DNA from: Armigeres subalbatus
Lineage: Eukaryota > Arthropoda > Insecta > Diptera > Culicidae
Length of the DNA stretch: 64,000 nucleotides
Reading direction: 5' to 3'
Assembly (NCBI RefSeq): GCF_024139115.2
Contig: NW_026943218.1
Location: 57,922-121,921, forward strand
Of the stretch, positions 1-64,000 are shown in pieces. The notes under the pieces were generated by a model. That model ran no database searches. It was not told the DNA's origin and was given only the letters and a program-made list of their open reading frames with translations. Both the position numbers and the translations under genes were made by a program. The first letter of the stretch is position 1; every line of letters begins with the position of its first letter.

Positions 1-517
1 ACCAGCCCACTGAAGTTTGCCGTATTTTATACGATTTACAATGTTTTCTTCTTTGAACACTTGATTTGGTTCGTGATTCATGTGTCTGCGCCGCACACCA
101 TTTTCTAGTTTCCCTCCGAGTATTAAACGCAGCACTTTTTTTTGAAACCCATATTTGCAGCAACAATGCATCTTTTCGCTTCACAGTAAACGTTATTGTC
201 GCATGTCACAAGCGTTCCAAGGCAAGAAATTTCTTCAGCAACTTCAAACACATCTCTATCAAGCACTACCTCAGCACCAACATCACTAGGTCTTCCTCTA
301 TATCTACCTGCAACCATGTACTTTGTCTTGGTTGAGTTAATGATTCAGCCTATCCTCGCCGTCTCTCTGTTCAGTGGAGCTCTGCGATCGATTCCAATGA
401 GACCGATGTCGTCTGCCGTGCCCAGGAGCATATGCGACCATGTGATGATAGTGGCGTTCCTCTGCATGTAACAAAATTCAAAAGTGCATCACCCTGCATC
501 AATCCATCTGTTGGGTT
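1..517 (-). pseudogene. LINE (non-LTR retrotransposon) reverse-transcriptase C-terminal fragment
   Basis: Read on the reverse strand, this stretch encodes pieces of a non-LTR RT in several frames. First comes a motif-C-like block TADDIGLIGIDRRA (usual form Y/F-A-D-D), then MVAGRYRGRPSDVGAEVV and CLGTLVTCDNNV, and finally a distal block close to KYGKLQWAG that runs off the window edge. Such proteins copy their own mRNA at a nicked chromosomal target. This copy is dead: frames shift several times, the catalytic Tyr is replaced, and a segment between the LGTLVT block and the distal block is missing. The wording matches the fragments at 51008-51610 and 11537-11965, so these are probably one LINE family. 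Assignment to non-LTR RT is firm; the clade is not. Confidence 0.8.
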
Positions 518-2394
518 GTTTTTTTTTTACTTTTACGTCAGCTTCAATGCTACGAATGTATTTCAAATTAGATAAATTTGCATATAATTACTTAAATATT
601 AAATATCTTAGATGATAGTTTCCTAGCTTCCACTGAAACAATCCAACTTAAAACCTTACTGTTTTCTCTAACACTTCATTATTTCCAACTATCATAACAG
701 TGTCACCAATTTCGCTTAAACCATATTAAACCATCTTAATTGTTTGTCTGCAATCCGAATACTTGATTTCAAGCAATCAGACATTGGATGGAAGCGGGCC
801 ATTTGGCATAATTGTGACCAGCGTCAAAAGTGAGTCATTTGGCATTTTTTTGTGTTTAATTAATTAATTGTTTGAATATGCTGTGCAGGGGAAAACAAGG
901 AATGATGTGTATAACACCGATCGATATTATTGTTAACAAGACATAACTGGCGTTTGCTCAGATTAATGCTATTTTGGATGTGATCCATTCATTAACAGGA
1001 GGCGTTTGCCGGATTGAGTCAATTCCTTCATGGAAAGCAGGCGTTCCCAGGGATAAGGCACACCCTTCTTTAAAACTGAGCGTTTGCTTGTAATAAAGTA
1101 CACATAATTCTGTTTTACACGATTTTTTTTCGCTCGTATTTTTGGTCGTGTGACTTCTATTTGGCACCAAAATCTTTGCAACATGTTGTAAGTGGTGTCT
1201 AGCTCAGGGCTACTCCCATCTCGAGTCGGTCTCTCACATGCACATTACAAACAGAAAGAGATGGCGGAAAAGCATGCACCTAAGGATCAGTTTTTAAGAC
1301 GAAACAATGAAAGATTCTTTTTATATATTTTTTAATTTAATTATCATTAAGAAGAAATGATTTGGAAATAATAGGAGGGAAAAGGGATACGTTGCGCCCG
1401 TGCTGCGGTCGTTAGGGGTTGGGGCCCTAATAATGCATGCGAGAAGATTTCGGACGGAAACATACCTTTACAGCTACAAGCTGCGGATTGGCTGCATGAT
1501 GAGACACCGTTCTTTCCAGGGGTCGGAATCAAAGCTGCGTGTTTACCCACAGTATCGTAGCGGATGTTTGCTGGGATCCTAGCTTCACACTAAAAAATCA
1601 TGGATTTTACATGTGACTGAATCATTGACGCATTTAACTTTTTGAAGACTTAATCTAATACGAGACTTAAATTTACGTTTCTCTTCATGCATCCTTCTTT
1701 TTTCTTAATTGAGCTAGAAGTAAACATCAGCCAGTCAGTAGTCTGATCGTTTGGTAGGTGCGCGGTCGCGAAAAACTTAATCGATGTCGATCTTTTTTTT
1801 TTTGTTGCTTCGTCAATGTTCCTCAAAGTGCTGTAAGCTGCTGTTGCAAATATAAACATGCCGAACGAGACTCAGCTTTATTTGGAGGTGGTTTAGAAGT
1901 GAGCATAATAAGAAACAAGTGCAAAACGGAAAACAGTGCATGCATTGAATCAACAGTAATCTTCCAATTCTATTCGATTCTAGTGTTCTGGTGTCTTTTC
2001 GAGTATAGTGTGAGTGGTTTGAAAATGCGGAAAGACACATCGTCAGACGACGCAGATAGTCACATTTATGATTTGTGGCTTACACAATTTCATCGTTGGT
2101 AGGTATTGAAATATGAAAACAATTTATTATACGTTGCGATCCATAGTATAATGCGTGGTATGATAGAGACACAAAAATAAAATTACACGTCGTGAAGTAG
2201 AACTGAGCTTCACTCCAATAGCTCACTTTTACGCCATGACGTGTATTTTTTTTTGTCTTTTGGTCGCCATGTAATTTTAAAGGCTGACATAAATTTATGT
2301 TAAATCGGCCGCTCCTTTTATGTGCATGTTCAATGACATAATTTTACAAGGATATTTTTAAGTGTGTAGCTTCCAGAATTCCTGGCGATATTTA
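518..2394. other. Unassigned AT-rich stretch
   Basis: No convincing gene. The only recognisable part is 1108-1190, which matches one half of the 197-bp MITE at 22427-22623 (shared words TTTTACACGATTTTTTT and CAAAATCTTTGCAACATGTT). The short reading frames here have no family signature that I know. Confidence 0.5.
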
Positions 2395-2830
2395 GATCCT
2401 TAAATTGCGGGGTCCCAGCAGGGCTGGCTTACGTTATGAATCACCTCACCGTCGACTGTGGATGAGGTTTCTTCGCTGGGATCACCTTCGCCTGGGTAGG
2501 ACGTTGTTGACGAAGTAAGGCTAGACGGTGGGTTAAACGCCAAATTTAAGGTATTCCCGCCGGACCTCACAACACGCCTTAGCCCTCACCCAAAACTTCC
2601 GTTGCCGCTCACTCGCCACGGGTGGCTGGTCAATAACGAGGGGGCTTGTCGGTCACCAGCCTAGAGCTCGCCACCACCACCTCGATTCTTGGATGCCTTC
2701 CGGATAATTTCCTTGCCAAGGCCTTCCGGATACTTTTCTTCAAGAACTTGTCTTCCACGTGATGCCTGGTGATAATCTTGTGACACCGGTCACTGTTTCT
2801 TATACTCCATTGCACGGTGACGTCATCACC
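2395..2830. other. GC-richer block of unknown origin
   Basis: This block is noticeably richer in G+C than its neighbours and has a 61-codon reverse-strand frame (2630-2815) rich in Arg, Lys and Ser. The frame could be continued across stops on the same strand, as expected of a decayed coding sequence. I recognise no domain. It could be an old retroelement fragment or a host pseudoexon. Confidence 0.35.
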
Positions 2831-2834
2831 TCTC

Positions 2835-2946
2835 CTATCTCTTTCCCACCTGAAGGAAATTAGAAAACAACAGGACCAGCTCCTGTCAAATTTGACAGGT
2901 AGTGGTCCCGTTGTTTTCTAATTTTCTTCAGGTGAGAAGGAGATAG
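2835..2946. repeat. Short inverted repeat (hairpin), arms about 54 bp
   Basis: The left arm contains CACCTGAAGGAAATTAGAAA and the right arm its near-complement. The centre is CTCCTGTCAAATTTGACAGG. It would fold into a long imperfect hairpin and looks like a small foldback MITE. No clear target duplication was found. Confidence 0.7.
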
Positions 2947-3176
2947 AGAATATCCGTGCAATGCCCTATACTGCTGCGACTATATCACGGTACACTCACA
3001 CTATGATTCCGATTGTTTTTCTTTTTCACCAGACTCTTTGTCCAACACAACTGCACTATGGGGCGGCTCCATACAAGTAGGTGGGCGAAAATATTTTCAT
3101 TTCATTTCTGCAATATTTCACACTTATATCGTAGATTATTGTCTAAAAGATGTGAAATACTTGTTTTGCAGGTCGT

Positions 3177-3350
3177 TATAAGTCGAGTCAAGTACAAGAC
3201 ACTGAAGACGACCACACAGTTGTGGTCGAAATACGTTTCTGCAAAGATAACGAAAATTAACTGGTGGAATTAAATGGACAGTACTTAATTCGTCTTAGAC
3301 GGTTTAATACATTCCACTAAACGAGCTTAATATATTTTTCTGAGGTCGTT
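3177..3350 (+). repeat. Interspersed repeat fragment (GTCTTAGACGGTT type)
   Basis: It shares an ordered set of words (AGTCGAGTCAAGTAC, TGGTGGAATTAAATGG, AGTACTTAA, CGTCTTAGACGGTT, ATTCCACTAAA) with 23775-23940 and with the hairpin at 25530-25647. These are three copies of one dispersed repeat, with no coding signature. Confidence 0.65.
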
Positions 3351-3787
3351 ATTACTTGTAAGGTCTCCAAACTCCCTGGAATACAGACCTTTGATCTCTA
3401 TGGAATATATCCCTTTTATCTACGAATGTCTCATGTACACAGCAGTCTATAGATGTGTATTTTATTGCAGCGCAGACCTGTAGAGTTCAAACTAGAAAAT
3501 TGTATACTGTTTTTATGTGAATTGAGTTGTACAGATGTTCTAAGTTGCACAAGGACTCCGTCAAATACAGTCCATTGCATCTACATACGTAACAGGTTGT
3601 CTTTGTAGGATTTTTCAGATTGGTTCAGGCTCTTAACCCGTAAAACAAGTAAAGGGAATACAATATAAAGCTCTATTAAAGCTAAACGAACTCCATGCAA
3701 TAAAAGCTTCAAGATATATAAGTATACTGCAACAACATTTATTTATTCATTATGTACATGAACATCCTCAACAAAATCATCATTTAT
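3351..3787. other. No recognisable feature
   Basis: AT-rich sequence between a repeat fragment and a decayed transposase-like ORF. Nothing supported was seen on either strand. Confidence 0.5.
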
Positions 3788-4742
3788 TTATTCAAGATCG
3801 ATTAAAATATCTGCTATGGTATATTTTTCTGTACTCGAATCTGTTGTACTGCAGCAACTTTCAGTCACTAAAAAACTTTGAACATCTTCTGGATATTCCA
3901 GATTAGATTTATTTAGAAGTCGGTTACCTAAGTTGAGAGAGCTTATCAAAGGATCCGACGAGTTTATAGCACGAATGAAAACGTCATGTAAATTATCTTC
4001 CCTGACATGATGAGTCGACTTTTTTCAAATGCTTATGTTGACACTCAGCTGCTTCTTCAGCCACCATTCCAAGTGGTGCTGGTGAATGAACTATTATATC
4101 CCCAGCATGGACAAGGACTTTATGCACCGTAGCAGGAATTTTATACCAATCATACAGCTGCAAATATAACCGGTAGGTTGCTTTACAATAACTGTCTAGC
4201 TTTTCAGGATTGATTGGCTCTTGGCAGTTTATCGCGATCAGAATGTTCCAGAACCGGTGAATTAGCTCTTCGTTGACATTTAATGCTTCACTTAAAAGAT
4301 TTGGATTCGAAAACGCTCGTCGACAAATGTTTCCAGTTGTACTTGATCCTGCTCCACCTTGCCTTGGCTGGTCGATCCATTAGCTCGTCATTAATTCTTC
4401 TGCGCTTCGTACGCTCACTTAAATCCTCAAAAATTTTTGATGGCCTTCCACGAGATGTTGAAGCCACTGGCTCTGGCTCAGCATGATAAAATTCTTCTAA
4501 TTCAAATTCTGTGTCAAGCCATTCCTCATTAGATGAGTCAAAGTAAGTTTTGGACCGGGATGCGGCCTGCCATTTTTTTTTTCAAATTTCAAATGCAGAT
4601 TTTTCAATTTCGTATGGAGTTGACTCTTTTTTTGTTTATCCACAGCGAAGCTTTGGCAGATATATTCCAAAGCTTTTTCAACGCGATCTACCTGACGTCC
4701 CTCGTGAGCTCTAAATACTTCAATGAGTTGCCTATAATTCAT
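3788..4742 (-). pseudogene. Broken transposase-like protein, possibly Transib/RAG1-like
   Basis: The reverse strand reads as one protein after two or three frame changes. An N-terminal frame starting MNYRQLIEVFRAHEGRQ (4742 to 4497) is followed by an acidic linker, the block RGRPSKIFEDLSERTKRRR, and a C-terminal domain with VHKVLVHAGDIIVHSPA, LGMVAEEAAE and INSSDPLISSL, ending at a stop at 3788-3790. A terminal SEEA-x-E...NK...SSDPLI layout is, as I recall it, typical of the C-terminal catalytic end of Transib-like transposases, the relatives of RAG1. The upstream catalytic Asp regions are not visible, so this is at most an internally deleted remnant. It could instead belong to another insect transposon-derived family. 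No terminal repeats were found around it. Confidence 0.4.
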
Positions 4743-4860
4743 GATTCACCAAATAATAAGTACAAACACTTCACACGATTTACCTTCGCAATCACAGCTC
4801 ACTATGCACTCAGATAGACATTCATAAATGTTCTGTTTATTTATTTCACCTAGGTACATA

Positions 4861-5377
4861 CCGTCAACTGGGGGGAAGATGATCATTTGATGTGTCAGTC
4901 AAAAGTGCCAATTTTTTTTATGAAACGGTAATTAACAATATTCTCCGTTCAAGTAATGTTACCGCTAGGTAGAAATCCGAGTTTTTCGATTATAATCATG
5001 AAAATGTATTTTGTGGAAGAAAAAGAGAGATAGTCATAAATGACGCTATTTTCGTTTCAAATATTGACTTCGTAGACTTCTTTACGTAGTAAATTCAACA
5101 TTCATACAAATAATCTAGTGTATTTTAACTACTAGGTCATAATGATTTTAGTAGAGCTGTCTTGATCAACTTCACCCCAAACCAGATTACTCAAAAAATG
5201 TGTAATAATTTAATTTATTTTAATAAATGCGAATGCATTTCAGAAAACTAAAGTTGTTGATTATTGCAACGTATGGCAGTACATGTTTTGAAAATATTTG
5301 TTTCGATTTAAAATGTAAACACACATTGTTATTGCATGTTTTGTCTAAAAAATGATCATCTTCCCCCCAGTTGACGG
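4861..5377. mobile_element. MITE with TA target duplication, GGGGGGAAG-type ends
   Basis: Inverted ends CCGTCAACTGGGGGGAAGAT and its complement bound a 517-bp AT-rich core. TA dinucleotides flank both sides (4859-4860 and 5378-5379). TA duplication points to Tc1/mariner-type mobilisation. No coding capacity. Confidence 0.85.
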
Positions 5378-5526
5378 TACCAATAATTATCGAAAGATGT
5401 CCTTAGGTACAGACATTTTTGCTTCTTGTATTCACATATTGGATTTTAATTAATATCAAAATTTTACTTTTTATGAAATAATTTCAAATGAAGCCTAGAG
5501 TATTTTCGTAACCCTCAAGAGTATAT

Positions 5527-5770
5527 TGTTTTTTTTTTTTTCATATTTATTTGCTTGATACTTGATAGATAATGAGTTGCCTCCTCTTGGTGAGCCTACG
5601 CCAAATGGAGTATCATATAGCTGCATAAGCTATCGTGTACACGGCCTACCACGAAGCCTACGACACTTTTCGTGTTATCTACTATCTCTATTTTAACTGT
5701 TCTTGATGCTCTTTTGTCATACGCATGGGATTTGTATCCAGCCCATCACAGTCTGCCGTGTATTATGAGA
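5527..5770 (-). pseudogene. LINE 3' end with poly(A) tail
   Basis: On the reverse strand, a WAG-like word is followed by RGRPCTR, the usual C-terminal RGRP-x-x-RW region of insect non-LTR RTs. After it come AATAAATATG and an A13 tract (5528-5541). It is probably the 3' terminus of the LINE family seen at 1-517. Frames are broken and the copy is strongly 5'-truncated. Confidence 0.6.
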
Positions 5771-6732
5771 ATAATTACATTTAATGTTTCAAAATTAATG
5801 ACTTTTTTCGAAAAAGTGATCGGAATCGCAGATTTGCAGCCATAAGCAGCTGGAATTTGTTTTAATGCCTTCTGGGAGGTCCAAAGAAAGTCGTAGTGGT
5901 AGTCGCTAAGCGAAACTTTGAGAAACTTTTTTTGTATGGAACTTTATGTATGAAAAAAAAATTTTTTTTCTTCGGGTCATTTTCGGATGTTTCACTACCT
6001 ATTTTCCCATAAACAAGCTTTCAGAAACTTTTTAAAGAGTTGGAAAAGAGCTACTGTAGCCGAAGATATTGACAGTTGAATAATGCATTGATTTTTCAAG
6101 AACTAAAAAGTGTCTGGCTCTAATGCCTATATCTTGATAACCATATGGCTTAGAGTGCTGATATGGCTGGGGTTTAATGCTCCAAAGCATTAGCATTTAG
6201 TAGGTCAACTTGAATTACGAATCAGAGAAAGTCGATTTTTTTATTTTCGGCCACCTGATTCCCCATAGTGAACTGGTGCGGTTTAGGAAGAACGACTTAT
6301 TTACGGGAGCTTGCGACGACGTGTACAGGCTTCCACGGTCTCAATCCACTGTCCTTCATCTAATCCCTCGGTATCAATCGTGGTGATTCTTTTAATGCCC
6401 TCATCCTCTCCTCTTATGCGCCGGAAACAGGAAACCGCAGAATTGGCCGGCAATGATGGAATGCAAGTAGTGTTAATTAGGTTAGTAGAATTAAATTCTC
6501 ACTGAACTTTTTTTTTTAAATTTTACTGATTATATTGCAGCCGGTTTTTTCCTCCTCACTGTTAGAATTATAAGGAGTAGTTCACAAATTGATTGGTCTA
6601 AATTCAAAGCTATAAGAGCCATCCTATATAAATCAAAAATTACTAATCAAATTCTAGCACTCCCTGTAGCAAAATATTCAAAGGTAGCAAAATAATACAT
6701 TTAAGCTAAGCATGGTATGAAGACAACATGTC
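5771..6732. other. Unassigned intergenic or old-repeat sequence
   Basis: No gene or bounded element was seen. Several homopolymer-rich patches are present. A 64-codon forward frame at 6311-6505 has no known signature. Confidence 0.45.
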
Positions 6733-6886
6733 ATTGGTGCAGGCGATAGTCCGATAACAATGTTTTAAAAAATTCTAAATAATTCATAGGAAAATCACAT
6801 GGTGATTAACATGGGTTAAAAATTTAGGATGGGTGCGAATTTGAGAAAATGTAAATCGGGTAAAAACAGAATCCAGTGTACAAGTG
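6733..6886 (+). repeat. Partial copy of the 197-bp MITE
   Basis: It shares AATCACATGGTGATTAA-like, AGGATGGGTGCGAATTTGAG-like and ACAGAATCCAGTG words with the right half of the MITE at 22427-22623. The left terminus is missing, so this is a truncated copy. Confidence 0.65.
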
Positions 6887-6949
6887 AATGTAATTCCTTT
6901 TTTGGAAGAAGAAGTTTGCTAAGAATAAGGCAATGGGGGAAATGTCGTT

Positions 6950-7085
6950 CGACCGAAACCCAAAAAGGGTCATCCGGCCGAATAGGTCATTTGGCCGAAA
7001 CGGTCATTTGGCCGAAAGGGTTATTTAGCCGAAAGGGTCATTTGACCGAAAAGGACATCTGGCCAAATAGGATATTTTGCAAAAT
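6950..7085 (+). repeat. Degenerate minisatellite, unit about 16 bp (GGTCATTTGGCCGAAA)
   Basis: About eight imperfect head-to-tail units of the GGTCATTTGGCCGAAA type. The same motif recurs at 33640-33790 and, inverted, at 48075-48400. It is non-coding. Confidence 0.85.
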
Positions 7086-7087
7086 AT

Positions 7088-7260
7088 ATTATTTGGAAAG
7101 TGAGAAATGAGGAGTAAGAAGTGAGACGTCTGCGTAAGTAGTGCGACGTTCTCACTACTCACTTTTTACAGGAAGAAGTGAGAAATGAGGTATGAGAAGT
7201 GAGAAAATGATGTGAGAAGAAGTGAGACGTGATGAATGTGATGAATGTGATTTGTCGTTT
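7088..7260 (+). repeat. GTGAGAAATGAGG-type degenerate short repeat
   Basis: Many variants of AAGTGAGAAATGAGG and GTGAGACGT. The same block stands beside the GGCCGAA minisatellite at 47945-48075, in inverse order, so the two blocks belong to one larger repeat unit. Confidence 0.7.
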
Positions 7261-7305
7261 GGTGTGTGCGTTAGCCTGGAATAGGAAAATAATGAACCTG
7301 ATTCC

Positions 7306-7812
7306 TTTTTTGCCTTTCTCGTATACAAAGTATACGTAAAGGCTATAGGATCACTCCAAAACCGAACTTTTGATAGAAGGCTCGGAGACCCATAGTGTTA
7401 TATATCAATCGACTCAGCTCGACGAATTGAGGTGATGTCTGTATGTGTGTGTGTGTGTGTGTGTACAAAAATGTGAGACACACTTTTTGGTACTTAGCAT
7501 TATTCGATTTGCTCGCAACAAGTTGCAGTCGACGCGGATTGCGGCCTAGTTGTTTCCTATTGAAAATTGGCCCGATCGGTCATTGCGTTCCAAAGTTATT
7601 GAAAAAACATTGTTTTTCTACCAAGGGTCCCCCCTTGGGAAAAAAATTTCAAAATCGAAAAAAAAATTTTTTTTTCAAAGGTTGCAGCAATGCATTCAAA
7701 TGACCGCAAATACATATGAATTGATGGAAAAAGTAAAATCTATCCCCCTAAAGTGCTATTTCGACCTCTTTTATGTGTTTTTCTTATTTTTTAATGCGCG
7801 AGAAAGGCACCA
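7306..7812. repeat. Interspersed repeat with TGCCTTTCTCGTA and CGAGAAAGGCA ends
   Basis: It begins TTTTTGCCTTTCTCGTATAC and ends GCGAGAAAGGCACC, so the ends are inverted. It contains the diagnostic stretch AAAACCGAACTTTTGATAGA and a (TG)n run at 7443-7463. Related copies lie at 45299-45617, 49762-50150, inside both arms of the palindrome at 37251-40078, and in copy A near 16080-16240. It is a non-coding MITE-like family. Confidence 0.75.
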
Positions 7813-7889
7813 CCAACGCTAGGTGGATTGATCTGGGTTTTTAAAATAGGCATTGGCTTGGGATTAGTCAATAATGGATGTGATCTCTT

Positions 7890-8640
7890 CCTCGGCATTA
7901 CTTCTGAGCCCATCGTCCGATCCGGGCATTACTTCTGAGCCCATAGTTCGATCCGTCCAATTTTCAATAGGAAATAATGAGACAAGATTCTGCGTCGAAT
8001 GCAACCTGTTGCGAGGAAATCGGTTGAGGGTTAGTGCATTAAAAGTGAGCTAGATTTTTTTACGCGCTTTTCTATGAGAAAAAATATTTTGGCCATTACT
8101 ACCAAGCCCATTGTCCGATCCGACCAATTTTCAATAGGAAACAATGGGGCAGGATACGGCGTCGAATGCAGCCTGTTGTAAGAGAATCCGCTTAGGATAA
8201 GTACAAAAAAGTAAGCGAGACTTTTTTACCCCCTTTTTTATGAGAAAAAGTATTTTGGTCATAACTTCCAAGCCCATAGTTCGATCCGTCCAATTTTAAA
8301 TAGAAAATAATGAGAAAAGATTTTGCGTTGAATGCAACCTGTTGCGAGGAAATTGGTCAAGGGTAAGTTCAAAAAAAAGTGAGCGAGACTTTTTTACCCC
8401 CTTTTTATGAGAAAAAGTATTTTGGCCAAAACTTCCAAGCCCATTGTCCGATCCGGCCAATTTTCAATAGGAAACAATGAGGCAGAACACTGCGTCGATT
8501 GCAATCTGTTGCGAAGCAATCAGTCAAGGGTAAGTACAAAAAAAAAATGAGCGAGACTTTTTTATCCCCTTTTTTATGAGAAAATGTATTTTGGCCATAA
8601 CTTCCAATGGGGCAGAATACTGCGTCGAATGCAACCTGTA
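7890..8640 (+). repeat. Tandem array of 166-169 bp units
   Basis: The phrase GGCCATAACTTCCAAGCCCA and variants recur at 7925, 8091, 8257, 8424 and 8593, giving spacings of 166, 166, 167 and 169 bp. Each unit contains CCAATTTTCAATAGGAAA and ends in a T-rich stretch plus TGAGAAAAAGTATTTT. About 4.5 units are present. One inverted unit-like piece lies in the preceding repeat at 7525-7600, so the array probably arose by expansion of an internal part of that repeat. Confidence 0.85.
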
Positions 8641-8729
8641 GACACCGACGTGTTTCAACGTTTCTGTTTCCAATCCAAAAATATAGTTTTACAAAACGCA
8701 TGCCATTAATCAATATAATAAATTATCAA

Positions 8730-8938
8730 TCTATATAATAAAAATGAAATGGTCTGTGTTCGTATCCGCATAATTCGAAAACGGCTGGATTATCCGACGG
8801 GTTTATATGATATTTTCTTATGTGAAAATTACGAGTTAGATTGAGTAAATCGTAAAAAAGTAAAATTGTGATTCGTATGGAAATTTCGCACGAGCATATT
8901 CGCCTACTATGCAGGACAACGTCTGCCGGGTCGACTAG
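8730..8938 (+). mobile_element. Short Helitron-like non-autonomous element
   Basis: It starts TCTATATAATAAAAATGAAA and ends GCCGGGTCGACTAG before a T. A 5' TC, a 3' CTAG and insertion between A/T-type bases fit Helitrons. I also recall the leading ATAATAAAAATG and closing CGGGTCxxCTAGT words as common in arthropod genomes. No 3' hairpin was verified and there is no coding sequence. Confidence 0.45.
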
Positions 8939-8940
8939 TA

Positions 8941-9548
8941 TCTCATAAGTTCTTAAAGAACGTTTACTAAATTACTATTATTTTTTCAATATTACTTTAT
9001 TTCAATATTTCTTTTCCAGTGGAGATATATCAGCTTCCACACTGATATTCTTCCCTCCCCCTTCATACGAGAGCTTGGCAGAAGGAAGGTCGTGTGATAT
9101 GTGCCATCACAAATATTGCCCTCCGCTCGCTTTCAAATCGACTTCTTTAAAAACATTCTTCATGCCTGCCGTATCCTAACGGAACTATCAATTCTATTCT
9201 TTCGCCTCTAATTCTATCATGAACATGTACGTCTAAATTTGGAAGATGGTATTAGCATTTCCATACCATTAATATTTCTTTATTATCTTGAAATAAGTGA
9301 AACGCGGGACATTATCTACCACACCTCATTTCTTTTCAATAAAGGGTAATTAGAGTTGCTTTCCAGTGTTTGAAAAATATAAGCTTTTCTAATGTTCTCA
9401 AGTTTCGTTTATATATTATTTTTATCTTTAAAGGACGAATGTTATGAAATACTCAACTAATGCTTGTCTTTTTTATGAGTTGGTGTTTGATTCAACGAAA
9501 ATAATTTTATTTATGCATTTGATTAATGTACATATTCACAAATGAGTT
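8941..9548. other. No recognisable feature
   Basis: AT-rich sequence without a bounded repeat or a credible reading frame on either strand. Confidence 0.5.
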
Positions 9549-9787
9549 TCAAGAACATTGTAAATTAATGCCCAAGTCGGGTGGTTTAATCCCCGGAATA
9601 TAGTCTAGAATACAAAGTCTAGCAAGTTTTCTTCGTCTTGAATCTAATGTTTCTAAATATATTAATCTGCAACAGTCACAACAGTCTGGAAAATTAGATG
9701 GGTCGCTCCATGGTAGCTGTCGAAGTGCGTATCGTACAAAGCTGCGATGAACTTTCTCCATGCGAATAATTTGAGTTGTGTGATTAT
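9549..9787 (-). pseudogene. Jockey/CR1-type RT C-terminal fragment, interrupted by a MITE
   Basis: The reverse-strand frame contains QIIRMEKVHRSFVRYALRQL and CRLIYLETLDSRRRKLA. These match the closing region of Jockey/CR1-grade non-LTR RTs, and a similar block occurs in copy C of this window at 40840-40960. The frame is cut at 9788 by the MITE and resumes for about 25 bp after 10555, proving that the LINE fragment was there first. Confidence 0.75.
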
Positions 9788-10547
9788 TAGGGTGGTTCAA
9801 AAAATCGATTTTGCACCACAGTGCTCATCTGATTCTTCATCATGTTCTGAGTGTCCTCTGAAAATTTGAGCTCATTTGGATTAAAACTGATTTAGCACAA
9901 GCAATTTCAAGTTTGCATGCAAATTAGTATGGGGGAATTTTTTTTTAGTATACTGTAAATGACGCTCCCGCATTAAGCGCAGGTTTAAAGAAAACCTACA
10001 TAGCTAAAAGGAATACTCAACAGCTTTCACCCAACGAAAACCGCATGTTGATTGATCGCCCCAGTAATTAGTAATCGTTTTTAATACAGGTTGCGAATCT
10101 TTAGTCATGATCGTTAAACTTCTTTGAGGGCATCACTAAAATGTGCAGTGCAACATAGTAGCCTGTATTTCTGTGTGCTATCTTTCGCGCCACGAGCAGC
10201 AATGTTGCCTGTTGAGGAGTTATGCAATTAGCTCCAGGAAACCATGGTATAGATTAAATTCGATTACTAATTATTGGAAAGAACAATTAAGATGCGGTTT
10301 TCACTGAGTGAAAGATGTTGAGTATTCCTTTTAGCTATGTAGGTTTTCTTTTAACCTGCGCTTAATGGGGAAGCGTCATCAACAGTATAATGAAAACAAA
10401 ATCGCTTACTAATTTGCATGCAAACTTGAAATCGCTTGTGCTAAATCAGTTTTAATCCAAATGAGCTCAAATTTTCAGAGGACACTCAGAACATGATAAA
10501 GAATCAGATGAGCACTGTGGAGCAAAATCGGTTTTTGAACTACCCTA
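9788..10547. mobile_element. hAT-like foldback MITE with 8-bp target duplication
   Basis: TIR TAGGGTGGTTCAAAAAATCG (left) pairs with CGGTTTTTGAACTACCCTA (right). The arms stay complementary for about 255 bp each, to around 10045 and from around 10293. The flanks are the perfect duplication GTGATTAT (9780-9787 and 10548-10555). Length is 760 bp with no coding capacity. An 8-bp duplication and a TAGGGTG end are typical of hAT elements. Confidence 0.9.
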
Positions 10548-10579
10548 GTGATTATGCTGCAAACATTATTCAATTAAAA

Positions 10580-11531
10580 ATAATTTAAAAAAAAATTAAA
10601 AACTTAAGACCACATAAACACAAACTGTTATCATATTCATCAGCAATGTTTTTCCATTCCTGGTTTTCTTTCGTAGTGTATCTGCTGTTTTATTTCATAA
10701 CATGTACACATATTGATAACAATCGAAAACGAAATACTTGGGCGCAAATTGATCTGTTTCTCATTATTGTGATGTTTGCAGTAATAAGCGCGTATGATAA
10801 TAATAAATTACGAAAGACATTAAGTCGAAATCGTTCCTTGTTCAAATATCAATAATTTTGGAGAATGTTATTAGGAAAGAAACTAATATCCTAAGACGCC
10901 TACATTTTCTGTGCAGAATTCTCCTCCTAATCCCTTGCAATATTTTGGTCATATCATGTCTCATTAAAGTGATGATAGTATGTAGGTGCGGCATATCACC
11001 CTGATTTTTTTTGCAGCATCCGTACCGATTGTATCTCTATATTTTCTTCTCATAACGTTAACTACTTACAAACATAACCTACAAACTTTTTAGAGGATTC
11101 GCATAATGAAATAAACATGCGAATTCATAAGAATTTTCGTAAAACCATACAGAAAAAAATCATCAAAAACAGCGTTAGAAATTTTACGGCCTCTGCCGCA
11201 TAAATAAAAGTGTAAAACCATATAATGAGCATAAGAATGAGCAGTTACTACTTACGTTATAGTTTTCGCTACGAAAGACACACTCCACGTACATTTTCGG
11301 CAATAAATCAAGTCCGTTCTACCAGATCTCTGAAGTGCAGCATCTATGCCGCAGCGGCATCTCACCCGGATTTACCCTTTATTGATTTTCGAAATATGAT
11401 TTACGCCAAAATTGAAAAAAGTTATGTTGAAAATTTTAGGAATCAGCATTTGGGCCAGCTCCTTTTTTATGTTTAGGAGTGTGTCCGCTGGTTGATCTAA
11501 AAGTTCGGTTCAACCCGAAAATTACAAAAAG
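10580..11531. other. Unassigned AT-rich stretch
   Basis: Only short frames are present. A 83-codon forward frame at 11225-11476 and a 69-codon frame at 10646-10855 (hydrophobic N-terminus) have no recognisable family and are probably chance. Confidence 0.4.
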
Positions 11532-11536
11532 TTATG

Positions 11537-11965
11537 TGTAACCTTTGATTAAAATTTTCAATTTATTAACGATCATTCGCAGGCTAAACATCTGATCCAT
11601 CGTTGGCCGACCCTCACGAAAACCTGCCTGGTATTCTCCGACGAAGGACTCCTTAAGCGGTCTCAGTCTATTAAACAGAATATGCGAAAGAATTTTGTAC
11701 GCCGAGTTCAGAAAGGTGATTCCTCTCTGAATGGCATACTCTAGCCTGTGCCCATTTTTATTGATTAGGTATCCAACCATCCGAAAATCAGTTCTTCATT
11801 CTCACATTTTTCTGAATTATGTGGTGGATCAATTTATACAGTTGCTTACTTCCAAGTTAAAAAAGCTCGATCGGGATCTCGTCCTTCCCAGGACCTTTTC
11901 TATTGTTCAGCTCAAGTAGAGTTTACTTTACTTCATCCAGCGTTGGTGGTTCCACAGCTCGACCG
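11537..11965 (-). pseudogene. LINE reverse-transcriptase finger-palm fragment
   Basis: Going down the reverse strand, one reads RAVEPPTLDEVK, KGPGKDEIPIELF, LGSKQLYKLIHHIIQK, then RGITFLNSAYKILSHILFNR and GEYQAGFREGRPTMDQMFSL. This is the canonical order of the N-terminal half of a non-LTR RT (NYRGI-LL-xx-YK and F-REGRST-DQ). Stops and at least one frame change are present, and a stretch between WI and NKNGHR is lost. Probably the same family as 1-517 and 51008-51610. Confidence 0.8.
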
Positions 11966-13314
11966 TTGAAATTGTATTGAAATTTCACTCACTATTATCA
12001 ACTTTAAAATTGAGTATCGCTTATGTTTTTTGGCATTTATGCCTAACTGATTTGCTCGTACTTTGGTCATATAAAGAAATCGATTTGTGAAAGTAAATGT
12101 TGATTTTTATTCCTTATCGACAATCTCGGACTTTCTCGACAATTCTTTTTCCTATACCGCCATTCATTGCACACAAATGTTAGCTGCACTGTCACAGCCT
12201 CCGTCGCATCCATAGTCATCGCTAACATAAATGACCATTCAAGTTGAACCCACAATCAATCCCTGTATGCTTCATATATTATATACGTTTTTATCACTGC
12301 GGTGGCGTTGCCTCCGCCAAACCACCACTGGATAGAATGCGGTCACCAGTATCGGTGATGATTGTTGTGTAGGTAACGCGGTTTCTGTGGTTTTGACTTC
12401 ATTCCAACACCCTTGCGATAGATCTATTCACATAGTGGTCAAATATGAATTGTAAATAATTTCAATTCTGATTGCGAGAACAATCGAAGATTGCATGAGC
12501 TTCCACTAAGCACAGTGCATTCATTCGTTCCCCCTGATTCATAAACGCCAGCTATCATGATCGCTCTGAGTAGAATGTCTATATTTGGATTTTGCAAAAC
12601 GAGTAAATCAATTTCTGGAAAACGAGTAAATCAATTTCTTTCCCGTCCACCGGCAAGTGCATATGCGAAAGTTATTCCGCGTTTCTAACATCACAAATGT
12701 TGCTAAGATCTATCCAATGGGAATAATTACGTTTGATCAGATTCAAATCTTCATTTGATTGTTACACTTTACTGTATTCTATGTATTCTATTGATAGACA
12801 CATTTGAGTAATTGTTTTCATCTTTTATTAAAGTAAATTTTGACAGAAATCTGGTGTTTCACTGTATTTAATTGTAGTACCACCAGAGGCTTTTCTGATC
12901 TCACAAACATAACGAGTGGGAGTCTTTTCAGATCGGAATCGATATCTATGGTAACGTTCACTACCATGGAAAGTTGGCCATATTACAGTGAATCGAAGTG
13001 CAATAAATACACAAATTGGTAAAAATTGAAAACTGCAGTATTCCTTCCGTTCGCTGGCAATTCAGTATGTTTGATCCAATACTATTCTAGGTCACTTATA
13101 TGGACACTCAGGATTGTTACGCTTTCTAAATTCGTTTACCGGACTGATGTTTGCGCGCGTGTTTTTCTATGTTAAGCATTCTAAAGAAAGGAAGTTAACA
13201 TAATAACCCATCTTGAAATAACATTTTCAAATTTCCCGGAAGTCAGCAGAAAGAACAAAATTCAAAACCAAGTCAACATCAAAATCGTTTCAATTTATTC
13301 TAATGCATGCGGAA
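11966..13314. other. Unassigned stretch
   Basis: No gene recognised. A 20-bp direct repeat (AACGAGTAAATCAATTTCT) occurs twice at 12598-12640. The rest is unremarkable AT-rich DNA. Confidence 0.45.
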
Positions 13315-13521
13315 CTAACCCATTAATAGTAAATTCTCACCAGGACCAGAAGCAGCATTCACCACCCACATCACTTGGTTGAAAATCACGCCAACCAAGG
13401 TACCAAAGCCAAAGTCATACCAAACGCAACGACCACTTGAAGCATAAATCCCTTCGGATGAGAGTGAGGAGGACAAAAGTCCTAGCACCAAATCACCGCA
13501 TATAAATTTATATCGCATCAC
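13315..13521 (-). CDS. Hypothetical small ORF or candidate exon
   Basis: A 68-codon frame starting MMRYKFICGDLVLG with a central hydrophobic stretch (FGFGTLVGVIFNQVMWVV), which could be one membrane segment. A GGTGAGAAT word follows the Ala-Ser-Gly-Pro codons and resembles a splice donor, so this might be a first coding exon rather than a whole gene. I do not recognise the sequence. No TATA box, poly(A) signal or homologous repeat copy was established, and chance is a real alternative. Confidence 0.2.
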   Translation of the reverse strand: MMRYKFICGDLVLGLLSSSLSSEGIYASSGRCVWYDFGFGTLVGVIFNQVMWVVNAASGPGENLLLMG

Positions 13522-15617
13522 ATGTGTAGAACTTAAGCAACGTGTTGAACTGTACCTTTAGGATTACGCTGCTGTGGTACAAAAGCTTTGCACTTGCAAC
13601 GAACGGCCAGCAAACGTTCGTCCGTTATTTGCGTCGGTAAAAAGGCTAAGCTTTAAGAACTTGAACACGTCTCGCAACATAGTGTACTTTTTGGTGCTGT
13701 CTAACTATAGGAGGGATATATCAGAATATGTTACAAGGAAAACTTCCACAACAGTTTGTTGTGGGAAGACGCGCCGTTCTGCAAGATGTGTTTTCTTTGA
13801 TAGTTTGTTTTTATTGTTCTACAAGCGATGGGATTAATTTCCAACGGCCATCGATACAGGAGATATATTTTTCATATCTTCCACGTAGCCATGCCAGTTT
13901 CGTTTTTCATAATGCAGTATATAACTATTTCACCACCTGATACAACCTTCTAAAGTATTTTGTTCCAGACCCCATTTGTTTTTGTCAATATTTCGATTTT
14001 GGCAACACACAAAGCATTACATATTGTTGATGTTTTACCTTTCTCGTCCACACCTAAATAAAGAATAAAAAAAAGTTGCAAAATCCAATCGATATTTATG
14101 GAAGTTCTATTGAAAATTCCATCGTAAATTCATGTAGAACCTCATCCAGGAATTTTTCGATTAATTTTATGAATTATTTTAGCGAACCTTTTCGTAATCA
14201 TTATTAGGTTGTCAATAAACCGTTGCGCGTTTCGCGCCGTACCCATAGCAACGTGTTTTGTTTGGCGTAGTTAGGTTCAAATAAAAAAAATCATGCGCAA
14301 GGAGAAAAATTCGGAAAGGTGTTCGGTTCGAAGTTAGCAGTGGCGCCGGGATTGGGTGGGACAAGTAGGACATGTCCTACTCATGAATTGTCCTGGGTGG
14401 GACATTCAAGCTTCGTCCTACCCATGATTACGGTAAGAACATATGAAGTCATATTGGCTGACAAGAGTTTGTGTGTTAGCAAAAAGGAGATTTCAAAGTT
14501 AATCAGAGTCTAAACAATGATCACAGAGTTTTCAGGGATCCTAAAGCAATATACTACTAATTATTCTTTAGCACTTTAGGCAATTTATAATCCCGAAAGC
14601 AATCGAAGATGTCCAAACTTTACTTCGTCAATTCTAAAAGTTTTTAGAGTTGTCGACATCTGCAAATGCAATCAAATAAAATTTTTAGAAGTAACGGTAA
14701 ATAATTCACAATTGATTCGATTATTAGAAGCCAAAGAAGAAAAGTTTTCTGCAAACCTCAACAGATTTATTAGGAGCTAATTAACCAGAAACATCCCAAA
14801 GTCCGTACTAAATCTGGTCTGTAAGGGTTTCTGAGCTCCCAAAAGATTTTTTGACAATCATACGATTTTTTGGTAAGGGAAATGGCGGCTTCAGCAGGTT
14901 TTGTTCAATTATTGGCAGGGGAATTTTCTATAGCCAATTTGGCCTAAAAATTCTTTGAATATCAAAGAATATTGTTGCCAAATTTCATAACGTTTGGTCA
15001 ACAAAACCCCTGACAATAATAGAACAAAACCTGCCAAAGCCGTAATTTCTTCTATTTTGCTTTGAATATCTAGATCCATAACTATTTAAGTAAATATGAA
15101 ATCCTACCGGTAAGCATTAATTGAAGTATGGAACATGTTTTCGAATTTCTCTGATCCGTGACTTCTACTGGAAGCTCGTAAAGATATTCGATAATCCTAA
15201 AAATTCCAAGATGTATATCATGCATCTTGAAAACAAGCAATCTTGGAATAGTTATATTTGTTCTAGAAATCGAGGAAATTTTCTTAAATTATGTGAGTAT
15301 TCTGGCCACATTCACTATTCAAGTGCTGATTATTTTTAGAGTTGATTATATTGCAAGCATAACTGTCCCATACTGAAATGGATTTTATATCAACATGGGA
15401 CAGTTACATTTCCAGCGGCAGTATAGGTAGAATGTGAATCGATTTCTCAACACGAAAACTTGCTTAAATCGGATACTAACTCGGCGGTCTATTGGCTACC
15501 GTTTCTGCCCTCTGCAGGAGATCATGATTTCGATCGCAAGGTTGTTACTTATCTATTCTGTATGTAAGTTCTCTCTGTGTTTCACGTTTTACCAAAACAA
15601 TTACTACTGTTATTGCT
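13522..15617. other. Unassigned stretch with two small inverted repeats
   Basis: A short imperfect palindrome lies around 14360-14410 (GTAGGACATGTCCTAC core). A larger inverted repeat spans 14887-15041, with arms sharing GGCTTxxGCAGGTTTTGTTC and TTATTGxCAGGGG words. Nothing coding was recognised. Confidence 0.5.
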
Positions 15618-15625
15618 CCCATACT

Positions 15626-17091
15626 TAAGGGTATGCGATAAAACACATTTTCCAAACGAAACGAAACGAAACGAAATTTAAAATATCTATGTTGATTCGA
15701 AACGAAACGAAACGAAATGTAGATTTACTTTCGAGACTTCGAAACGATACGAAATCAAGATCCGTTTAATTCGAAATTTTTCGAAACGAAACGAAATTTA
15801 ATTTTTTTTCCGCGGAATTTTGATTAAATTGGTTTTATATTATGTACGCAATTCTAATTTAATTTTTCCAAAGTCAAATAACTGCTTTGCGATCAATACA
15901 GTAATAGTAACAGAGGAAGCAGTCTGTGATAAATCGGCGCGTTCTTGTTTATATACCATTGGCGATAAGGCAATAACCCAGCATTTGTGTCGCTTCATCG
16001 TGGAGTGTGTACTCCCAAATCTGTTTAATTTTATATCAATTTTATATCACTTTATATAACAGGTATAAAGATATATTTTTTCCTTTCTCATACAATTTTT
16101 TTTATAAAAGGCTATCATTTCCTTCCAAATGCATCCGTTTTATGGGAGGATCGGAGACCCATATAGTCTTATACAAAATCAGCTCGATAAACTGAGCTAT
16201 TGTCTGTTTGTCCTTGTATATGTGTTTGTGCATATGAGGCATGTAAAAATTGTTGTCAAGCTTTCATCTCCAATAATCTAAATAATGTTGTGCTCTTCGT
16301 TGCAGACATAAGCTTCACGTGCTTCCACTCCCGCTGTATATTTCGATGATTTGCCGAATATTGTGGAGAATCTTCAATCCTCAAAAAATGTTATTCGTAC
16401 TATTCAGTGAGAATCGAATTGTTGTTTGAACGAGAAAAGATTGCATTTTGCTTTCCTAAGGGCCTTCTTAGCTCTTAAGCGGTGCTTACCCATTTGCTTA
16501 AACCTGGTTTGCAACCTAAGCGCAGGTGAAGCAATCGGCCTTTTATTAGAAAGAATCGGAATCCACGTCACAGTTTTTCCTCTTTGACAAAGTCAACAGA
16601 ATAATATCTGATTATATTTACACTCATCGCCTGACGTTTTAAATATTGATTCGTATCAGTTAGGATAGAATAGTTAAAGATACTTTTCGTTTTCTGTTAG
16701 ACATTTCTAACAAAACACTAAAGACTTTTTATAGAGAACTGAGAACTGATTGACTCAGAATGGGATTATGCAGTAAGCATTAATATAAAAATTTGTATAA
16801 CATAAAGTTTTGAAAACAGCTTTATGATTTTGTTCAGCGGCGCAGCCAAAATTTTTGATAATACCCGACCTTACAAAACAGTATGGTTGAGTTTAAATTT
16901 GTTTCGAAATTCCACAGAATTCCGTTAAATTTCGTTAAAAGCTAGTTTTTTCTAGCGAAATTTCTGAAATTTTACGAAACGAAACGAAACCAAGAAATCA
17001 GATTTCGCCATACTCAAATTCCGCGAAATTCCGCGGAATTTCGTTTCGAACCACCTGAAACGAAATTTTTCAATAATACCGCATATGCTTA
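15626..17091 (+). mobile_element. Copy A of the TAAGGGTATGCG family (hAT-like, LINE-free)
   Basis: The left end is TAAGGGTATGCGATA and the right end, inverted, is TAAGCATATGCGGTA; 12 of 15 bases agree. The flanks are the perfect 8-bp duplication CCCATACT (15618-15625 and 17092-17099). Subterminal CGAAA repeats occur near 15653-15800 and CGGAATT/ACGAAA repeats near 16905-17060. The 1466-bp body shares the left third of copies B-D and part of the right third, but has no LINE sequence. It has about 400 bp (16330-16720) not seen in the others. It is either a sister lineage without cargo or an internal-deletion derivative. No transposase ORF. Confidence 0.9.
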
Positions 17092-17099
17092 CCCATACT

Positions 17100-17412
17100 A
17101 ACAGTTCCAAAACTTCCCGAGACACCTAAGAGAGGTCATAGAGTTCTCTGCTACTTTCTTAAGTATAGGTGTCCAATTTTCACAACAATGATTTTTGGTA
17201 TTATTCCTTTGGTATTTTACCTCTTATGCAGGGCTAGTTCATAACAGAGTATGGTATCAATAACAGAATTAAGTATTATTGAGCCAATTTCTCCTGCTCG
17301 GGTGTTGCCCAAATCGGCATTTCCTGTTTGTCCTACCCACGACTCGGGACGTGGCTGCGCCTCTGGATGTTAGTATCGGTTTCGGAATAGAATTCAGACG
17401 ATCTAAACCGGA
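17100..17412 (+). other. Sequence upstream of the copia gag fragment
   Basis: From about 17274 on, the composition shifts to higher G+C and may be the leader of the copia-like element that follows. No LTR or primer-binding site could be identified. 17100-17273 shows nothing. Confidence 0.3.
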
Positions 17413-17757
17413 ATGGACGAGGAAAGGACACAGCGAGTATATCTTTTCGACGGTGCTAATTTTTCTAACTGGAGCTACAGGATGGAAGCCTATCTGGAAG
17501 AACTGGGTCCAGTGCATTGCATCCGGAAGAAATTGGAAGAAGAAGATTTTTTCGCTGAAGACGCGGCGGATAGTGCTGACATCAAGGCCCAAAAAGAACA
17601 AAAACGTGAACGATAGAAGCAAAAGGACGCAAAATGCAAATCCATAAACAAAATCGCGGATTCTCATTTGGATTTCATCAAAGGGTACACAACGCCGAAA
17701 GAGATTTGGTCCACACCAGTCCTGTTAGTCGACGACTTACAAGTTTTTCCGGGATGA
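17413..17757 (+). pseudogene. Ty1/copia-type Gag N-terminal fragment
   Basis: The frame opens with MDEERTQRVYLFDGANFSNW and continues YRMEAYLEELG, the typical start of insect copia Gag (an F-x-G-x-N-[FY]-x-x-W block followed by a capsid-like helix region). After a stop at 17614-17616 the same frame resumes with INKIADSHLDFIKGYTTPKEIW, also a copia Gag motif. It ends abruptly about 17757, with no zinc knuckle, protease, integrase or RT downstream. In the intact family Gag packages the element RNA in virus-like particles. This is a strongly truncated relic. Confidence 0.75.
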
Positions 17758-17859
17758 TTTTCTTGTTCAAGACACTACATTCTTTTTTCATACTTTTCTA
17801 GTTTTTTTTTTTTTTTTAAGAGGAGAAAGTAAAGTTAAGATTTTATTTATAGGATATCC

Positions 17860-18116
17860 CCTGTGTCATTACAATGTTGTGAAAACTCATGTGTGAATAT
17901 GCACATTATGTGGAAGATATTGATTAGGAAAATGTATTGAAGGTAACCACTTTCCCTTCGATGGGACTCGAACCCATGACCCTACAGTACGCTACACTGG
18001 TGCTTTAAGCAACTAAGCTACGAAGGACCTCCGTCGGCCTTCGCAACCTAGCGGCTACTGAATGAGCTCGAGATTCCCAAATTGGACGCATAGTCAGATG
18101 GAGGTCCATCGTATTT
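17860..18116 (-). mobile_element. tRNA-derived SINE
   Basis: On the reverse strand 18027-17954 folds as a 74-nt tRNA cloverleaf. It has a 7-bp acceptor stem (TCCTTCG with CGAAGGG), D arm, anticodon loop GTAGCGT, and T arm ATGGG-TTCGAGT-CCCAT, with A-box and B-box promoter words (TAGCTTAGTTG, GGTTCGAGTCC). A tRNA-unrelated tail follows (to about 17860). The tail and tRNA part recur at 25742-25853, so this is a dispersed SINE rather than a single-copy tRNA gene. It would be transcribed by RNA polymerase III. Confidence 0.75.
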
Positions 18117-21105
18117 TATGGATCCTGTACACCTCCGGTGGTGCAAAGGGCCGAATTGAAAGATCTCCATCCTGAGCGTTGCCCGGCTATCACTTTAACC
18201 TGGGTGCTGCGGATAGAGCCGCTTTTCTGCGCTCCAGCGAGTAGAGGGATATTTTGAAATCACTCCCATAAACAAAATTATTTTGCAGTTACTCGGCTGT
18301 CAAACATTTCCCGCTCTTCGAATTTCTCTTTCCACGTTGCATGAGGGCGCACAAATGCGCTAGACTCTACATGACTTAACGATTGTTTACATACATTCAT
18401 GCTCCAATTAGCTGCTGAATCTCAAGAAATTTCGTAACGAGTGCTTTTCAGATGCATTCCTACTAATTTTCCACTCGAAATATAATGTGAGAATATTTGT
18501 TACAAAGAATACAAAACTCAAACAAAGTTTATTTTTATTTTTTCCCCAAATAATAACAATACTTCTCAATATTAGATCAGAAACGAACATAACCACAATC
18601 TTCAATGTTTGGCTTCGGCACAATAGAAAATTTTGGCTTCAGTTTCACAACCAAATCGATTCTATCCGCACCACCCAGGCTTCAACCTGTTGCCAGGTTA
18701 GATTTCGGTCGACTTCTTTTATTCCTTTATTTAGGCTTCGTCGCCATGAGCCTCTGGGTCTGCCTCTGCTGCGATGTACCGCTGGGTTCCAGTCTAATGC
18801 TTGTTTACAGATTTCGTTTCCGCCCCTACGTAGAGAGTGACCGACCCAGCCCCACTTCTGATCCCGAATTTCTGTCGTTATCGGCCTCTAATGACAACGA
18901 CGATGGAGCTCGTTGTTTGAGATCCAGTTGTGAGGCCACCAGACCCGAATTATATTCCGCAGGCATTTGTTAATGAACACCTGCAACCGTTGAGTGTTCT
19001 CCTCTGATACACACCATGTTTCGCTAGCGTATAACAGCACAGATTTCACGTTACAGTTGAAAATTCGTATTTTGGTGCGTTCACTCATCTGCCTGTTTCT
19101 CCAGATATTTCCTAAACTCGCAAAGGCAGCCCTTGCTTTCTTGATCCGTGTGCCTATGTCGATCTTGGTACCGCCATCTGACGCCATTTGGCCACCAAGA
19201 TATTGGAAGCTTTCAACATTCTCCACTGGTTGCACGGCTAATGTGAAACTGAAAGGAGTCACCGTGTTTACATCCAACGATTCGGTTTTGTTCACGTTGA
19301 TGACTAAACCTGCCGAAGAGGAGCGCTCGGCAAGGTCGTTGAGCTTACTCTGCATATCAGAGCGCCGTTGCGCGAGGAGTGCAACTTCATCAGCCAATTC
19401 GAAGTCGTTTAGGTGCTCCATGGTTATAGGCTGCCACAACAGCCCGCGGTTCGGTTCACGCCAATCGCATCTATCAAAATCTCGTCGATTACGATGAGGA
19501 ACAGTAACGATGATAGAATACACCCTTGCTTCACACCAGCTACGACCCGGATAGGGTCGGACAGGATCCCATTGTGCAGCACTCTACATAAAAAGGCCTC
19601 GTACTGTGCTTTGATGAGGCCGATGATTTTCTCAGGATCCCCCTTGTGTCTCAGGACGCCCAAACATATTCTCGTGATTGAGACGGTCGAAAGCTTTTTC
19701 GTAGTCAATGAATACCAAGTAAAGGGACTCTTGGAATTCGTTGACCTGCTCCAGAATGATGCGGAGCGTGACAATATGGTGTACACAGGATCTTCCGGCA
19801 CGGAATCAGGCCTACTGCCGCCGGAGAGTTGCATCGATCTTCTCCTGAATCCGGACTAGGATAATTTTGCATAGAACTTTGACAACGGTACACAGCAACA
19901 TAATAACTCGCCAATTATCGCATACAATCAGGTCACCCTTTTTGGGCACTTTCACGAAGATACCTTGCGTCCAGTCGACCAGGAAAGTTGCGGTGTCCCA
20001 GATATTACGAAATAAACGATGCAGTAGTTGAGCGGATGTCATGGGGTCAGCTTTGAGCATCTCGGCTGATATGCGATCGACCCCTGGGGCTTATTCGATT
20101 TCATGCTTTGGATGACTGTTTGAATCTCTAGCAGTGATAGAGCTTCGGTATTGATACGTGTTATACGTCGGGTCCTAGGCAGATCATGCCGAGGTGGTGA
20201 TGGCCTGGCTGGCACCTGAAAAAGTTATTCGAAGTGCTCGAACCAGCGTCTCAGCTGGTCAGTTGGGTCGGCCAATAACTGACCATTCGCGTCTTTCAAG
20301 GCATCGTTGCATTCATCTTCGCCCCGCTTGAGCGTCGTGAGATATCGTAGAGGAGGCGAATGTCCCCGGCTGTTGCGGCTCTCTCTCCTTCGTCGGCCAG
20401 AGAGTCTGCCCACGCTCACTTGTCCCGTCGACATGTGCGTTTTACTTCCTTCTCAAGAGCCGCATATCGTTGAAGGGCTGAGACTTTGGCTCCTCTGGTT
20501 TTTGATCGCTCTATCGTGGATTTGGCTTCTCTTCGCTCCTCTATCTTCCTCCAGGCATTCTTGATGGCGATCCATTGGTCTTCCACGCTGCCACCTTCCG
20601 GATTATCTGCAACACGCGTCTTCAACGAAGGACCGTTTCACCGTGGCATCTTCCAGTCGGCGTGTGTTGAATCGTCCAACTCTTTCCTCCTGCCGACGAA
20701 TCCGCGCAATGCGCAGGCGTATTTCGCCGATGAGGAGGTGATGATCAGACGCGATATCGGCACTACGTTTATTCCGTACATCAAGAAGGCTCCGTTTCCA
20801 TTTTCGGCTGATGCAGATGTGGTCGATTTGATTTTCTGTAAAGCCGTCACGGGAGACCCACGTGACCTTGTGAACCGGTCGATGAGGGAAGAGCGATCCC
20901 CCGGTCACCATGTCGTTATGACCACAACACTCGGCGAACAGCTCTCCATTTTCGCTCATTTCTCCGAGACGATGGCGTCCCATAATGCGCTCATGGTTCG
21001 AGTTGTCGGATCCGATCTTCACATTGAAGTCGCCCAAACAGATCTTGATATCACCCTTCGGAATTCTATCTACGACGGCATTGAGTTGACTGTAGAGTGG
21101 AATGA
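18117..21105 (-). pseudogene. RTE-like LINE, 5'-truncated, with endonuclease and RT blocks
   Basis: Reverse-strand blocks run in order. The C-terminal half of an AP endonuclease has GDFNVKIGSDNSNHERIMG and SDHHLLIGEIR (21037-20603). A linker follows, then RT blocks: LFRNIWDTATF, KVPKKGDL and NWRVIMLL (20060-19812), motif B region GVKQGCILSSLLF (19834-19424), and motif C as LADEVALL where LADDVALL is expected (19523-18888). The distal block WWPHNWISNNELHRRC comes last. Several frameshifts split the protein, and the second catalytic Asp reads Glu. The 3' end GGATCCATA adjoins the SINE. It is a second, opposite-orientation copy of the element at 30476-32454. Confidence 0.85.
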
Positions 21106-22426
21106 AGAAATGTATAAATTAACACATCACCTGTGGCAGGGAGTTATCTGGACCTATGAATCTCAATAAAATATAACAAGTCGTTAATCTACTTTCCGTG
21201 ATGTGACATGTCAATCGCAAAAAAGGTGAATGAAATAATTTCACATTTTTCGATTCATCGAACCAATCATCCAAGCCAAACGATTCCGAAGACCTTATTC
21301 GATGAAAAGCCAATCCAGACGATGTGGGTAGACTTTTTTTAATCAAATCAAAGTAAATCTTATTTTTCCTTCATCAAGTTGAAAACGGCATATAGGTGCA
21401 AATTGGAGCAGCCAGGGTCGACAAACGAATTCAAACGAAGGACGACGGGCAATGTGACACGGATGACAAATGTATTTTCATTGTTGATCAGAGCCCCTAT
21501 CAACACTCAATGCCCATCGTTTTATTATACGTCTATCTTTGTTGCTGTGAATAAATTTGTTCATAGTTGGTGTGGAATACTCTACACATAGGAAAACAGT
21601 TCCATTAACAATTCAGGGTACAAAAATTATGTCAAGGTAGAAAAAAAGCCTGATCTAGCAGTGTTAGTGCCTTATAAAAAGTTGTTTATTACAAATATTA
21701 TAAATAGCAGTAAATTATATTCATTGAAAAAAAAATCAGTCGTACAAATTTATTCGAATCTTCTTGTTAACCTACATGCTAACTACTGGGAGAATCACAA
21801 AAATAAGAAACGAATCAAATGGCTTTCTGATAGGATGATTGTGGGAGATCGAATGAATAAAGGGAATTGCTTATCTTGTTATAATTCGGGTCATCCGATT
21901 TTTCTTCTTCAAACATCTAGCAAGTCACTAACTGGCTATCGTACCAAGTAATACAAAGAGCTTACAAACATGCAAGAAAATCAATTTATTTGTCCGTCTG
22001 TCAACTATCAACTATCCATCGTCGGTGCTAGCGTATCTCCGGTTGAAACTTTGAACCAACTCGGTGCGGTATGTCATCCCGAGTGACACAATTTTCCACT
22101 TCACTGACGTTTTTTTTTCACTTGCCTGTAGGTATGTCGGTTCAGGTGCTTGAGTTCTTCGATTGGATTGGAGTTTCCCTCTCGTTGGTCTTGCTTTTGG
22201 GAGCTCGAACGCAATTTTCGTTTGCTTTGTATCGGTCCGAACTGTAGAAAGCGTGAACGAAATAGTTCGAGATGGATGAAATAAATTTCTATTGAGAAAT
22301 TATTCAATAATGTATTGGATTAAGGATTCTCTCAAATATTATTCTTGTGACGAATTTAATTGTTTTCTAAATTCAATAAGGGAAGTAAAACAAAATTGTG
22401 TAGAAAAGCTCGACAAGTTTGTTATA
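21106..22426. other. Unassigned stretch
   Basis: No coding family or bounded repeat was recognised on either strand. Short frames at 21379-21591 and 21661-21951 are low-complexity and probably chance. Confidence 0.4.
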
Positions 22427-22623
22427 CACAGGATTCTGATTTTACACCATTTTTTTCGCTTTTTTGATCGTGTGACTTCAATTTGCTACCAAAATCTTTG
22501 CAACATGTTTCAAAAAATCCTAAATAATTCAAAGAAAAATCACATTGTAATTAATATGCGTTAAATATTTAGGATGGGTGCAAAATTGAGAAAGTGTAAA
22601 TCGTGTAAAAACAGAATCCAGTG
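22427..22623. mobile_element. 197-bp MITE with TA target duplication
   Basis: The ends CACAGGATTCTGATTTTACA and, inverted, CACTGGATTCTGTTTTTACA are flanked by TA (22425-22426 and 22624-22625). Partial copies lie at 1108-1190 and 6733-6886. No coding capacity. It is Tc1/mariner-type by duplication. Confidence 0.85.
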
Positions 22624-25546
22624 TATTTGTTATGTCATAAGAAATTTTTACAATAAAAGTTTTTGAAAATAGTTTTAAAATTAATTCTCCTGCTCTCCAT
22701 AAAAACCCAAAATAATCAACTTACTTAATTCATGGTAGTTTAAACGGTTGCATTTCTAGCCTCCCCTATACTGTGGTTTCTTTTTACAGAAAAGTTTAAT
22801 TTTGTGTCCATCCTGCAATCCTATTTCCAGAAGGACGACTTCCGTCGTCCTGTAAATAGAATTGCTGAAGTAAGACGAAGATCACCTTCTACGAGGGACA
22901 ATTTACTGTGATTTCTCACAAGCGCGGAGCTGGCTGGCGATGGTCGATATTATTGGGTCAACTGGAACCCGCCAGCAAGCACTCCTCCCGGCTCTCGGAG
23001 GAAGTAGGAAAAGTTTTCCCCGAACAATTGGCGCCACTGTGCTTCGTTTGGACTGCACTATACCTTTTTGTTTTGCTTCTGGTGGAGCAACGGTTTGTCG
23101 GGAACAAAACCGTTTGCTATCTACGGTACATTGAAAAGTACAGAAGTGAACGAAAACTAAATGAAAGTTATTCTATTGCTAGCGTTCGAAGCCAGAATCA
23201 TTAAAGAACAATTGCCAGTTGTTTATGATCTGCATGTATATCTTACTCTGATTGCTCTATCTGTGATCAAAACAAGAAAGCAATCAATGCAAATGATAAG
23301 AACAAAAACAACTCTGAAAAGTTATTAGCGTAACAATAGGAGCACCAAATGAAAATGTGTAAGCGCTGCTAATTTGAAAATTATTACCAGAATTAAGTTT
23401 TCAGTTGGTACAAGGTTTCATGAACACTGTATCAACTATTTTAACGTAGGGGAATAGAATTTGGAAAATAAGGAGAACAACCTTTTGTGCAGCTCCTCCA
23501 TCTTTCCGCCCCAAATGATTAAGTATTACTTAGTCCACTCCAATCGAATAACCTTAGTACGTTGCTAGAATCTGTTGGCTACAAGTGGTGTGAAAAAATA
23601 AATTCATTTGGTTGGAATGCGATAAAAAAAGAGAATAGAGGGCACTGCCGGAGATGAGCCAGCCTCGGGCTGAAAGTCTCCTAAATAAAGACACAAAAAA
23701 AAGAATAGGGGGCAGAATATCTTCTTCCTATAGGTTTTTTTCAGAACTGAATATTGGGATCAAACTTCAATAACACAGCAAGTCGAGTCAAGTACGAGAA
23801 ACTTAAGACGGCCTAATGTTTAGATGGAAATACGTATCGGAAAAGCTACAATCAATTGGTGGGAATAAATAGGATAGTACTAACTCGTTATATGACATTC
23901 CGCTGAAAAGCTCTTAATAAGTTTCTTATTAACTAGGATCTCCGTGGGAATAGTTAGTTAATAGTTACAACAATTTTCTGAACGAATGAATCCTAGTGTT
24001 AAATAAGAAACTTTGAAGATAAGAAATACAATTCTGGGACAGCTTTATGGAAAAACTCATGACCAAATTCAAAATAAATCTCCTCTCGCAATTTCAAGCA
24101 CCTGTGATTTTATTGTAGTAGAAACATCTGCAATTTCATTTTTTTATTATTCAAATGTCTTGGGTGCATAATACTGAACTATAATAATAACAACGATTTG
24201 CTTTGTCCCCACCGACTATCATGAAGGTTATCATCCCTTATAATCCGAACAAGGGTTATTTTCAATAAGGGTCAGGAACCCGCAATGATTGAATAGTGCG
24301 TTTGCTGCCATATCGATTACACCAATCGAGCAGAAGATCGAATCATTATAAAGGTCAGATTGTTCCATTTCTGTTTCTATCTACATCTACATTTGGAATA
24401 GAACCTGACTACACTGGGAATGGTCTACTATTTGCATATCATTATATATACTTCTTGTTACTCCATTGCGATTCTTGTGAATGTATATGATAAGAATCCG
24501 AAATTGAGGATTGAAACAGCTAGGACCAATGGATATCCGATAATGACGGTCATTTTGTCGCAAAGGAAGTGGAACTCCATCTGGATTATTTTATATCCCT
24601 TTATATGGCATTTGCAAATTTCCCCCTTAGGAGTGGAGACCCAGCACTGGAATCTGAATGCTTACTGGCAATTATTGTACGGATAACATATTCATGAGCT
24701 GTTCCTGTACCTTTATGAGCGGATAACATATTTATGAGCTGCTCAGTTGCATGCGAGTTCTAAGAGCATTATAGCTGTACTGCATACGAACTTCCAACTG
24801 AAAATATACATCGAAGCGGGTGGTACCGCCCTTGGCAATCGAAGCGTGGGAGCCGCCTGGAGGACCAGCTCCGCTTCCATCCGGATGATCGGGTGGTACC
24901 AACCCGGTCATTGAAGCGTGGGTAGGCAAGCTCCTCGCTAGTCGAAGCGAAGTAGCTGCAGTAACGGGACGGTGAAACGGCCGTCAGATCACGACAATGG
25001 CGTGGTAGCCACGCTCCTCGCTAGTCGAAGCGAAGTAGCTGCAGTAACGGGACGGTGAAAGACGGGTGGGCCGTCAGATCAGATCCTAACTCTTAAAGGC
25101 TTGTCGCGTTAGAATCGGTTTTAAAAACATCACATATCGCGATCAGGGGCACAAATCACCAAATCAGCATGCGACAAGCAACATAGTTATTTATGCAAGT
25201 TGCTGCAAAAATATACTATATATAATAGCCCTGTTTGTCTGTCCGGTGACTAGCCAACCAGACGCAACACGCGGGGAAATTCTCACAAAAAAAAATAAAA
25301 TGTTTGACACTTCGATTCTTTTTTACTATCAGAAATTTACTAAGCAGAAAACAAAACGAGTGACAACCTTAGACAACCAGACACAGCATTCGATGAAAAA
25401 ATCACAGACAACAAGCGTTGAAAATTTTGATTTTTGAAAATAAAATACTTGACACGGGCGCTACAGCGTCCACAAATAAACTAGTATATAATAAAGATAA
25501 AAACAAAACCCAGAAAAATATATTAAGCTCTTTTAGTGGAATGTAT
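22624..25546. other. Mostly unassigned region with small repeats
   Basis: A forward frame at 22908-23204 (98 codons) is of moderate complexity but unrecognised. 23640-23705 has GAGATGAGCCAGCCTCGGGC plus CTGAAAGTCTCC and a poly(A)-like end, which I take for a retroelement 3' terminus. 23775-23940 is a copy of the repeat at 3177-3350. A 25-bp word CGGATAACATAT(T)xATGAGCTG is repeated 40 bp apart at 24680 and 24720. Confidence 0.4.
24915..25085 (+). repeat. Two tandem GC-rich units, spacing 83 bp
   Basis: CTCCTCGCTAGTCGAAGCGA and the following GTAGCTGCAGTAACGGGACG occur at 24931 and again at 25014. Both are followed by CCGTCAGATCA. The unit stands out against the AT-rich surroundings. Function and origin are unknown. 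Confidence 0.75.
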
Positions 25547-25647
25547 TCAACCGTCTAAGACGAGTTAAGTACTCTCCATTTAATTCCACCAATTATTGGA
25601 ATTGGTGGAATTAAATGGAGAGTACTTAACTCGTCTTAGACGGTTGA
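25547..25647. repeat. Perfect 48-bp inverted repeat with 5-nt loop
   Basis: The left arm 25547-25594 and right arm 25600-25647 are exact complements, separated by ATTGG. The arm sequence (CGTCTAAGACGAGTTAAGTA, then CTCCATTTAATTCCACCAAT) is the end of the dispersed repeat seen at 3265-3310. Two inverted copies therefore meet head to head. Confidence 0.95.
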
Positions 25648-25741
25648 TTAAAACAAAAGATTTTCTCAGCACTGGTTCATCCAACAAAGCTCGTTGAGCC
25701 AGCTCATCTACTATGAAATAAACATGCTACCAATTTCATTT

Positions 25742-25853
25742 GATTCAGGGAAAATTTACAATGTTTTGAAAACTCATATGTGAATATGTACATTATGTAG
25801 AAGATAATGGTTTGAAAACTGTATCAGAACCCTCAGTACGCTAGACTGGTCCT
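25742..25853 (-). repeat. SINE fragment, target of copy B (left part)
   Basis: AAAACTCATATGTGAATATG and CAGTACGCTAGACTGGTCCT parallel 17870-18005 of the tRNA-derived SINE. The SINE continues at 30418 with TTAGACAACTAAGCT, so copy B interrupts its tRNA-like region. Confidence 0.8.
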
Positions 25854-26579
25854 TAAGCATATGCGGTATTTCGAAAAATTTCGTTTCAGGTGGTTCGAAA
25901 CGAAATTCCGCGGAATTTCGCGGAATTTGAGCATGGCGAAATCTGATTTCTTGATTTCGTTTCGTTTCGTAAAATTTCAAAAATTTCGCTAGAAAAAACT
26001 AGCTTCTAACGAAATTTAACGGAATTCCGCGGAATTTCGAAACAAATTTAAACTTAAACCAGACTTCATATTATCAAAAATTTTGGCTGCGCCGCTGAAC
26101 CAAATCCTAAAGTTGTTTTCAAAATTTACAAATACAAAATTTTCTATTAACGCTTACTACATAACCCCATTCTCAGTTGACAAATACGTATGTAACTTTC
26201 TTCTATAAAACGTCTTCAGTGAAACACTGATTCAAATTAAAAATTGGTGATAATTTTTTTACTATTTGCACAATATGAATCGATCGTGGGACGGCAGTTA
26301 GTCCGGGAGAACGCGAAGTGAAAAAAATCTACCTCGCGTAGCAGAAATTTGTTTAACTAGTGTGCAATAGATCGTGTTTATGCTAATCACGCCAGCTAGT
26401 GTTGGAGAACGCGAAGTGATAAAACTAATGTCTGCATCGAAGAGCACAACATTATTTAATGCGGAATCGATAGTGTTGTAAAAGCTTATTAAACGAAGTA
26501 CATTGATCTTGCGTTAGATTGATTTGCAACACAGTTTTCGTCTTCTTGTTTTCAAAATAACTCCGTTAAAATAAATAGT

Positions 26580-29345
26580 TATTTATTTATTTATCTTTCT
26601 CTTCAGTATTAACTGTACAGACTGGTTTAAAACTTATATGCTAACTAAAAATTTGCCTTAATCTAGTTTTGAATATCGTTCTGCTACAATTCAAATCGAA
26701 CCAATCAATGTCGTTGAGGAGGTTGAAGCAACGTTCAAGCGGATGATTTTGCCCAAACATTGTGAAGTGTCGGACAGACTGGAAGAGCTGACGTTGGCGG
26801 GAGCGACGGGCTGAACCTGAAAGTTAATTTGCTGCAAGAGCTCAGGGCAGTCCACGTGGTAGTTTATAATGTCAAATGCAAAAACCATCTGCAAATCTCC
26901 ACTTGTTGTCGAAGGGTTTCGAGTCGAATCGGTTGACATCGCTCTTCGTAGTGCGGTTAACTCAAAGGATTATTCCACGGAAATCGCCTGAGGGCAAAAC
27001 GAACGAAACGGCGTTGGACCCTTTCAATTCGCGTCATCTGGATTTCGTGATCTGCGTTCTGCATCTGGTAAAACTTATTGAGTTGCATTTCGTCGCATTT
27101 ATCTCCTTACCATTTAAACAACATCAGTTGGCTATGACATCAAGATCTTGTTGCAGCGCAAGACAATTGGTCAAAGATCGAATAATTCGAAATATTTTCA
27201 AATCATCGTTCACGAAGATGATGAAAATCAGCGGCCCTAGATGACTGCCTTGTGGTACTCCAGATGGCGTAGGATATGTATTGGATGAGGCAGTGCCTAA
27301 TTTAACGAAGAATGACCTACCAATCAGGTAAGAACGCAGCCAAAGGACAATCCAGTCAGGAAAACCCAAACGTTCAAATTTATTTAAAGTTAATCCGTGA
27401 GGAACTTTATCGAAAGTCTCCTAAAAGTCGATGTAAATGCTGTCAACTTGACATCTCTTCTCCAGGTTAGAATTCAGCATGCTAGTGTAGGTCATCAGGT
27501 TTGTTACAGTTGAGCGATTTCGTACAAAGCCATGTTGGTAATCAGAGTTAAGAAGGTCTGTCGAATCTGGGGGAGGGTTCGTATTGTACACCGACTTGAA
27601 AAAACTGCGAATAGTTCAGCAGATTCAGCGATATCATTTGATGTAACATCAGCAAAACTCACAGTGGATAACATAGCATGCGATTTTTTTCCTGGTTTCG
27701 ATGAAGCGCCAGAAAGCTGACGGGTTCGATTTAACTTCAATTTGTACATGGTGAACATACTCACGAAAGGTAGACAACACGAGATTTTCCTACTCCGGTT
27801 CAACGGTTCGCAGAAGAGCTCTGTTTGTCGCAGTCCGGTTACGGAAAAACCTGTGGTCGTTTTACGAAGTATGTTACGTCGATGCTGTAGTTCTGCATTC
27901 CACCAGAGTTGCATGTACGTTAGAGTGATTCAAATTTTCACTTTTTCGCTCCCCTATGCTTAAACGATGACATTTGCTGTTTTAATAATCCTCCTAAATT
28001 TTTAGCTGATTTGGATGCAACTAGACTGAGCACGAGCAGTTTGAAGTTTGTATGAAAATTACTATGAAAACAGTCACTTTCGTGGAAAACCGTTCCGTAA
28101 CGTTACTCATTAAGTTCTAAAAATATACGACTTTATTGGCAACATAGAAAATGTTGCAATGATGCGAAACGATTCTGTGCTTGTAAGAAAAGTAATTGGG
28201 GAAATACTGAATCGTGGTAAATTCAATTTAACACGTAAAAGAACAACATCAATATCAATAATGATCAATTTTGTTTTCTTTATAACATTGCTTACAAAAG
28301 TCAGATCACTTCGCAACAACAACTGTCCTATAACTAAGAAAGTATTCTATGAAGTCATCGGGTCGATTACATTTGAAAATTTGATGGGTTGCAACACGGA
28401 ACGGTCTTTTGCTTTAGTGACGATTTCTATAGTAATTTCCATACAAACTTCAAACTGCTTGTGCTTAGTCTAGTTACATCCAAATTAACTAAAAATTTAG
28501 GAGGATTAATAAAACAGCAAATGTCGTCGTTTAAGCATAGGGGAGCGAAAAAGTCAAAATTTGAATCACTCTAATGTACGTCCTCCGAGTTAAAGATCTA
28601 CGAAGAGGAACATACCTGCTTATCGTGTCGAGGACCGCGTTGTAGAATGTTGTAATCGAAATGTTAATATCGTCTCTACTAAGTATCTGGAACCAATCTA
28701 GTGAATTATTTAAGCTCGTTCTTCACAGCCTCGCAGTCACAGCGAGAGAAGTCAAAAACTAAATCCATTTCTTCTACAGAAGATTGGAGATGATGAACCG
28801 GGTTACGAAAGTCCAGGCGTAGAACGAACGGTTTGTGGTGGCGGTCAGGGCTTAAGATTGAATATGGTGTTTCAATAAGCACAGCTTCGTTACTGTCGCT
28901 TATAAATGTCAAGTCAAGAAGTCTTCCGTTCGAATTTGATACAATGCAGATTTGCTTCAAGCCACTAGCAATCAAAGTTTCAGTAAGAGTTAACTCCTGC
29001 TCGGAAGAAGCGTTGGTTGGCAAGTATCCTTCCACTTCGTCATCATATAACCATTTGAGCCTAGGAAGGTTGTCATCCCCAACTACGATTACGGTGTCAC
29101 ATAGGTTAGCTTTGTTGACGATTTTATTTGCACAGTCGGAATGCGCAACAAATTTATCGGGATCACTGTTCGGCCTCAAGCAAATGCCACTGATGTAAAC
29201 GGATGTATGGGTGAGCATAACCTTCACAACAACCTACTCAAGTGTTTCACTCTCCGAAAGATGAACCGACAAACTTGTCAGAGAGCATTTAACTGCGATG
29301 AGAGCTCCTCCACCTCGTTTAGTCGCTTACCAAAGGGCTTCACAT
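26580..29345 (-). pseudogene. LINE ORF2 remnant carried by copy B (AP endonuclease + RT)
   Basis: Reverse-strand order: an endonuclease-like block (29227-28706; SVYISGICLRPNSDPDKFVA-type start, VVGDDNLPRLKWLYDD, SSEQELTLTE, LLDLTFISD, DRHHKPFVLRLDF); a MITE insertion (28573-27921); a linker (27914-27504); RT palm (27369-27124: MGFPDWIVLWLRSYLIGRSF, SGVPQGSHLGPLIF); and a C-terminal block (26939-26691). A short in-frame deletion removes the residues just before the second Asp pair of the Y-A-D-D centre, so it cannot polymerise. The 3' end carries (ATAA)n-type short repeats at 26580-26593, usual for this LINE grade. Jockey superfamily is firm; the named family is unknown. Confidence 0.85.
27921..28573. 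mobile_element. 653-bp hAT-like foldback MITE with 8-bp duplication
   Basis: TIR TAGAGTGATTCAAATTTT continues inward with CGCTCCCCTATGCTTAAACG complementarity on both sides. The flanks are the perfect duplication ATGTACGT (27913-27920 and 28574-28581). The uninterrupted site is seen in copy C near 36150. It has no significant ORF. It was inserted into the LINE cargo after the cargo was acquired. Confidence 0.92.
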
Positions 29346-30417
29346 GAATTACCTTCTCAACTAACCAACGATTCCTTTCCCGTAGCGCTCACGGAGATGC
29401 AGAGCATTCCTCGGTCTCTTATAACAATGAGTGTTAAACTAATTTTCCGCTCCTAATCCTAAATTGACAGTAAGGAGCATCGTTAGGTATTGGTCATAAA
29501 TTGGAAACTCCAATAAGAATAACTTTTTTAATTGATAATTAATAAATTAATAATTTAATTTCATTTACCGAGAATATTATTTAATTGGTGAGCTGTGCAT
29601 ATTTGCTGTTTCTCGGCCAATCATGATTCGCAACTACGATGTTTACAGTTAATCAAGCTATTTGACTATTTGCACAATATGTAAGGAACATTGTAGATTT
29701 GTGGGCATTCCTAGATCTTCGCATAGAATTTGCAAAAAAAAATCCAGAACGGGTTGAAAGATCATTAAAATCAGCTCATACTGACCATAACAGTTGTTCT
29801 CATATGCCAAGGATACATAGACAATAGCTCAATACATCGAGCTGATTCTATATGAGGCTATGGGTCTGTGAAATTCGATCTGAAATACATATCTTTATGC
29901 ATTTTAGAAAAGTGCACAGGATTCTTCTAATGAGGAAAAGTATGTTTGATATATGCGGACGAATAAGAAGGAATAAGTTCTGGCTGTATACTTACTGATA
30001 TAAAACTGGTATAAAATTGGTCAGATTCGGGAGCACATGCTCCACGATGAATTCCTTTGAAAGCGGCAGAAATGCTGGGGTATTGCCTTATCGCCGATTT
30101 ACCACATGCGGCGACTTATGACAGACTGCCTCTTCTGTTGTCATAACTTTGTTAGTCGCAAAACTGTTATTTGACTTCAAAAAAGTGAAATCAGAAATGC
30201 GTACATAATGTAAAACCAATTTAATTAAAATTCCGCGGAAAAAAATTGTTCCGTTTTAAAAAAATTCGAAATAAATGAACCTTAATTTCATATCGTTTCG
30301 AAGTGTCAAAAGTAAATCTATACTTCGTTACGTTTCGATCCGAATCAGCGTAGACATTTTAAATTTCGTTTCGTTTCGTTAGGAAAAAGGGTGTTATCGC
30401 ATACCCTTACTGGTCCT

Positions 30418-30475
30418 TTAGACAACTAAGCTAAAAGTTAAAAAAGGCATCTATCCCGCAGCTTAATTCGTAATG
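30418..30475 (-). repeat. SINE fragment (right part) and target duplication of the next LINE
   Basis: TTAGACAACTAAGCTAAAAG continues the tRNA-like region cut at 25853. The last 13 bp, TTAATTCGTAATG (30463-30475), are the left target duplication of the RTE-like insertion. Confidence 0.7.
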
Positions 30476-32454
30476 GATCACCGATGAGACCTGGAGGAAG
30501 ATAGAGGAGCGAAGAGAAGCCAAAGCCGCGATAAAGCGATCGAAAACCAGAGGAGCCAAAGTCTTAGCCCGTCAACGATACACGGCTCTTGAGAAGGAAG
30601 TAAAACGCTCATGTCGACGGGACAAGCGAGCGTGGGCAGACTCTCTGGCCGACGAAGGAGAGAGAGCTGCCGCAACCGGGGACATTCGCCTCCTCTACGA
30701 TATCTCACGACGCTTAAGCGGGGCGAAGATGAATGCAACGATGCCTGTGAAAGACGCGAATGATCAGTTATTGACCGACCCAACTGACCAGCTGAAACGC
30801 TGGTTCGAGCACTTCGAACAACTTTTTCAAGCGCCAGCCAGGCCATCACCATCTCGGCATGATTCGCCAGGATCCGACGAATAACACGCGTCAATACCGA
30901 AGCTCCATCACTGCTAGAGATTCAAACAGCCTTCCAATGCATGAAATTGACCACAGCCCCAGCGGTCGATCGAATATCAGCCGAGATGCTCAAAGCTGAA
31001 CCCATGACATCCGCTCAACTACTGCATCGTTTATTTCGTAATATCTGGGACACCGCAACTTTCCCGGTCGACTGGATGCAAGGTATCTTAGTGAAGGTGC
31101 CCAAAAAGGGTGACCTGACTGTATGCGATAACTGGCGAGGCATTATGTTGCTGTGTACCGTTCTCAAAGTTCTGTGCAAAATTATCCTAGCCCGAATTCA
31201 GGAGAAGATCGATGCGACTCTCCGGCGGCAGCAAGCCGGATTCCGTGCCGGAAGATCCTGTGTGGACCATATTGTCACGCTCCGCATCATTTTGGAGCAG
31301 GTCAACGAATTCCAAGAGTCCCTTTACTTGGTATTCATTGACTACGAAAAAGCTTTCGACCGTCTCAATCACGAGAATATGTGGGGCGCCCTGAGACGCA
31401 AGGGGTTCCTGAGAAAATCATCGTCCTCATCGAGGCACAGTACGAGGCCTTCTCGTGTAGAGTGCTGCACAATGGGGTCTTGTCCGACCCTATCCGGGTC
31501 GTAGCTGGTGTGAGGCAAGGATGTATTCTATCACTGTTACTGTTCCTCATCGTAATCGATGAGATTCTGGTAGATGCGATTGACCGTGAACCAAACCGCG
31601 GGCTGTTATGGCAGCCTATAACCATGGAGCACCTAAACGACTTCGAATTGGCGGATGACGTTGCACTACTCGCGCAACGGCGCTCTGATATGCAGAGTAA
31701 GCTCAACGACCTTGCCGATCGCTCCTCCTCGGCAGGTTTAGTCATCAACGTCAACAAAACCAAATCGTTGGATGTAAACACGGTGTCTCCTTCCAGTTTC
31801 ACAGTAGCCGGGCAACCAGTGGAGAATGTTGAAAGCTTCCAATATCTTGGTAGCCAAATGGCGTCAGACGGCGGTACCAAGATCGACATAGGCGCACGGA
31901 TCAAGAAAGCAAGGGCTGCCTTTGCGAGTTTAAGAAATATCTGGAAAAACAGGCAGATAAGTGAACGCACCAAAATACGAATTTTCAACTCTAACGTGAA
32001 ATCTGTGCTGTTATACGCTAGCGAAACATGGTGTGTATCAGTGGAGAACACTCAACGGCTGCAGGTGTTCATTAACAGATGCCTGCGGTATATAATTCGG
32101 GCCTGGTGGCCTCACAACTGGATCTCAAACAACGAGCTCCATCGTCGTTGTCACCAGAGGCCGATAACAACAGAAATTCGGGATCGGAAGTGGGGCTGGG
32201 TCGGCCACACTCTACGTAGGGCGGAAACGAAATCTGTAAGCAAGCATTAGACTGGAACCCAGCGGGACATCGCAGCAGAGGCAGACCCAGAGGCTCATGG
32301 CGGAGAAGCCTCAATAAAGAAATAAAAGAAGTCGACCGAAATCTAACCTGGCAACAGGTTAAAGCGATAGCCGGGCATCGCTCAGGATGGAGATCTTTCA
32401 AGTCGGCCCTTTGCACCACCGGAGGTGTACAGGATCCATAAGTAAGTAAGTAAG
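30476..32454 (+). pseudogene. RTE-like LINE, 5'-truncated, with 13-bp target duplication
   Basis: It starts inside the linker between endonuclease and RT (TWRKIEERREAKAA). RT follows with LFRNIWDTATF, KVPKKGDLTVCDNWRGI, QQAGFRAGRSCVDHI, motif A VFIDYEKAFDRLNHENMW (30941-31504), then after a frameshift motif B GVRQGCILSLLLF, motif C LADDVALLAQRRSDM and the distal WWPHNWISNNELHRR block (31381-32250). The 3' end is GGATCCATAAG with three TAAG repeats, a usual RTE-grade tail. The target duplication TTAATTCGTAATG is at 30463-30475 and 32455-32467. Two or more frame breaks (around 30880 and 31390) make it inactive. The same family as 18117-21105, in the other orientation. Confidence 0.9.
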
Positions 32455-32467
32455 TTAATTCGTAATG

Positions 32468-33084
32468 CGGATGCACATTAACATAGAATTCATTTAAATA
32501 CATTTCAATTCTGGTTTTAAGACGAGTTTGCGTCATTTGTTCACCGGAGACATACCCATTTTCCCGCGGTAATAATTAATTGTATGCCAAGACGCGCCCG
32601 AAACAGGTTAGCAATCTCAGCTAAGCAACAGACAAACTAGTTGTAAACATGAGGTGGATAATGCAACGGGTGCTTTTTTAATTGCTGTGCTCAGGAGTTG
32701 CTTCCGTGGCAGGTGTCAAAAGTAAACTTTTCTTTAGCCTTTCTGCGAACAATAGCTTTTAGCAGGAAATGACACTTTTGCTTGGCAGTAATGACTATTG
32801 TTGACTTCTTTTTTCCCCAGGTGAGATATCATAATGTATAATGTTTATCGGCCTTGTATTAGTGTGGCAGAGAATTGGAAGTTTAATTTAAAGTTTTCAT
32901 GCTACATCCTCGATTTAAATTTCATTGGATTATTAGTAAGAAAAGTGAAAATTTCCCAATATTTTAACGCAACACAAAACAGAAAAAAATCATAAAAGTT
33001 AATCAGTGCGACAGAAATTTAGCAAACGTACTCTATACCGAGTGGACTTTGCTCATTTCCACAAACTAATAGCCGTATTTTCAT
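32468..33084. other. No recognisable feature
   Basis: AT-rich sequence. Nothing supported on either strand. Confidence 0.45.
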
Positions 33085-33440
33085 AAAAAATCGAGGGAGA
33101 ATTTTCAGAGAAATTTCAAGTGGAATTCTCATAGGAATTGTGGGGAGAATTCCCAAAGATATTTCTAGGGGAATTTTTAGTGGAATTACTGTGGATTTTT
33201 TTTTAAAGCATAATTTGTTTAATTTTTGAGAAGGAATTTTGTCAACATTTCTGGAGCAAATCTGGGAGAATATTCAAAGACATTACGAAGGAATTTTTAT
33301 GCAATTTTGGGATTGGAATTTTCTAAGGAATTCGGGGGGAATTTATTGAGGAATTCGCGGCTCAATTTTCAGAGAAATTCCTGGTGCATTTTTTGTTGGA
33401 AGTATGTGGAGGAATCAGGAAAGAATTAATGGAGAAATTC
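33085..33440. repeat. Cryptic GGAATT(C/T)-rich degenerate repeat
   Basis: Variants of GGAATTTTCAGAGAAATTCC and AGGAATT recur roughly every 15-30 bp, without an exact period. A 67-codon frame through it (33226-33429) is a product of the repetition. Confidence 0.6.
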
Positions 33441-33639
33441 CAGGAAGGCTTTGCCTATGACGTTTGATTTGTATCGAAGAAATGGTGAGCAATAGCGCTA
33501 ACTTTTTCAAATGGATTTTGTTGTTTTCTCGGAATTATGAACAATATATAGTTACTAAACCAAATTGATCAACTGAACATGTTGTGCCCCTTTTCAAAGA
33601 GCAGAAAATCTGATATTGGAAAAAACGGGGAAGAGTCGT

Positions 33640-33790
33640 TTGGCCGAAACCCATTCGATCGAAAGTCATTTGGCAGAATGCCCTTTGGCCGAATAGGTCA
33701 TTTGGCCGAATAGGTATTTTGGCCGAATAAGTTTTTTGGCCGATCAGGTCAATTGACCGAAAAGGTCATTTCGCCGAATAGGTTGTAGCG
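33640..33790 (+). repeat. GGTCATTTGGCCGAATA minisatellite, second array
   Basis: About nine degenerate units of the same motif as at 6950-7085. Confidence 0.85.
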
Positions 33791-35489
33791 TTCGATGGAT
33801 ATTTTGAAATAAAGTTAAAAGTAATTAAAAGCTCTAGACGTTTTTTTAGACAAAATCAATTGTAAATAAATTTTGAGATTGGGTTTTAGTATTGTTATTA
33901 AAGTTAATAGCCTTTGACGTTTTTATTCTTTTAAGCAAAACAATCAATAAATTGAATTAAAGCTTATCATTATTATTGTAAATTAATTATTTTGTTTTTT
34001 TTCTGTATATATTATTATGTTTTTCGAAGGTAGAAAATTGAAAACAGTGGTTTTAAAAAAGTGAAGTGATGTAAAAGGAATCTTTTGGTGTCTTCCAGAT
34101 AAGGGTATGCGATAACACACTTTTTCCTAACGAAACGAAACGAAACGAAATTTAAAATGTCTATGCTGATTCGGATCGAAACGAAACGAAATATAGATTT
34201 ACTTTTGAGACTTCGAAACGATACGAAATCAAGGTTCACTTATTTCGAAATTTTTCGAAACGAAACGAAATTTTTTTTTCCGCGGAATTTTTATTAAAAT
34301 GCTTTTACATTATGTACGCAATTCTGATTTCACTTATTCAAAGTCAAATAACTGTTTTGCGACCAATAAAGTTATAATAACAGAAGAGGCAGTCTGTTAT
34401 AAGTCGCCGCATGTGGTAAACCGGCGATAAGGCAATACCCCAGCATTTGTGCCGCTTTCAAAGCAATTCATCGTGGAGCGTGTGCTCCCAATTTTATACC
34501 AGTTTTATATCAGTAAGCATATGAAAATAAAGAAATTGTGGGATTTTTTGAATACGGATTCAAATTTCGTTTAAAACCTTAGTTTACTTAAGAGTTATGT
34601 AATTATGCTGAAGAATACTACATATTGTCTTGTCAGCCTGGTTTTATAGTATTGAGCTAAGTCAAAATTAGAAAATGAAAGCATAGATTTTTTTTTTATT
34701 TAGTGGGATACTCAATTAAGTATCCACATCTGCGAGGCGTATACGCAGATAGAGAATTGATACTACTAGACCAACATTCGAAAAGGGCGTAACGCCCAAA
34801 ACTTATTCCTTCTTATTCGTCCACATATATGTAACATACTTTCGCTCATTAGAAGAATCCTGTGCACCTCTCTAAAATGCATAAAGATATGTATTTCAGA
34901 TTGAATTTCACAAACCCATAGTCTTATATACAACCAGCTCGACGAATTGAGCTATTGTCTGAGTGTCCTTGGCATATGAGAACAGCTGTTATGATCAGTA
35001 TGAGCTAAAAGCTTTCAACTTTCAGCAATTTTAATGATCTTTCAACCCGTTCTGGTTTTTTTTTTGAAAACTTTATGCGAAGATCTAGGAATGCCCACAA
35101 ATCCGCAATGTTCTTTACATATTGTGCAAATAGTAAAATAGCTTGATTAACTGTACACATCGTAGTTGCTAATCATGATTGGCCGAGAAACAGAGAAATA
35201 TGCACAGTTCACCAATTAAATAATATTCTTGGTAAATGAAATTAAATTATTAATTTATTAGTTATCAATTAAAAAAGTTATTCTTATTGTATACTTTCTT
35301 CAGAGTTTCCAATTCATGACCAATACCTAACGATGCTCCTTGCTGTCAATTTAGGATTAAGAGCGGTAAACTATTTTGACTATTGAACTATTTTGATTGT
35401 TATAAGAGACCGAGGAATGCTCTGCATCTCCGTGAGCGCTACGGGAAAGGAATCATTGGTTAGTTGAGATGGTAATTCATGTGAAGCCC

Positions 35490-37250
35490 ATTGGTAAGCG
35501 ACAAAACGAGTTGGAGGAACTCTCTTCGCAGTTAAATGCTCTCTAACAAGTTTGTCGGTTCATCTACCGGAGAGTGAAACACTTGTCACAATCACAAACA
35601 CAATCCGCTTACATCTGTGGCATTTGCTTGAGGCCGAACAGTGATCCCGATAAATTTGTTGCGCATTCCGACTGTGTAAATCAAATCGTCAACATAGCTA
35701 CCCCATGTGACACCGTAATCTTAGTTGGGGATGACAACCTTTCTAGGCTCAAATGGTTATATTATGACGAAGTGGAAGGACACTTGCCAACCAACGCTTC
35801 TTCCGAGCAGGAGTTAACTCTAACTGAAACTTTGATTGCTAGTGACTTGAAGCAAATCTGCAATGTATCAAATTCGAACGGAAAACTTATCTTGACTTGG
35901 TATTTGTAAGCGACAGTAACGAAGCTGTGCTTATTGAAGCACCATATTCAATCTTAAGCCCAGACCGCCACCACAAACCGTTCGTTCTACGTCTGGACTT
36001 TCGTAACCCGGTGACTACGAGGCTGTGAAGAACGAGCTTAATTCACTAGATTGGTTCCAGATACTTAACACCTCGATTACATCATTCTACAACGCAGTGT
36101 TCTACATGATAAGCAGGTATGTTCCTCTTCATAGATCTTTACTTCGGAGGACGTACAAGCAACTCTGGTGGAATGCTGAACTACAGCATCGACGTAATAT
36201 ACTTCGTAAAACGCGTCGCAGGTTTTTCCGTAACCGGACTGCAAAAAACAGAGCTCTTCTGCAAACCGTTGAATCGGAGTCTCGGAAAATCTCGTGTCGT
36301 CTACCTTTCGTGAGAATGTTCACCGTGTACAAAATGAAGTTAAATCGAACCCGTCAGCTTTCTGTCGCTTCATCAAAACCAGGAAAAAATCCCATGCTAT
36401 GTTATCCACTATGAAGAGCCACGCAGAATGGGTACGTTTGCGTACGTTTTGACAGTTTTTCCATGGGAAAACTGTCAAAATAAACGCAAACGTATCCATT
36501 GTGCTTGGCCCATGAGTTTTGCTGATGTTACATCAAATGACATCGCTGAATCTGCTAAACTATTCGCAAGTTTTTTCAAGTCGGTGTACAATACGAACCC
36601 TCCTCTAGATGCGACAGACCTTCTTAGCTCTCTTCCATCATACAACATGAACTTTCCGCGCCCCACATTCTCTGTAGCTGAAATTTCAAAAATATTAGAA
36701 GCTGTCGATCCATCGAAAGGTCCAGGTCCAGATAGACCGCCTCCTGTTTTCATTCAACGATGTGCTGACGTATTAAGATTGCCAGTTTGCATTTTGTTCA
36801 ACATGTGGTCGGGGTTCAGCCAAACCGCACCAAGCGGCTTTTTGACTGACTTGTGATATTTTGATTGCAAAAGGAAAACGGAAAGTATTTTATGTCAAAT
36901 CATGCGTACATTTGTTGTAGGATACCCTCTGCTATGGCGTTGATCGATGACCGTTGCAATTTGTGATTGATTGAATCTGTTACACGAAAACGTTGGCTAA
37001 AAAATTGGAAATTTTTCATTGGCGCTTGGTGTGGTTTGCCAGAACCCCGACCATGTCGCTTGCACTAGGAGTCTTCCCAGATGAGTGGAAAATATCAGCA
37101 GCTCCCATAATGTTGAGAACTATCGTCCAATCTCGACTCTTAATTGGCTGGCCAAAACACTCGAACTGCTGATTCATGAACGTATGTATGTGGCTGCTAA
37201 ACCTGTTATCTCTGAGTACCAGCAAGGCTTTGTACGAAATCGCTCAACTG
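35490..37250 (+). pseudogene. LINE ORF2 remnant in copy C, 5' part (endonuclease, start of RT)
   Basis: The endonuclease-like frame 35574-35909 has YICGICLRPNSDPDKFVA, LVGDDNLSRLKWLYYDE and SSEQELTLTETLIASDL. The linker is at 36025-36414, and the RT start at 36428-36856 has DPSKGPGPDRPPPVF and CADVLRLPVCILFN. 37085-37250 continues with a SHNVENYRPISTLNWLAKTL block and EYQQGFVRNRST. Frames change at about 35900, 36000 and 36860, and a 97-bp MITE sits at 36415. The coding stops dead at 37250 where the palindrome is inserted. Confidence 0.88.
36415..36511. mobile_element. 97-bp foldback MITE
   Basis: The near-complementary halves contain GTACGTTTGCGTACGTTTTG and CAAAATAAACGCAAACGTAT, around the centre TTTTTCCATGGGAAAA. 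ATGA flanks both ends (36411-36414 and 36512-36515). Copy B has the uninterrupted site near 27655. Confidence 0.75.
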
Positions 37251-40078
37251 CACAGTGTTGCTTTTTGTCGATTTCGTGCGCTTTTTTAATAGCATCGTTT
37301 CTGTTGATTTTTTCGCTGTAGTTTGTTTGGAGGAAACGTTAGATATCATAAAGGGCTTTTTTTGAGAAAATCTGTGAAATGATTAATCCACCTAAAAGTG
37401 AGATAAAAATTTTACTTTTTCACCTAAACCATATATGCGCCTAGTGTCTTCGAGAAAGTTGTAGCGGATGGTATTTTAGGCCACTTTGCCAAAAATCATG
37501 TATCTGTGACTTATACTTTACTAGATATGTGACATTTACCGTGGAAGGCCCCTAAAATCAGTTTTTGAGCATAACTTTTTTATATGTTTCAGGCACTTTT
37601 ACACCTTCTACAAAGTTGTTTGGCTAATAAAATACACGTTTTTGTAGAACATTGCGAAGCTCTATCTCTTAAAATTGATAAGTTATTTGAGAAAATATGC
37701 TTTTCTAGGGGTATTTGAGAATCGTATAACTTGGTCCGGCGCAAAATGGCGCAGACAACTTTTAGTTCTCTGAAGCTGCTGTATGTTGACTCTTGCCTAG
37801 CGATTGAAGCTTGTGTTTACACGAAATTACAAACGAGTTATATAGATTTTAAATTTTCTTGTTTTTGGCCTTACTCGTACACTAAGATTATGTATAGGCT
37901 ATAGGATCGCACTAAAACCAATATTTGATGGTGGCCCATAAGCCCATAGTTTTATATAGAAATTCGATAAACTGAGCTGATGTCTGTATGTGTGTATGAG
38001 TGTATGTGTGTATGTGTTGACATTTAAAAGACACCTTTTTGCCTTTCTCGTACACTAAGTGCAAAACTAAAAGACTTTTTATTAAGACTAGATATACACA
38101 TAGTGTCTTCAGGAAAGCTGTAGCGGATAGTATTTTGAGCCATATTGCCAAAGACACCCCATGTCTAACTATTATACTTTAAAAATATGTGACTTTTCAA
38201 TGGAAGATCCCTAAAATCACATTTTTTATCATAACTTTTTCTATTTTCCAAGACTTTTCCAACCTTCTACAAAGTTATTTGTCAAACAAAACTACACGTT
38301 TTGTGGAACATTGCGAAGCGCTATCTCTTAAAGCTTAAAAGTTATAATGAAAAAGGTGTTTTTCTAGGGGTGTTCAGAAATCAAATAGCCTGTTCCGGCG
38401 CAAAATGGCCCTAAAACTTTTTAGGCTTCAGAAGCTACTGTTCTTCTACTTTTCTCTAGTGATTGAATCTTATGTTTACACGAAATTACACGTGTGTTAT
38501 ATAGATTTCAAACTTCCAAACTTCAAAGAGAATAGATTTCGTTTATCTATCTCAACTAGAAAAAAAAATAAAGACCATTTAATATAAGAGTATTAATTAT
38601 TTCAAATCCTCAAGAAATCTATTTGTCCCTAATACCTGAAGTAAGCGAAACTGCCATTTTCAAATTTCGTTTAACGGATAATTCACTTTCACATGTAACT
38701 CGAAAAATTTCACCGAACACACCGAACTGTGATGTACATTTCAACGTTTTTGACAGCTTGATACACGCTCAAAAACATTTAATCATATTTGTGTATTCAA
38801 TTGCGAATCATTTTACAAAATATTGAGAAGCGATTCCTCCTTATACAGAATTAATTAAAAAAGCAGAGATTTATAGAGGAAGTTTGAAATCGATATAACA
38901 CACGTGTAATTTCGTGTAAACATAAGTTTCAATCACTATCCTAAAAAGTTTTGTGGGCCATTTTGCGCCGGAACAGGCTATTTGATTTCTGAACACCCCT
39001 AGAAAAAACACCTTTTTCATTATAACTTTTAAGCGTAAAACGTGTAGTTTTGTTTGACAAATAACTTTGTAGAAGGTTGGAAAAGTCTTGGAAAAATAGA
39101 AAAGTTATGATAAAATGTGATTTTAGGGATCTTCCATTGAAAAGTCACATATTTTTAAAGTATAATAGTTAGACATGGGGTGTCTTTGGCAATATGGCTC
39201 AAAATACTATCCGCTACAGCTTTCCTGAAGACACTATGTGTATATCTAGTCTTAATAAAAAGTCTTTTAGTTTTGCACTTAGTGTACGAGAAAGGCAAAA
39301 AGGTGTCTTTTAAATGTCTACATACACACATACACTCATACACACATACAGACATCGGCTCAGTTTATCGAATTTCTATATAAAACTATGGGCTTATGGG
39401 CCACCATCAAATATTGGTTTTAGTGCGATCCTATAGCCTATACATAATCTTAGTGTACGAGTAAGGCCAAAAACAAGAAAATTTAAAATCTATATAAATC
39501 GTTTGTAATTTCGTAAACACAAGCTTCAATCGCTAGGCAAGAGTCAACATACAGCAGCTTCAGAGAACTAAAAGTTGTCTGCGCCATTTTGCGCCGGACC
39601 AAGTTATCCGATTCTCAAATACCCCTAGAAAAACATATTTTCTCAAATAACTTATCAATTTTAAGAGATAGAGCTACGCAATGTTCTACAAAACGTGTAT
39701 TTTATTAGCCAAACAACTTTGTAGAAGGGTGTAAAAGTGCCTGAAACATATAAAAAAGTTATGCTCAAAAACTGATTTAGGGCCTTCCACGGTAAATGTC
39801 ACAAATCTAGTAAAGTATAAGTCACAGATACATGATTTTTGGCAAAGTGGCCTAAAATACCATCCGCTACAACTTTCTCGAAGACACTAGGCGCATATAC
39901 GGTTTAGGTGAAAAGTAAAATTTTTATCTCACTTTTAGGTGGATTAATCATTTCACAGATTTTCTCAAAAAAGCCCTTTATGATATCTAACGTTTCCTCC
40001 AAACAAACTACAGCGAAAAAATCAACAGAAACGATGCTATTAAAAAAGCGCACGAAATCGACAAAAAGCAACACTGTG
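37251..40078. mobile_element. 2.8-kb near-palindromic element with CACAGTG ends
   Basis: The ends CACAGTGTTGCTTTTTGTCG and the exact inverse bound the element. The 5-bp duplication AACTG lies at 37246-37250 and 40079-40083, and the uninterrupted target is visible in copy B near 27515. The arms (37251-38519 and about 38879-40078) are almost complementary throughout; the right arm lacks about 45 bp. A 360-bp unique centre separates them. Each arm itself contains two diverged copies of a module (words CTAGTGTCTTCGAGAAAGTT / CATAGTGTCTTCAGGAAAGC) plus a TGCCTTTCTCGTA-type repeat. No transposase. CACAGTG and a 5-bp duplication are compatible with Transib; the superfamily is inferred. Confidence 0.88.
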
Positions 40079-41305
40079 AACTGTAACAAACCTGATGACC
40101 TACACTAGCATGCTGAATTCTAACCTGGAGAAGAGATGACAAGTTGACATCATTTACATCGACTTTTCGGAGACTTTCGATAAAGTTCCTCACGGATTAA
40201 CTTTAAATAAATTAGAACGTTTGGGTTTTCCTTACTGGATTGTCACTTGGCTGCGTCCTTACCTGATTGGTAGGTCATCCTTCGTTAAATTAGGCACTGT
40301 CTCATCCAATACATATCCTACGCCATCCGGAGTGCCACAAGGTAGTCATCTAGGGCCGCTTATTTTCATCATCTTCGTTAACAACTTATGCTGTAAACTT
40401 CGATCTCATCGCCTCATGTACGCCGATGATTTGAAAATATTTCGAATTATTCGATCATTGACCGATTGTCTTGCGCTGCAACAAGATCTAGATGTCATGG
40501 CCAACTGGTGTTGTTTAAATGGTATGGAGATAAATGCGACGAAATGCAACTCAATAAGTTTTACCAGATGCAGAACGCAGGTAAACTTTCGTTACTCGTC
40601 ATGCGGAAACGAACTGAAAAGTGTGAGCTCCATAAAAGACCTGGGAGCTACGATTGACCGCAAGCTGAATTTTAATGAACATATTTCAACGAGTACGGCC
40701 AAGGCTTTCGCCGTACTAGGCTTCAGCGCTGCAGATTTTGATGACGTTTACTCCCTGAAAAGCCTGTATTGCTGACTCGTGCGAAGTGTACTCGAATATG
40801 CTGTGCAGGTGTGGGCGCCCTATCACGAAATCCAGATGACGCGAATTGAAAGGGTCCAACGCAGTTTCGTTCGTTTTGCCCTCAGGCGATTGCCGTGGAA
40901 TAATCCTTTGAGGTTACCGCACTACGAAGAGTGATGCCAACTGATTCGACTCGAAACCCTTCGACAACGATGTGGAGATTTGTAGAGGGTTTTTGCATTT
41001 GACATTATAAACAACCACGTGGACTGTCCTGAGCTCTTGCAGCAAGTTAACTTTCATGTTCCAACCCGTCGCTCCCGCCAACGTCAGCTCTTCCAGTCTG
41101 TCCGACACTTCACAATGTTTGGGCAAAATCATCCGCTTGAACGTTGCTTCAACCTGCTCAACGACATTGATTGGTTCGATTTTAATTGTAGCTGAACGAT
41201 ATTCAAAACTATATTAAGACAAATTTTTAGTTAGCATATAAGTTTTAAACCAGTCTGTACAGTTAATACTGAAGATGAGGATAAATAAATAAATAACTAT
41301 TTATT
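40079..41305 (+). pseudogene. LINE ORF2 remnant in copy C, 3' part (RT palm to 3' tail)
   Basis: The coding resumes after the palindrome with a DIIYIDFSETFDKVPHGLT-like motif A stretch. Then come the palm frame 40221-40775 (MGFPYWIVTWLRPYLIGRSS, SGVPQGSHLGPLIFIIFVNN), the catalytic Y-A-D-D at 40419-40430, and KTCNSISFTR/LGATIDRKLNFNEHI-type blocks. A stop is at 40773. The C-terminal region (RIERVQRSFVRFALRRLPW) continues to about 41190, with one further stop. The 3' UTR ends in ATAAATAAATAAAT near 41278-41295. This copy keeps the catalytic motif, but stops elsewhere make it a pseudogene. Confidence 0.88.
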
Positions 41306-42039
41306 GTAAACGAAGTTATTTTGAAAACAAGAAGACGGAAACTGTGTTGCAAATCAATCTAACGCAAGATCAATGTGCTTCATTTAATAAGCTTTTACAA
41401 CACTATCGATTCCGCATTAAATAATGTTGTGCTTTTCGATGCAGACATTAGTTTTATCACTTCGCGTTCTAGCTGGCGTGATCAGCATCAACACGATCGA
41501 TTGCACACTAGTTAAACAAATTTCTGCTACGCGAGGTAGTTTTTTTTCACTTCGCGTTCTCCCGGACTAGCTGTCGTCCACGATCGATTCCCCATTCATA
41601 TTGTGCAAATAGTAAAAAAAAATATCACCATATTGTCGTGACCGGACGAGGTTTCTAAGCTCAATACTCAGCAAACTGATTTCCGTCGTCGATTCGTTTT
41701 GACACGAACTCGAGAAAACCAAAAACATTTGTGCGTTATTTACCATGGAGCTCAAATTAGCTCAATACACGTTGATTCGAGTTACTCAATAAATGAGTGC
41801 ATATCATTAGAACATATGTCAAATGCATATTTCAAGGGATTGATGGTAATGGCATTTTGCTATTATAATTTTATCATAACATCTAATGCCAATTTTATCC
41901 ACTACATTCTCCCCCTCCTCTACTCTTGAGGTGTTTTATTGCAAATTTCATTGAGGTACCCTCATTGCAAATATCTTTGATCCAAGACAAACATTATTAA
42001 CCAATCCTTATGAATCAATCTTCGATTGAAAATATGGCA

Positions 42040-42900
42040 ATCCAATACAAATCTCATCCAAATCCAATCCGCATCAAATCCAAATCCAATCCAAATCCAA
42101 TCCAAAATCAATCCGAATGCAGTCCAATCCAAATCCAATCCAAATTCAGATTCAATCCAATTCCAATCCAATCCAAAACCAACTCAAATCTAATCGAAAG
42201 CCAATCCAAATGTGATCGTATCCAAATTCAGTCCAAATCCAGATTCAATCCAATTCCAATCCAATCCAAATCTAATCGAAATCCAATCCAAATATAATCC
42301 AATCTTATTTCAATCCATATCCTATCCAAATCCAACTCAAATTTAAATCCAAATCCAATCCAACTCTAATCCACATCCAATCCAAATCCAATCCAAATCC
42401 AATCCAAATCCAATCCAAATCCAATCCAAATCCAATCCAAATTAAATCCAAATCCAATCCAAATCCAATGCATATCCAATTCAATTCAAATCCAATCACA
42501 ATCCAATCGAAATCCAGATTCAATACAATTCCAATCCAAAACCAATCCAAATCCAATCCAAACCCATTCCAAACCCAATCCAACTCCAATCCAAATACAA
42601 ATAAAATCTAATCCAAATCCAATCCAAATCCAATCCAAATCCAATCCAAATCCAGATTCAATACAATTCCAATCCAAATCCAATCAAAAATCAATCCAAA
42701 TCCTATCCAAATCCAATCCAAATCCATTCCAAATCCAATCCAAATCCATTCCAAACCCAATTCAAATCCAATCCTAATCCAAATTCAATCCAAATCCAAT
42801 ACAATCACAAATCCAAAAATTCAATTCAAAACCAACCGAAATCCAATCCATATTCATTCCAATCTAAATCCAGTCCAAATAAAGAATAAAATTTAATCCA
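42040..42900. repeat. 11-bp minisatellite (CCAAATCCAAT)n
   Basis: Dozens of tandem, partly degenerate CCAAATCCAAT units, best preserved at 42370-42480 and 42600-42660. Eleven base pairs gives an 11-residue repeat on translation (DLDWIWIGFGL), so the long open frames here are repeat artefacts. Confidence 0.95.
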
Positions 42901-43074
42901 AATCTAATCCAATACAAAACTAAATATAATAAATATATAACTAAAATATAATAATATAACTAAATATAAAAACTAATCCAAAACCAAACCAAAATTCGAT
43001 TCAAATCAAATCAAAAATCCATTCCAACTCCAGTCCAATTTTTATTTTTCTCATTGTGGCATATTTTTTTCAAC

Positions 43075-43395
43075 CTCTGCCCTTCCGTTAGGGGACGCTA
43101 GCATTCCTCATTGTTTTTTTGTTTTTCATTTTGCCAACTTTTTTGCCTTTAATTTTAGTTTTCCTCAATGTGCCATTTTTTTTTTGCCCCTTTCTTGTCA
43201 CCCGGCCTACTCCTCTGCCCTTCCGTCAGGGAGCCTACCGGAGACCGCTAGCATTCCTCATAGTTTTTTTTTTGTTTTTTTATTTTGCCAACTTTTTTGC
43301 CTTTAATTTTTGTTTTCCTCAATGTGCCAACTTTTTTTTTGCACCTTTCTTGTCACCCTTCCGTCAGGGAGCCTACCGGGGACGCTAGCATTTTT
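43075..43395 (+). repeat. Tandem duplication of a pyrimidine-rich block
   Basis: GCCCTTCCGTxAGGG..ACGCTAGCATTCCTCAT with ATTTTGCCAACTTTTTTGCC and TTTTCCTCAATGTGCCA occurs in two full copies and one partial copy, spaced about 160-175 bp. It lies inside the LTR element next to its 5' LTR. Confidence 0.75.
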
Positions 43396-44429
43396 ATGTC
43401 CTTTTTCATCTTATCTTCTATTTCTAACAATGCCTTCCTTCCTTACCTGACCTCGATAACACCATATTCCGAAATTCCAGATAAAACAACAATATTCCAA
43501 CACTACCGGCTGCGTCATTGTCGTGACCGGACGAGGTTTCTAAGCTCGACCGTTCGCCGCAACAATACTCAGCAAACTGATTTCCGTCGTCGATTCGTTT
43601 TGACACGAACTCGAGAAAACCAAAAACATTTGTGCGTTATTTACCATGGAGCTCAAATTAGCTCAATACACGTTGATTCGAGTTACTCAATAAATGAGTG
43701 CATATCATTAGAACATATGTCAAATGCAGATTTCAAGGGATTGATGGTAATGGCATTTTGCTATTATAATTTTATCATAACATCTAATGCCAATCCTATC
43801 CACTACACATATTTAAATTTGAATCAGTGTTTCACTGAAGACGTTTTATAGAAGAAAACTACATACGTAGGAGAACAGCACAAAGAAATACGGCGCCAAT
43901 TTTGTCGCTTCTTTTTGCTAACATGCATGCTCATTGCTCACTGCTGAAAAAATCACAAAAATAAGAAACAAATCAAATACCTTTTCATTGCTTTGTTTTT
44001 CGTGGGATGAATATCGGAGCTATGAGATGAAGTCCAGGAGCAGTAACCCTATTTGTCAACTGAGAATGGGGTTATGTAGTAAGCATTAATAGAAAATTTT
44101 GTATAATCTAAAGTTTTGAAAACAACTTTAAGATTTTGTTCAACGGCGCAGCCAAAAATTTTGATAATATGAAGTCTGGTTTAAGTTTAAATTTGTTTCG
44201 AAATTCCGTTAAATTTCGTTTTTTGTAATTTAACGAAACGAAACGAAATCAAAAAATCAGATTTCGCCATGCTCAAATTCCGCGAAATTCCGCGGAATTT
44301 CGTTTCGAACCACCTGAAACGAAATTTTTCGAAATACCACATATGCTTACTTCCAGATACAGCTGCGCCTAACGTTTACGTGATTCTACTTCATTTGCCG
44401 GAGGAATTATTTGGTAATTCGTGTAAATA

Positions 44430-45230
44430 GATTTTAATTAGTTTTTGATTAATATTCGCCATTCGTGTGTCCGCTAAGACCCGCCTTTCGAGGTAGCTAA
44501 ACGGAGAGGAGTGAAGTTCGCTAGTCAGTCGAGCAAAACTGACCCGACAGTCGCCAAAAACTGTTGTAGAACCACCCGTACGCTACAACCCCGGTGGTCA
44601 GGATCCGAGACCAAGGTCCCCGTACGTCGCTAATTATCGTACGCTGGACCGAACCTGAACCAAGATTTAGTGGCTTCCTTTTAGTCCTCGCCCGGTGAAT
44701 CGGAGAGGTACGTGAAGCCGTATCGTAAGGGAAAGTGGGCTAATAGCTCGAGGGAACGGTGTTCCGGTCGCTCTCGAGGATCGAAAATCGGAAGTCTTCC
44801 GTCCAGCCGCCACTCCCTCCACACATTTAATTCAGCCATTTTGCGCATGAGCTCACACCGCCATCTTGTGGAGCAACGATCGCCCACTGGCAAGCCGCCG
44901 GTAACTTGACGCTCCGGAGACACCGACGTCACCAGCACGTTCGAACGAATCGTCATCGTCGGACGGTTCAGCGTCTTCGGCGCCCTGCCGGAAAGTTCCC
45001 CATCTTCGGCACGCCGCCGGAAAGTATTTGTTTCGGCACTCCGCCGGAAAGCCATCCGTCTTCGGCACCCCGCCGGAAAGCAAGGGTTAAACGAGCTTAA
45101 GTGAGTACGAGGGGCAATAAGGGATAAGCAGAGTGAGTTTCGGTTTTCGTTGGTTTGGCCAGTAACCGTTCGAGGATTTCCCCTGAGGTATTGTCTCAAG
45201 AAAGTCGAGCAAATTATCGAAAACCTCATA
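44430..45230. other. GC-rich block with four short tandem units; origin unknown
   Basis: Clearly richer in G+C than all flanking DNA. At 44974-45081 the phrase CTTCGGCxCxCCGCCGGAAAG occurs four times, spaced 26-29 bp. A reverse-strand frame of 182 codons (45229-44681) spans it but is Arg-rich and repeat-driven, without a known domain. CCGCCATCTTGTGGAGCAAC and the dense CpG content recall promoter or leader sequence of a retroelement or a host gene. I cannot decide which. Confidence 0.4.
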
Positions 45231-45298
45231 CGATTTTGCGAACGGTTACAAAGTCATTTTGCCGAATTTGGCTGAATTTGGTCATTTGACGTCTCACC

Positions 45299-45617
45299 TT
45301 TTTGCCTCTATCGTATACTAAGTATACGTAAAGGCTATATGATCACTCCAAAACCAAACTTTTGATAGAAGGCTCGGAGACCTATAGTGTTATATACCAA
45401 TCGACTTAGCTCGACGAATTGAGTTGATTTCTGTTTGTGTGTGTATGTGTTCAAAATTTAAAAACAAGTTCCATTAGACGGGGAATCCTGTCCCATTGTT
45501 TGCTATTGAAAGTTGGCCAAATCAGAAGTTATGGCCAAAATACTATTTCTTATGCTCAAAACACGATAAAAAAGACTCACTCACAATTTTAAATATTTTT
45601 TTGCACGAGAAATGCAC
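45299..45617. repeat. TGCCTTTCTCGTA-type interspersed repeat, second full copy
   Basis: TTTTGCCTCTATCGTATACT at the left, ACCAAACTTTTGATAGAAGG inside, and GCACGAGAAATGCACC at the right, matching 7306-7812. Confidence 0.75.
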
Positions 45618-45801
45618 CAATACCGTATTTTATTTGAAGGACTCAAAATTTTGAGCATAACGGAGCCATAATCAAGTTGATGTATTAAATAAATAAAAAA
45701 ATTTGGTATTGGTAAATCGTACATAACTTTTGATAGAAAAAACATACACCTGAGATTTTTGGACACAATGCACAAAATAAGCTAAGCTTTCCATCGATGT
45801 A

Positions 45802-46308
45802 GGGGAAGAGGCCCCAAAACGCCCCCCCGATGCAAAACACCTTTTGTGGTTTCCCTGATATTTACCGTCATTAAGATAGCCGTAACAAAACTAGATCTAA
45901 AATTATGTAGGGTATGCGAAAAAAGTTTCAAAATAGTGTATGAGAAGGTCGGAAAAACCGAAAATTTCCACATTTTGTAGAAACATCTAACATTTTGGCG
46001 AGGCAAAACGCCCTAGTGGCACTAACCTACAATGTACCTGCATCTCCATGGACTATCCATACCATTGTTCCTTAGGAGCTGCCAGCTAAAAGGCGTTTTG
46101 CCTCACGAGTTTTCCGGCAACGAAATATTACCACTTTTTTGAATTGTGAATATTATCAATATGATTGAGATTTTCGACAATTTTTGAATGGCATCAACTA
46201 GCTATCTCGTTTAACTGTTGCATAATGTAAAAATACCCATGAATAGCGTTACAAATAAGACAATAAAGCAGTGTTTGCTTAGCTAGGGCATATGGCCCCC
46301 CCTTCCCC
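45802..46308. mobile_element. 507-bp MITE with TA duplication, GGGGAAG-type ends
   Basis: The ends GGGGAAGAGGCCCCAAAACG and, inverted, GGGGAAGGGGGGGGCCATAT are flanked by TA (45800-45801 and 46309-46310). The body has no coding capacity. Confidence 0.75.
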
Positions 46309-46310
46309 TA

Positions 46311-46711
46311 CTAATATTCAAAATCAGTGGTTGCAAATCTGGCGGAAAAATAGTTTTCAAAAGTAAGTCCAAGATGGCGGCCAAATTCAACATGGCTGCA
46401 TCTGTTTCCATTATTGCAAATTGAGGATACACTTTTCTTCTTTCCAACGATATGCTGCTCCATGATCGGTTGAGAAATATTGGAGTTATGACAGTTTTGG
46501 TGAGTCAAGAATTGACAAAAATCGAGGGGTCCATAAAAAGTGATTTCGTGTATAATTAACGAGGGATTCATCTTTCTGAAGAATTTAACTCGGATCCTTA
46601 ATGTACTCGTTGAAAACTTTCGAATGAATATAAATTTAGGCATTTTTAAGAATCTCGTGCAAATAGTGGCCCGGTCTCAGCAAGAATTACTCATTAATGG
46701 TTTGATGTGGT
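46311..46711. other. Unassigned stretch
   Basis: AT-rich. A 110-codon reverse frame (46643-46311) shows no recognised family. The words AAGATGGCGGCCAAATTC and AAAAGTGATTTCG suggest old repeat material, but no boundary was found. Confidence 0.35.
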
Positions 46712-46713
46712 TA

Positions 46714-47040
46714 CACGCTTAAAATCAATAACACAGAGATGTGTTTGCATCACACAAAACGGACCTAATGTGGAACATCCCCTAGATGAGCGACAGTTAC
46801 ACAGGCACACAAATGCCTCGTACGGTCGTGATAACGGTCCTTTTCAACATGTAAACGTTTGTACAGATTCCTTGTTTCATGAGGAACCAAATACTGTTGA
46901 AAATATTGAAATCCAAGCTTCAATAAAACCACACAAGCTATTTTTGTGGCTGTGTAACTATCGCTCATCTAGGGGATGTTCCGCATTAGGTCCGTTTTGT
47001 GTGATGCAAACACATCTCTGTGTTATTGATTTTAAGCGTG
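46714..47040. mobile_element. 327-bp foldback MITE with TA duplication
   Basis: Inverted arms of about 100 bp begin CACGCTTAAAATCAATAACA and extend through CATCCCCTAGATGAGCGAxA. TA flanks both sides (46712-46713 and 47041-47042). Non-coding. Confidence 0.9.
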
Positions 47041-47042
47041 TA

Positions 47043-47945
47043 CAGTGATTGTGCAAAAATTCATTGATTTCTACTTTCAAATACTTTTTAACTTTATCTT
47101 TAAACTGCTTTTTATTATGAATTTGTTTAATTTCAATAGATAAGGCATTATATTTCGAAGGTGCAATATATGAAAAGCGTCGCTGTCCTTGACTGGATGT
47201 GGCCCGTGTAAATGCTAAATTACCAGCCTGTCTTGTTTTGTAAATTTGTGTTGCTGAAACTAATATTACTATGGATTCTTTTGTAAATTATGTCGTTAAC
47301 CATAATAAGTGTTTATAATTCACACAAACCCAAAAGTGGTAATATGTAATGTGAATTATCAGCATAGAGATTGTAAGTTGGATGCAAATGAGGCAGTTTA
47401 AACATAATTTTAAGGCATCTGTTTTGTAATACTTGCATTAATCTGGACGTATTGCAACTGAGAATGTATATGTGCGTAATAGAATTTCAAAAGAACATGT
47501 TTAGGAACAAAGTATTATGTTACTACGGATATACTCTGATTAAAATACTGCATAAACTTGCAACTTTTTTTTTCAACTTGTTTGATATGTGCTTCCCATG
47601 TTAGTATAGAATCAAGATATATTCTAAGATATTTAAAGGACTCTTCTTTCTCAATACAAACATCATTGAGTACAGGATTTGGATGTTCAGGTAGCTGCTC
47701 TTTTGATGATCTGAAAATCACTTGAAAATACTTGCAAAGTATTTCCTAAGAGTTTTCAAATCGTGGTTAATGTTGTCTGTAATTGAGTTGACATTTTTAT
47801 TCGGATAAAAAAGCCGTATTGGTGATTGTAAATTAAATTATGTTTATCAAAAAATCTATCAATCTGTTTGTCAATAACTTCTCAAAGACTTTATTAAAAA
47901 TTGAGAGCGTTGATATGGATCTATAGTTATCTCATTTCTTAATCA
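47043..47945 (-). pseudogene. LINE reverse-transcriptase fragment (Jockey/CR1 grade)
   Basis: On the reverse strand: ISTLSIFNKVFEKLLTNRLI, then NHQYGFF-like, then EESFKYLRIYLDSILTWEAH (47721-47515). Finally comes an end region with TRQAGNLAFTRATSSQGQRR and YNALSIEIKQI, the usual closing block of such RTs. The catalytic Y-A-D-D segment is absent, so an internal deletion has occurred. Frames change repeatedly. It is distinct from the LINEs inside copies B-D. Confidence 0.8.
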
Positions 47946-48403
47946 TCATTACTTACTTCTCACTGCAAAAGAGAGAAATAAGAAATTATAAATGATGCGT
48001 GAAAAGTGGGAAGAGCGAAGTAAGAAGACAGACGTCTTTCTTCTCAGTGAGAAATAATTATTATGGAGTGAGACGTCACCTATACTGCCAAATATTCTAT
48101 ATGACAAAATAACATATTCGGCACAATGACCTATTCGGCTAGTTACTTATTCGGAAAAATGTCCCATTTGGTCAAATGACTAATTCGGCTAAATGACCTA
48201 TTCAGCCAAATGACCTGTTTCACCAAATGACCTATTCGACTAAATGTCCTTATTCGACCAAATGACTTGTTCGGCCAAATAACTTTCGGCCTAATGATCT
48301 GTTCGGCTAAATGGTATATTCGGGCAAACAATAATCGGCCTAGTGACCTTAGGCCAAGTGGAATTCAGCCGAATGGGTTTCAGCCAAACGACCCTTCTCC
48401 AAA
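47945..48403 (-). repeat. GTGAGAAATAA-type block plus inverted GGCCGAA minisatellite
   Basis: 47945-48075 holds GTGAGAAATAATT and GAGTGAGACGTC variants. 48075-48403 holds about 18 units of the form TCGGCCAAATGACCTAT, the reverse complement of the motif at 6950 and 33640. Block order is the mirror image of 6950-7260. Confidence 0.8.
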
Positions 48404-49273
48404 AAAAACAACATCCTTCCAAGCCGCCACGTCGCGCCGCCGATTGCAAACGTTGCGTTGTGATGCCGCCGCTGATTACAAATGGTCTACCACGCTGCCA
48501 CTGCCATTTTTTGAATCGGCGCACAGGTCTACCCCATACGTGTCACGTAAAATTCAACGGGAACCAATCAGTCTGCTTCTCTGCGAAGTGGCTGGATGGA
48601 TTGCTGATCTTCTGGCTATCATTATTGAGTCAAGATCAAGAGGCAAACCGAGAAAACTGAAAGTATTAAATAAGATTTCAACTCTTACGTGCGCCACAGG
48701 AAGTGGTCTGAAAGCCGTGGACAAATTGTTATTAAGCTTGAAAAAATCTTGCGTTAATTATTGAACGAGAATGTTTCAAAATTGTGATTCAACAAAAATT
48801 AGCATTATTCGTACTTTTTCCAGTCCTCCAAAATGTCTTAAAAACTGCAGACGTTGCAACAGCTGTGTAAAACAAAGTTCAACCCCACCCCGAATGAAAG
48901 CTCAAAAAGGCAAGCAAAGCCATTGTTGTCGCTGCCGGTCGGTAGGTATGTGTCCTGTGCTACTCCTTTCGAGAAAAGGGACAATTTTCCCCGAATGGGA
49001 GTTGTTTGTTCGCCATTACCGTCGACGGAGCGGCAAATCTGGGGTTCTCCCCGGTGGGACATTTACCCTTAGCTGGTGATACTTTTTAGCATATTCGTAA
49101 GCTTTTATGCTGAAGCTAGAACGACTATATTAGAGATGAATTTTAAGTAGGTTATAACCCTTTAAAAATTTTATCAATAATTGCCTGCGGGTGTGCGGCA
49201 AATGTAGAGCAACATCATTTTTGGCTAAGTACTGCTCCACATTCTGATTGTATTGTTATTAAGTTAATGAAGA
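48404..49273 (+). other. Unassigned, moderately GC-rich stretch with two forward frames
   Basis: A forward frame covers 48404-48764 (end of a 165-codon frame whose start lies in the minisatellite). It includes LPLPFFESAHRSTPYVSRKI and a hydrophobic CEVAGWIADLLAIIIES segment before a basic SRSRGKPRKLK. Another frame runs 48771-49079. Their complexity is higher than most frames outside transposons here. No family was recognised, so this may be a low-copy pseudoexon or an unknown element. Confidence 0.3.
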
Positions 49274-49375
49274 TGAATTAGTAAGGGTATGCGATAACAC
49301 ACTTTTTCCTAACGAAACGAAACGAAACGAAATTTAAAATGTATGTGTTGATTCGGATCGAAACGAAACGAAATA

Positions 49376-50665
49376 AGGTACACTGGGGGAAGTGGAAAAG
49401 GAAAAATCGATAGTGCATGTTTGAATTAGTGTAAAACCAGTTTAAATGATTTAAATGCGTTCAATCAAAATGGGCTATCAAAAACAGTCAATTTTGCACC
49501 AACTATGCGGTAATTCATACCATTTTGGTCGCTTGAAATTTATGGAAATAGATTTTAAAATTAGGAGTTGTTTTTCCACTTACCCTAGTGGGATGGGGTA
49601 AGTGGAAAACCCATGTTGCCTTGACCTTCAATAGTGATGAGTAGTTACATATAACTAAAATCAATACGATAATTGCTCTGAGTATCTTTTGTGGAATAAT
49701 TTCATTACCTTAAAGGAATAGATCCTCAAGGAATTCTCGTAATAGCTAGGGGAGGGCTGGTTTTGCCTTTTCGGACACTAAGTGTACGTAAAGTTTATAT
49801 GTTCGCCTCAAAGATGAACATTTTAAAGGAAAAATGGGACTTACAGGGTTATAAACTAATCAACTTAGTTTAACGAATTGAGATGATGTCTGTATGTGCG
49901 TATTTGTATGTATGTGTGTGCGCAAAGCACGTACAAAATTATCAGCTATTCTTAAGCACTTGTCTTTGACCAATTTGTTCGCAAAAAAATGCATTCAACG
50001 GCGAAACTTGTTAGGAATAAAAATAAATGTGAATTATACAATATATTTACCTATCAGTGCTATTTTTAACTTTCTTATATATTTTTTTCATATGGAAAAC
50101 ATGTGAAAGGCATCAGTACCGATAGGTGGATTAATCAGGCATTTTCTCATTTATATGAGTCCAATCACCACTGGAATCACAATGATAACAAAGAAGGAAC
50201 ATATTAAGATTCACAGCTATCGAAATAAACCCTGGAGGGAAGAAAAAATTGCGTAATTAGAACATTATCCACTTCCCCCGCAGTGTTTGATACCTGGGGT
50301 AAGTGTAAAATCTTTTAATTATTCGCTTTCTTGATACGGACCACTACCAATTGAATGGGATTAGTTTAATTGTATTGTAATGGTCACCTGTGATATAAAT
50401 TCACTTGAAAAAAGAACAAATGGTGCAAATAAGAATTAATTTTATGAATGCAAATATCAATTTTTCGCGAAACCTAAAATTACAGTTCAAGCGTTAACCG
50501 TGTTAGTGTATGTGTTATACAAATTTCAACATAGTATTAGTGTGAGCATTAAAGTATAACATTGCATGATGCTATGATGTGGTAAAAATTGTAAAGTATG
50601 TACAATTCCAATTTTCGAGTCGATTTTTACACTTACCCCCTTTTTCCACTTCCCCCAGTGTACCT
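49376..50665. mobile_element. 1.29-kb MITE with TA duplication, GGGGGAAG-type ends
   Basis: The ends AGGTACACTGGGGGAAGTGG and its exact inverse are flanked by TA (49374-49375 and 50666-50667). The copy C sequence at 34190 shows the empty site. A TGCCTTTCTCG-type repeat copy (about 49762-50150) is nested inside. No transposase frame. Confidence 0.92.
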
Positions 50666-51007
50666 TATAGATTTCTTTCGAGAACTCGAAACGATACGAA
50701 ATCAAGGTTCATTTAATTCGAAATTTTTTGAAACGAAACGAAATTTTAATTTTTTTTCCGCAGAATTTTTATTAAATTGGTTTTGTACGCAATTCTGATT
50801 TCACTTTTTCGAAGTCGAATAACTGTTTTGCGACCAAAAGAGTTATAATAACAGAAGAGGCAATCTGTGATAAATCACCACATTCTCACCGCATATACCA
50901 TTATTGGCGATAAGGCAATACCCCAACATTTGTGTCGCTTTCAAAGGAATTCATCGTGGAGCGTGTGCTCCCGAATCTGATCAATTTTATATCAGATTTA
51001 TATCAGT

Positions 51008-51610
51008 GTACTTGGGCTCATTGGTGACTGCCGAAAATGATATCAGCAGAGAAATTCAGAGACGCATAGTGGCTGGAAATCGTACATACTTTGGACTCCG
51101 CAACACGCTCCGATCGAATAGAGTTCGCCGCCGTACCAAACTGACAATCTACAAAACGCTCATTAGACCGGTAGTCCTCTACGGACACGAGACCTGGACG
51201 ATGCTCGTGGAGGACCAACGCGCACTCGGAGTTTTCGAAAAGAAAGTGCTGCATACCATCTATGGTGGGGTGCAGATGGCGGACGGTACGTGGAGGAGGC
51301 GAATGAACCACGAGTTGCATCAGCTGTTGGGAGAACCATCCATTGTCCACACCACGAAAATCTGTCGACGGCGGTGGGCCTGGCACGTAGCCAGAATGTC
51401 GGACAATAACCCGGTGAAAATGGTTCTCGACAACGATCTGACGGGCACAAGAAGGCGAAATGCGCAGCGGGCAAGGTGGATCGATCAGGTGGAAGATGAC
51501 TTGCGGACTTGGTTGGCGACGTGTAGCCATGGACCGAGTCGAATGGAGAAGACTCTTATGTACCGCACAGGCAACTTCGGCCTTAGTCTGAATAAATAAT
51601 AATAAAGTAA
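51008..51610 (+). pseudogene. 5'-truncated LINE with 10-bp target duplication
   Basis: A single open frame encodes only the end of a non-LTR RT: LGSLVTAENDISREIQRRIV, AGNRTYFGLRN, LIRPVVLYGHETWTM, EDQRALGVFEKKVLHTIYGG, WRRRMNHELHQLLGEPSI and RRWAWHVARMSDNNPVKM. The tail is AATAAATAATAATAAAGTAA. The duplication TTATATCAGT is at 50998-51007 and 51611-51620. The open frame over about 190 codons suggests recent insertion, although all catalytic residues lie in the missing 5' part. Confidence 0.88.
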
Positions 51611-52433
51611 TTATATCAGTAAGTATATAAAAATAAAGAAATTGTGAGATTTTTCGTATACGGATTCAAATTTCGTTTAAAACCTTAGTTCACTTAAGAA
51701 TTAGCGTGGTTTTACAGTATTGACTTAGTCAAAATTAGAAAATGAATGTCTAGATTTTTTTTATTTAGTGGGATACTCAATTATGTATCCTCATCTGCCA
51801 GGCTTATAAGCATATAGAGAATTGATATTACTGGATCAATATTTGAAAAGGACGTATCAGCCAAAATTTATTACTTCTTATTCTTTGTCTACATATATGG
51901 CATACATTTCCTCACTAGAAGAATCCTGTGCACCGTTCTAAAATGCACAAAGATATGTATTTCAGATTGAATTTCACAGACCCATAGTCTTATATACAAT
52001 CAGCTCGACAAACTAATCTATTGGGTGTCCTTGGCATATGAGAATAGCTGTTATGGTCAGTATGAGCTAAAAGCAATCATAAGTACTTAAAGAACTTTCA
52101 GAAATTTTAATGATCTTTCAAACCGTTCTGTATTTTTTTTTTGCAAATTCCATGCGAAGATCTCGAAATGCCCACAAATCTACAATGTTCCTTACATATT
52201 GTGCAAATAGTCAAAGAAGAGCTTAGCTTGATTGTATGTATACATCGTAGTTGCTAATCAAATAGTCAAAGAAGAGCTTATTAGCTTGATTAATTATACT
52301 ACACATCGTAGTTGCTAATCATGATTGGCCGAGAAAAACAAATATGCACAGCTCATTAATTAAATAATATTCTTGGGATACCAAAAAGTTTCACCTTAAA
52401 TTGATTTATTCTCTGCACAGTTCTCGTATTGTG

Positions 52434-52814
52434 TACACTGAAATCTAAAACTACCCAAAAGTGGATTGTTTGCACTCAAAACCGTGGTTTGGGCCAATAA
52501 CCCAAATTTGAGTAAAATGACTTTTCTGGCACTAGGTAGTTTGCCTTTAATCCCATGTAAACAATTTACCCAAAGCTGAGTTTAATTTATCCAAAGCGGA
52601 CCTTAATCAACCCAAAATTTAGAATATTGGATTTACTCAAATTTGGGTTATTGGGCTGAGCAACCTCGGTGAGGTGTTTGCATCTTGCTCTAGTTTTGAT
52701 AGCAATCATGGGAAAGAAAGGAAAACTACCCAAATTTGGGTAAATTTTCTCTGCGATATTCTCATGAGTGCGTATATTGAACTCAAAATTTGGGTTGATT
52801 TATCTGTCCGTGTA
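52434..52814. mobile_element. MITE rich in CCCAAATTTGGGT motifs
   Basis: The ends TACACTGAAATCTAAAACTA and, inverted, TACACGGACAGATAAATCAA are imperfect TIRs. The body repeats CAAATTTGGGTTA-like words in both orientations. The terminal TA may be the duplication. Non-coding. Confidence 0.6.
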
Positions 52815-52995
52815 GAAATTTCTGTTTCATTTGTATGGGAGTCCCCCTTTCCAAAGGAGGGTCTCGAAACATCTTAAGAACATTCCCTGGTCTCAAAAAC
52901 CTCTGCATACAAATTTTCACGCCGATCGGTTCAGTAGTTTCGGAGTCTATAAGGTTCAGACAGACAGAAATTCATTTTTATGTATATAGAAGAAG
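52815..52995 (+). repeat. Retroelement 3'-end-like fragment
   Basis: Contains TTTTCACGCCGATCGGTTCA, GTAGTTTCGGAGTCTATAAG and CAGACAGACAGAAAT, ending with an AGAAGAAGAAG run. I recall this word set as a very common dispersed mosquito repeat. No coding sequence and no proven boundary. Confidence 0.4.
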
Positions 52996-53051
52996 AAGAA
53001 GATTGCTTCGGAGTTTCCAATTCATGACCAATAACGATACTGGTCACGTGC

Positions 53052-53500
53052 TGTTCATTCTCAATGTATATCTATAGATTCGTGCCGAACCCACTTGATC
53101 TAGTACTACATTTGAGGTCGAGGTAGTAGTAGTAGTGCTAGAACAGAATGCTACATGATTTGAATCTGAGCTAGTTGTAGTAGATGATAAGTTTCTTTTT
53201 AACTGAATTTATCAAATAAAATCATTCCCTGTTAACCACTAGAAACCGATAGGTTGTCCAATATTGTATTCCCCCCATTTGTTGAGCAATAAAAGTGAGT
53301 TTCCGACAATATAAAAGTTTTTCGTGATAAGAAGAAGTGACGCCTAGTGGGACATAGCAGCAACTCTTTGAGCTTTGCATATAGTGAAGTAGTGCGTTAG
53401 CCAATACCACCACCCCCGCAGAGCATAGGGCAACTTTACAGCCAATGCCCAATTTATTGCCCAGAGGAATTTCACCGGAAATCGCGAACCTGCCCCAACA
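53052..53500 (+). repeat. BEL/Pao 5' LTR (449 bp)
   Basis: TG...CA ends. It contains GTAGTAGTAGTAGTGCTAGA and, towards the end, AGTGACGCCTAGTGGGACAT. A TATA-like TATAAAAG at 53310 could begin transcription. An AATAAAATC at 53214 may be an upstream poly(A)-type word. Confidence 0.93.
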
Positions 53501-53503
53501 TAT

Positions 53504-53521
53504 TGGTGCCGTGACCAGGAT
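53504..53521 (+). other. BEL/Pao primer-binding site
   Basis: TGGTGCCGTGACCAGGAT starts three bases after the LTR. The position and the TGG start (complement of tRNA CCA) are diagnostic for the minus-strand primer. The exact tRNA was not determined. Confidence 0.8.
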
Positions 53522-54108
53522 AAGGTTTCCATTCCGCCATCGTGTTCGTGATCCAAATCAAGCCAAGCGCCATAGTGAGAAGACTTCGCTATTGAATTTC
53601 CGCCATCGTTTTCGGGCAACAAACCGCCATTCCTCCCAAGACGATTTCAGAGTGCAAAATTGTTCCCGTTGATCCTGATTTTGAAAAATACAAGGCCTGT
53701 TCTAATCAGGCACACGGTACGTGTGATTCCATTGTGCGCAGGATTATCCGCGGGTACCTTGAGATTTGTTTCTGATTTTCATTCCAAGTGACTCCGTCCA
53801 TCCATCGAGGATTTCCGTTGCCGAAGAGAAGTGCTATTGTCCGTTTCCCGCCATTGAGAGTGCTACCGATTGTCGAGAAACCTACCCGAAAGATCCAGTA
53901 ATCCGTCTTGCTGAGTTGGCCAGCAATACGTACGTTCCCGTTACCGGAGGTGCATTATATAAAATACAAGGCATTATCCTAGCCTTGAAAAGGTTAGTAG
54001 TATTCCAACCTCCCTACTCCGTTTGTCCGGCTCTACCGGGTCTTTTCTGTGTTCTTTTGTCTAGAACCGCCATTTTGTTACGCCGTAACCCACGCCGGAT
54101 CTCGCGCC

Positions 54109-57100
54109 ATGGACGAGGAACGCAAGCAGCAGTTAATCAACCGTCGGACGGCCCTCATGACCTCGCTAGGAAGAGCTGAACAGTTCGCATCGAAATACCA
54201 AGCCAATCGAGACCAAGCCCAACTGCCACTTCGAATCGAGAACCTAGATAGCATGTGGATGGGACTGGAGGAAGTACAGACGCAGTTAGAGGAGTGTGAA
54301 ACCACCGATGAAGGTAGGGAACAGAACAACCAAACCCGTGCCAAGTTCGAATCCATTTTCTTCAAAGTAAAGGCTGCTCTACGATCCCTATTACCCGCCA
54401 ATAATACCCAAAATCCAAGCGCAATCCCTAACCCCGCTGCAAATGCACTAGCTGGCATCAAGCTCCCCACCATTTCGTTGCCAGAGTTCGATGGCGATTA
54501 TAATCAATGGCTGGCTTTCCATGATACCTTTGTCGCCCTCATTCACTCCAATGTTGATGTTCCCGAAGTTCAAAAGTTTCATTATCTCCGTGCCGCTTTG
54601 AAGGGAGAAGCCGCCCAGTTAATTGAATCAATTGCAATTAGCACTGCCAACTATATCGTTGCTTGGCAAGCATTGACTTCGCGCTACGCAAACGACTACT
54701 TGCTCAAAAAACGTCATTTGCAAGCACTACTAGATTGCCCCCGCATGATGAGAGAATCTGCAGAAGCATTGCATAGTCTGGTTGATGAATTCCAACGCCA
54801 TACCAAAATTCTTCGTCAACTTGGAGAGCCCGTAGACCAATGGAGCACGATGCTCGAACACTTGCTTTGCATTCGCCTTGACGATGGGACCCTCAAGGCA
54901 TGGGAAGATTTCGCTACCACCGTCGATGAACCAAATTACGCTCGCCTCGTCGATTTTCTACAACGTAGAATTCGAGTTCTTGAGTCGATGTCCGTCAACC
55001 ACCAGTCGCACAATTCGCCAATGCCAGTAAGCCATTTCCCCTCCAATCGCAGACCGTTTTTCCCAAGAGTTGCCTCCCACACTCTCGCTGAAGAACAACA
55101 GCCTAAATGCTATGCCTGTAGCCAGTATCATTTTCTCGTCAAATGCCCTCGATTTGAAAGAATGAACGTTGCAGACCGTATGAAACTGATCGATACTAAT
55201 CGCCTTTGTGCGAATTGTTTCCGCCACGATCACTTTGCTCGAAACTGTCAGTCCAAATACTCCTGTCGACACTGCCAAAGAAGACATCATACCATGCTGC
55301 ACAATGTCAACAGCTTCAATGAATCATCCTTTCAACCACCTGCACAACGCCCCGCCAATCAAGCTACTCATCAAGCCAGACCGTCATCGAGTCAAAACAA
55401 TACTCCATTCACAACGACTACCTACACATGCGCCAATTCCTCTTCTCAAAGTAGCAACCCATCACCGTTATCAAACTCAAATGTGCTACTTTCCACCGTC
55501 GTGCTGCTAGTCGTCGATTCAAATGGATCCACTCACCCTGCACGCGCCCTGCTAGATAGCGGCTCTCAATCCAACATAATGAGCGAGAGATTGTGTCAGC
55601 TACTGAAGCTAAAACGACGAGCAGTGAATATTCCTGTTCATGGTGTGGGGGAATCAGCTTCCAATGTAAGACACAGCGTGCACTCGGTCATAAAATCCAG
55701 AAAGAACGATTTTGCAATGGATTTGGATTTTTTGGTTCTCCCAAGAGTCACTATTGACCTCCCCGCCGTCACATTCTCGGCCCAGAATTGGCGTATACCA
55801 CAAGATTTATTCTTGGCCGATCCCAGCTTCAATAAATCTGGAGCAATTGACTTGCTACTAGGTGCGGAACATTTCTATTCCTTCGTCAACCCTGGTACGA
55901 GAATTGAGCAAGATCAGCAGCATTTGCTTGTCGAAAGTGTTTTTGGATGGATTGTCGTTGGTAGAAACCTAATTTCACCCGTCGTTGAACCCGTTGCCTG
56001 TCACGTGTCCGTATCAGATCCCCTCCATGATGCAATTGAGCGCTTCTGGAAAATGGAAGAGATCAATAACAAACCAAACTATTCCGTCGAAGAACAGCAA
56101 TGCGAGACACATTTCGTAGAGAATGTTACCCGAAATTCTGAAGGAAGATATATGGTGCGTCTTCCCCGCCATCCCGATTTCGATCACATGCTGGGTGAAA
56201 CGAAAGCTGTTGCCATGCGCCAATACCATTCCCTGGAGAAACGCTTGGAGCGCGATCCGAACCTGAAGCAGGAATACCAAAACTTTCTCGACGAGTATCT
56301 ATCGTTAGGCCACCTTCGAATTGTTTCTGCGAATGAACCCGAGCCGCCACAGGTCTCCTACATTCCACACCATCCCGTCGTGAAGGAGTCAAGCACCACC
56401 ACAAAAGTCCGTGTGGTATTCAACGGATCGGTACACTCCACTACCGGATTTTCCCTGAACGATACCCTAAAAGTTGGTCCAGTAGTGCAAGACGAATTAC
56501 TCACCCTAATTATTCGTTTTCGCAAGTACCCTGTTGCACTCGTCGCTGACATCGAGAAAATGTACCGTCAAGTACTGGTCGACCCAAGAGACACCCCTCT
56601 GCAAAGAATATTTTGGCGTTTTCAACCCGATGGCCCCATTGAAACGTGCGAATTGTTAACCGTAACGTACGGTTTGGCGTCTTCGTCTTTTCTTGCCACT
56701 CGCACCCTAAACCAATTGTGTCAAGATGAAGGAGACAACTTTCCGCTCGGAGGACCAGCCCTGATCAAAAATTTCTATGTCGACGACTATATAGGTGGTG
56801 CCCAATCCATCGGCGAAGCAATCAATACCAGGACTGAATTGAATGAGCTGCTTGTGAAAGGCGGTTTTCAGCTCCGCAAATGGGCATCCAACGTTCCGCG
56901 GGCACTAGAAGGTCTAGATCCATCCCAAATTGAATCTAAAGCGTTCCTGAATCTCGATACAGAAAAAGCAATCAAAACTCTAGGCGTTAGATGGGAACCC
57001 AAACCAGATAAATTAAGCTTTGAAATCGCTTCCATCAATCCTACTAGCGCTACAACGAAAAGGACGATTCTAGCTGGTGTATCCACGCATTTCGACCCGC

Positions 57101-57672
57101 TTGGTATTACTTCTCCAGTCGTCATTCGTGCGAAAATACTCCTGCAAGAGCTGTGGCTGCAACCGTGTGGGTGGGATGACGAAATTTCTGATCCTGCCAA
57201 CGAGAAGTGGACATCCTACTGTTCCGATTTGGCAAAGCTATCCTCTTATGCAGTTGACCGATATGTTTTTCTTCCAAACTCTACCTACGAGCTTCACACG
57301 TTCGCTGATGCGTCTGAGCAAGCATACGGCGCTTGCACCTTTGCCAGGTCGATTTCCTCCAAAGGCCAGATCCGTGTTCATCTGATAGCTGCAAAATCCA
57401 GAGTCGCTCCCCTCAAACGTCTATCGATACCAAGGTTGGAATTATCAGCTGCCGTACTCGCCGCCAGATTGCACGCAAAAATCCTCGAAGCTCTCGATAT
57501 GGCCATATCGGCATCCTACTTTGGTCCGATTCATCAGTTACCCTCGAGTGGTTACGTTCTCCTCCGCATATTTGGAAAACCTTCATCGCCAACCGAGTAT
57601 CTGAGATCCAAACCACCACCCACGGATCGCAGTGGAACCACGTCGCAGGAACCCATAATCCAGCTGACCTGA
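54109..57672 (+). CDS. BEL/Pao Gag-Pro-RT-RNase H polyprotein (frame ends early)
   Basis: The start at 54109 (MDEERKQQL) is chosen because it has a CCATGG context and begins the conserved Gag; the frame is open 20 codons further up. Order in residues: Gag of DUF1759 type about 10-290, three Cys/His knuckle-like groups (C334-x2-C, C367-x2-C-x9-C380, C386-x2-C), aspartic protease LLDSGSQSNIM with the catalytic Asp 483, RT about 730-950 with LVADIEKMY and FYVDDYIGG (Y-V-D-D at 890-893), and RNase H FADASEQAYGA near 1065. After about residue 1138 the frame leaves homology, because of a one-base frameshift near 57520. Pol continues in the next frame. Confidence 0.93.
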   Translation: MDEERKQQLINRRTALMTSLGRAEQFASKYQANRDQAQLPLRIENLDSMWMGLEEVQTQLEECETTDEGREQNNQTRAKFESIFFKVKAALRSLLPANNTQNPSAIPNPAANALAGIKLPTISLPEFDGDYNQWLAFHDTFVALIHSNVDVPEVQKFHYLRAALKGEAAQLIESIAISTANYIVAWQALTSRYANDYLLKKRHLQALLDCPRMMRESAEALHSLVDEFQRHTKILRQLGEPVDQWSTMLEHLLCIRLDDGTLKAWEDFATTVDEPNYARLVDFLQRRIRVLESMSVNHQSHNSPMPVSHFPSNRRPFFPRVASHTLAEEQQPKCYACSQYHFLVKCPRFERMNVADRMKLIDTNRLCANCFRHDHFARNCQSKYSCRHCQRRHHTMLHNVNSFNESSFQPPAQRPANQATHQARPSSSQNNTPFTTTTYTCANSSSQSSNPSPLSNSNVLLSTVVLLVVDSNGSTHPARALLDSGSQSNIMSERLCQLLKLKRRAVNIPVHGVGESASNVRHSVHSVIKSRKNDFAMDLDFLVLPRVTIDLPAVTFSAQNWRIPQDLFLADPSFNKSGAIDLLLGAEHFYSFVNPGTRIEQDQQHLLVESVFGWIVVGRNLISPVVEPVACHVSVSDPLHDAIERFWKMEEINNKPNYSVEEQQCETHFVENVTRNSEGRYMVRLPRHPDFDHMLGETKAVAMRQYHSLEKRLERDPNLKQEYQNFLDEYLSLGHLRIVSANEPEPPQVSYIPHHPVVKESSTTTKVRVVFNGSVHSTTGFSLNDTLKVGPVVQDELLTLIIRFRKYPVALVADIEKMYRQVLVDPRDTPLQRIFWRFQPDGPIETCELLTVTYGLASSSFLATRTLNQLCQDEGDNFPLGGPALIKNFYVDDYIGGAQSIGEAINTRTELNELLVKGGFQLRKWASNVPRALEGLDPSQIESKAFLNLDTEKAIKTLGVRWEPKPDKLSFEIASINPTSATTKRTILAGVSTHFDPLGITSPVVIRAKILLQELWLQPCGWDDEISDPANEKWTSYCSDLAKLSSYAVDRYVFLPNSTYELHTFADASEQAYGACTFARSISSKGQIRVHLIAAKSRVAPLKRLSIPRLELSAAVLAARLHAKILEALDMAISASYFGPIHQLPSSGYVLLRIFGKPSSPTEYLRSKPPPTDRSGTTSQEPIIQLT

Positions 57673-59369
57673 TAACGAGAGGAATGAAAGTAGATGAATT
57701 TCTGAGCAGTGATCTTTGGCAACACGGTCCATTCTGGCTTAGTCTGCATAGGGAAAACTGGCCAACAACAACCAATGCGAACAACCATTCCGATGAAGTT
57801 TTGGAGCGACGCGTCATGGTGGCGGCCGTTCAAAATCGGCCAACCGTAAACGACATTTTCTTGCGAACCACATCCTACCAACGACTGCTCCGTATAACGG
57901 CCTACTGCCTACGGTTTATCAATGCCTGCCGTCAACGAGAATCATCCGATCGACCAGAAGGAAGCACCGTACTCACCGTAGAGGAATTGTCCATGTCTCG
58001 CAAGAAGCTGGTGAAATTGGCCCAAGCCGATTCGTTTGGTGAAGAGATTAGGGAATTGGGTAGAGGGAAAACAGTTTCGAAACGGTCGAATTTGCGCCTA
58101 TTGAGTCCATTTCTTGATTCAGATGGAATCATTCGAGTCGGGGGTAGACTAAATCTATCTGAGCAGCCTTACCACACGAAGCATCCAATCCTACTTCCCA
58201 GTTCCCATCCTTTCACACGTTCTGTTGCTATCGATTACCACAACAAACTGTTGCATGGTGGCGGCCGTGTAACATTAGCAGAAATGCGGCAAGAATACTG
58301 GCCGATTCAGGGGCGAAGGTTGATGAACAGCATCATGCGTAATTGTTTTCGATGCATTCGAGCATCTCCAATACCAGCAACACAACAAACAGGACAACTA
58401 CCGCAGCGAAGAATAACACCAAGCAAGCCTTTCACCGTCACCTGCGTTGATTACGCTGGCCCAGTGTACCTTAAACCAGCACATAAGCGAGCATCCGCTA
58501 TCAAAGCATACATTTGTGTTTTCGTGTGCTTTGCAACAAAAGCAGTTCACATCGAACTGGTTAGCAGCCTTTCTACCGCTGCCTTCATAGCAGCATTGCG
58601 ACGATTCGTTTCTCGCCGTGGTCGACCGACTCATATGTACTCCGACAACGGCAAGAATTTCGAGGGAGCACGCAACGAATTAAGGGAGCTGCACCAATTA
58701 CTTCTGCGTGAGAGACAATCAGGAGAAATTGCTACCATTTGTGCGACCGACGGAATCAAATGGCACATGATACCACCGAAAGCACCACACTTCGGTGGCC
58801 TATGGGAGGCGGCTGTTAAAACGGCAAAGAAGCACCTGCGCAAACAACTCGGCAACATCGCACTATCCTTCGAGGACATGAGCACTATTCTGGCGCAGAT
58901 TGAGGCCTGCATGAACTCGAGGCCTCTTACACCGATGACTGAAATTCCGGACGATTTGGCGATTCTAACATCCTCGCATTTTCTTATCGAATCTTCCCTT
59001 TTCGCTTTGCCAGAAACTGACGTCACAATGATTCCGCTAAATCGTCTTGACCACTACCAGAAGCTTCAGGAACGAGTCCAAAAGTTCTGGTATCTTTGGC
59101 GCACTGACAATCTCCATGAATTGCAGAAAGAAACAAAACAATCAACTGCAATTACCGCCTACCAGCCTGGGAAAATGGTAATATTGGTAGATGAGTCTCT
59201 ACCACCTGTAAGATGGCCGCTAGCAAGAATAACTGCAACACACCCTGAAAGCGACGGATTAATCCGCGTCGTGACACTCCGGACCAGCAAAGGAATCATT
59301 CGAAGACCTATCACCAAGATATGCCTGCTACCGTACGATGATGCTGCACCTAAAAATGAAGATAATTAG
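57520..59369 (+). CDS. BEL/Pao end of RNase H, integrase and C-terminal domain (frameshifted part)
   Basis: The same polyprotein continues in another frame from about 57520. It starts with the WSDSSVTLEWL block of RNase H and ADLITRGM. Then come the integrase zinc-binding region (HNKLLHGGGR ... CFRC), and the core with catalytic D (CVDYAG, 58449), D (YSDNGKNFEG, 58644) and E (GLWEAAVK, 58806), spaced 64 and 53 residues. A C-terminal block (PGKMVILVDE, PVRWPLARI, ICLLPYDD) ends at a stop at 59369. All three integrase catalytic residues are present. As it stands this half has no start of its own, and the single frameshift is the only clear lesion. Confidence 0.92.
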
Positions 59370-59493
59370 TTAGAATCTCTAGAAATATTAATTAAAATCT
59401 CCGATCATAATTTTCGCATGTGCTCTCGCTGAATTTTGTAAACAATGAATTTGATGTAGCAATAGTAAAATCAGGGTTGAAATTAGGAATTTC

Positions 59494-59505
59494 AGGTGGC
59501 GGCGA
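59494..59505 (+). other. BEL/Pao polypurine tract
   Basis: AGGTGGCGGCGA immediately before the 3' LTR, at the expected site for plus-strand priming. Confidence 0.6.
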
Positions 59506-59730
59506 TGTTCATTCTCAATGTATATCTATAGATTCGTGCCGAACCCACTTGATCTAGTACTACATTTGAGGTCGAGGTAGTAGTAGTAGTGCTAGAACAG
59601 AATGCTACATGATTTGAATCTGAGCTAGTTGTAGTAGATGATAAGTTTCTTTTAACTGAATTTATCAAATAAAATCATTCCCTGTTAACCACTAGAAACC
59701 GATAGATTGTCCAATATTGTATTCCCCCCA
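59506..59730 (+). repeat. BEL/Pao 3' LTR, left half
   Basis: Matches 53052-53277 of the 5' LTR except for one missing T and one substitution. It stops at CCCCA where the nested element begins. Confidence 0.95.
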
Positions 59731-60272
59731 TGTTCGAGCGATGACGAAGTACCGGGGTAATAATTTATAACGAGAGAGATACTTTCCAGTTCACTATTTA
59801 TTCAAGACTAAACTATGTACATCAGCGTGTCCTATTTATATTCCACTCTTCCCTATTCTACTTCTAAGAACGTTCTAGAATTGTATTCAATTATTATTCG
59901 CTAAATCTATTGTGTGCAAGCTCTATTGTATACAAGCTGCTCGCCTATGCATAAAGTGTAACCTTGCTTGAATGTTCTAGAAACGTCAAGAACTATTATT
60001 CAATGTTTATAAACAATTTGAGTATCTCGAATGTACGATGGTAAGTAGTATAGAGTAATTTCTGTAATAATTCATTAGTAAACAGTATGTTTTCTTCTTT
60101 CTAGATACATTTTATGATGCTCCAGATGCGGAGTAAGGTATGAATGGAAAGGGTAAGTATTTCATGCAATTTTGGTGATGAATTGATGACTTGTTGGGGC
60201 CTCGGCATGAGAATGGCATCCACCGGGTCGATGCGAATAAATCACCCCGGTGGCTTGCTGATGGCCGCAACA
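59731..60272 (-). repeat. Nested element, 3' LTR
   Basis: 542 bp. Contains GGTAAGTAGTATAGAG and TTCTTTCTAG words resembling donor and acceptor, and ATAAATCACC near its end. The preceding purine tract, on the minus strand, is GGTGGGCGGAA (60283-60273). Confidence 0.93.
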
Positions 60273-61786
60273 TTCCGCCCACCAAATTGCGTATACAATT
60301 TGATGAAGATGCGCTGGACGTGGAAGATGATGATTATGATGACTACAATCGATAGGTTCAATTTTCCATGGTATTTTGGAAGTGGTGATTGTTGGTTTGG
60401 TGACAATGTTCGTTGTTGTTGCGATGACGTCAGCGCAAAGCTACGTTGATGAAAAGTGATGAGTAGTTGATGATGATCTCTGTGATGTTGGTGCCTGATG
60501 ATCCTTGTACCGCCCACCTTGAGCAATTGGCCTGACTTGACTAGTTGAAAGGGAATCCTATATTGAAGACGGTGATCTGTCCCCCATACTCTCCTTTGGA
60601 TGGAAGCGATGACTTGCGTGTTGTGGCTAAGGTGATTGATAACTCGTGCCGCCCACCATGCACGAATCATATACTTTGATGACGTAGCGTTGAACAGAAT
60701 TTGCTTAGGTTGTTTCTTTAGTGGTGATAATTGCCAATGTGTTGGAGTAAAGGTGTCTATCGATTTCAGTGGCCTGAAGACGACCGTTTTGGTGCATGAT
60801 TCATTCAGATGAATGCTTGGTGGTGATGAGAAGCGATTGTCCGTCGTGATGAATGAACGATTGATCTTGCTTCGCAGGGTCTGGTCCTGCGCTCCATTAG
60901 CGAATAGATATGCAAAATCTTCAGAGTATATCGATGAATGAAGAAGACGATGGTCGTTCGTGGTTCCATTATGTTGTTGCATTGTAGTAGTTATGTCGTT
61001 GAATTGATGAGTAGGCTCCGTTGCTTGAATTTCCGATGAATGTTGCTTGATTGTATGATAAGTGGTTGGATGGGATTGTGGCGAAAACTGTTGCTGGTCT
61101 TCACATCCCGATGGTTGCGATGGTTTGATGACGATTTCTGATGAAGGTTGTTTTACGATGTCTTCTTGAGTGATGTCTTCTTGTGGCGATTGGTTAAATG
61201 TTGGTGAAACGTGAGAGTTTGCTGTGTTCGCATCCTGAAGGCAGTAATTTTCAACCTTTACGGCAGTTGAAAATCGCTCCAGCGATGTATTGTGGTGCAT
61301 GGATATGTTGGGGGTTTGAAGGCAAACGTTGTTAGCTGCGTGTTGAGCGTTCGTATGCTTCGGCGGTGAGGGTTCCAAGGGTTGCTTGGTTGGTGCGCAT
61401 TGATGACGGGATCCGATAGTGTTGAACTTCGGATAAAGAAGGCATTGTTCGCCCGTGAGTCGTTGAACGGTGGTACTGGATTTCTCTTGATTTGCCATTG
61501 AATTCTGGGCCTCTCGAAGAATCCGTTTGATGGTTGCCTTAATCGTGTTTCTTTGTGCGTCAGCTTCGGTTAGCTCCTCGATGATACTGTCCAACTGGTT
61601 GTCGTCTTCACAGTAATCCAGTATTTTATCTTGCAGGGATTTGAATTCCTTCCACCAGCTTTCCAACTGATCCAATTCGGCGATCAGACTCCTGACAGAG
61701 CTTTCGTCGTTCATGTGACTAACTCGGACCTTGATGTCAGCAAACCGAACTTTCAGCATTTCACGTTTCTGTACTACTTGCTCCAT
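60273..61786 (-). CDS. Gag-like protein of the nested LTR element
   Basis: An open frame of 514 codons starts at 61786, 54 bp inside the 5' LTR, and runs to 60242, about 30 bp into the 3' LTR. The N-terminal 100 residues (MEQVVQKREMLKVRFADIKV, LIAELDQLESWWKEF, EELTEADAQRNTIKATIKRI) are charged and probably coiled-coil, resembling the N-terminal region of BEL/Pao Gag. The rest is Gln/His/Ser/Thr-rich and has no Cys/His knuckle or enzyme motif. It may contribute to packaging the element RNA in another element's particles. Function is inferred from position only. The frame is intact, in line with recent insertion. Confidence 0.6.
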
Positions 61787-61816
61787 TGTTTCACTAACTT
61801 CACTACACTACAATAA

Positions 61817-61834
61817 TCCTGTCTACAGCGCCAA
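61817..61834 (-). other. Nested element primer-binding site
   Basis: On the minus strand TTGGCGCTGTAGACAGGA starts five bases after the 5' LTR. It resembles the site of the BEL host element (TTGGTGCCGTGACCAGGA), supporting a BEL/Pao affiliation. Confidence 0.65.
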
Positions 61835-61839
61835 TTTAG

Positions 61840-62381
61840 TGTTCGAGCGATGACGAAGTACCGGGGTAATAATTTATAACGAGAGAGATACTTTCCAGTT
61901 CACTATTTATTCAAGACTAAACTATGTACATCAGCGTGTCCTATTTATATTCCACTCTTCCCTATTCTACTTCTAAGAACGTTCTAGAATTGTATTCAAT
62001 TATTATTCGCTAAATCTATTGTGTGCAAGCTCTATTGTATACAAGCTGCTCGCCTATGCATAAAGTGTAACCTTGCTTGAATGTTCTAGAAACGTCAAGA
62101 ACTATTATTCAATGTTTATAAACAATTTGAGTATCTCGAATGTACGATGGTAAGTAGTATAGAGTAATTTCTGTAATAATTCATTAGTAAACAGTATGTT
62201 TTCTTCTTTTTAGATACATTTTATGATGCTCCAGATGCGGAGTAAGGTATGAATGGAAAGGGTAAGTATTTCATGCAGTTTTGGTGATGAACTGATGACT
62301 TGTTGGGGCCTCGGCATGAGAATGGCATCCACCGGGTCGATGCGAATAAATCACCCCGGTGGATTGCTTATGGCCGCAACA
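61840..62381 (-). repeat. Nested element, 5' LTR
   Basis: 542 bp, 537 identical to 59731-60272. The five differences are near 60107, 60169, 60182, 60256 and 60261 of the other copy. Confidence 0.95.
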
Positions 62382-62386
62382 CCCCA

Positions 62387-62609
62387 TTTGTTGAGCAATA
62401 AAAGTGAGTTTCCGACAATATAAAAGTTTTTCGTGATAAGAAGAAGTGACGCCTAGTGGGACATAGCAGCAACTCTTTGAGCTTTGCATATAGTGAAGTA
62501 GTGCGTTGGCCAATACCACCACCCCCGCAGAGCATAGGGCAACTTGACAGCCAATGCCCAATTGATTGCCCAGAGGAATTTCACCGGAAATCGCGAACCT
62601 GCCCCAACA
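62387..62609 (+). repeat. BEL/Pao 3' LTR, right half
   Basis: Continues the LTR after the nested element (TTTGTTGAGCAATAAAAGTG) and ends CCCCAACA. It matches 53278-53500 except for three substitutions. The duplication CGTGC follows. Confidence 0.95.
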
Positions 62610-63493
62610 CGTGCTTATAATCAATTTGGAATTAGGAGAGGTAAATTAGTTTAATACTCATTGTCATAAGAGACCGAGGAATGCTCTGCATCTACGTGAG
62701 CGTTACGGGAAAGGAATCATTGGTTAGTTGAGAAGGTAATTCATTTGAAACCTCGTGGTAAGCGACAAAATATTTATTATGAACGAAGTTATTTTGAAAA
62801 CAAGAAGACAAAAACTGTGTTTTAAATCAATCCAACGCAAGATTAATGTGCTTCGTTCAATAATCTTCTACAACACGATTGATTCTGCACTAAATAATTT
62901 TGTGCTCTTTTATGCAGACATTGGTTTTATCACTTCGTGTTCTCCCACACTAGCTGGCGTGATCGATTGCACACTGGTTAAACAAATGTCTGCTACGCGA
63001 GGTAGATTTTTTTCACTTCGCGTTCTCCTGGACTAGCTGCCGTCTCATGACCAGCAGCAACACGATCGATTCCGCATTCATATTGTGCAAATAGTAAAAC
63101 AAATATCACAAAATTTAAATTTGAATCATGGAAACACTGAAGACGTTTTATAGAAGAAAACTACATACGTCTTTGTCGACTAAGAATGGGATTATGTAGT
63201 AAGCGTTAATAGAAAAATTTGTATAACCAACAGTTTTGAAAACAACTTTACGATTTTGTTTAGCGGCGCAGCCAAAATTTTTGATAATATAAAGTTTAAA
63301 TTTGTTTCGAAATTTCGCGGAATTCCGTTAAATTTCGTTAGAAGCTAGTTTTTTCTAACGAAATTTTTGTAATTTTACGAAACGAAACGAAATCAAGAAA
63401 TCAGATTTCGCCATGCTCAAATTCCGCGAAATTCCGCGGAATTTCGTTTCGAACCACCTGAAACGAAATTTTTCGAAATACCGCATATGCTTA
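62610..63493 (+). repeat. Right remainder of copy D
   Basis: 62640-62770 corresponds to 35400-35505 of copy C (start of the LINE cargo). Then an abrupt join leads to the sequence that follows the LINE tail in copy C (about 41300). It ends with the CCGCGGAATTTCGTTTCG subterminal block and TIR. Confidence 0.85.
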
Positions 63494-63501
63494 TGAATTA
63501 G

Positions 63502-64000
63502 CATTTGCGTGGTTCAATTGACAAGAATGAAACCAGCGTCTATTTTATTTGAGCTGAAGTTAATCCCAGCATTTTTAAAAGATTATGGTTTGAACATTAT
63601 CTAGAAAAATACGATTTTGAAAGCGGAGCTAATGTTAAATTATGCGTCGAGCTAAGACTCATTGTTTCTTTCGCTTATCCAACATATCTGTTTCACAGCA
63701 TCCATCAAATATTCTTCAAATTCACATAAATCATGGCTTGTTCCTGACTTTATGGCACTATTTACTGCCTGTAATTTAGATTGAGGATTGATTTCCAATG
63801 CCGGGTTGGGTTTACAGTTTAGAAGTTTTATGAAATTTCAACCCACCTTGAGCTTGCTATACGAGTGAGACCAGTTTCATTTCTCATCCAGTCTATCCTG
63901 GACATCACTCCATTCCTGTTCATGACATGATGTAACTAATTTGCAGCCCAGACACACTGCTGCATTTGCTCCGATAGACCTCCCAAACAAGGTAGCGTAC
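63502..64000. other. No recognisable feature
   Basis: Flanking AT-rich DNA to the window edge. No repeat boundary or credible frame was seen. Confidence 0.4.

Follow-up and report, generated by a model that had tools for sequence, protein, structure and literature searches.

The window analysed here, a stretch of 64,000 nucleotides from the mosquito Armigeres subalbatus, holds four copies of one DNA transposon family. Copy A (15626..17091, forward strand, 1,466 bp, duplication CCCATACT) is without retrotransposon homology and its interior has diverged from that of the other copies. Copy B (25854..30409, reverse strand, 4,556 bp, duplication CTGGTCCT) contains about 1.8 kb of family sequence together with a retrotransposon passenger, and about 2.1 kb of family sequence is found in each of copies C (34100..44349, forward strand, 10,250 bp, duplication CTTCCAGA) and D (49282..63493, forward strand, 14,212 bp, duplication TGAATTAG). 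The initial annotation had described four copies with both ends in common, each with its own perfect 8-bp duplication, and this was borne out: the coordinates are exact and the target-site duplication is perfect and copy-specific in all four. When pairs of positions were drawn at random from the window, the two 8-mers were identical in only 116 of 2,000,000 cases, or about 6e-5 per copy. Left and right flanks, when wrongly paired (n = 12), matched at 4 of 8 bases at best. With up to two mismatches allowed, the window contains 10 occurrences of the end motif where 3.24 would be expected, and none of 100 shuffles reached 10. Seven of these matches correspond to copy ends; the one remaining copy end, at the right of C, has three mismatches and hence falls outside the list. 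Pairwise BLAST of the copies, restricted to pieces of at least 40 bases, showed that the interior as well as the ends is common to them. The perfect duplications and the common interior together uphold the claim of a single family with genuine ends, as sampled by four copies in one window.

Comparison of the left with the right end of each copy gives 12 matching bases of 15 for A, B, and D and 11 of 15 for C. The imperfect inverted repeats of 12 in 15 described earlier thus hold for A, B, and D but not for C. The terminal repeats are short, since the matching falls from 11-12 of the first 15 bases to only 14-16 of 40. The two ends are also unequal, the left beginning with TAAGG (TAAGGG) and the right with TAAGC (TAAGCA) in every copy.

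Together the copies span 30,484 bp, or 47.6% of the window, but the family's own DNA amounts to only about 7.5 kb (11.7%). The statement that they make up almost half the window is thus right as a span and wrong as own sequence, and the description of the transposon as large was not supported. The element is about 1.5-2.1 kb long and non-autonomous, and B, C, and D are swollen by a passenger and nested insertions, delimited in a comparison that used pieces of at least 100 bases. The same 5'-truncated non-LTR retrotransposon lies in B at 26581..29317 (reverse strand; endonuclease/RT pieces and a TAAA-type tail; about 2.1 kb without an inner MITE) and, with the same junction, in C at 35507..41294 (forward strand; about 2.95 kb without a foldback element), its 3' limit being uncertain by a few bases in both. 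The inner MITE of B (27921..28573) is hAT-like, with ends TAGAGTG/CACTCTA and the 8-bp duplication ATGTACGT. The foldback element within the passenger of C (37251..40078) has ends CACAGTG and a 5-bp duplication AACTG; its arms are each about 1.27 kb long and 93% identical, and from its end motif we take it to be Transib-like. Copy C further contains an insert at 41632..43811, in which a degenerate AATCCA array (42039-42862) is flanked by direct repeats of about 290 bp, and a 180-bp insert relative to B (43870..44049). Copy D contains a terminal-inverted-repeat element (49376..50665) with a TA duplication, by which it is mariner/Tc1-like, and the 3' fragment of a different retroposon (51008..51610, forward strand, duplication TTATATCAGT), in whose frame no Pfam match was found. 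It also contains an LTR retrotransposon (53052..62609, forward strand, duplication CGTGC) with an integrase domain, presumably of the BEL/Pao type, one LTR of which is split by a second LTR element (59731-62381, duplication CCCCA).

Conservation among the copies is highest at the right end, where all six pairs are 93.8-98.6% identical over the right-most 146 alignment columns. Six interior segments were compared, and in four of them (the left arm, two middle segments, and 3901-4100) copies B and C are 84-90% identical to D; over columns 1260-1368 the values are 73% for B-D and 67% for C-D, in a doubtful alignment. Copy A is hardly alignable with the others in three middle segments (35-53%). 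Both arms are rich in the motif AAACGA, each copy having 3-10 occurrences within 250 bp of its left end and 4-5 within 350 bp of its right end, against a window rate of 0.42 per 250 bp; for AAACGG the count in the arms is 0-1 per copy. These dense CGAAAC repeats may represent subterminal repeats to which a transposase binds.

The search for a transposase covered 18 stop-masked frames, namely the complete six-frame sets of A and of two segments of D (51611-52377 and 62621-63493), and gave no match to any transposase family with E of 1 or below. Weak matches in three frames of A (PCYCGC, 0.059; DUF5893, 0.035; Zn_ribbon_TFIIS, 0.48) were below the cut-off, belonged to unrelated families, and were taken as chance. 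The longest open frame of the joined D core is 95 aa. Viral contigs contained no match to a 28-base stretch taken from the right arm, which says little on the family. The earlier statement that no transposase is visible stands for the sequences scanned, but B and C hold recognisable retrotransposon coding sequence.

Among the superfamilies, hAT is the likeliest and the best fit on present sequence evidence, with the 8-bp duplication, the short terminal repeats, and the TAAGG left end all agreeing with it; the assignment is unproven, since no transposase was recognised. The end motif of hAT elements is YARNG, to which the left end conforms in all four copies and from which the right end TAAGC departs at position 5 in all four. 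The hAT fit proposed initially is therefore partial: the right end lacks the G. Terminal inverted repeats of hAT elements measure 10-25 bp (PMC3942097), and the present ones, though imperfect, are short in the same sense.

Two other assignments have to be weighed. Duplications of about 8 bp are also made by Zisupton/KDZ, Novosib, Merlin, and a Mutator relative, and the copies could belong to one of these or to an undescribed superfamily. This is an unlikely reading, though one that would agree with the unrecognised transposase, with the unequal ends, and with the fact that literal strings of the element matched only unrelated work in the full texts of papers. Against it, a TA start, short terminal repeats, and an 8-bp duplication fit hAT without special assumptions, and Merlin ends start with GG, which does not suit ends starting with TA. 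Slightly less likely again is that the family is of the P superfamily and was mobilised by a P-type transposase. The ends of P elements begin with CA, whereas these copies begin with TA. In Anopheles gambiae, P elements and the derived P-MITEs do have perfect 8-bp duplications, and P-MITEs keep about 100 bp at their ends (PMC1562414), comparable to the 146 conserved right-most columns here. The terminal repeats of Anopheles P elements, however, are 27-31 bp long, as against 14-16 matching bases of 40, a criterion that is not absolute given that two P clades have 6-8 mismatches (PMC1562414). P-MITEs thus resemble the present copies as non-autonomous mosquito elements but differ in that end similarity is here confined to about 15 bases.

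Several known systems offer parallels. The label m8bp denotes an 8-bp duplication. The m8bp MITEs of Aedes aegypti (TEfam) are likewise non-autonomous mosquito elements, the class label being taken from a table in PMC3422177; as a difference, family sequence in the copies described here runs to 1.5-2.1 kb, and one lineage carries a retrotransposon. The maize Ds element (hAT) is non-autonomous with 11-bp terminal repeats and a repeated subterminal motif, AAACGG, bound by the Ac transposase (PMC3260210); the motif repeated here is CGAAAC/AAACGA instead. Insertions of LTR retrotransposons have also enlarged Ds elements: one Ds2 measures 12.7 kb, and of ten long Ds1 elements, 0.8-24 kb in size, six contain LTR retrotransposons (PMC3260210). 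The passenger here differs in being a non-LTR piece and in being common to two copies with different duplications. Similarly, BuT2 of Drosophila (hAT, Tip group) has 8-bp duplications and 12-bp terminal repeats, its short derivatives keep the ends (in one of them, 94 and 128 nt), and what is probably a mariner insertion has lengthened one copy (PMC3942097), but its transposase is known whereas none was recognised here.

The passenger appears to be an APE-type non-LTR retrotransposon with endonuclease and reverse-transcriptase domains. RVT_1 was detected above the cut-off in C (E=9e-21, frame 40140-40775), and Exo_endo_phos_2 below it in both copies (E=6e-4 in B, 0.055 in C); the B frame is 84% identical to an Armigeres subalbatus protein, P0059, listed with an Exo_endo_phos_2 domain. 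A DUF2726 match in an antisense frame of the B passenger (23.6 bits, cut-off 24.7) was taken as chance. The break point is identical to the base in B and C, both of which terminate in a GATAAATAAATAAATAA tail, and D is uninterrupted there (about 62769). This uninterrupted site was seen in one of the two passenger-free copies, A being not alignable at that point. In BLASTP, similarity to P0059 sets in at residue 22 of 226 of the B frame, in the final codon ahead of the junction, and P0059 itself has 54 more residues upstream. With P0062 the similarity sets in at residue 23, and 80 of its residues lie upstream. The protein homology of the passenger therefore begins within one residue of the read-through point of D. 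Both copies also differ from P0059 alike (for example, GDDN for GDYN and KWLY for EWLY). Since no target-site duplication of the passenger was recognisable in B or C, its insertion is deduced from the truncation, the tail, and the uninterrupted site.

The missing duplication, together with the same position of the segment in two copies each having its own element duplication, could also be explained if reverse transcriptase were the family's own gene, A and D being internally deleted derivatives of an RT-encoding element with DNA-transposon ends. This was rejected as very improbable: the junction truncates the protein N-terminally, whereas its relatives extend upstream, a tail of retrotransposon type closes the segment, the frame is interrupted in both B and C (by stops, frame changes, or gaps), and D reads through between exactly both limits, as a random deletion would rarely do. 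That B and C arose by segmental duplication is hardly credible, for although 3.7 kb separates them and their orientations are opposite, their similarity stops at the element ends or within about 5 bases of them, each has its own 8-bp duplication, and the 300-bp flanks of the four copies have no mutual similarity at E up to 1e-3.

The preferred account is accordingly that of one cut-and-paste family of a culicine mosquito, probably hAT, driven in trans by a transposase that would be encoded elsewhere and not in these copies. One lineage acquired the 5'-truncated retrotransposon, judging from the common junction, the uninterrupted site of D, and the start of homology. The duplications of B and C differ and their flanks are unrelated, so the DNA transposon already contained the piece when it made at least one later jump, in which this lineage moved to at least one new site. 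Further nested insertions enlarged B, C, and D. Taken as a whole, from the family to the nested insertions, this account is considered probable. A bolder extension, in which the composite lineage has spread genome-wide as its own subfamily, a DNA transposase thereby amplifying a dead retrotransposon fragment, and in which the ends belong to neither hAT nor P and the transposase is of an undescribed kind, is improbable.

The uninterrupted site, the common junction, and the independent duplications thus order a chain of events at one place, in which a retrotransposon piece enters a DNA transposon and is later carried by it. Nested insertions can disguise a family of about 2 kb as a transposon of 10-14 kb, which is relevant to the repeat libraries of large mosquito genomes. 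Nothing known is overturned, as retrotransposon insertions in hAT elements such as maize Ds are already documented (PMC3260210); two copies carrying the same broken retrotransposon piece are instructive but of a familiar kind. It counts against the preferred account that between B and C the ends are 95.8% and 96.9% identical, hardly above the 94.1% of the passenger, a value based on the 1,980 sites present in both copies in an alignment from which the nested inserts and the stretches of C missing from B (2316-2413, 2533-3106, and 6482-6722) had been removed.

The four copies of one transposon family placed by the initial annotation at 15626-17091 (+, copy A), 25854-30409 (-, copy B), 34100-44349 (+, copy C) and 49282-63493 (+, copy D), each with its own perfect 8-bp duplication, were borne out without exception. 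Random pairs of positions in the window gave a chance 8-mer match in 116 of 2,000,000 cases, and the best of the 12 wrong left/right flank pairings matched at 4 of 8 bases. The orientations follow from taking the GGGTA end as the left, which reads TAAGGGTATGCG in all the copies; the right end is TAAGCATATGCG in three and TAAGCATATGTG in C. The ends are imperfect inverted repeats as annotated, with 11-12 (rather than a uniform 12) of the first 15 bases identical within a copy; over 40 bases the matches number no more than 14-16.

Copies B and C share a block, absent from D, that codes for retrotransposon endonuclease and reverse-transcriptase pieces (26581-29317 in B and 35507-41294 in C, the 3' limits being accurate to a few bases). 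Judging from the sequences, it is most likely that this 5'-truncated non-LTR piece inserted once into the DNA transposon and that the resulting composite moved afterwards, since the duplications of B and C differ and their 300-bp flanks show no similarity (E up to 1e-3). The piece begins at one and the same base in the two copies (window position 29317 for B and 35507 for C) and carries a TAAATAAATAA tail at its other end. D is uninterrupted at this site and reads GCGACAAAATATTTATT; A is too diverged there for comparison. The weakest point of the insertion reading is that no duplication flanks the piece in B or C. The reverse-transcriptase piece of C had 57 homologues among 183 candidates, and all five with an organism in the listed name were from mosquitoes. 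Taken together with the protein relatives described next, the homologues of named origin come from Culex, Aedes, Toxorhynchites and Armigeres, which makes a mosquito, probably a culicine, the most likely host. When B was translated starting 22 codons before the junction, similarity to a protein of Armigeres subalbatus (84%) set in at residue 22, the codon immediately ahead of the junction, whereas the protein itself extends 54 residues further upstream; for a second relative the similarity began at residue 23, with 80 further residues upstream. In tblastn, similarity to the Armigeres protein starts at element position 1090 in B and 1405 in C, and with an E threshold of 1e-3 neither D nor A gave a match. 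The pieces in B and C differ jointly from the Armigeres relative (e.g., GDDN for GDYN and KWLY for EWLY), as expected of a single inherited insertion; between themselves they differ at 5.9% of 1,980 common sites.

The statement that the family fills almost half the window holds for its span (30,484 bp, 47.6%) but not for its own DNA (7,459 bp, 11.7%). Without the retrotransposon piece and nested insertions, A has 1,466 bp, B about 1.8 kb, and C and D about 2.1 kb each, D being slightly undercounted because some family sequence adjoining an LTR element was removed with it. Much of the remaining DNA within the copies carries its own insertion signature. Nested in D are an element flanked by a TA duplication (49376-50665), a fragment of a retroposon with a 10-bp duplication (51008-51610) and an LTR element (53052-62609, duplication CGTGC), one LTR of which is split by a second, 2.65-kb LTR element (59731-62381, duplication CCCCA) with 542-bp LTRs that are 99.1% identical and a 521-aa frame with no confident Pfam match. 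The LTR pairs of both elements are 98.7-99.1% identical, and therefore both insertions look recent. B carries an element with TAGAGTG ends and an 8-bp duplication, ATGTACGT (27921-28573). C carries a foldback element (37251-40078; 5-bp duplication, two arms each about 1.27 kb long and 93% identical) with CACAGTG ends, CACAGTGTTGC, and inserts at 41632-43811 and 43870-44049. The former contains a degenerate AATCCA array (42039-42862) flanked on both sides by direct repeats, about 290 bp long and 93% identical; strand asymmetry is strong around it (GC skew -0.51 over 42001-44000).

Conservation is concentrated at the ends. Identity is 93.8-98.6% over the right-most 146 alignment columns in all six copy pairs and 87.4-97.0% over the left-most 100, while A falls to 35-53% against B, C and D in three middle segments. 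Against D, B and C reach 90-95% over the right arm; of the six interior segments, four lie at 84-90% and one, doubtfully aligned, at 67-73%. Between B and C there is little contrast, with the ends at 95.8% and 96.9%, the interior segments at 89.2-95.6% and the retrotransposon piece at 94.1%. Conserved ends with freely varying interiors are expected of transposition needing only the ends, and the same pattern is reported for short BuT2 derivatives (PMC3942097). The copies are best read as a non-autonomous element that would be mobilised in trans. CGAAAC/AAACGA repeats are abundant in the arms and may be transposase-binding sites by analogy with Ac, whose subterminal AAACGG repeats bind transposase (PMC3260210); the arms of each copy contain at most one AAACGG (0-1).

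The suggested hAT superfamily is the likeliest assignment, though not demonstrated. It is favoured by the 8-bp duplication, the shortness of the terminal repeats and the TA with which the ends begin; the right end, TAAGC, departs from YARNG, the start motif of hAT ends. The annotation saw no transposase in any copy, and none was recognised when 18 frames with masked stops were scanned (six from A and six from each of the D pieces 51611-52377 and 62621-63493); in the joined D core no open frame is longer than 95 aa. The terminal repeats of 27-31 bp given for Anopheles gambiae P elements (PMC1562414) are not found in these copies. The family may well be catalogued already in Repbase, Dfam or TEfam, and m8bp MITEs are a named class in mosquitoes (PMC3422177). 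Retrotransposon insertion within hAT elements has likewise been described, for example in a 12.7-kb maize Ds2 copy and in long Ds1 copies of up to 24 kb; the authors of that study consider size by itself unlikely to block transposition (PMC3260210). The locus is a neat example of a DNA transposon carrying a retrotransposon.

Another reverse-transcriptase element (RVT_1, DUF6451) is present in two copies of opposite orientation (18679-20555 and 30490-32365, 93.5%). Related 17-bp units of the GGTCATTTGGCCGAAAA type form three separate arrays (6964-7096, 33627-33784 and 48088-48400), and two methods agree on a tRNA-Ala (AGC) at 17953-18027 (-). A 128-aa open frame at 3993-4379 (-) matches the solved transposase chain 6pqn_A, which we take to be HzTransib (E=1.3e-22). 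The window holds both a Transib transposase fragment and the foldback element ending in CACAGTG, a sequence that also serves as the heptamer in V(D)J recombination signals.
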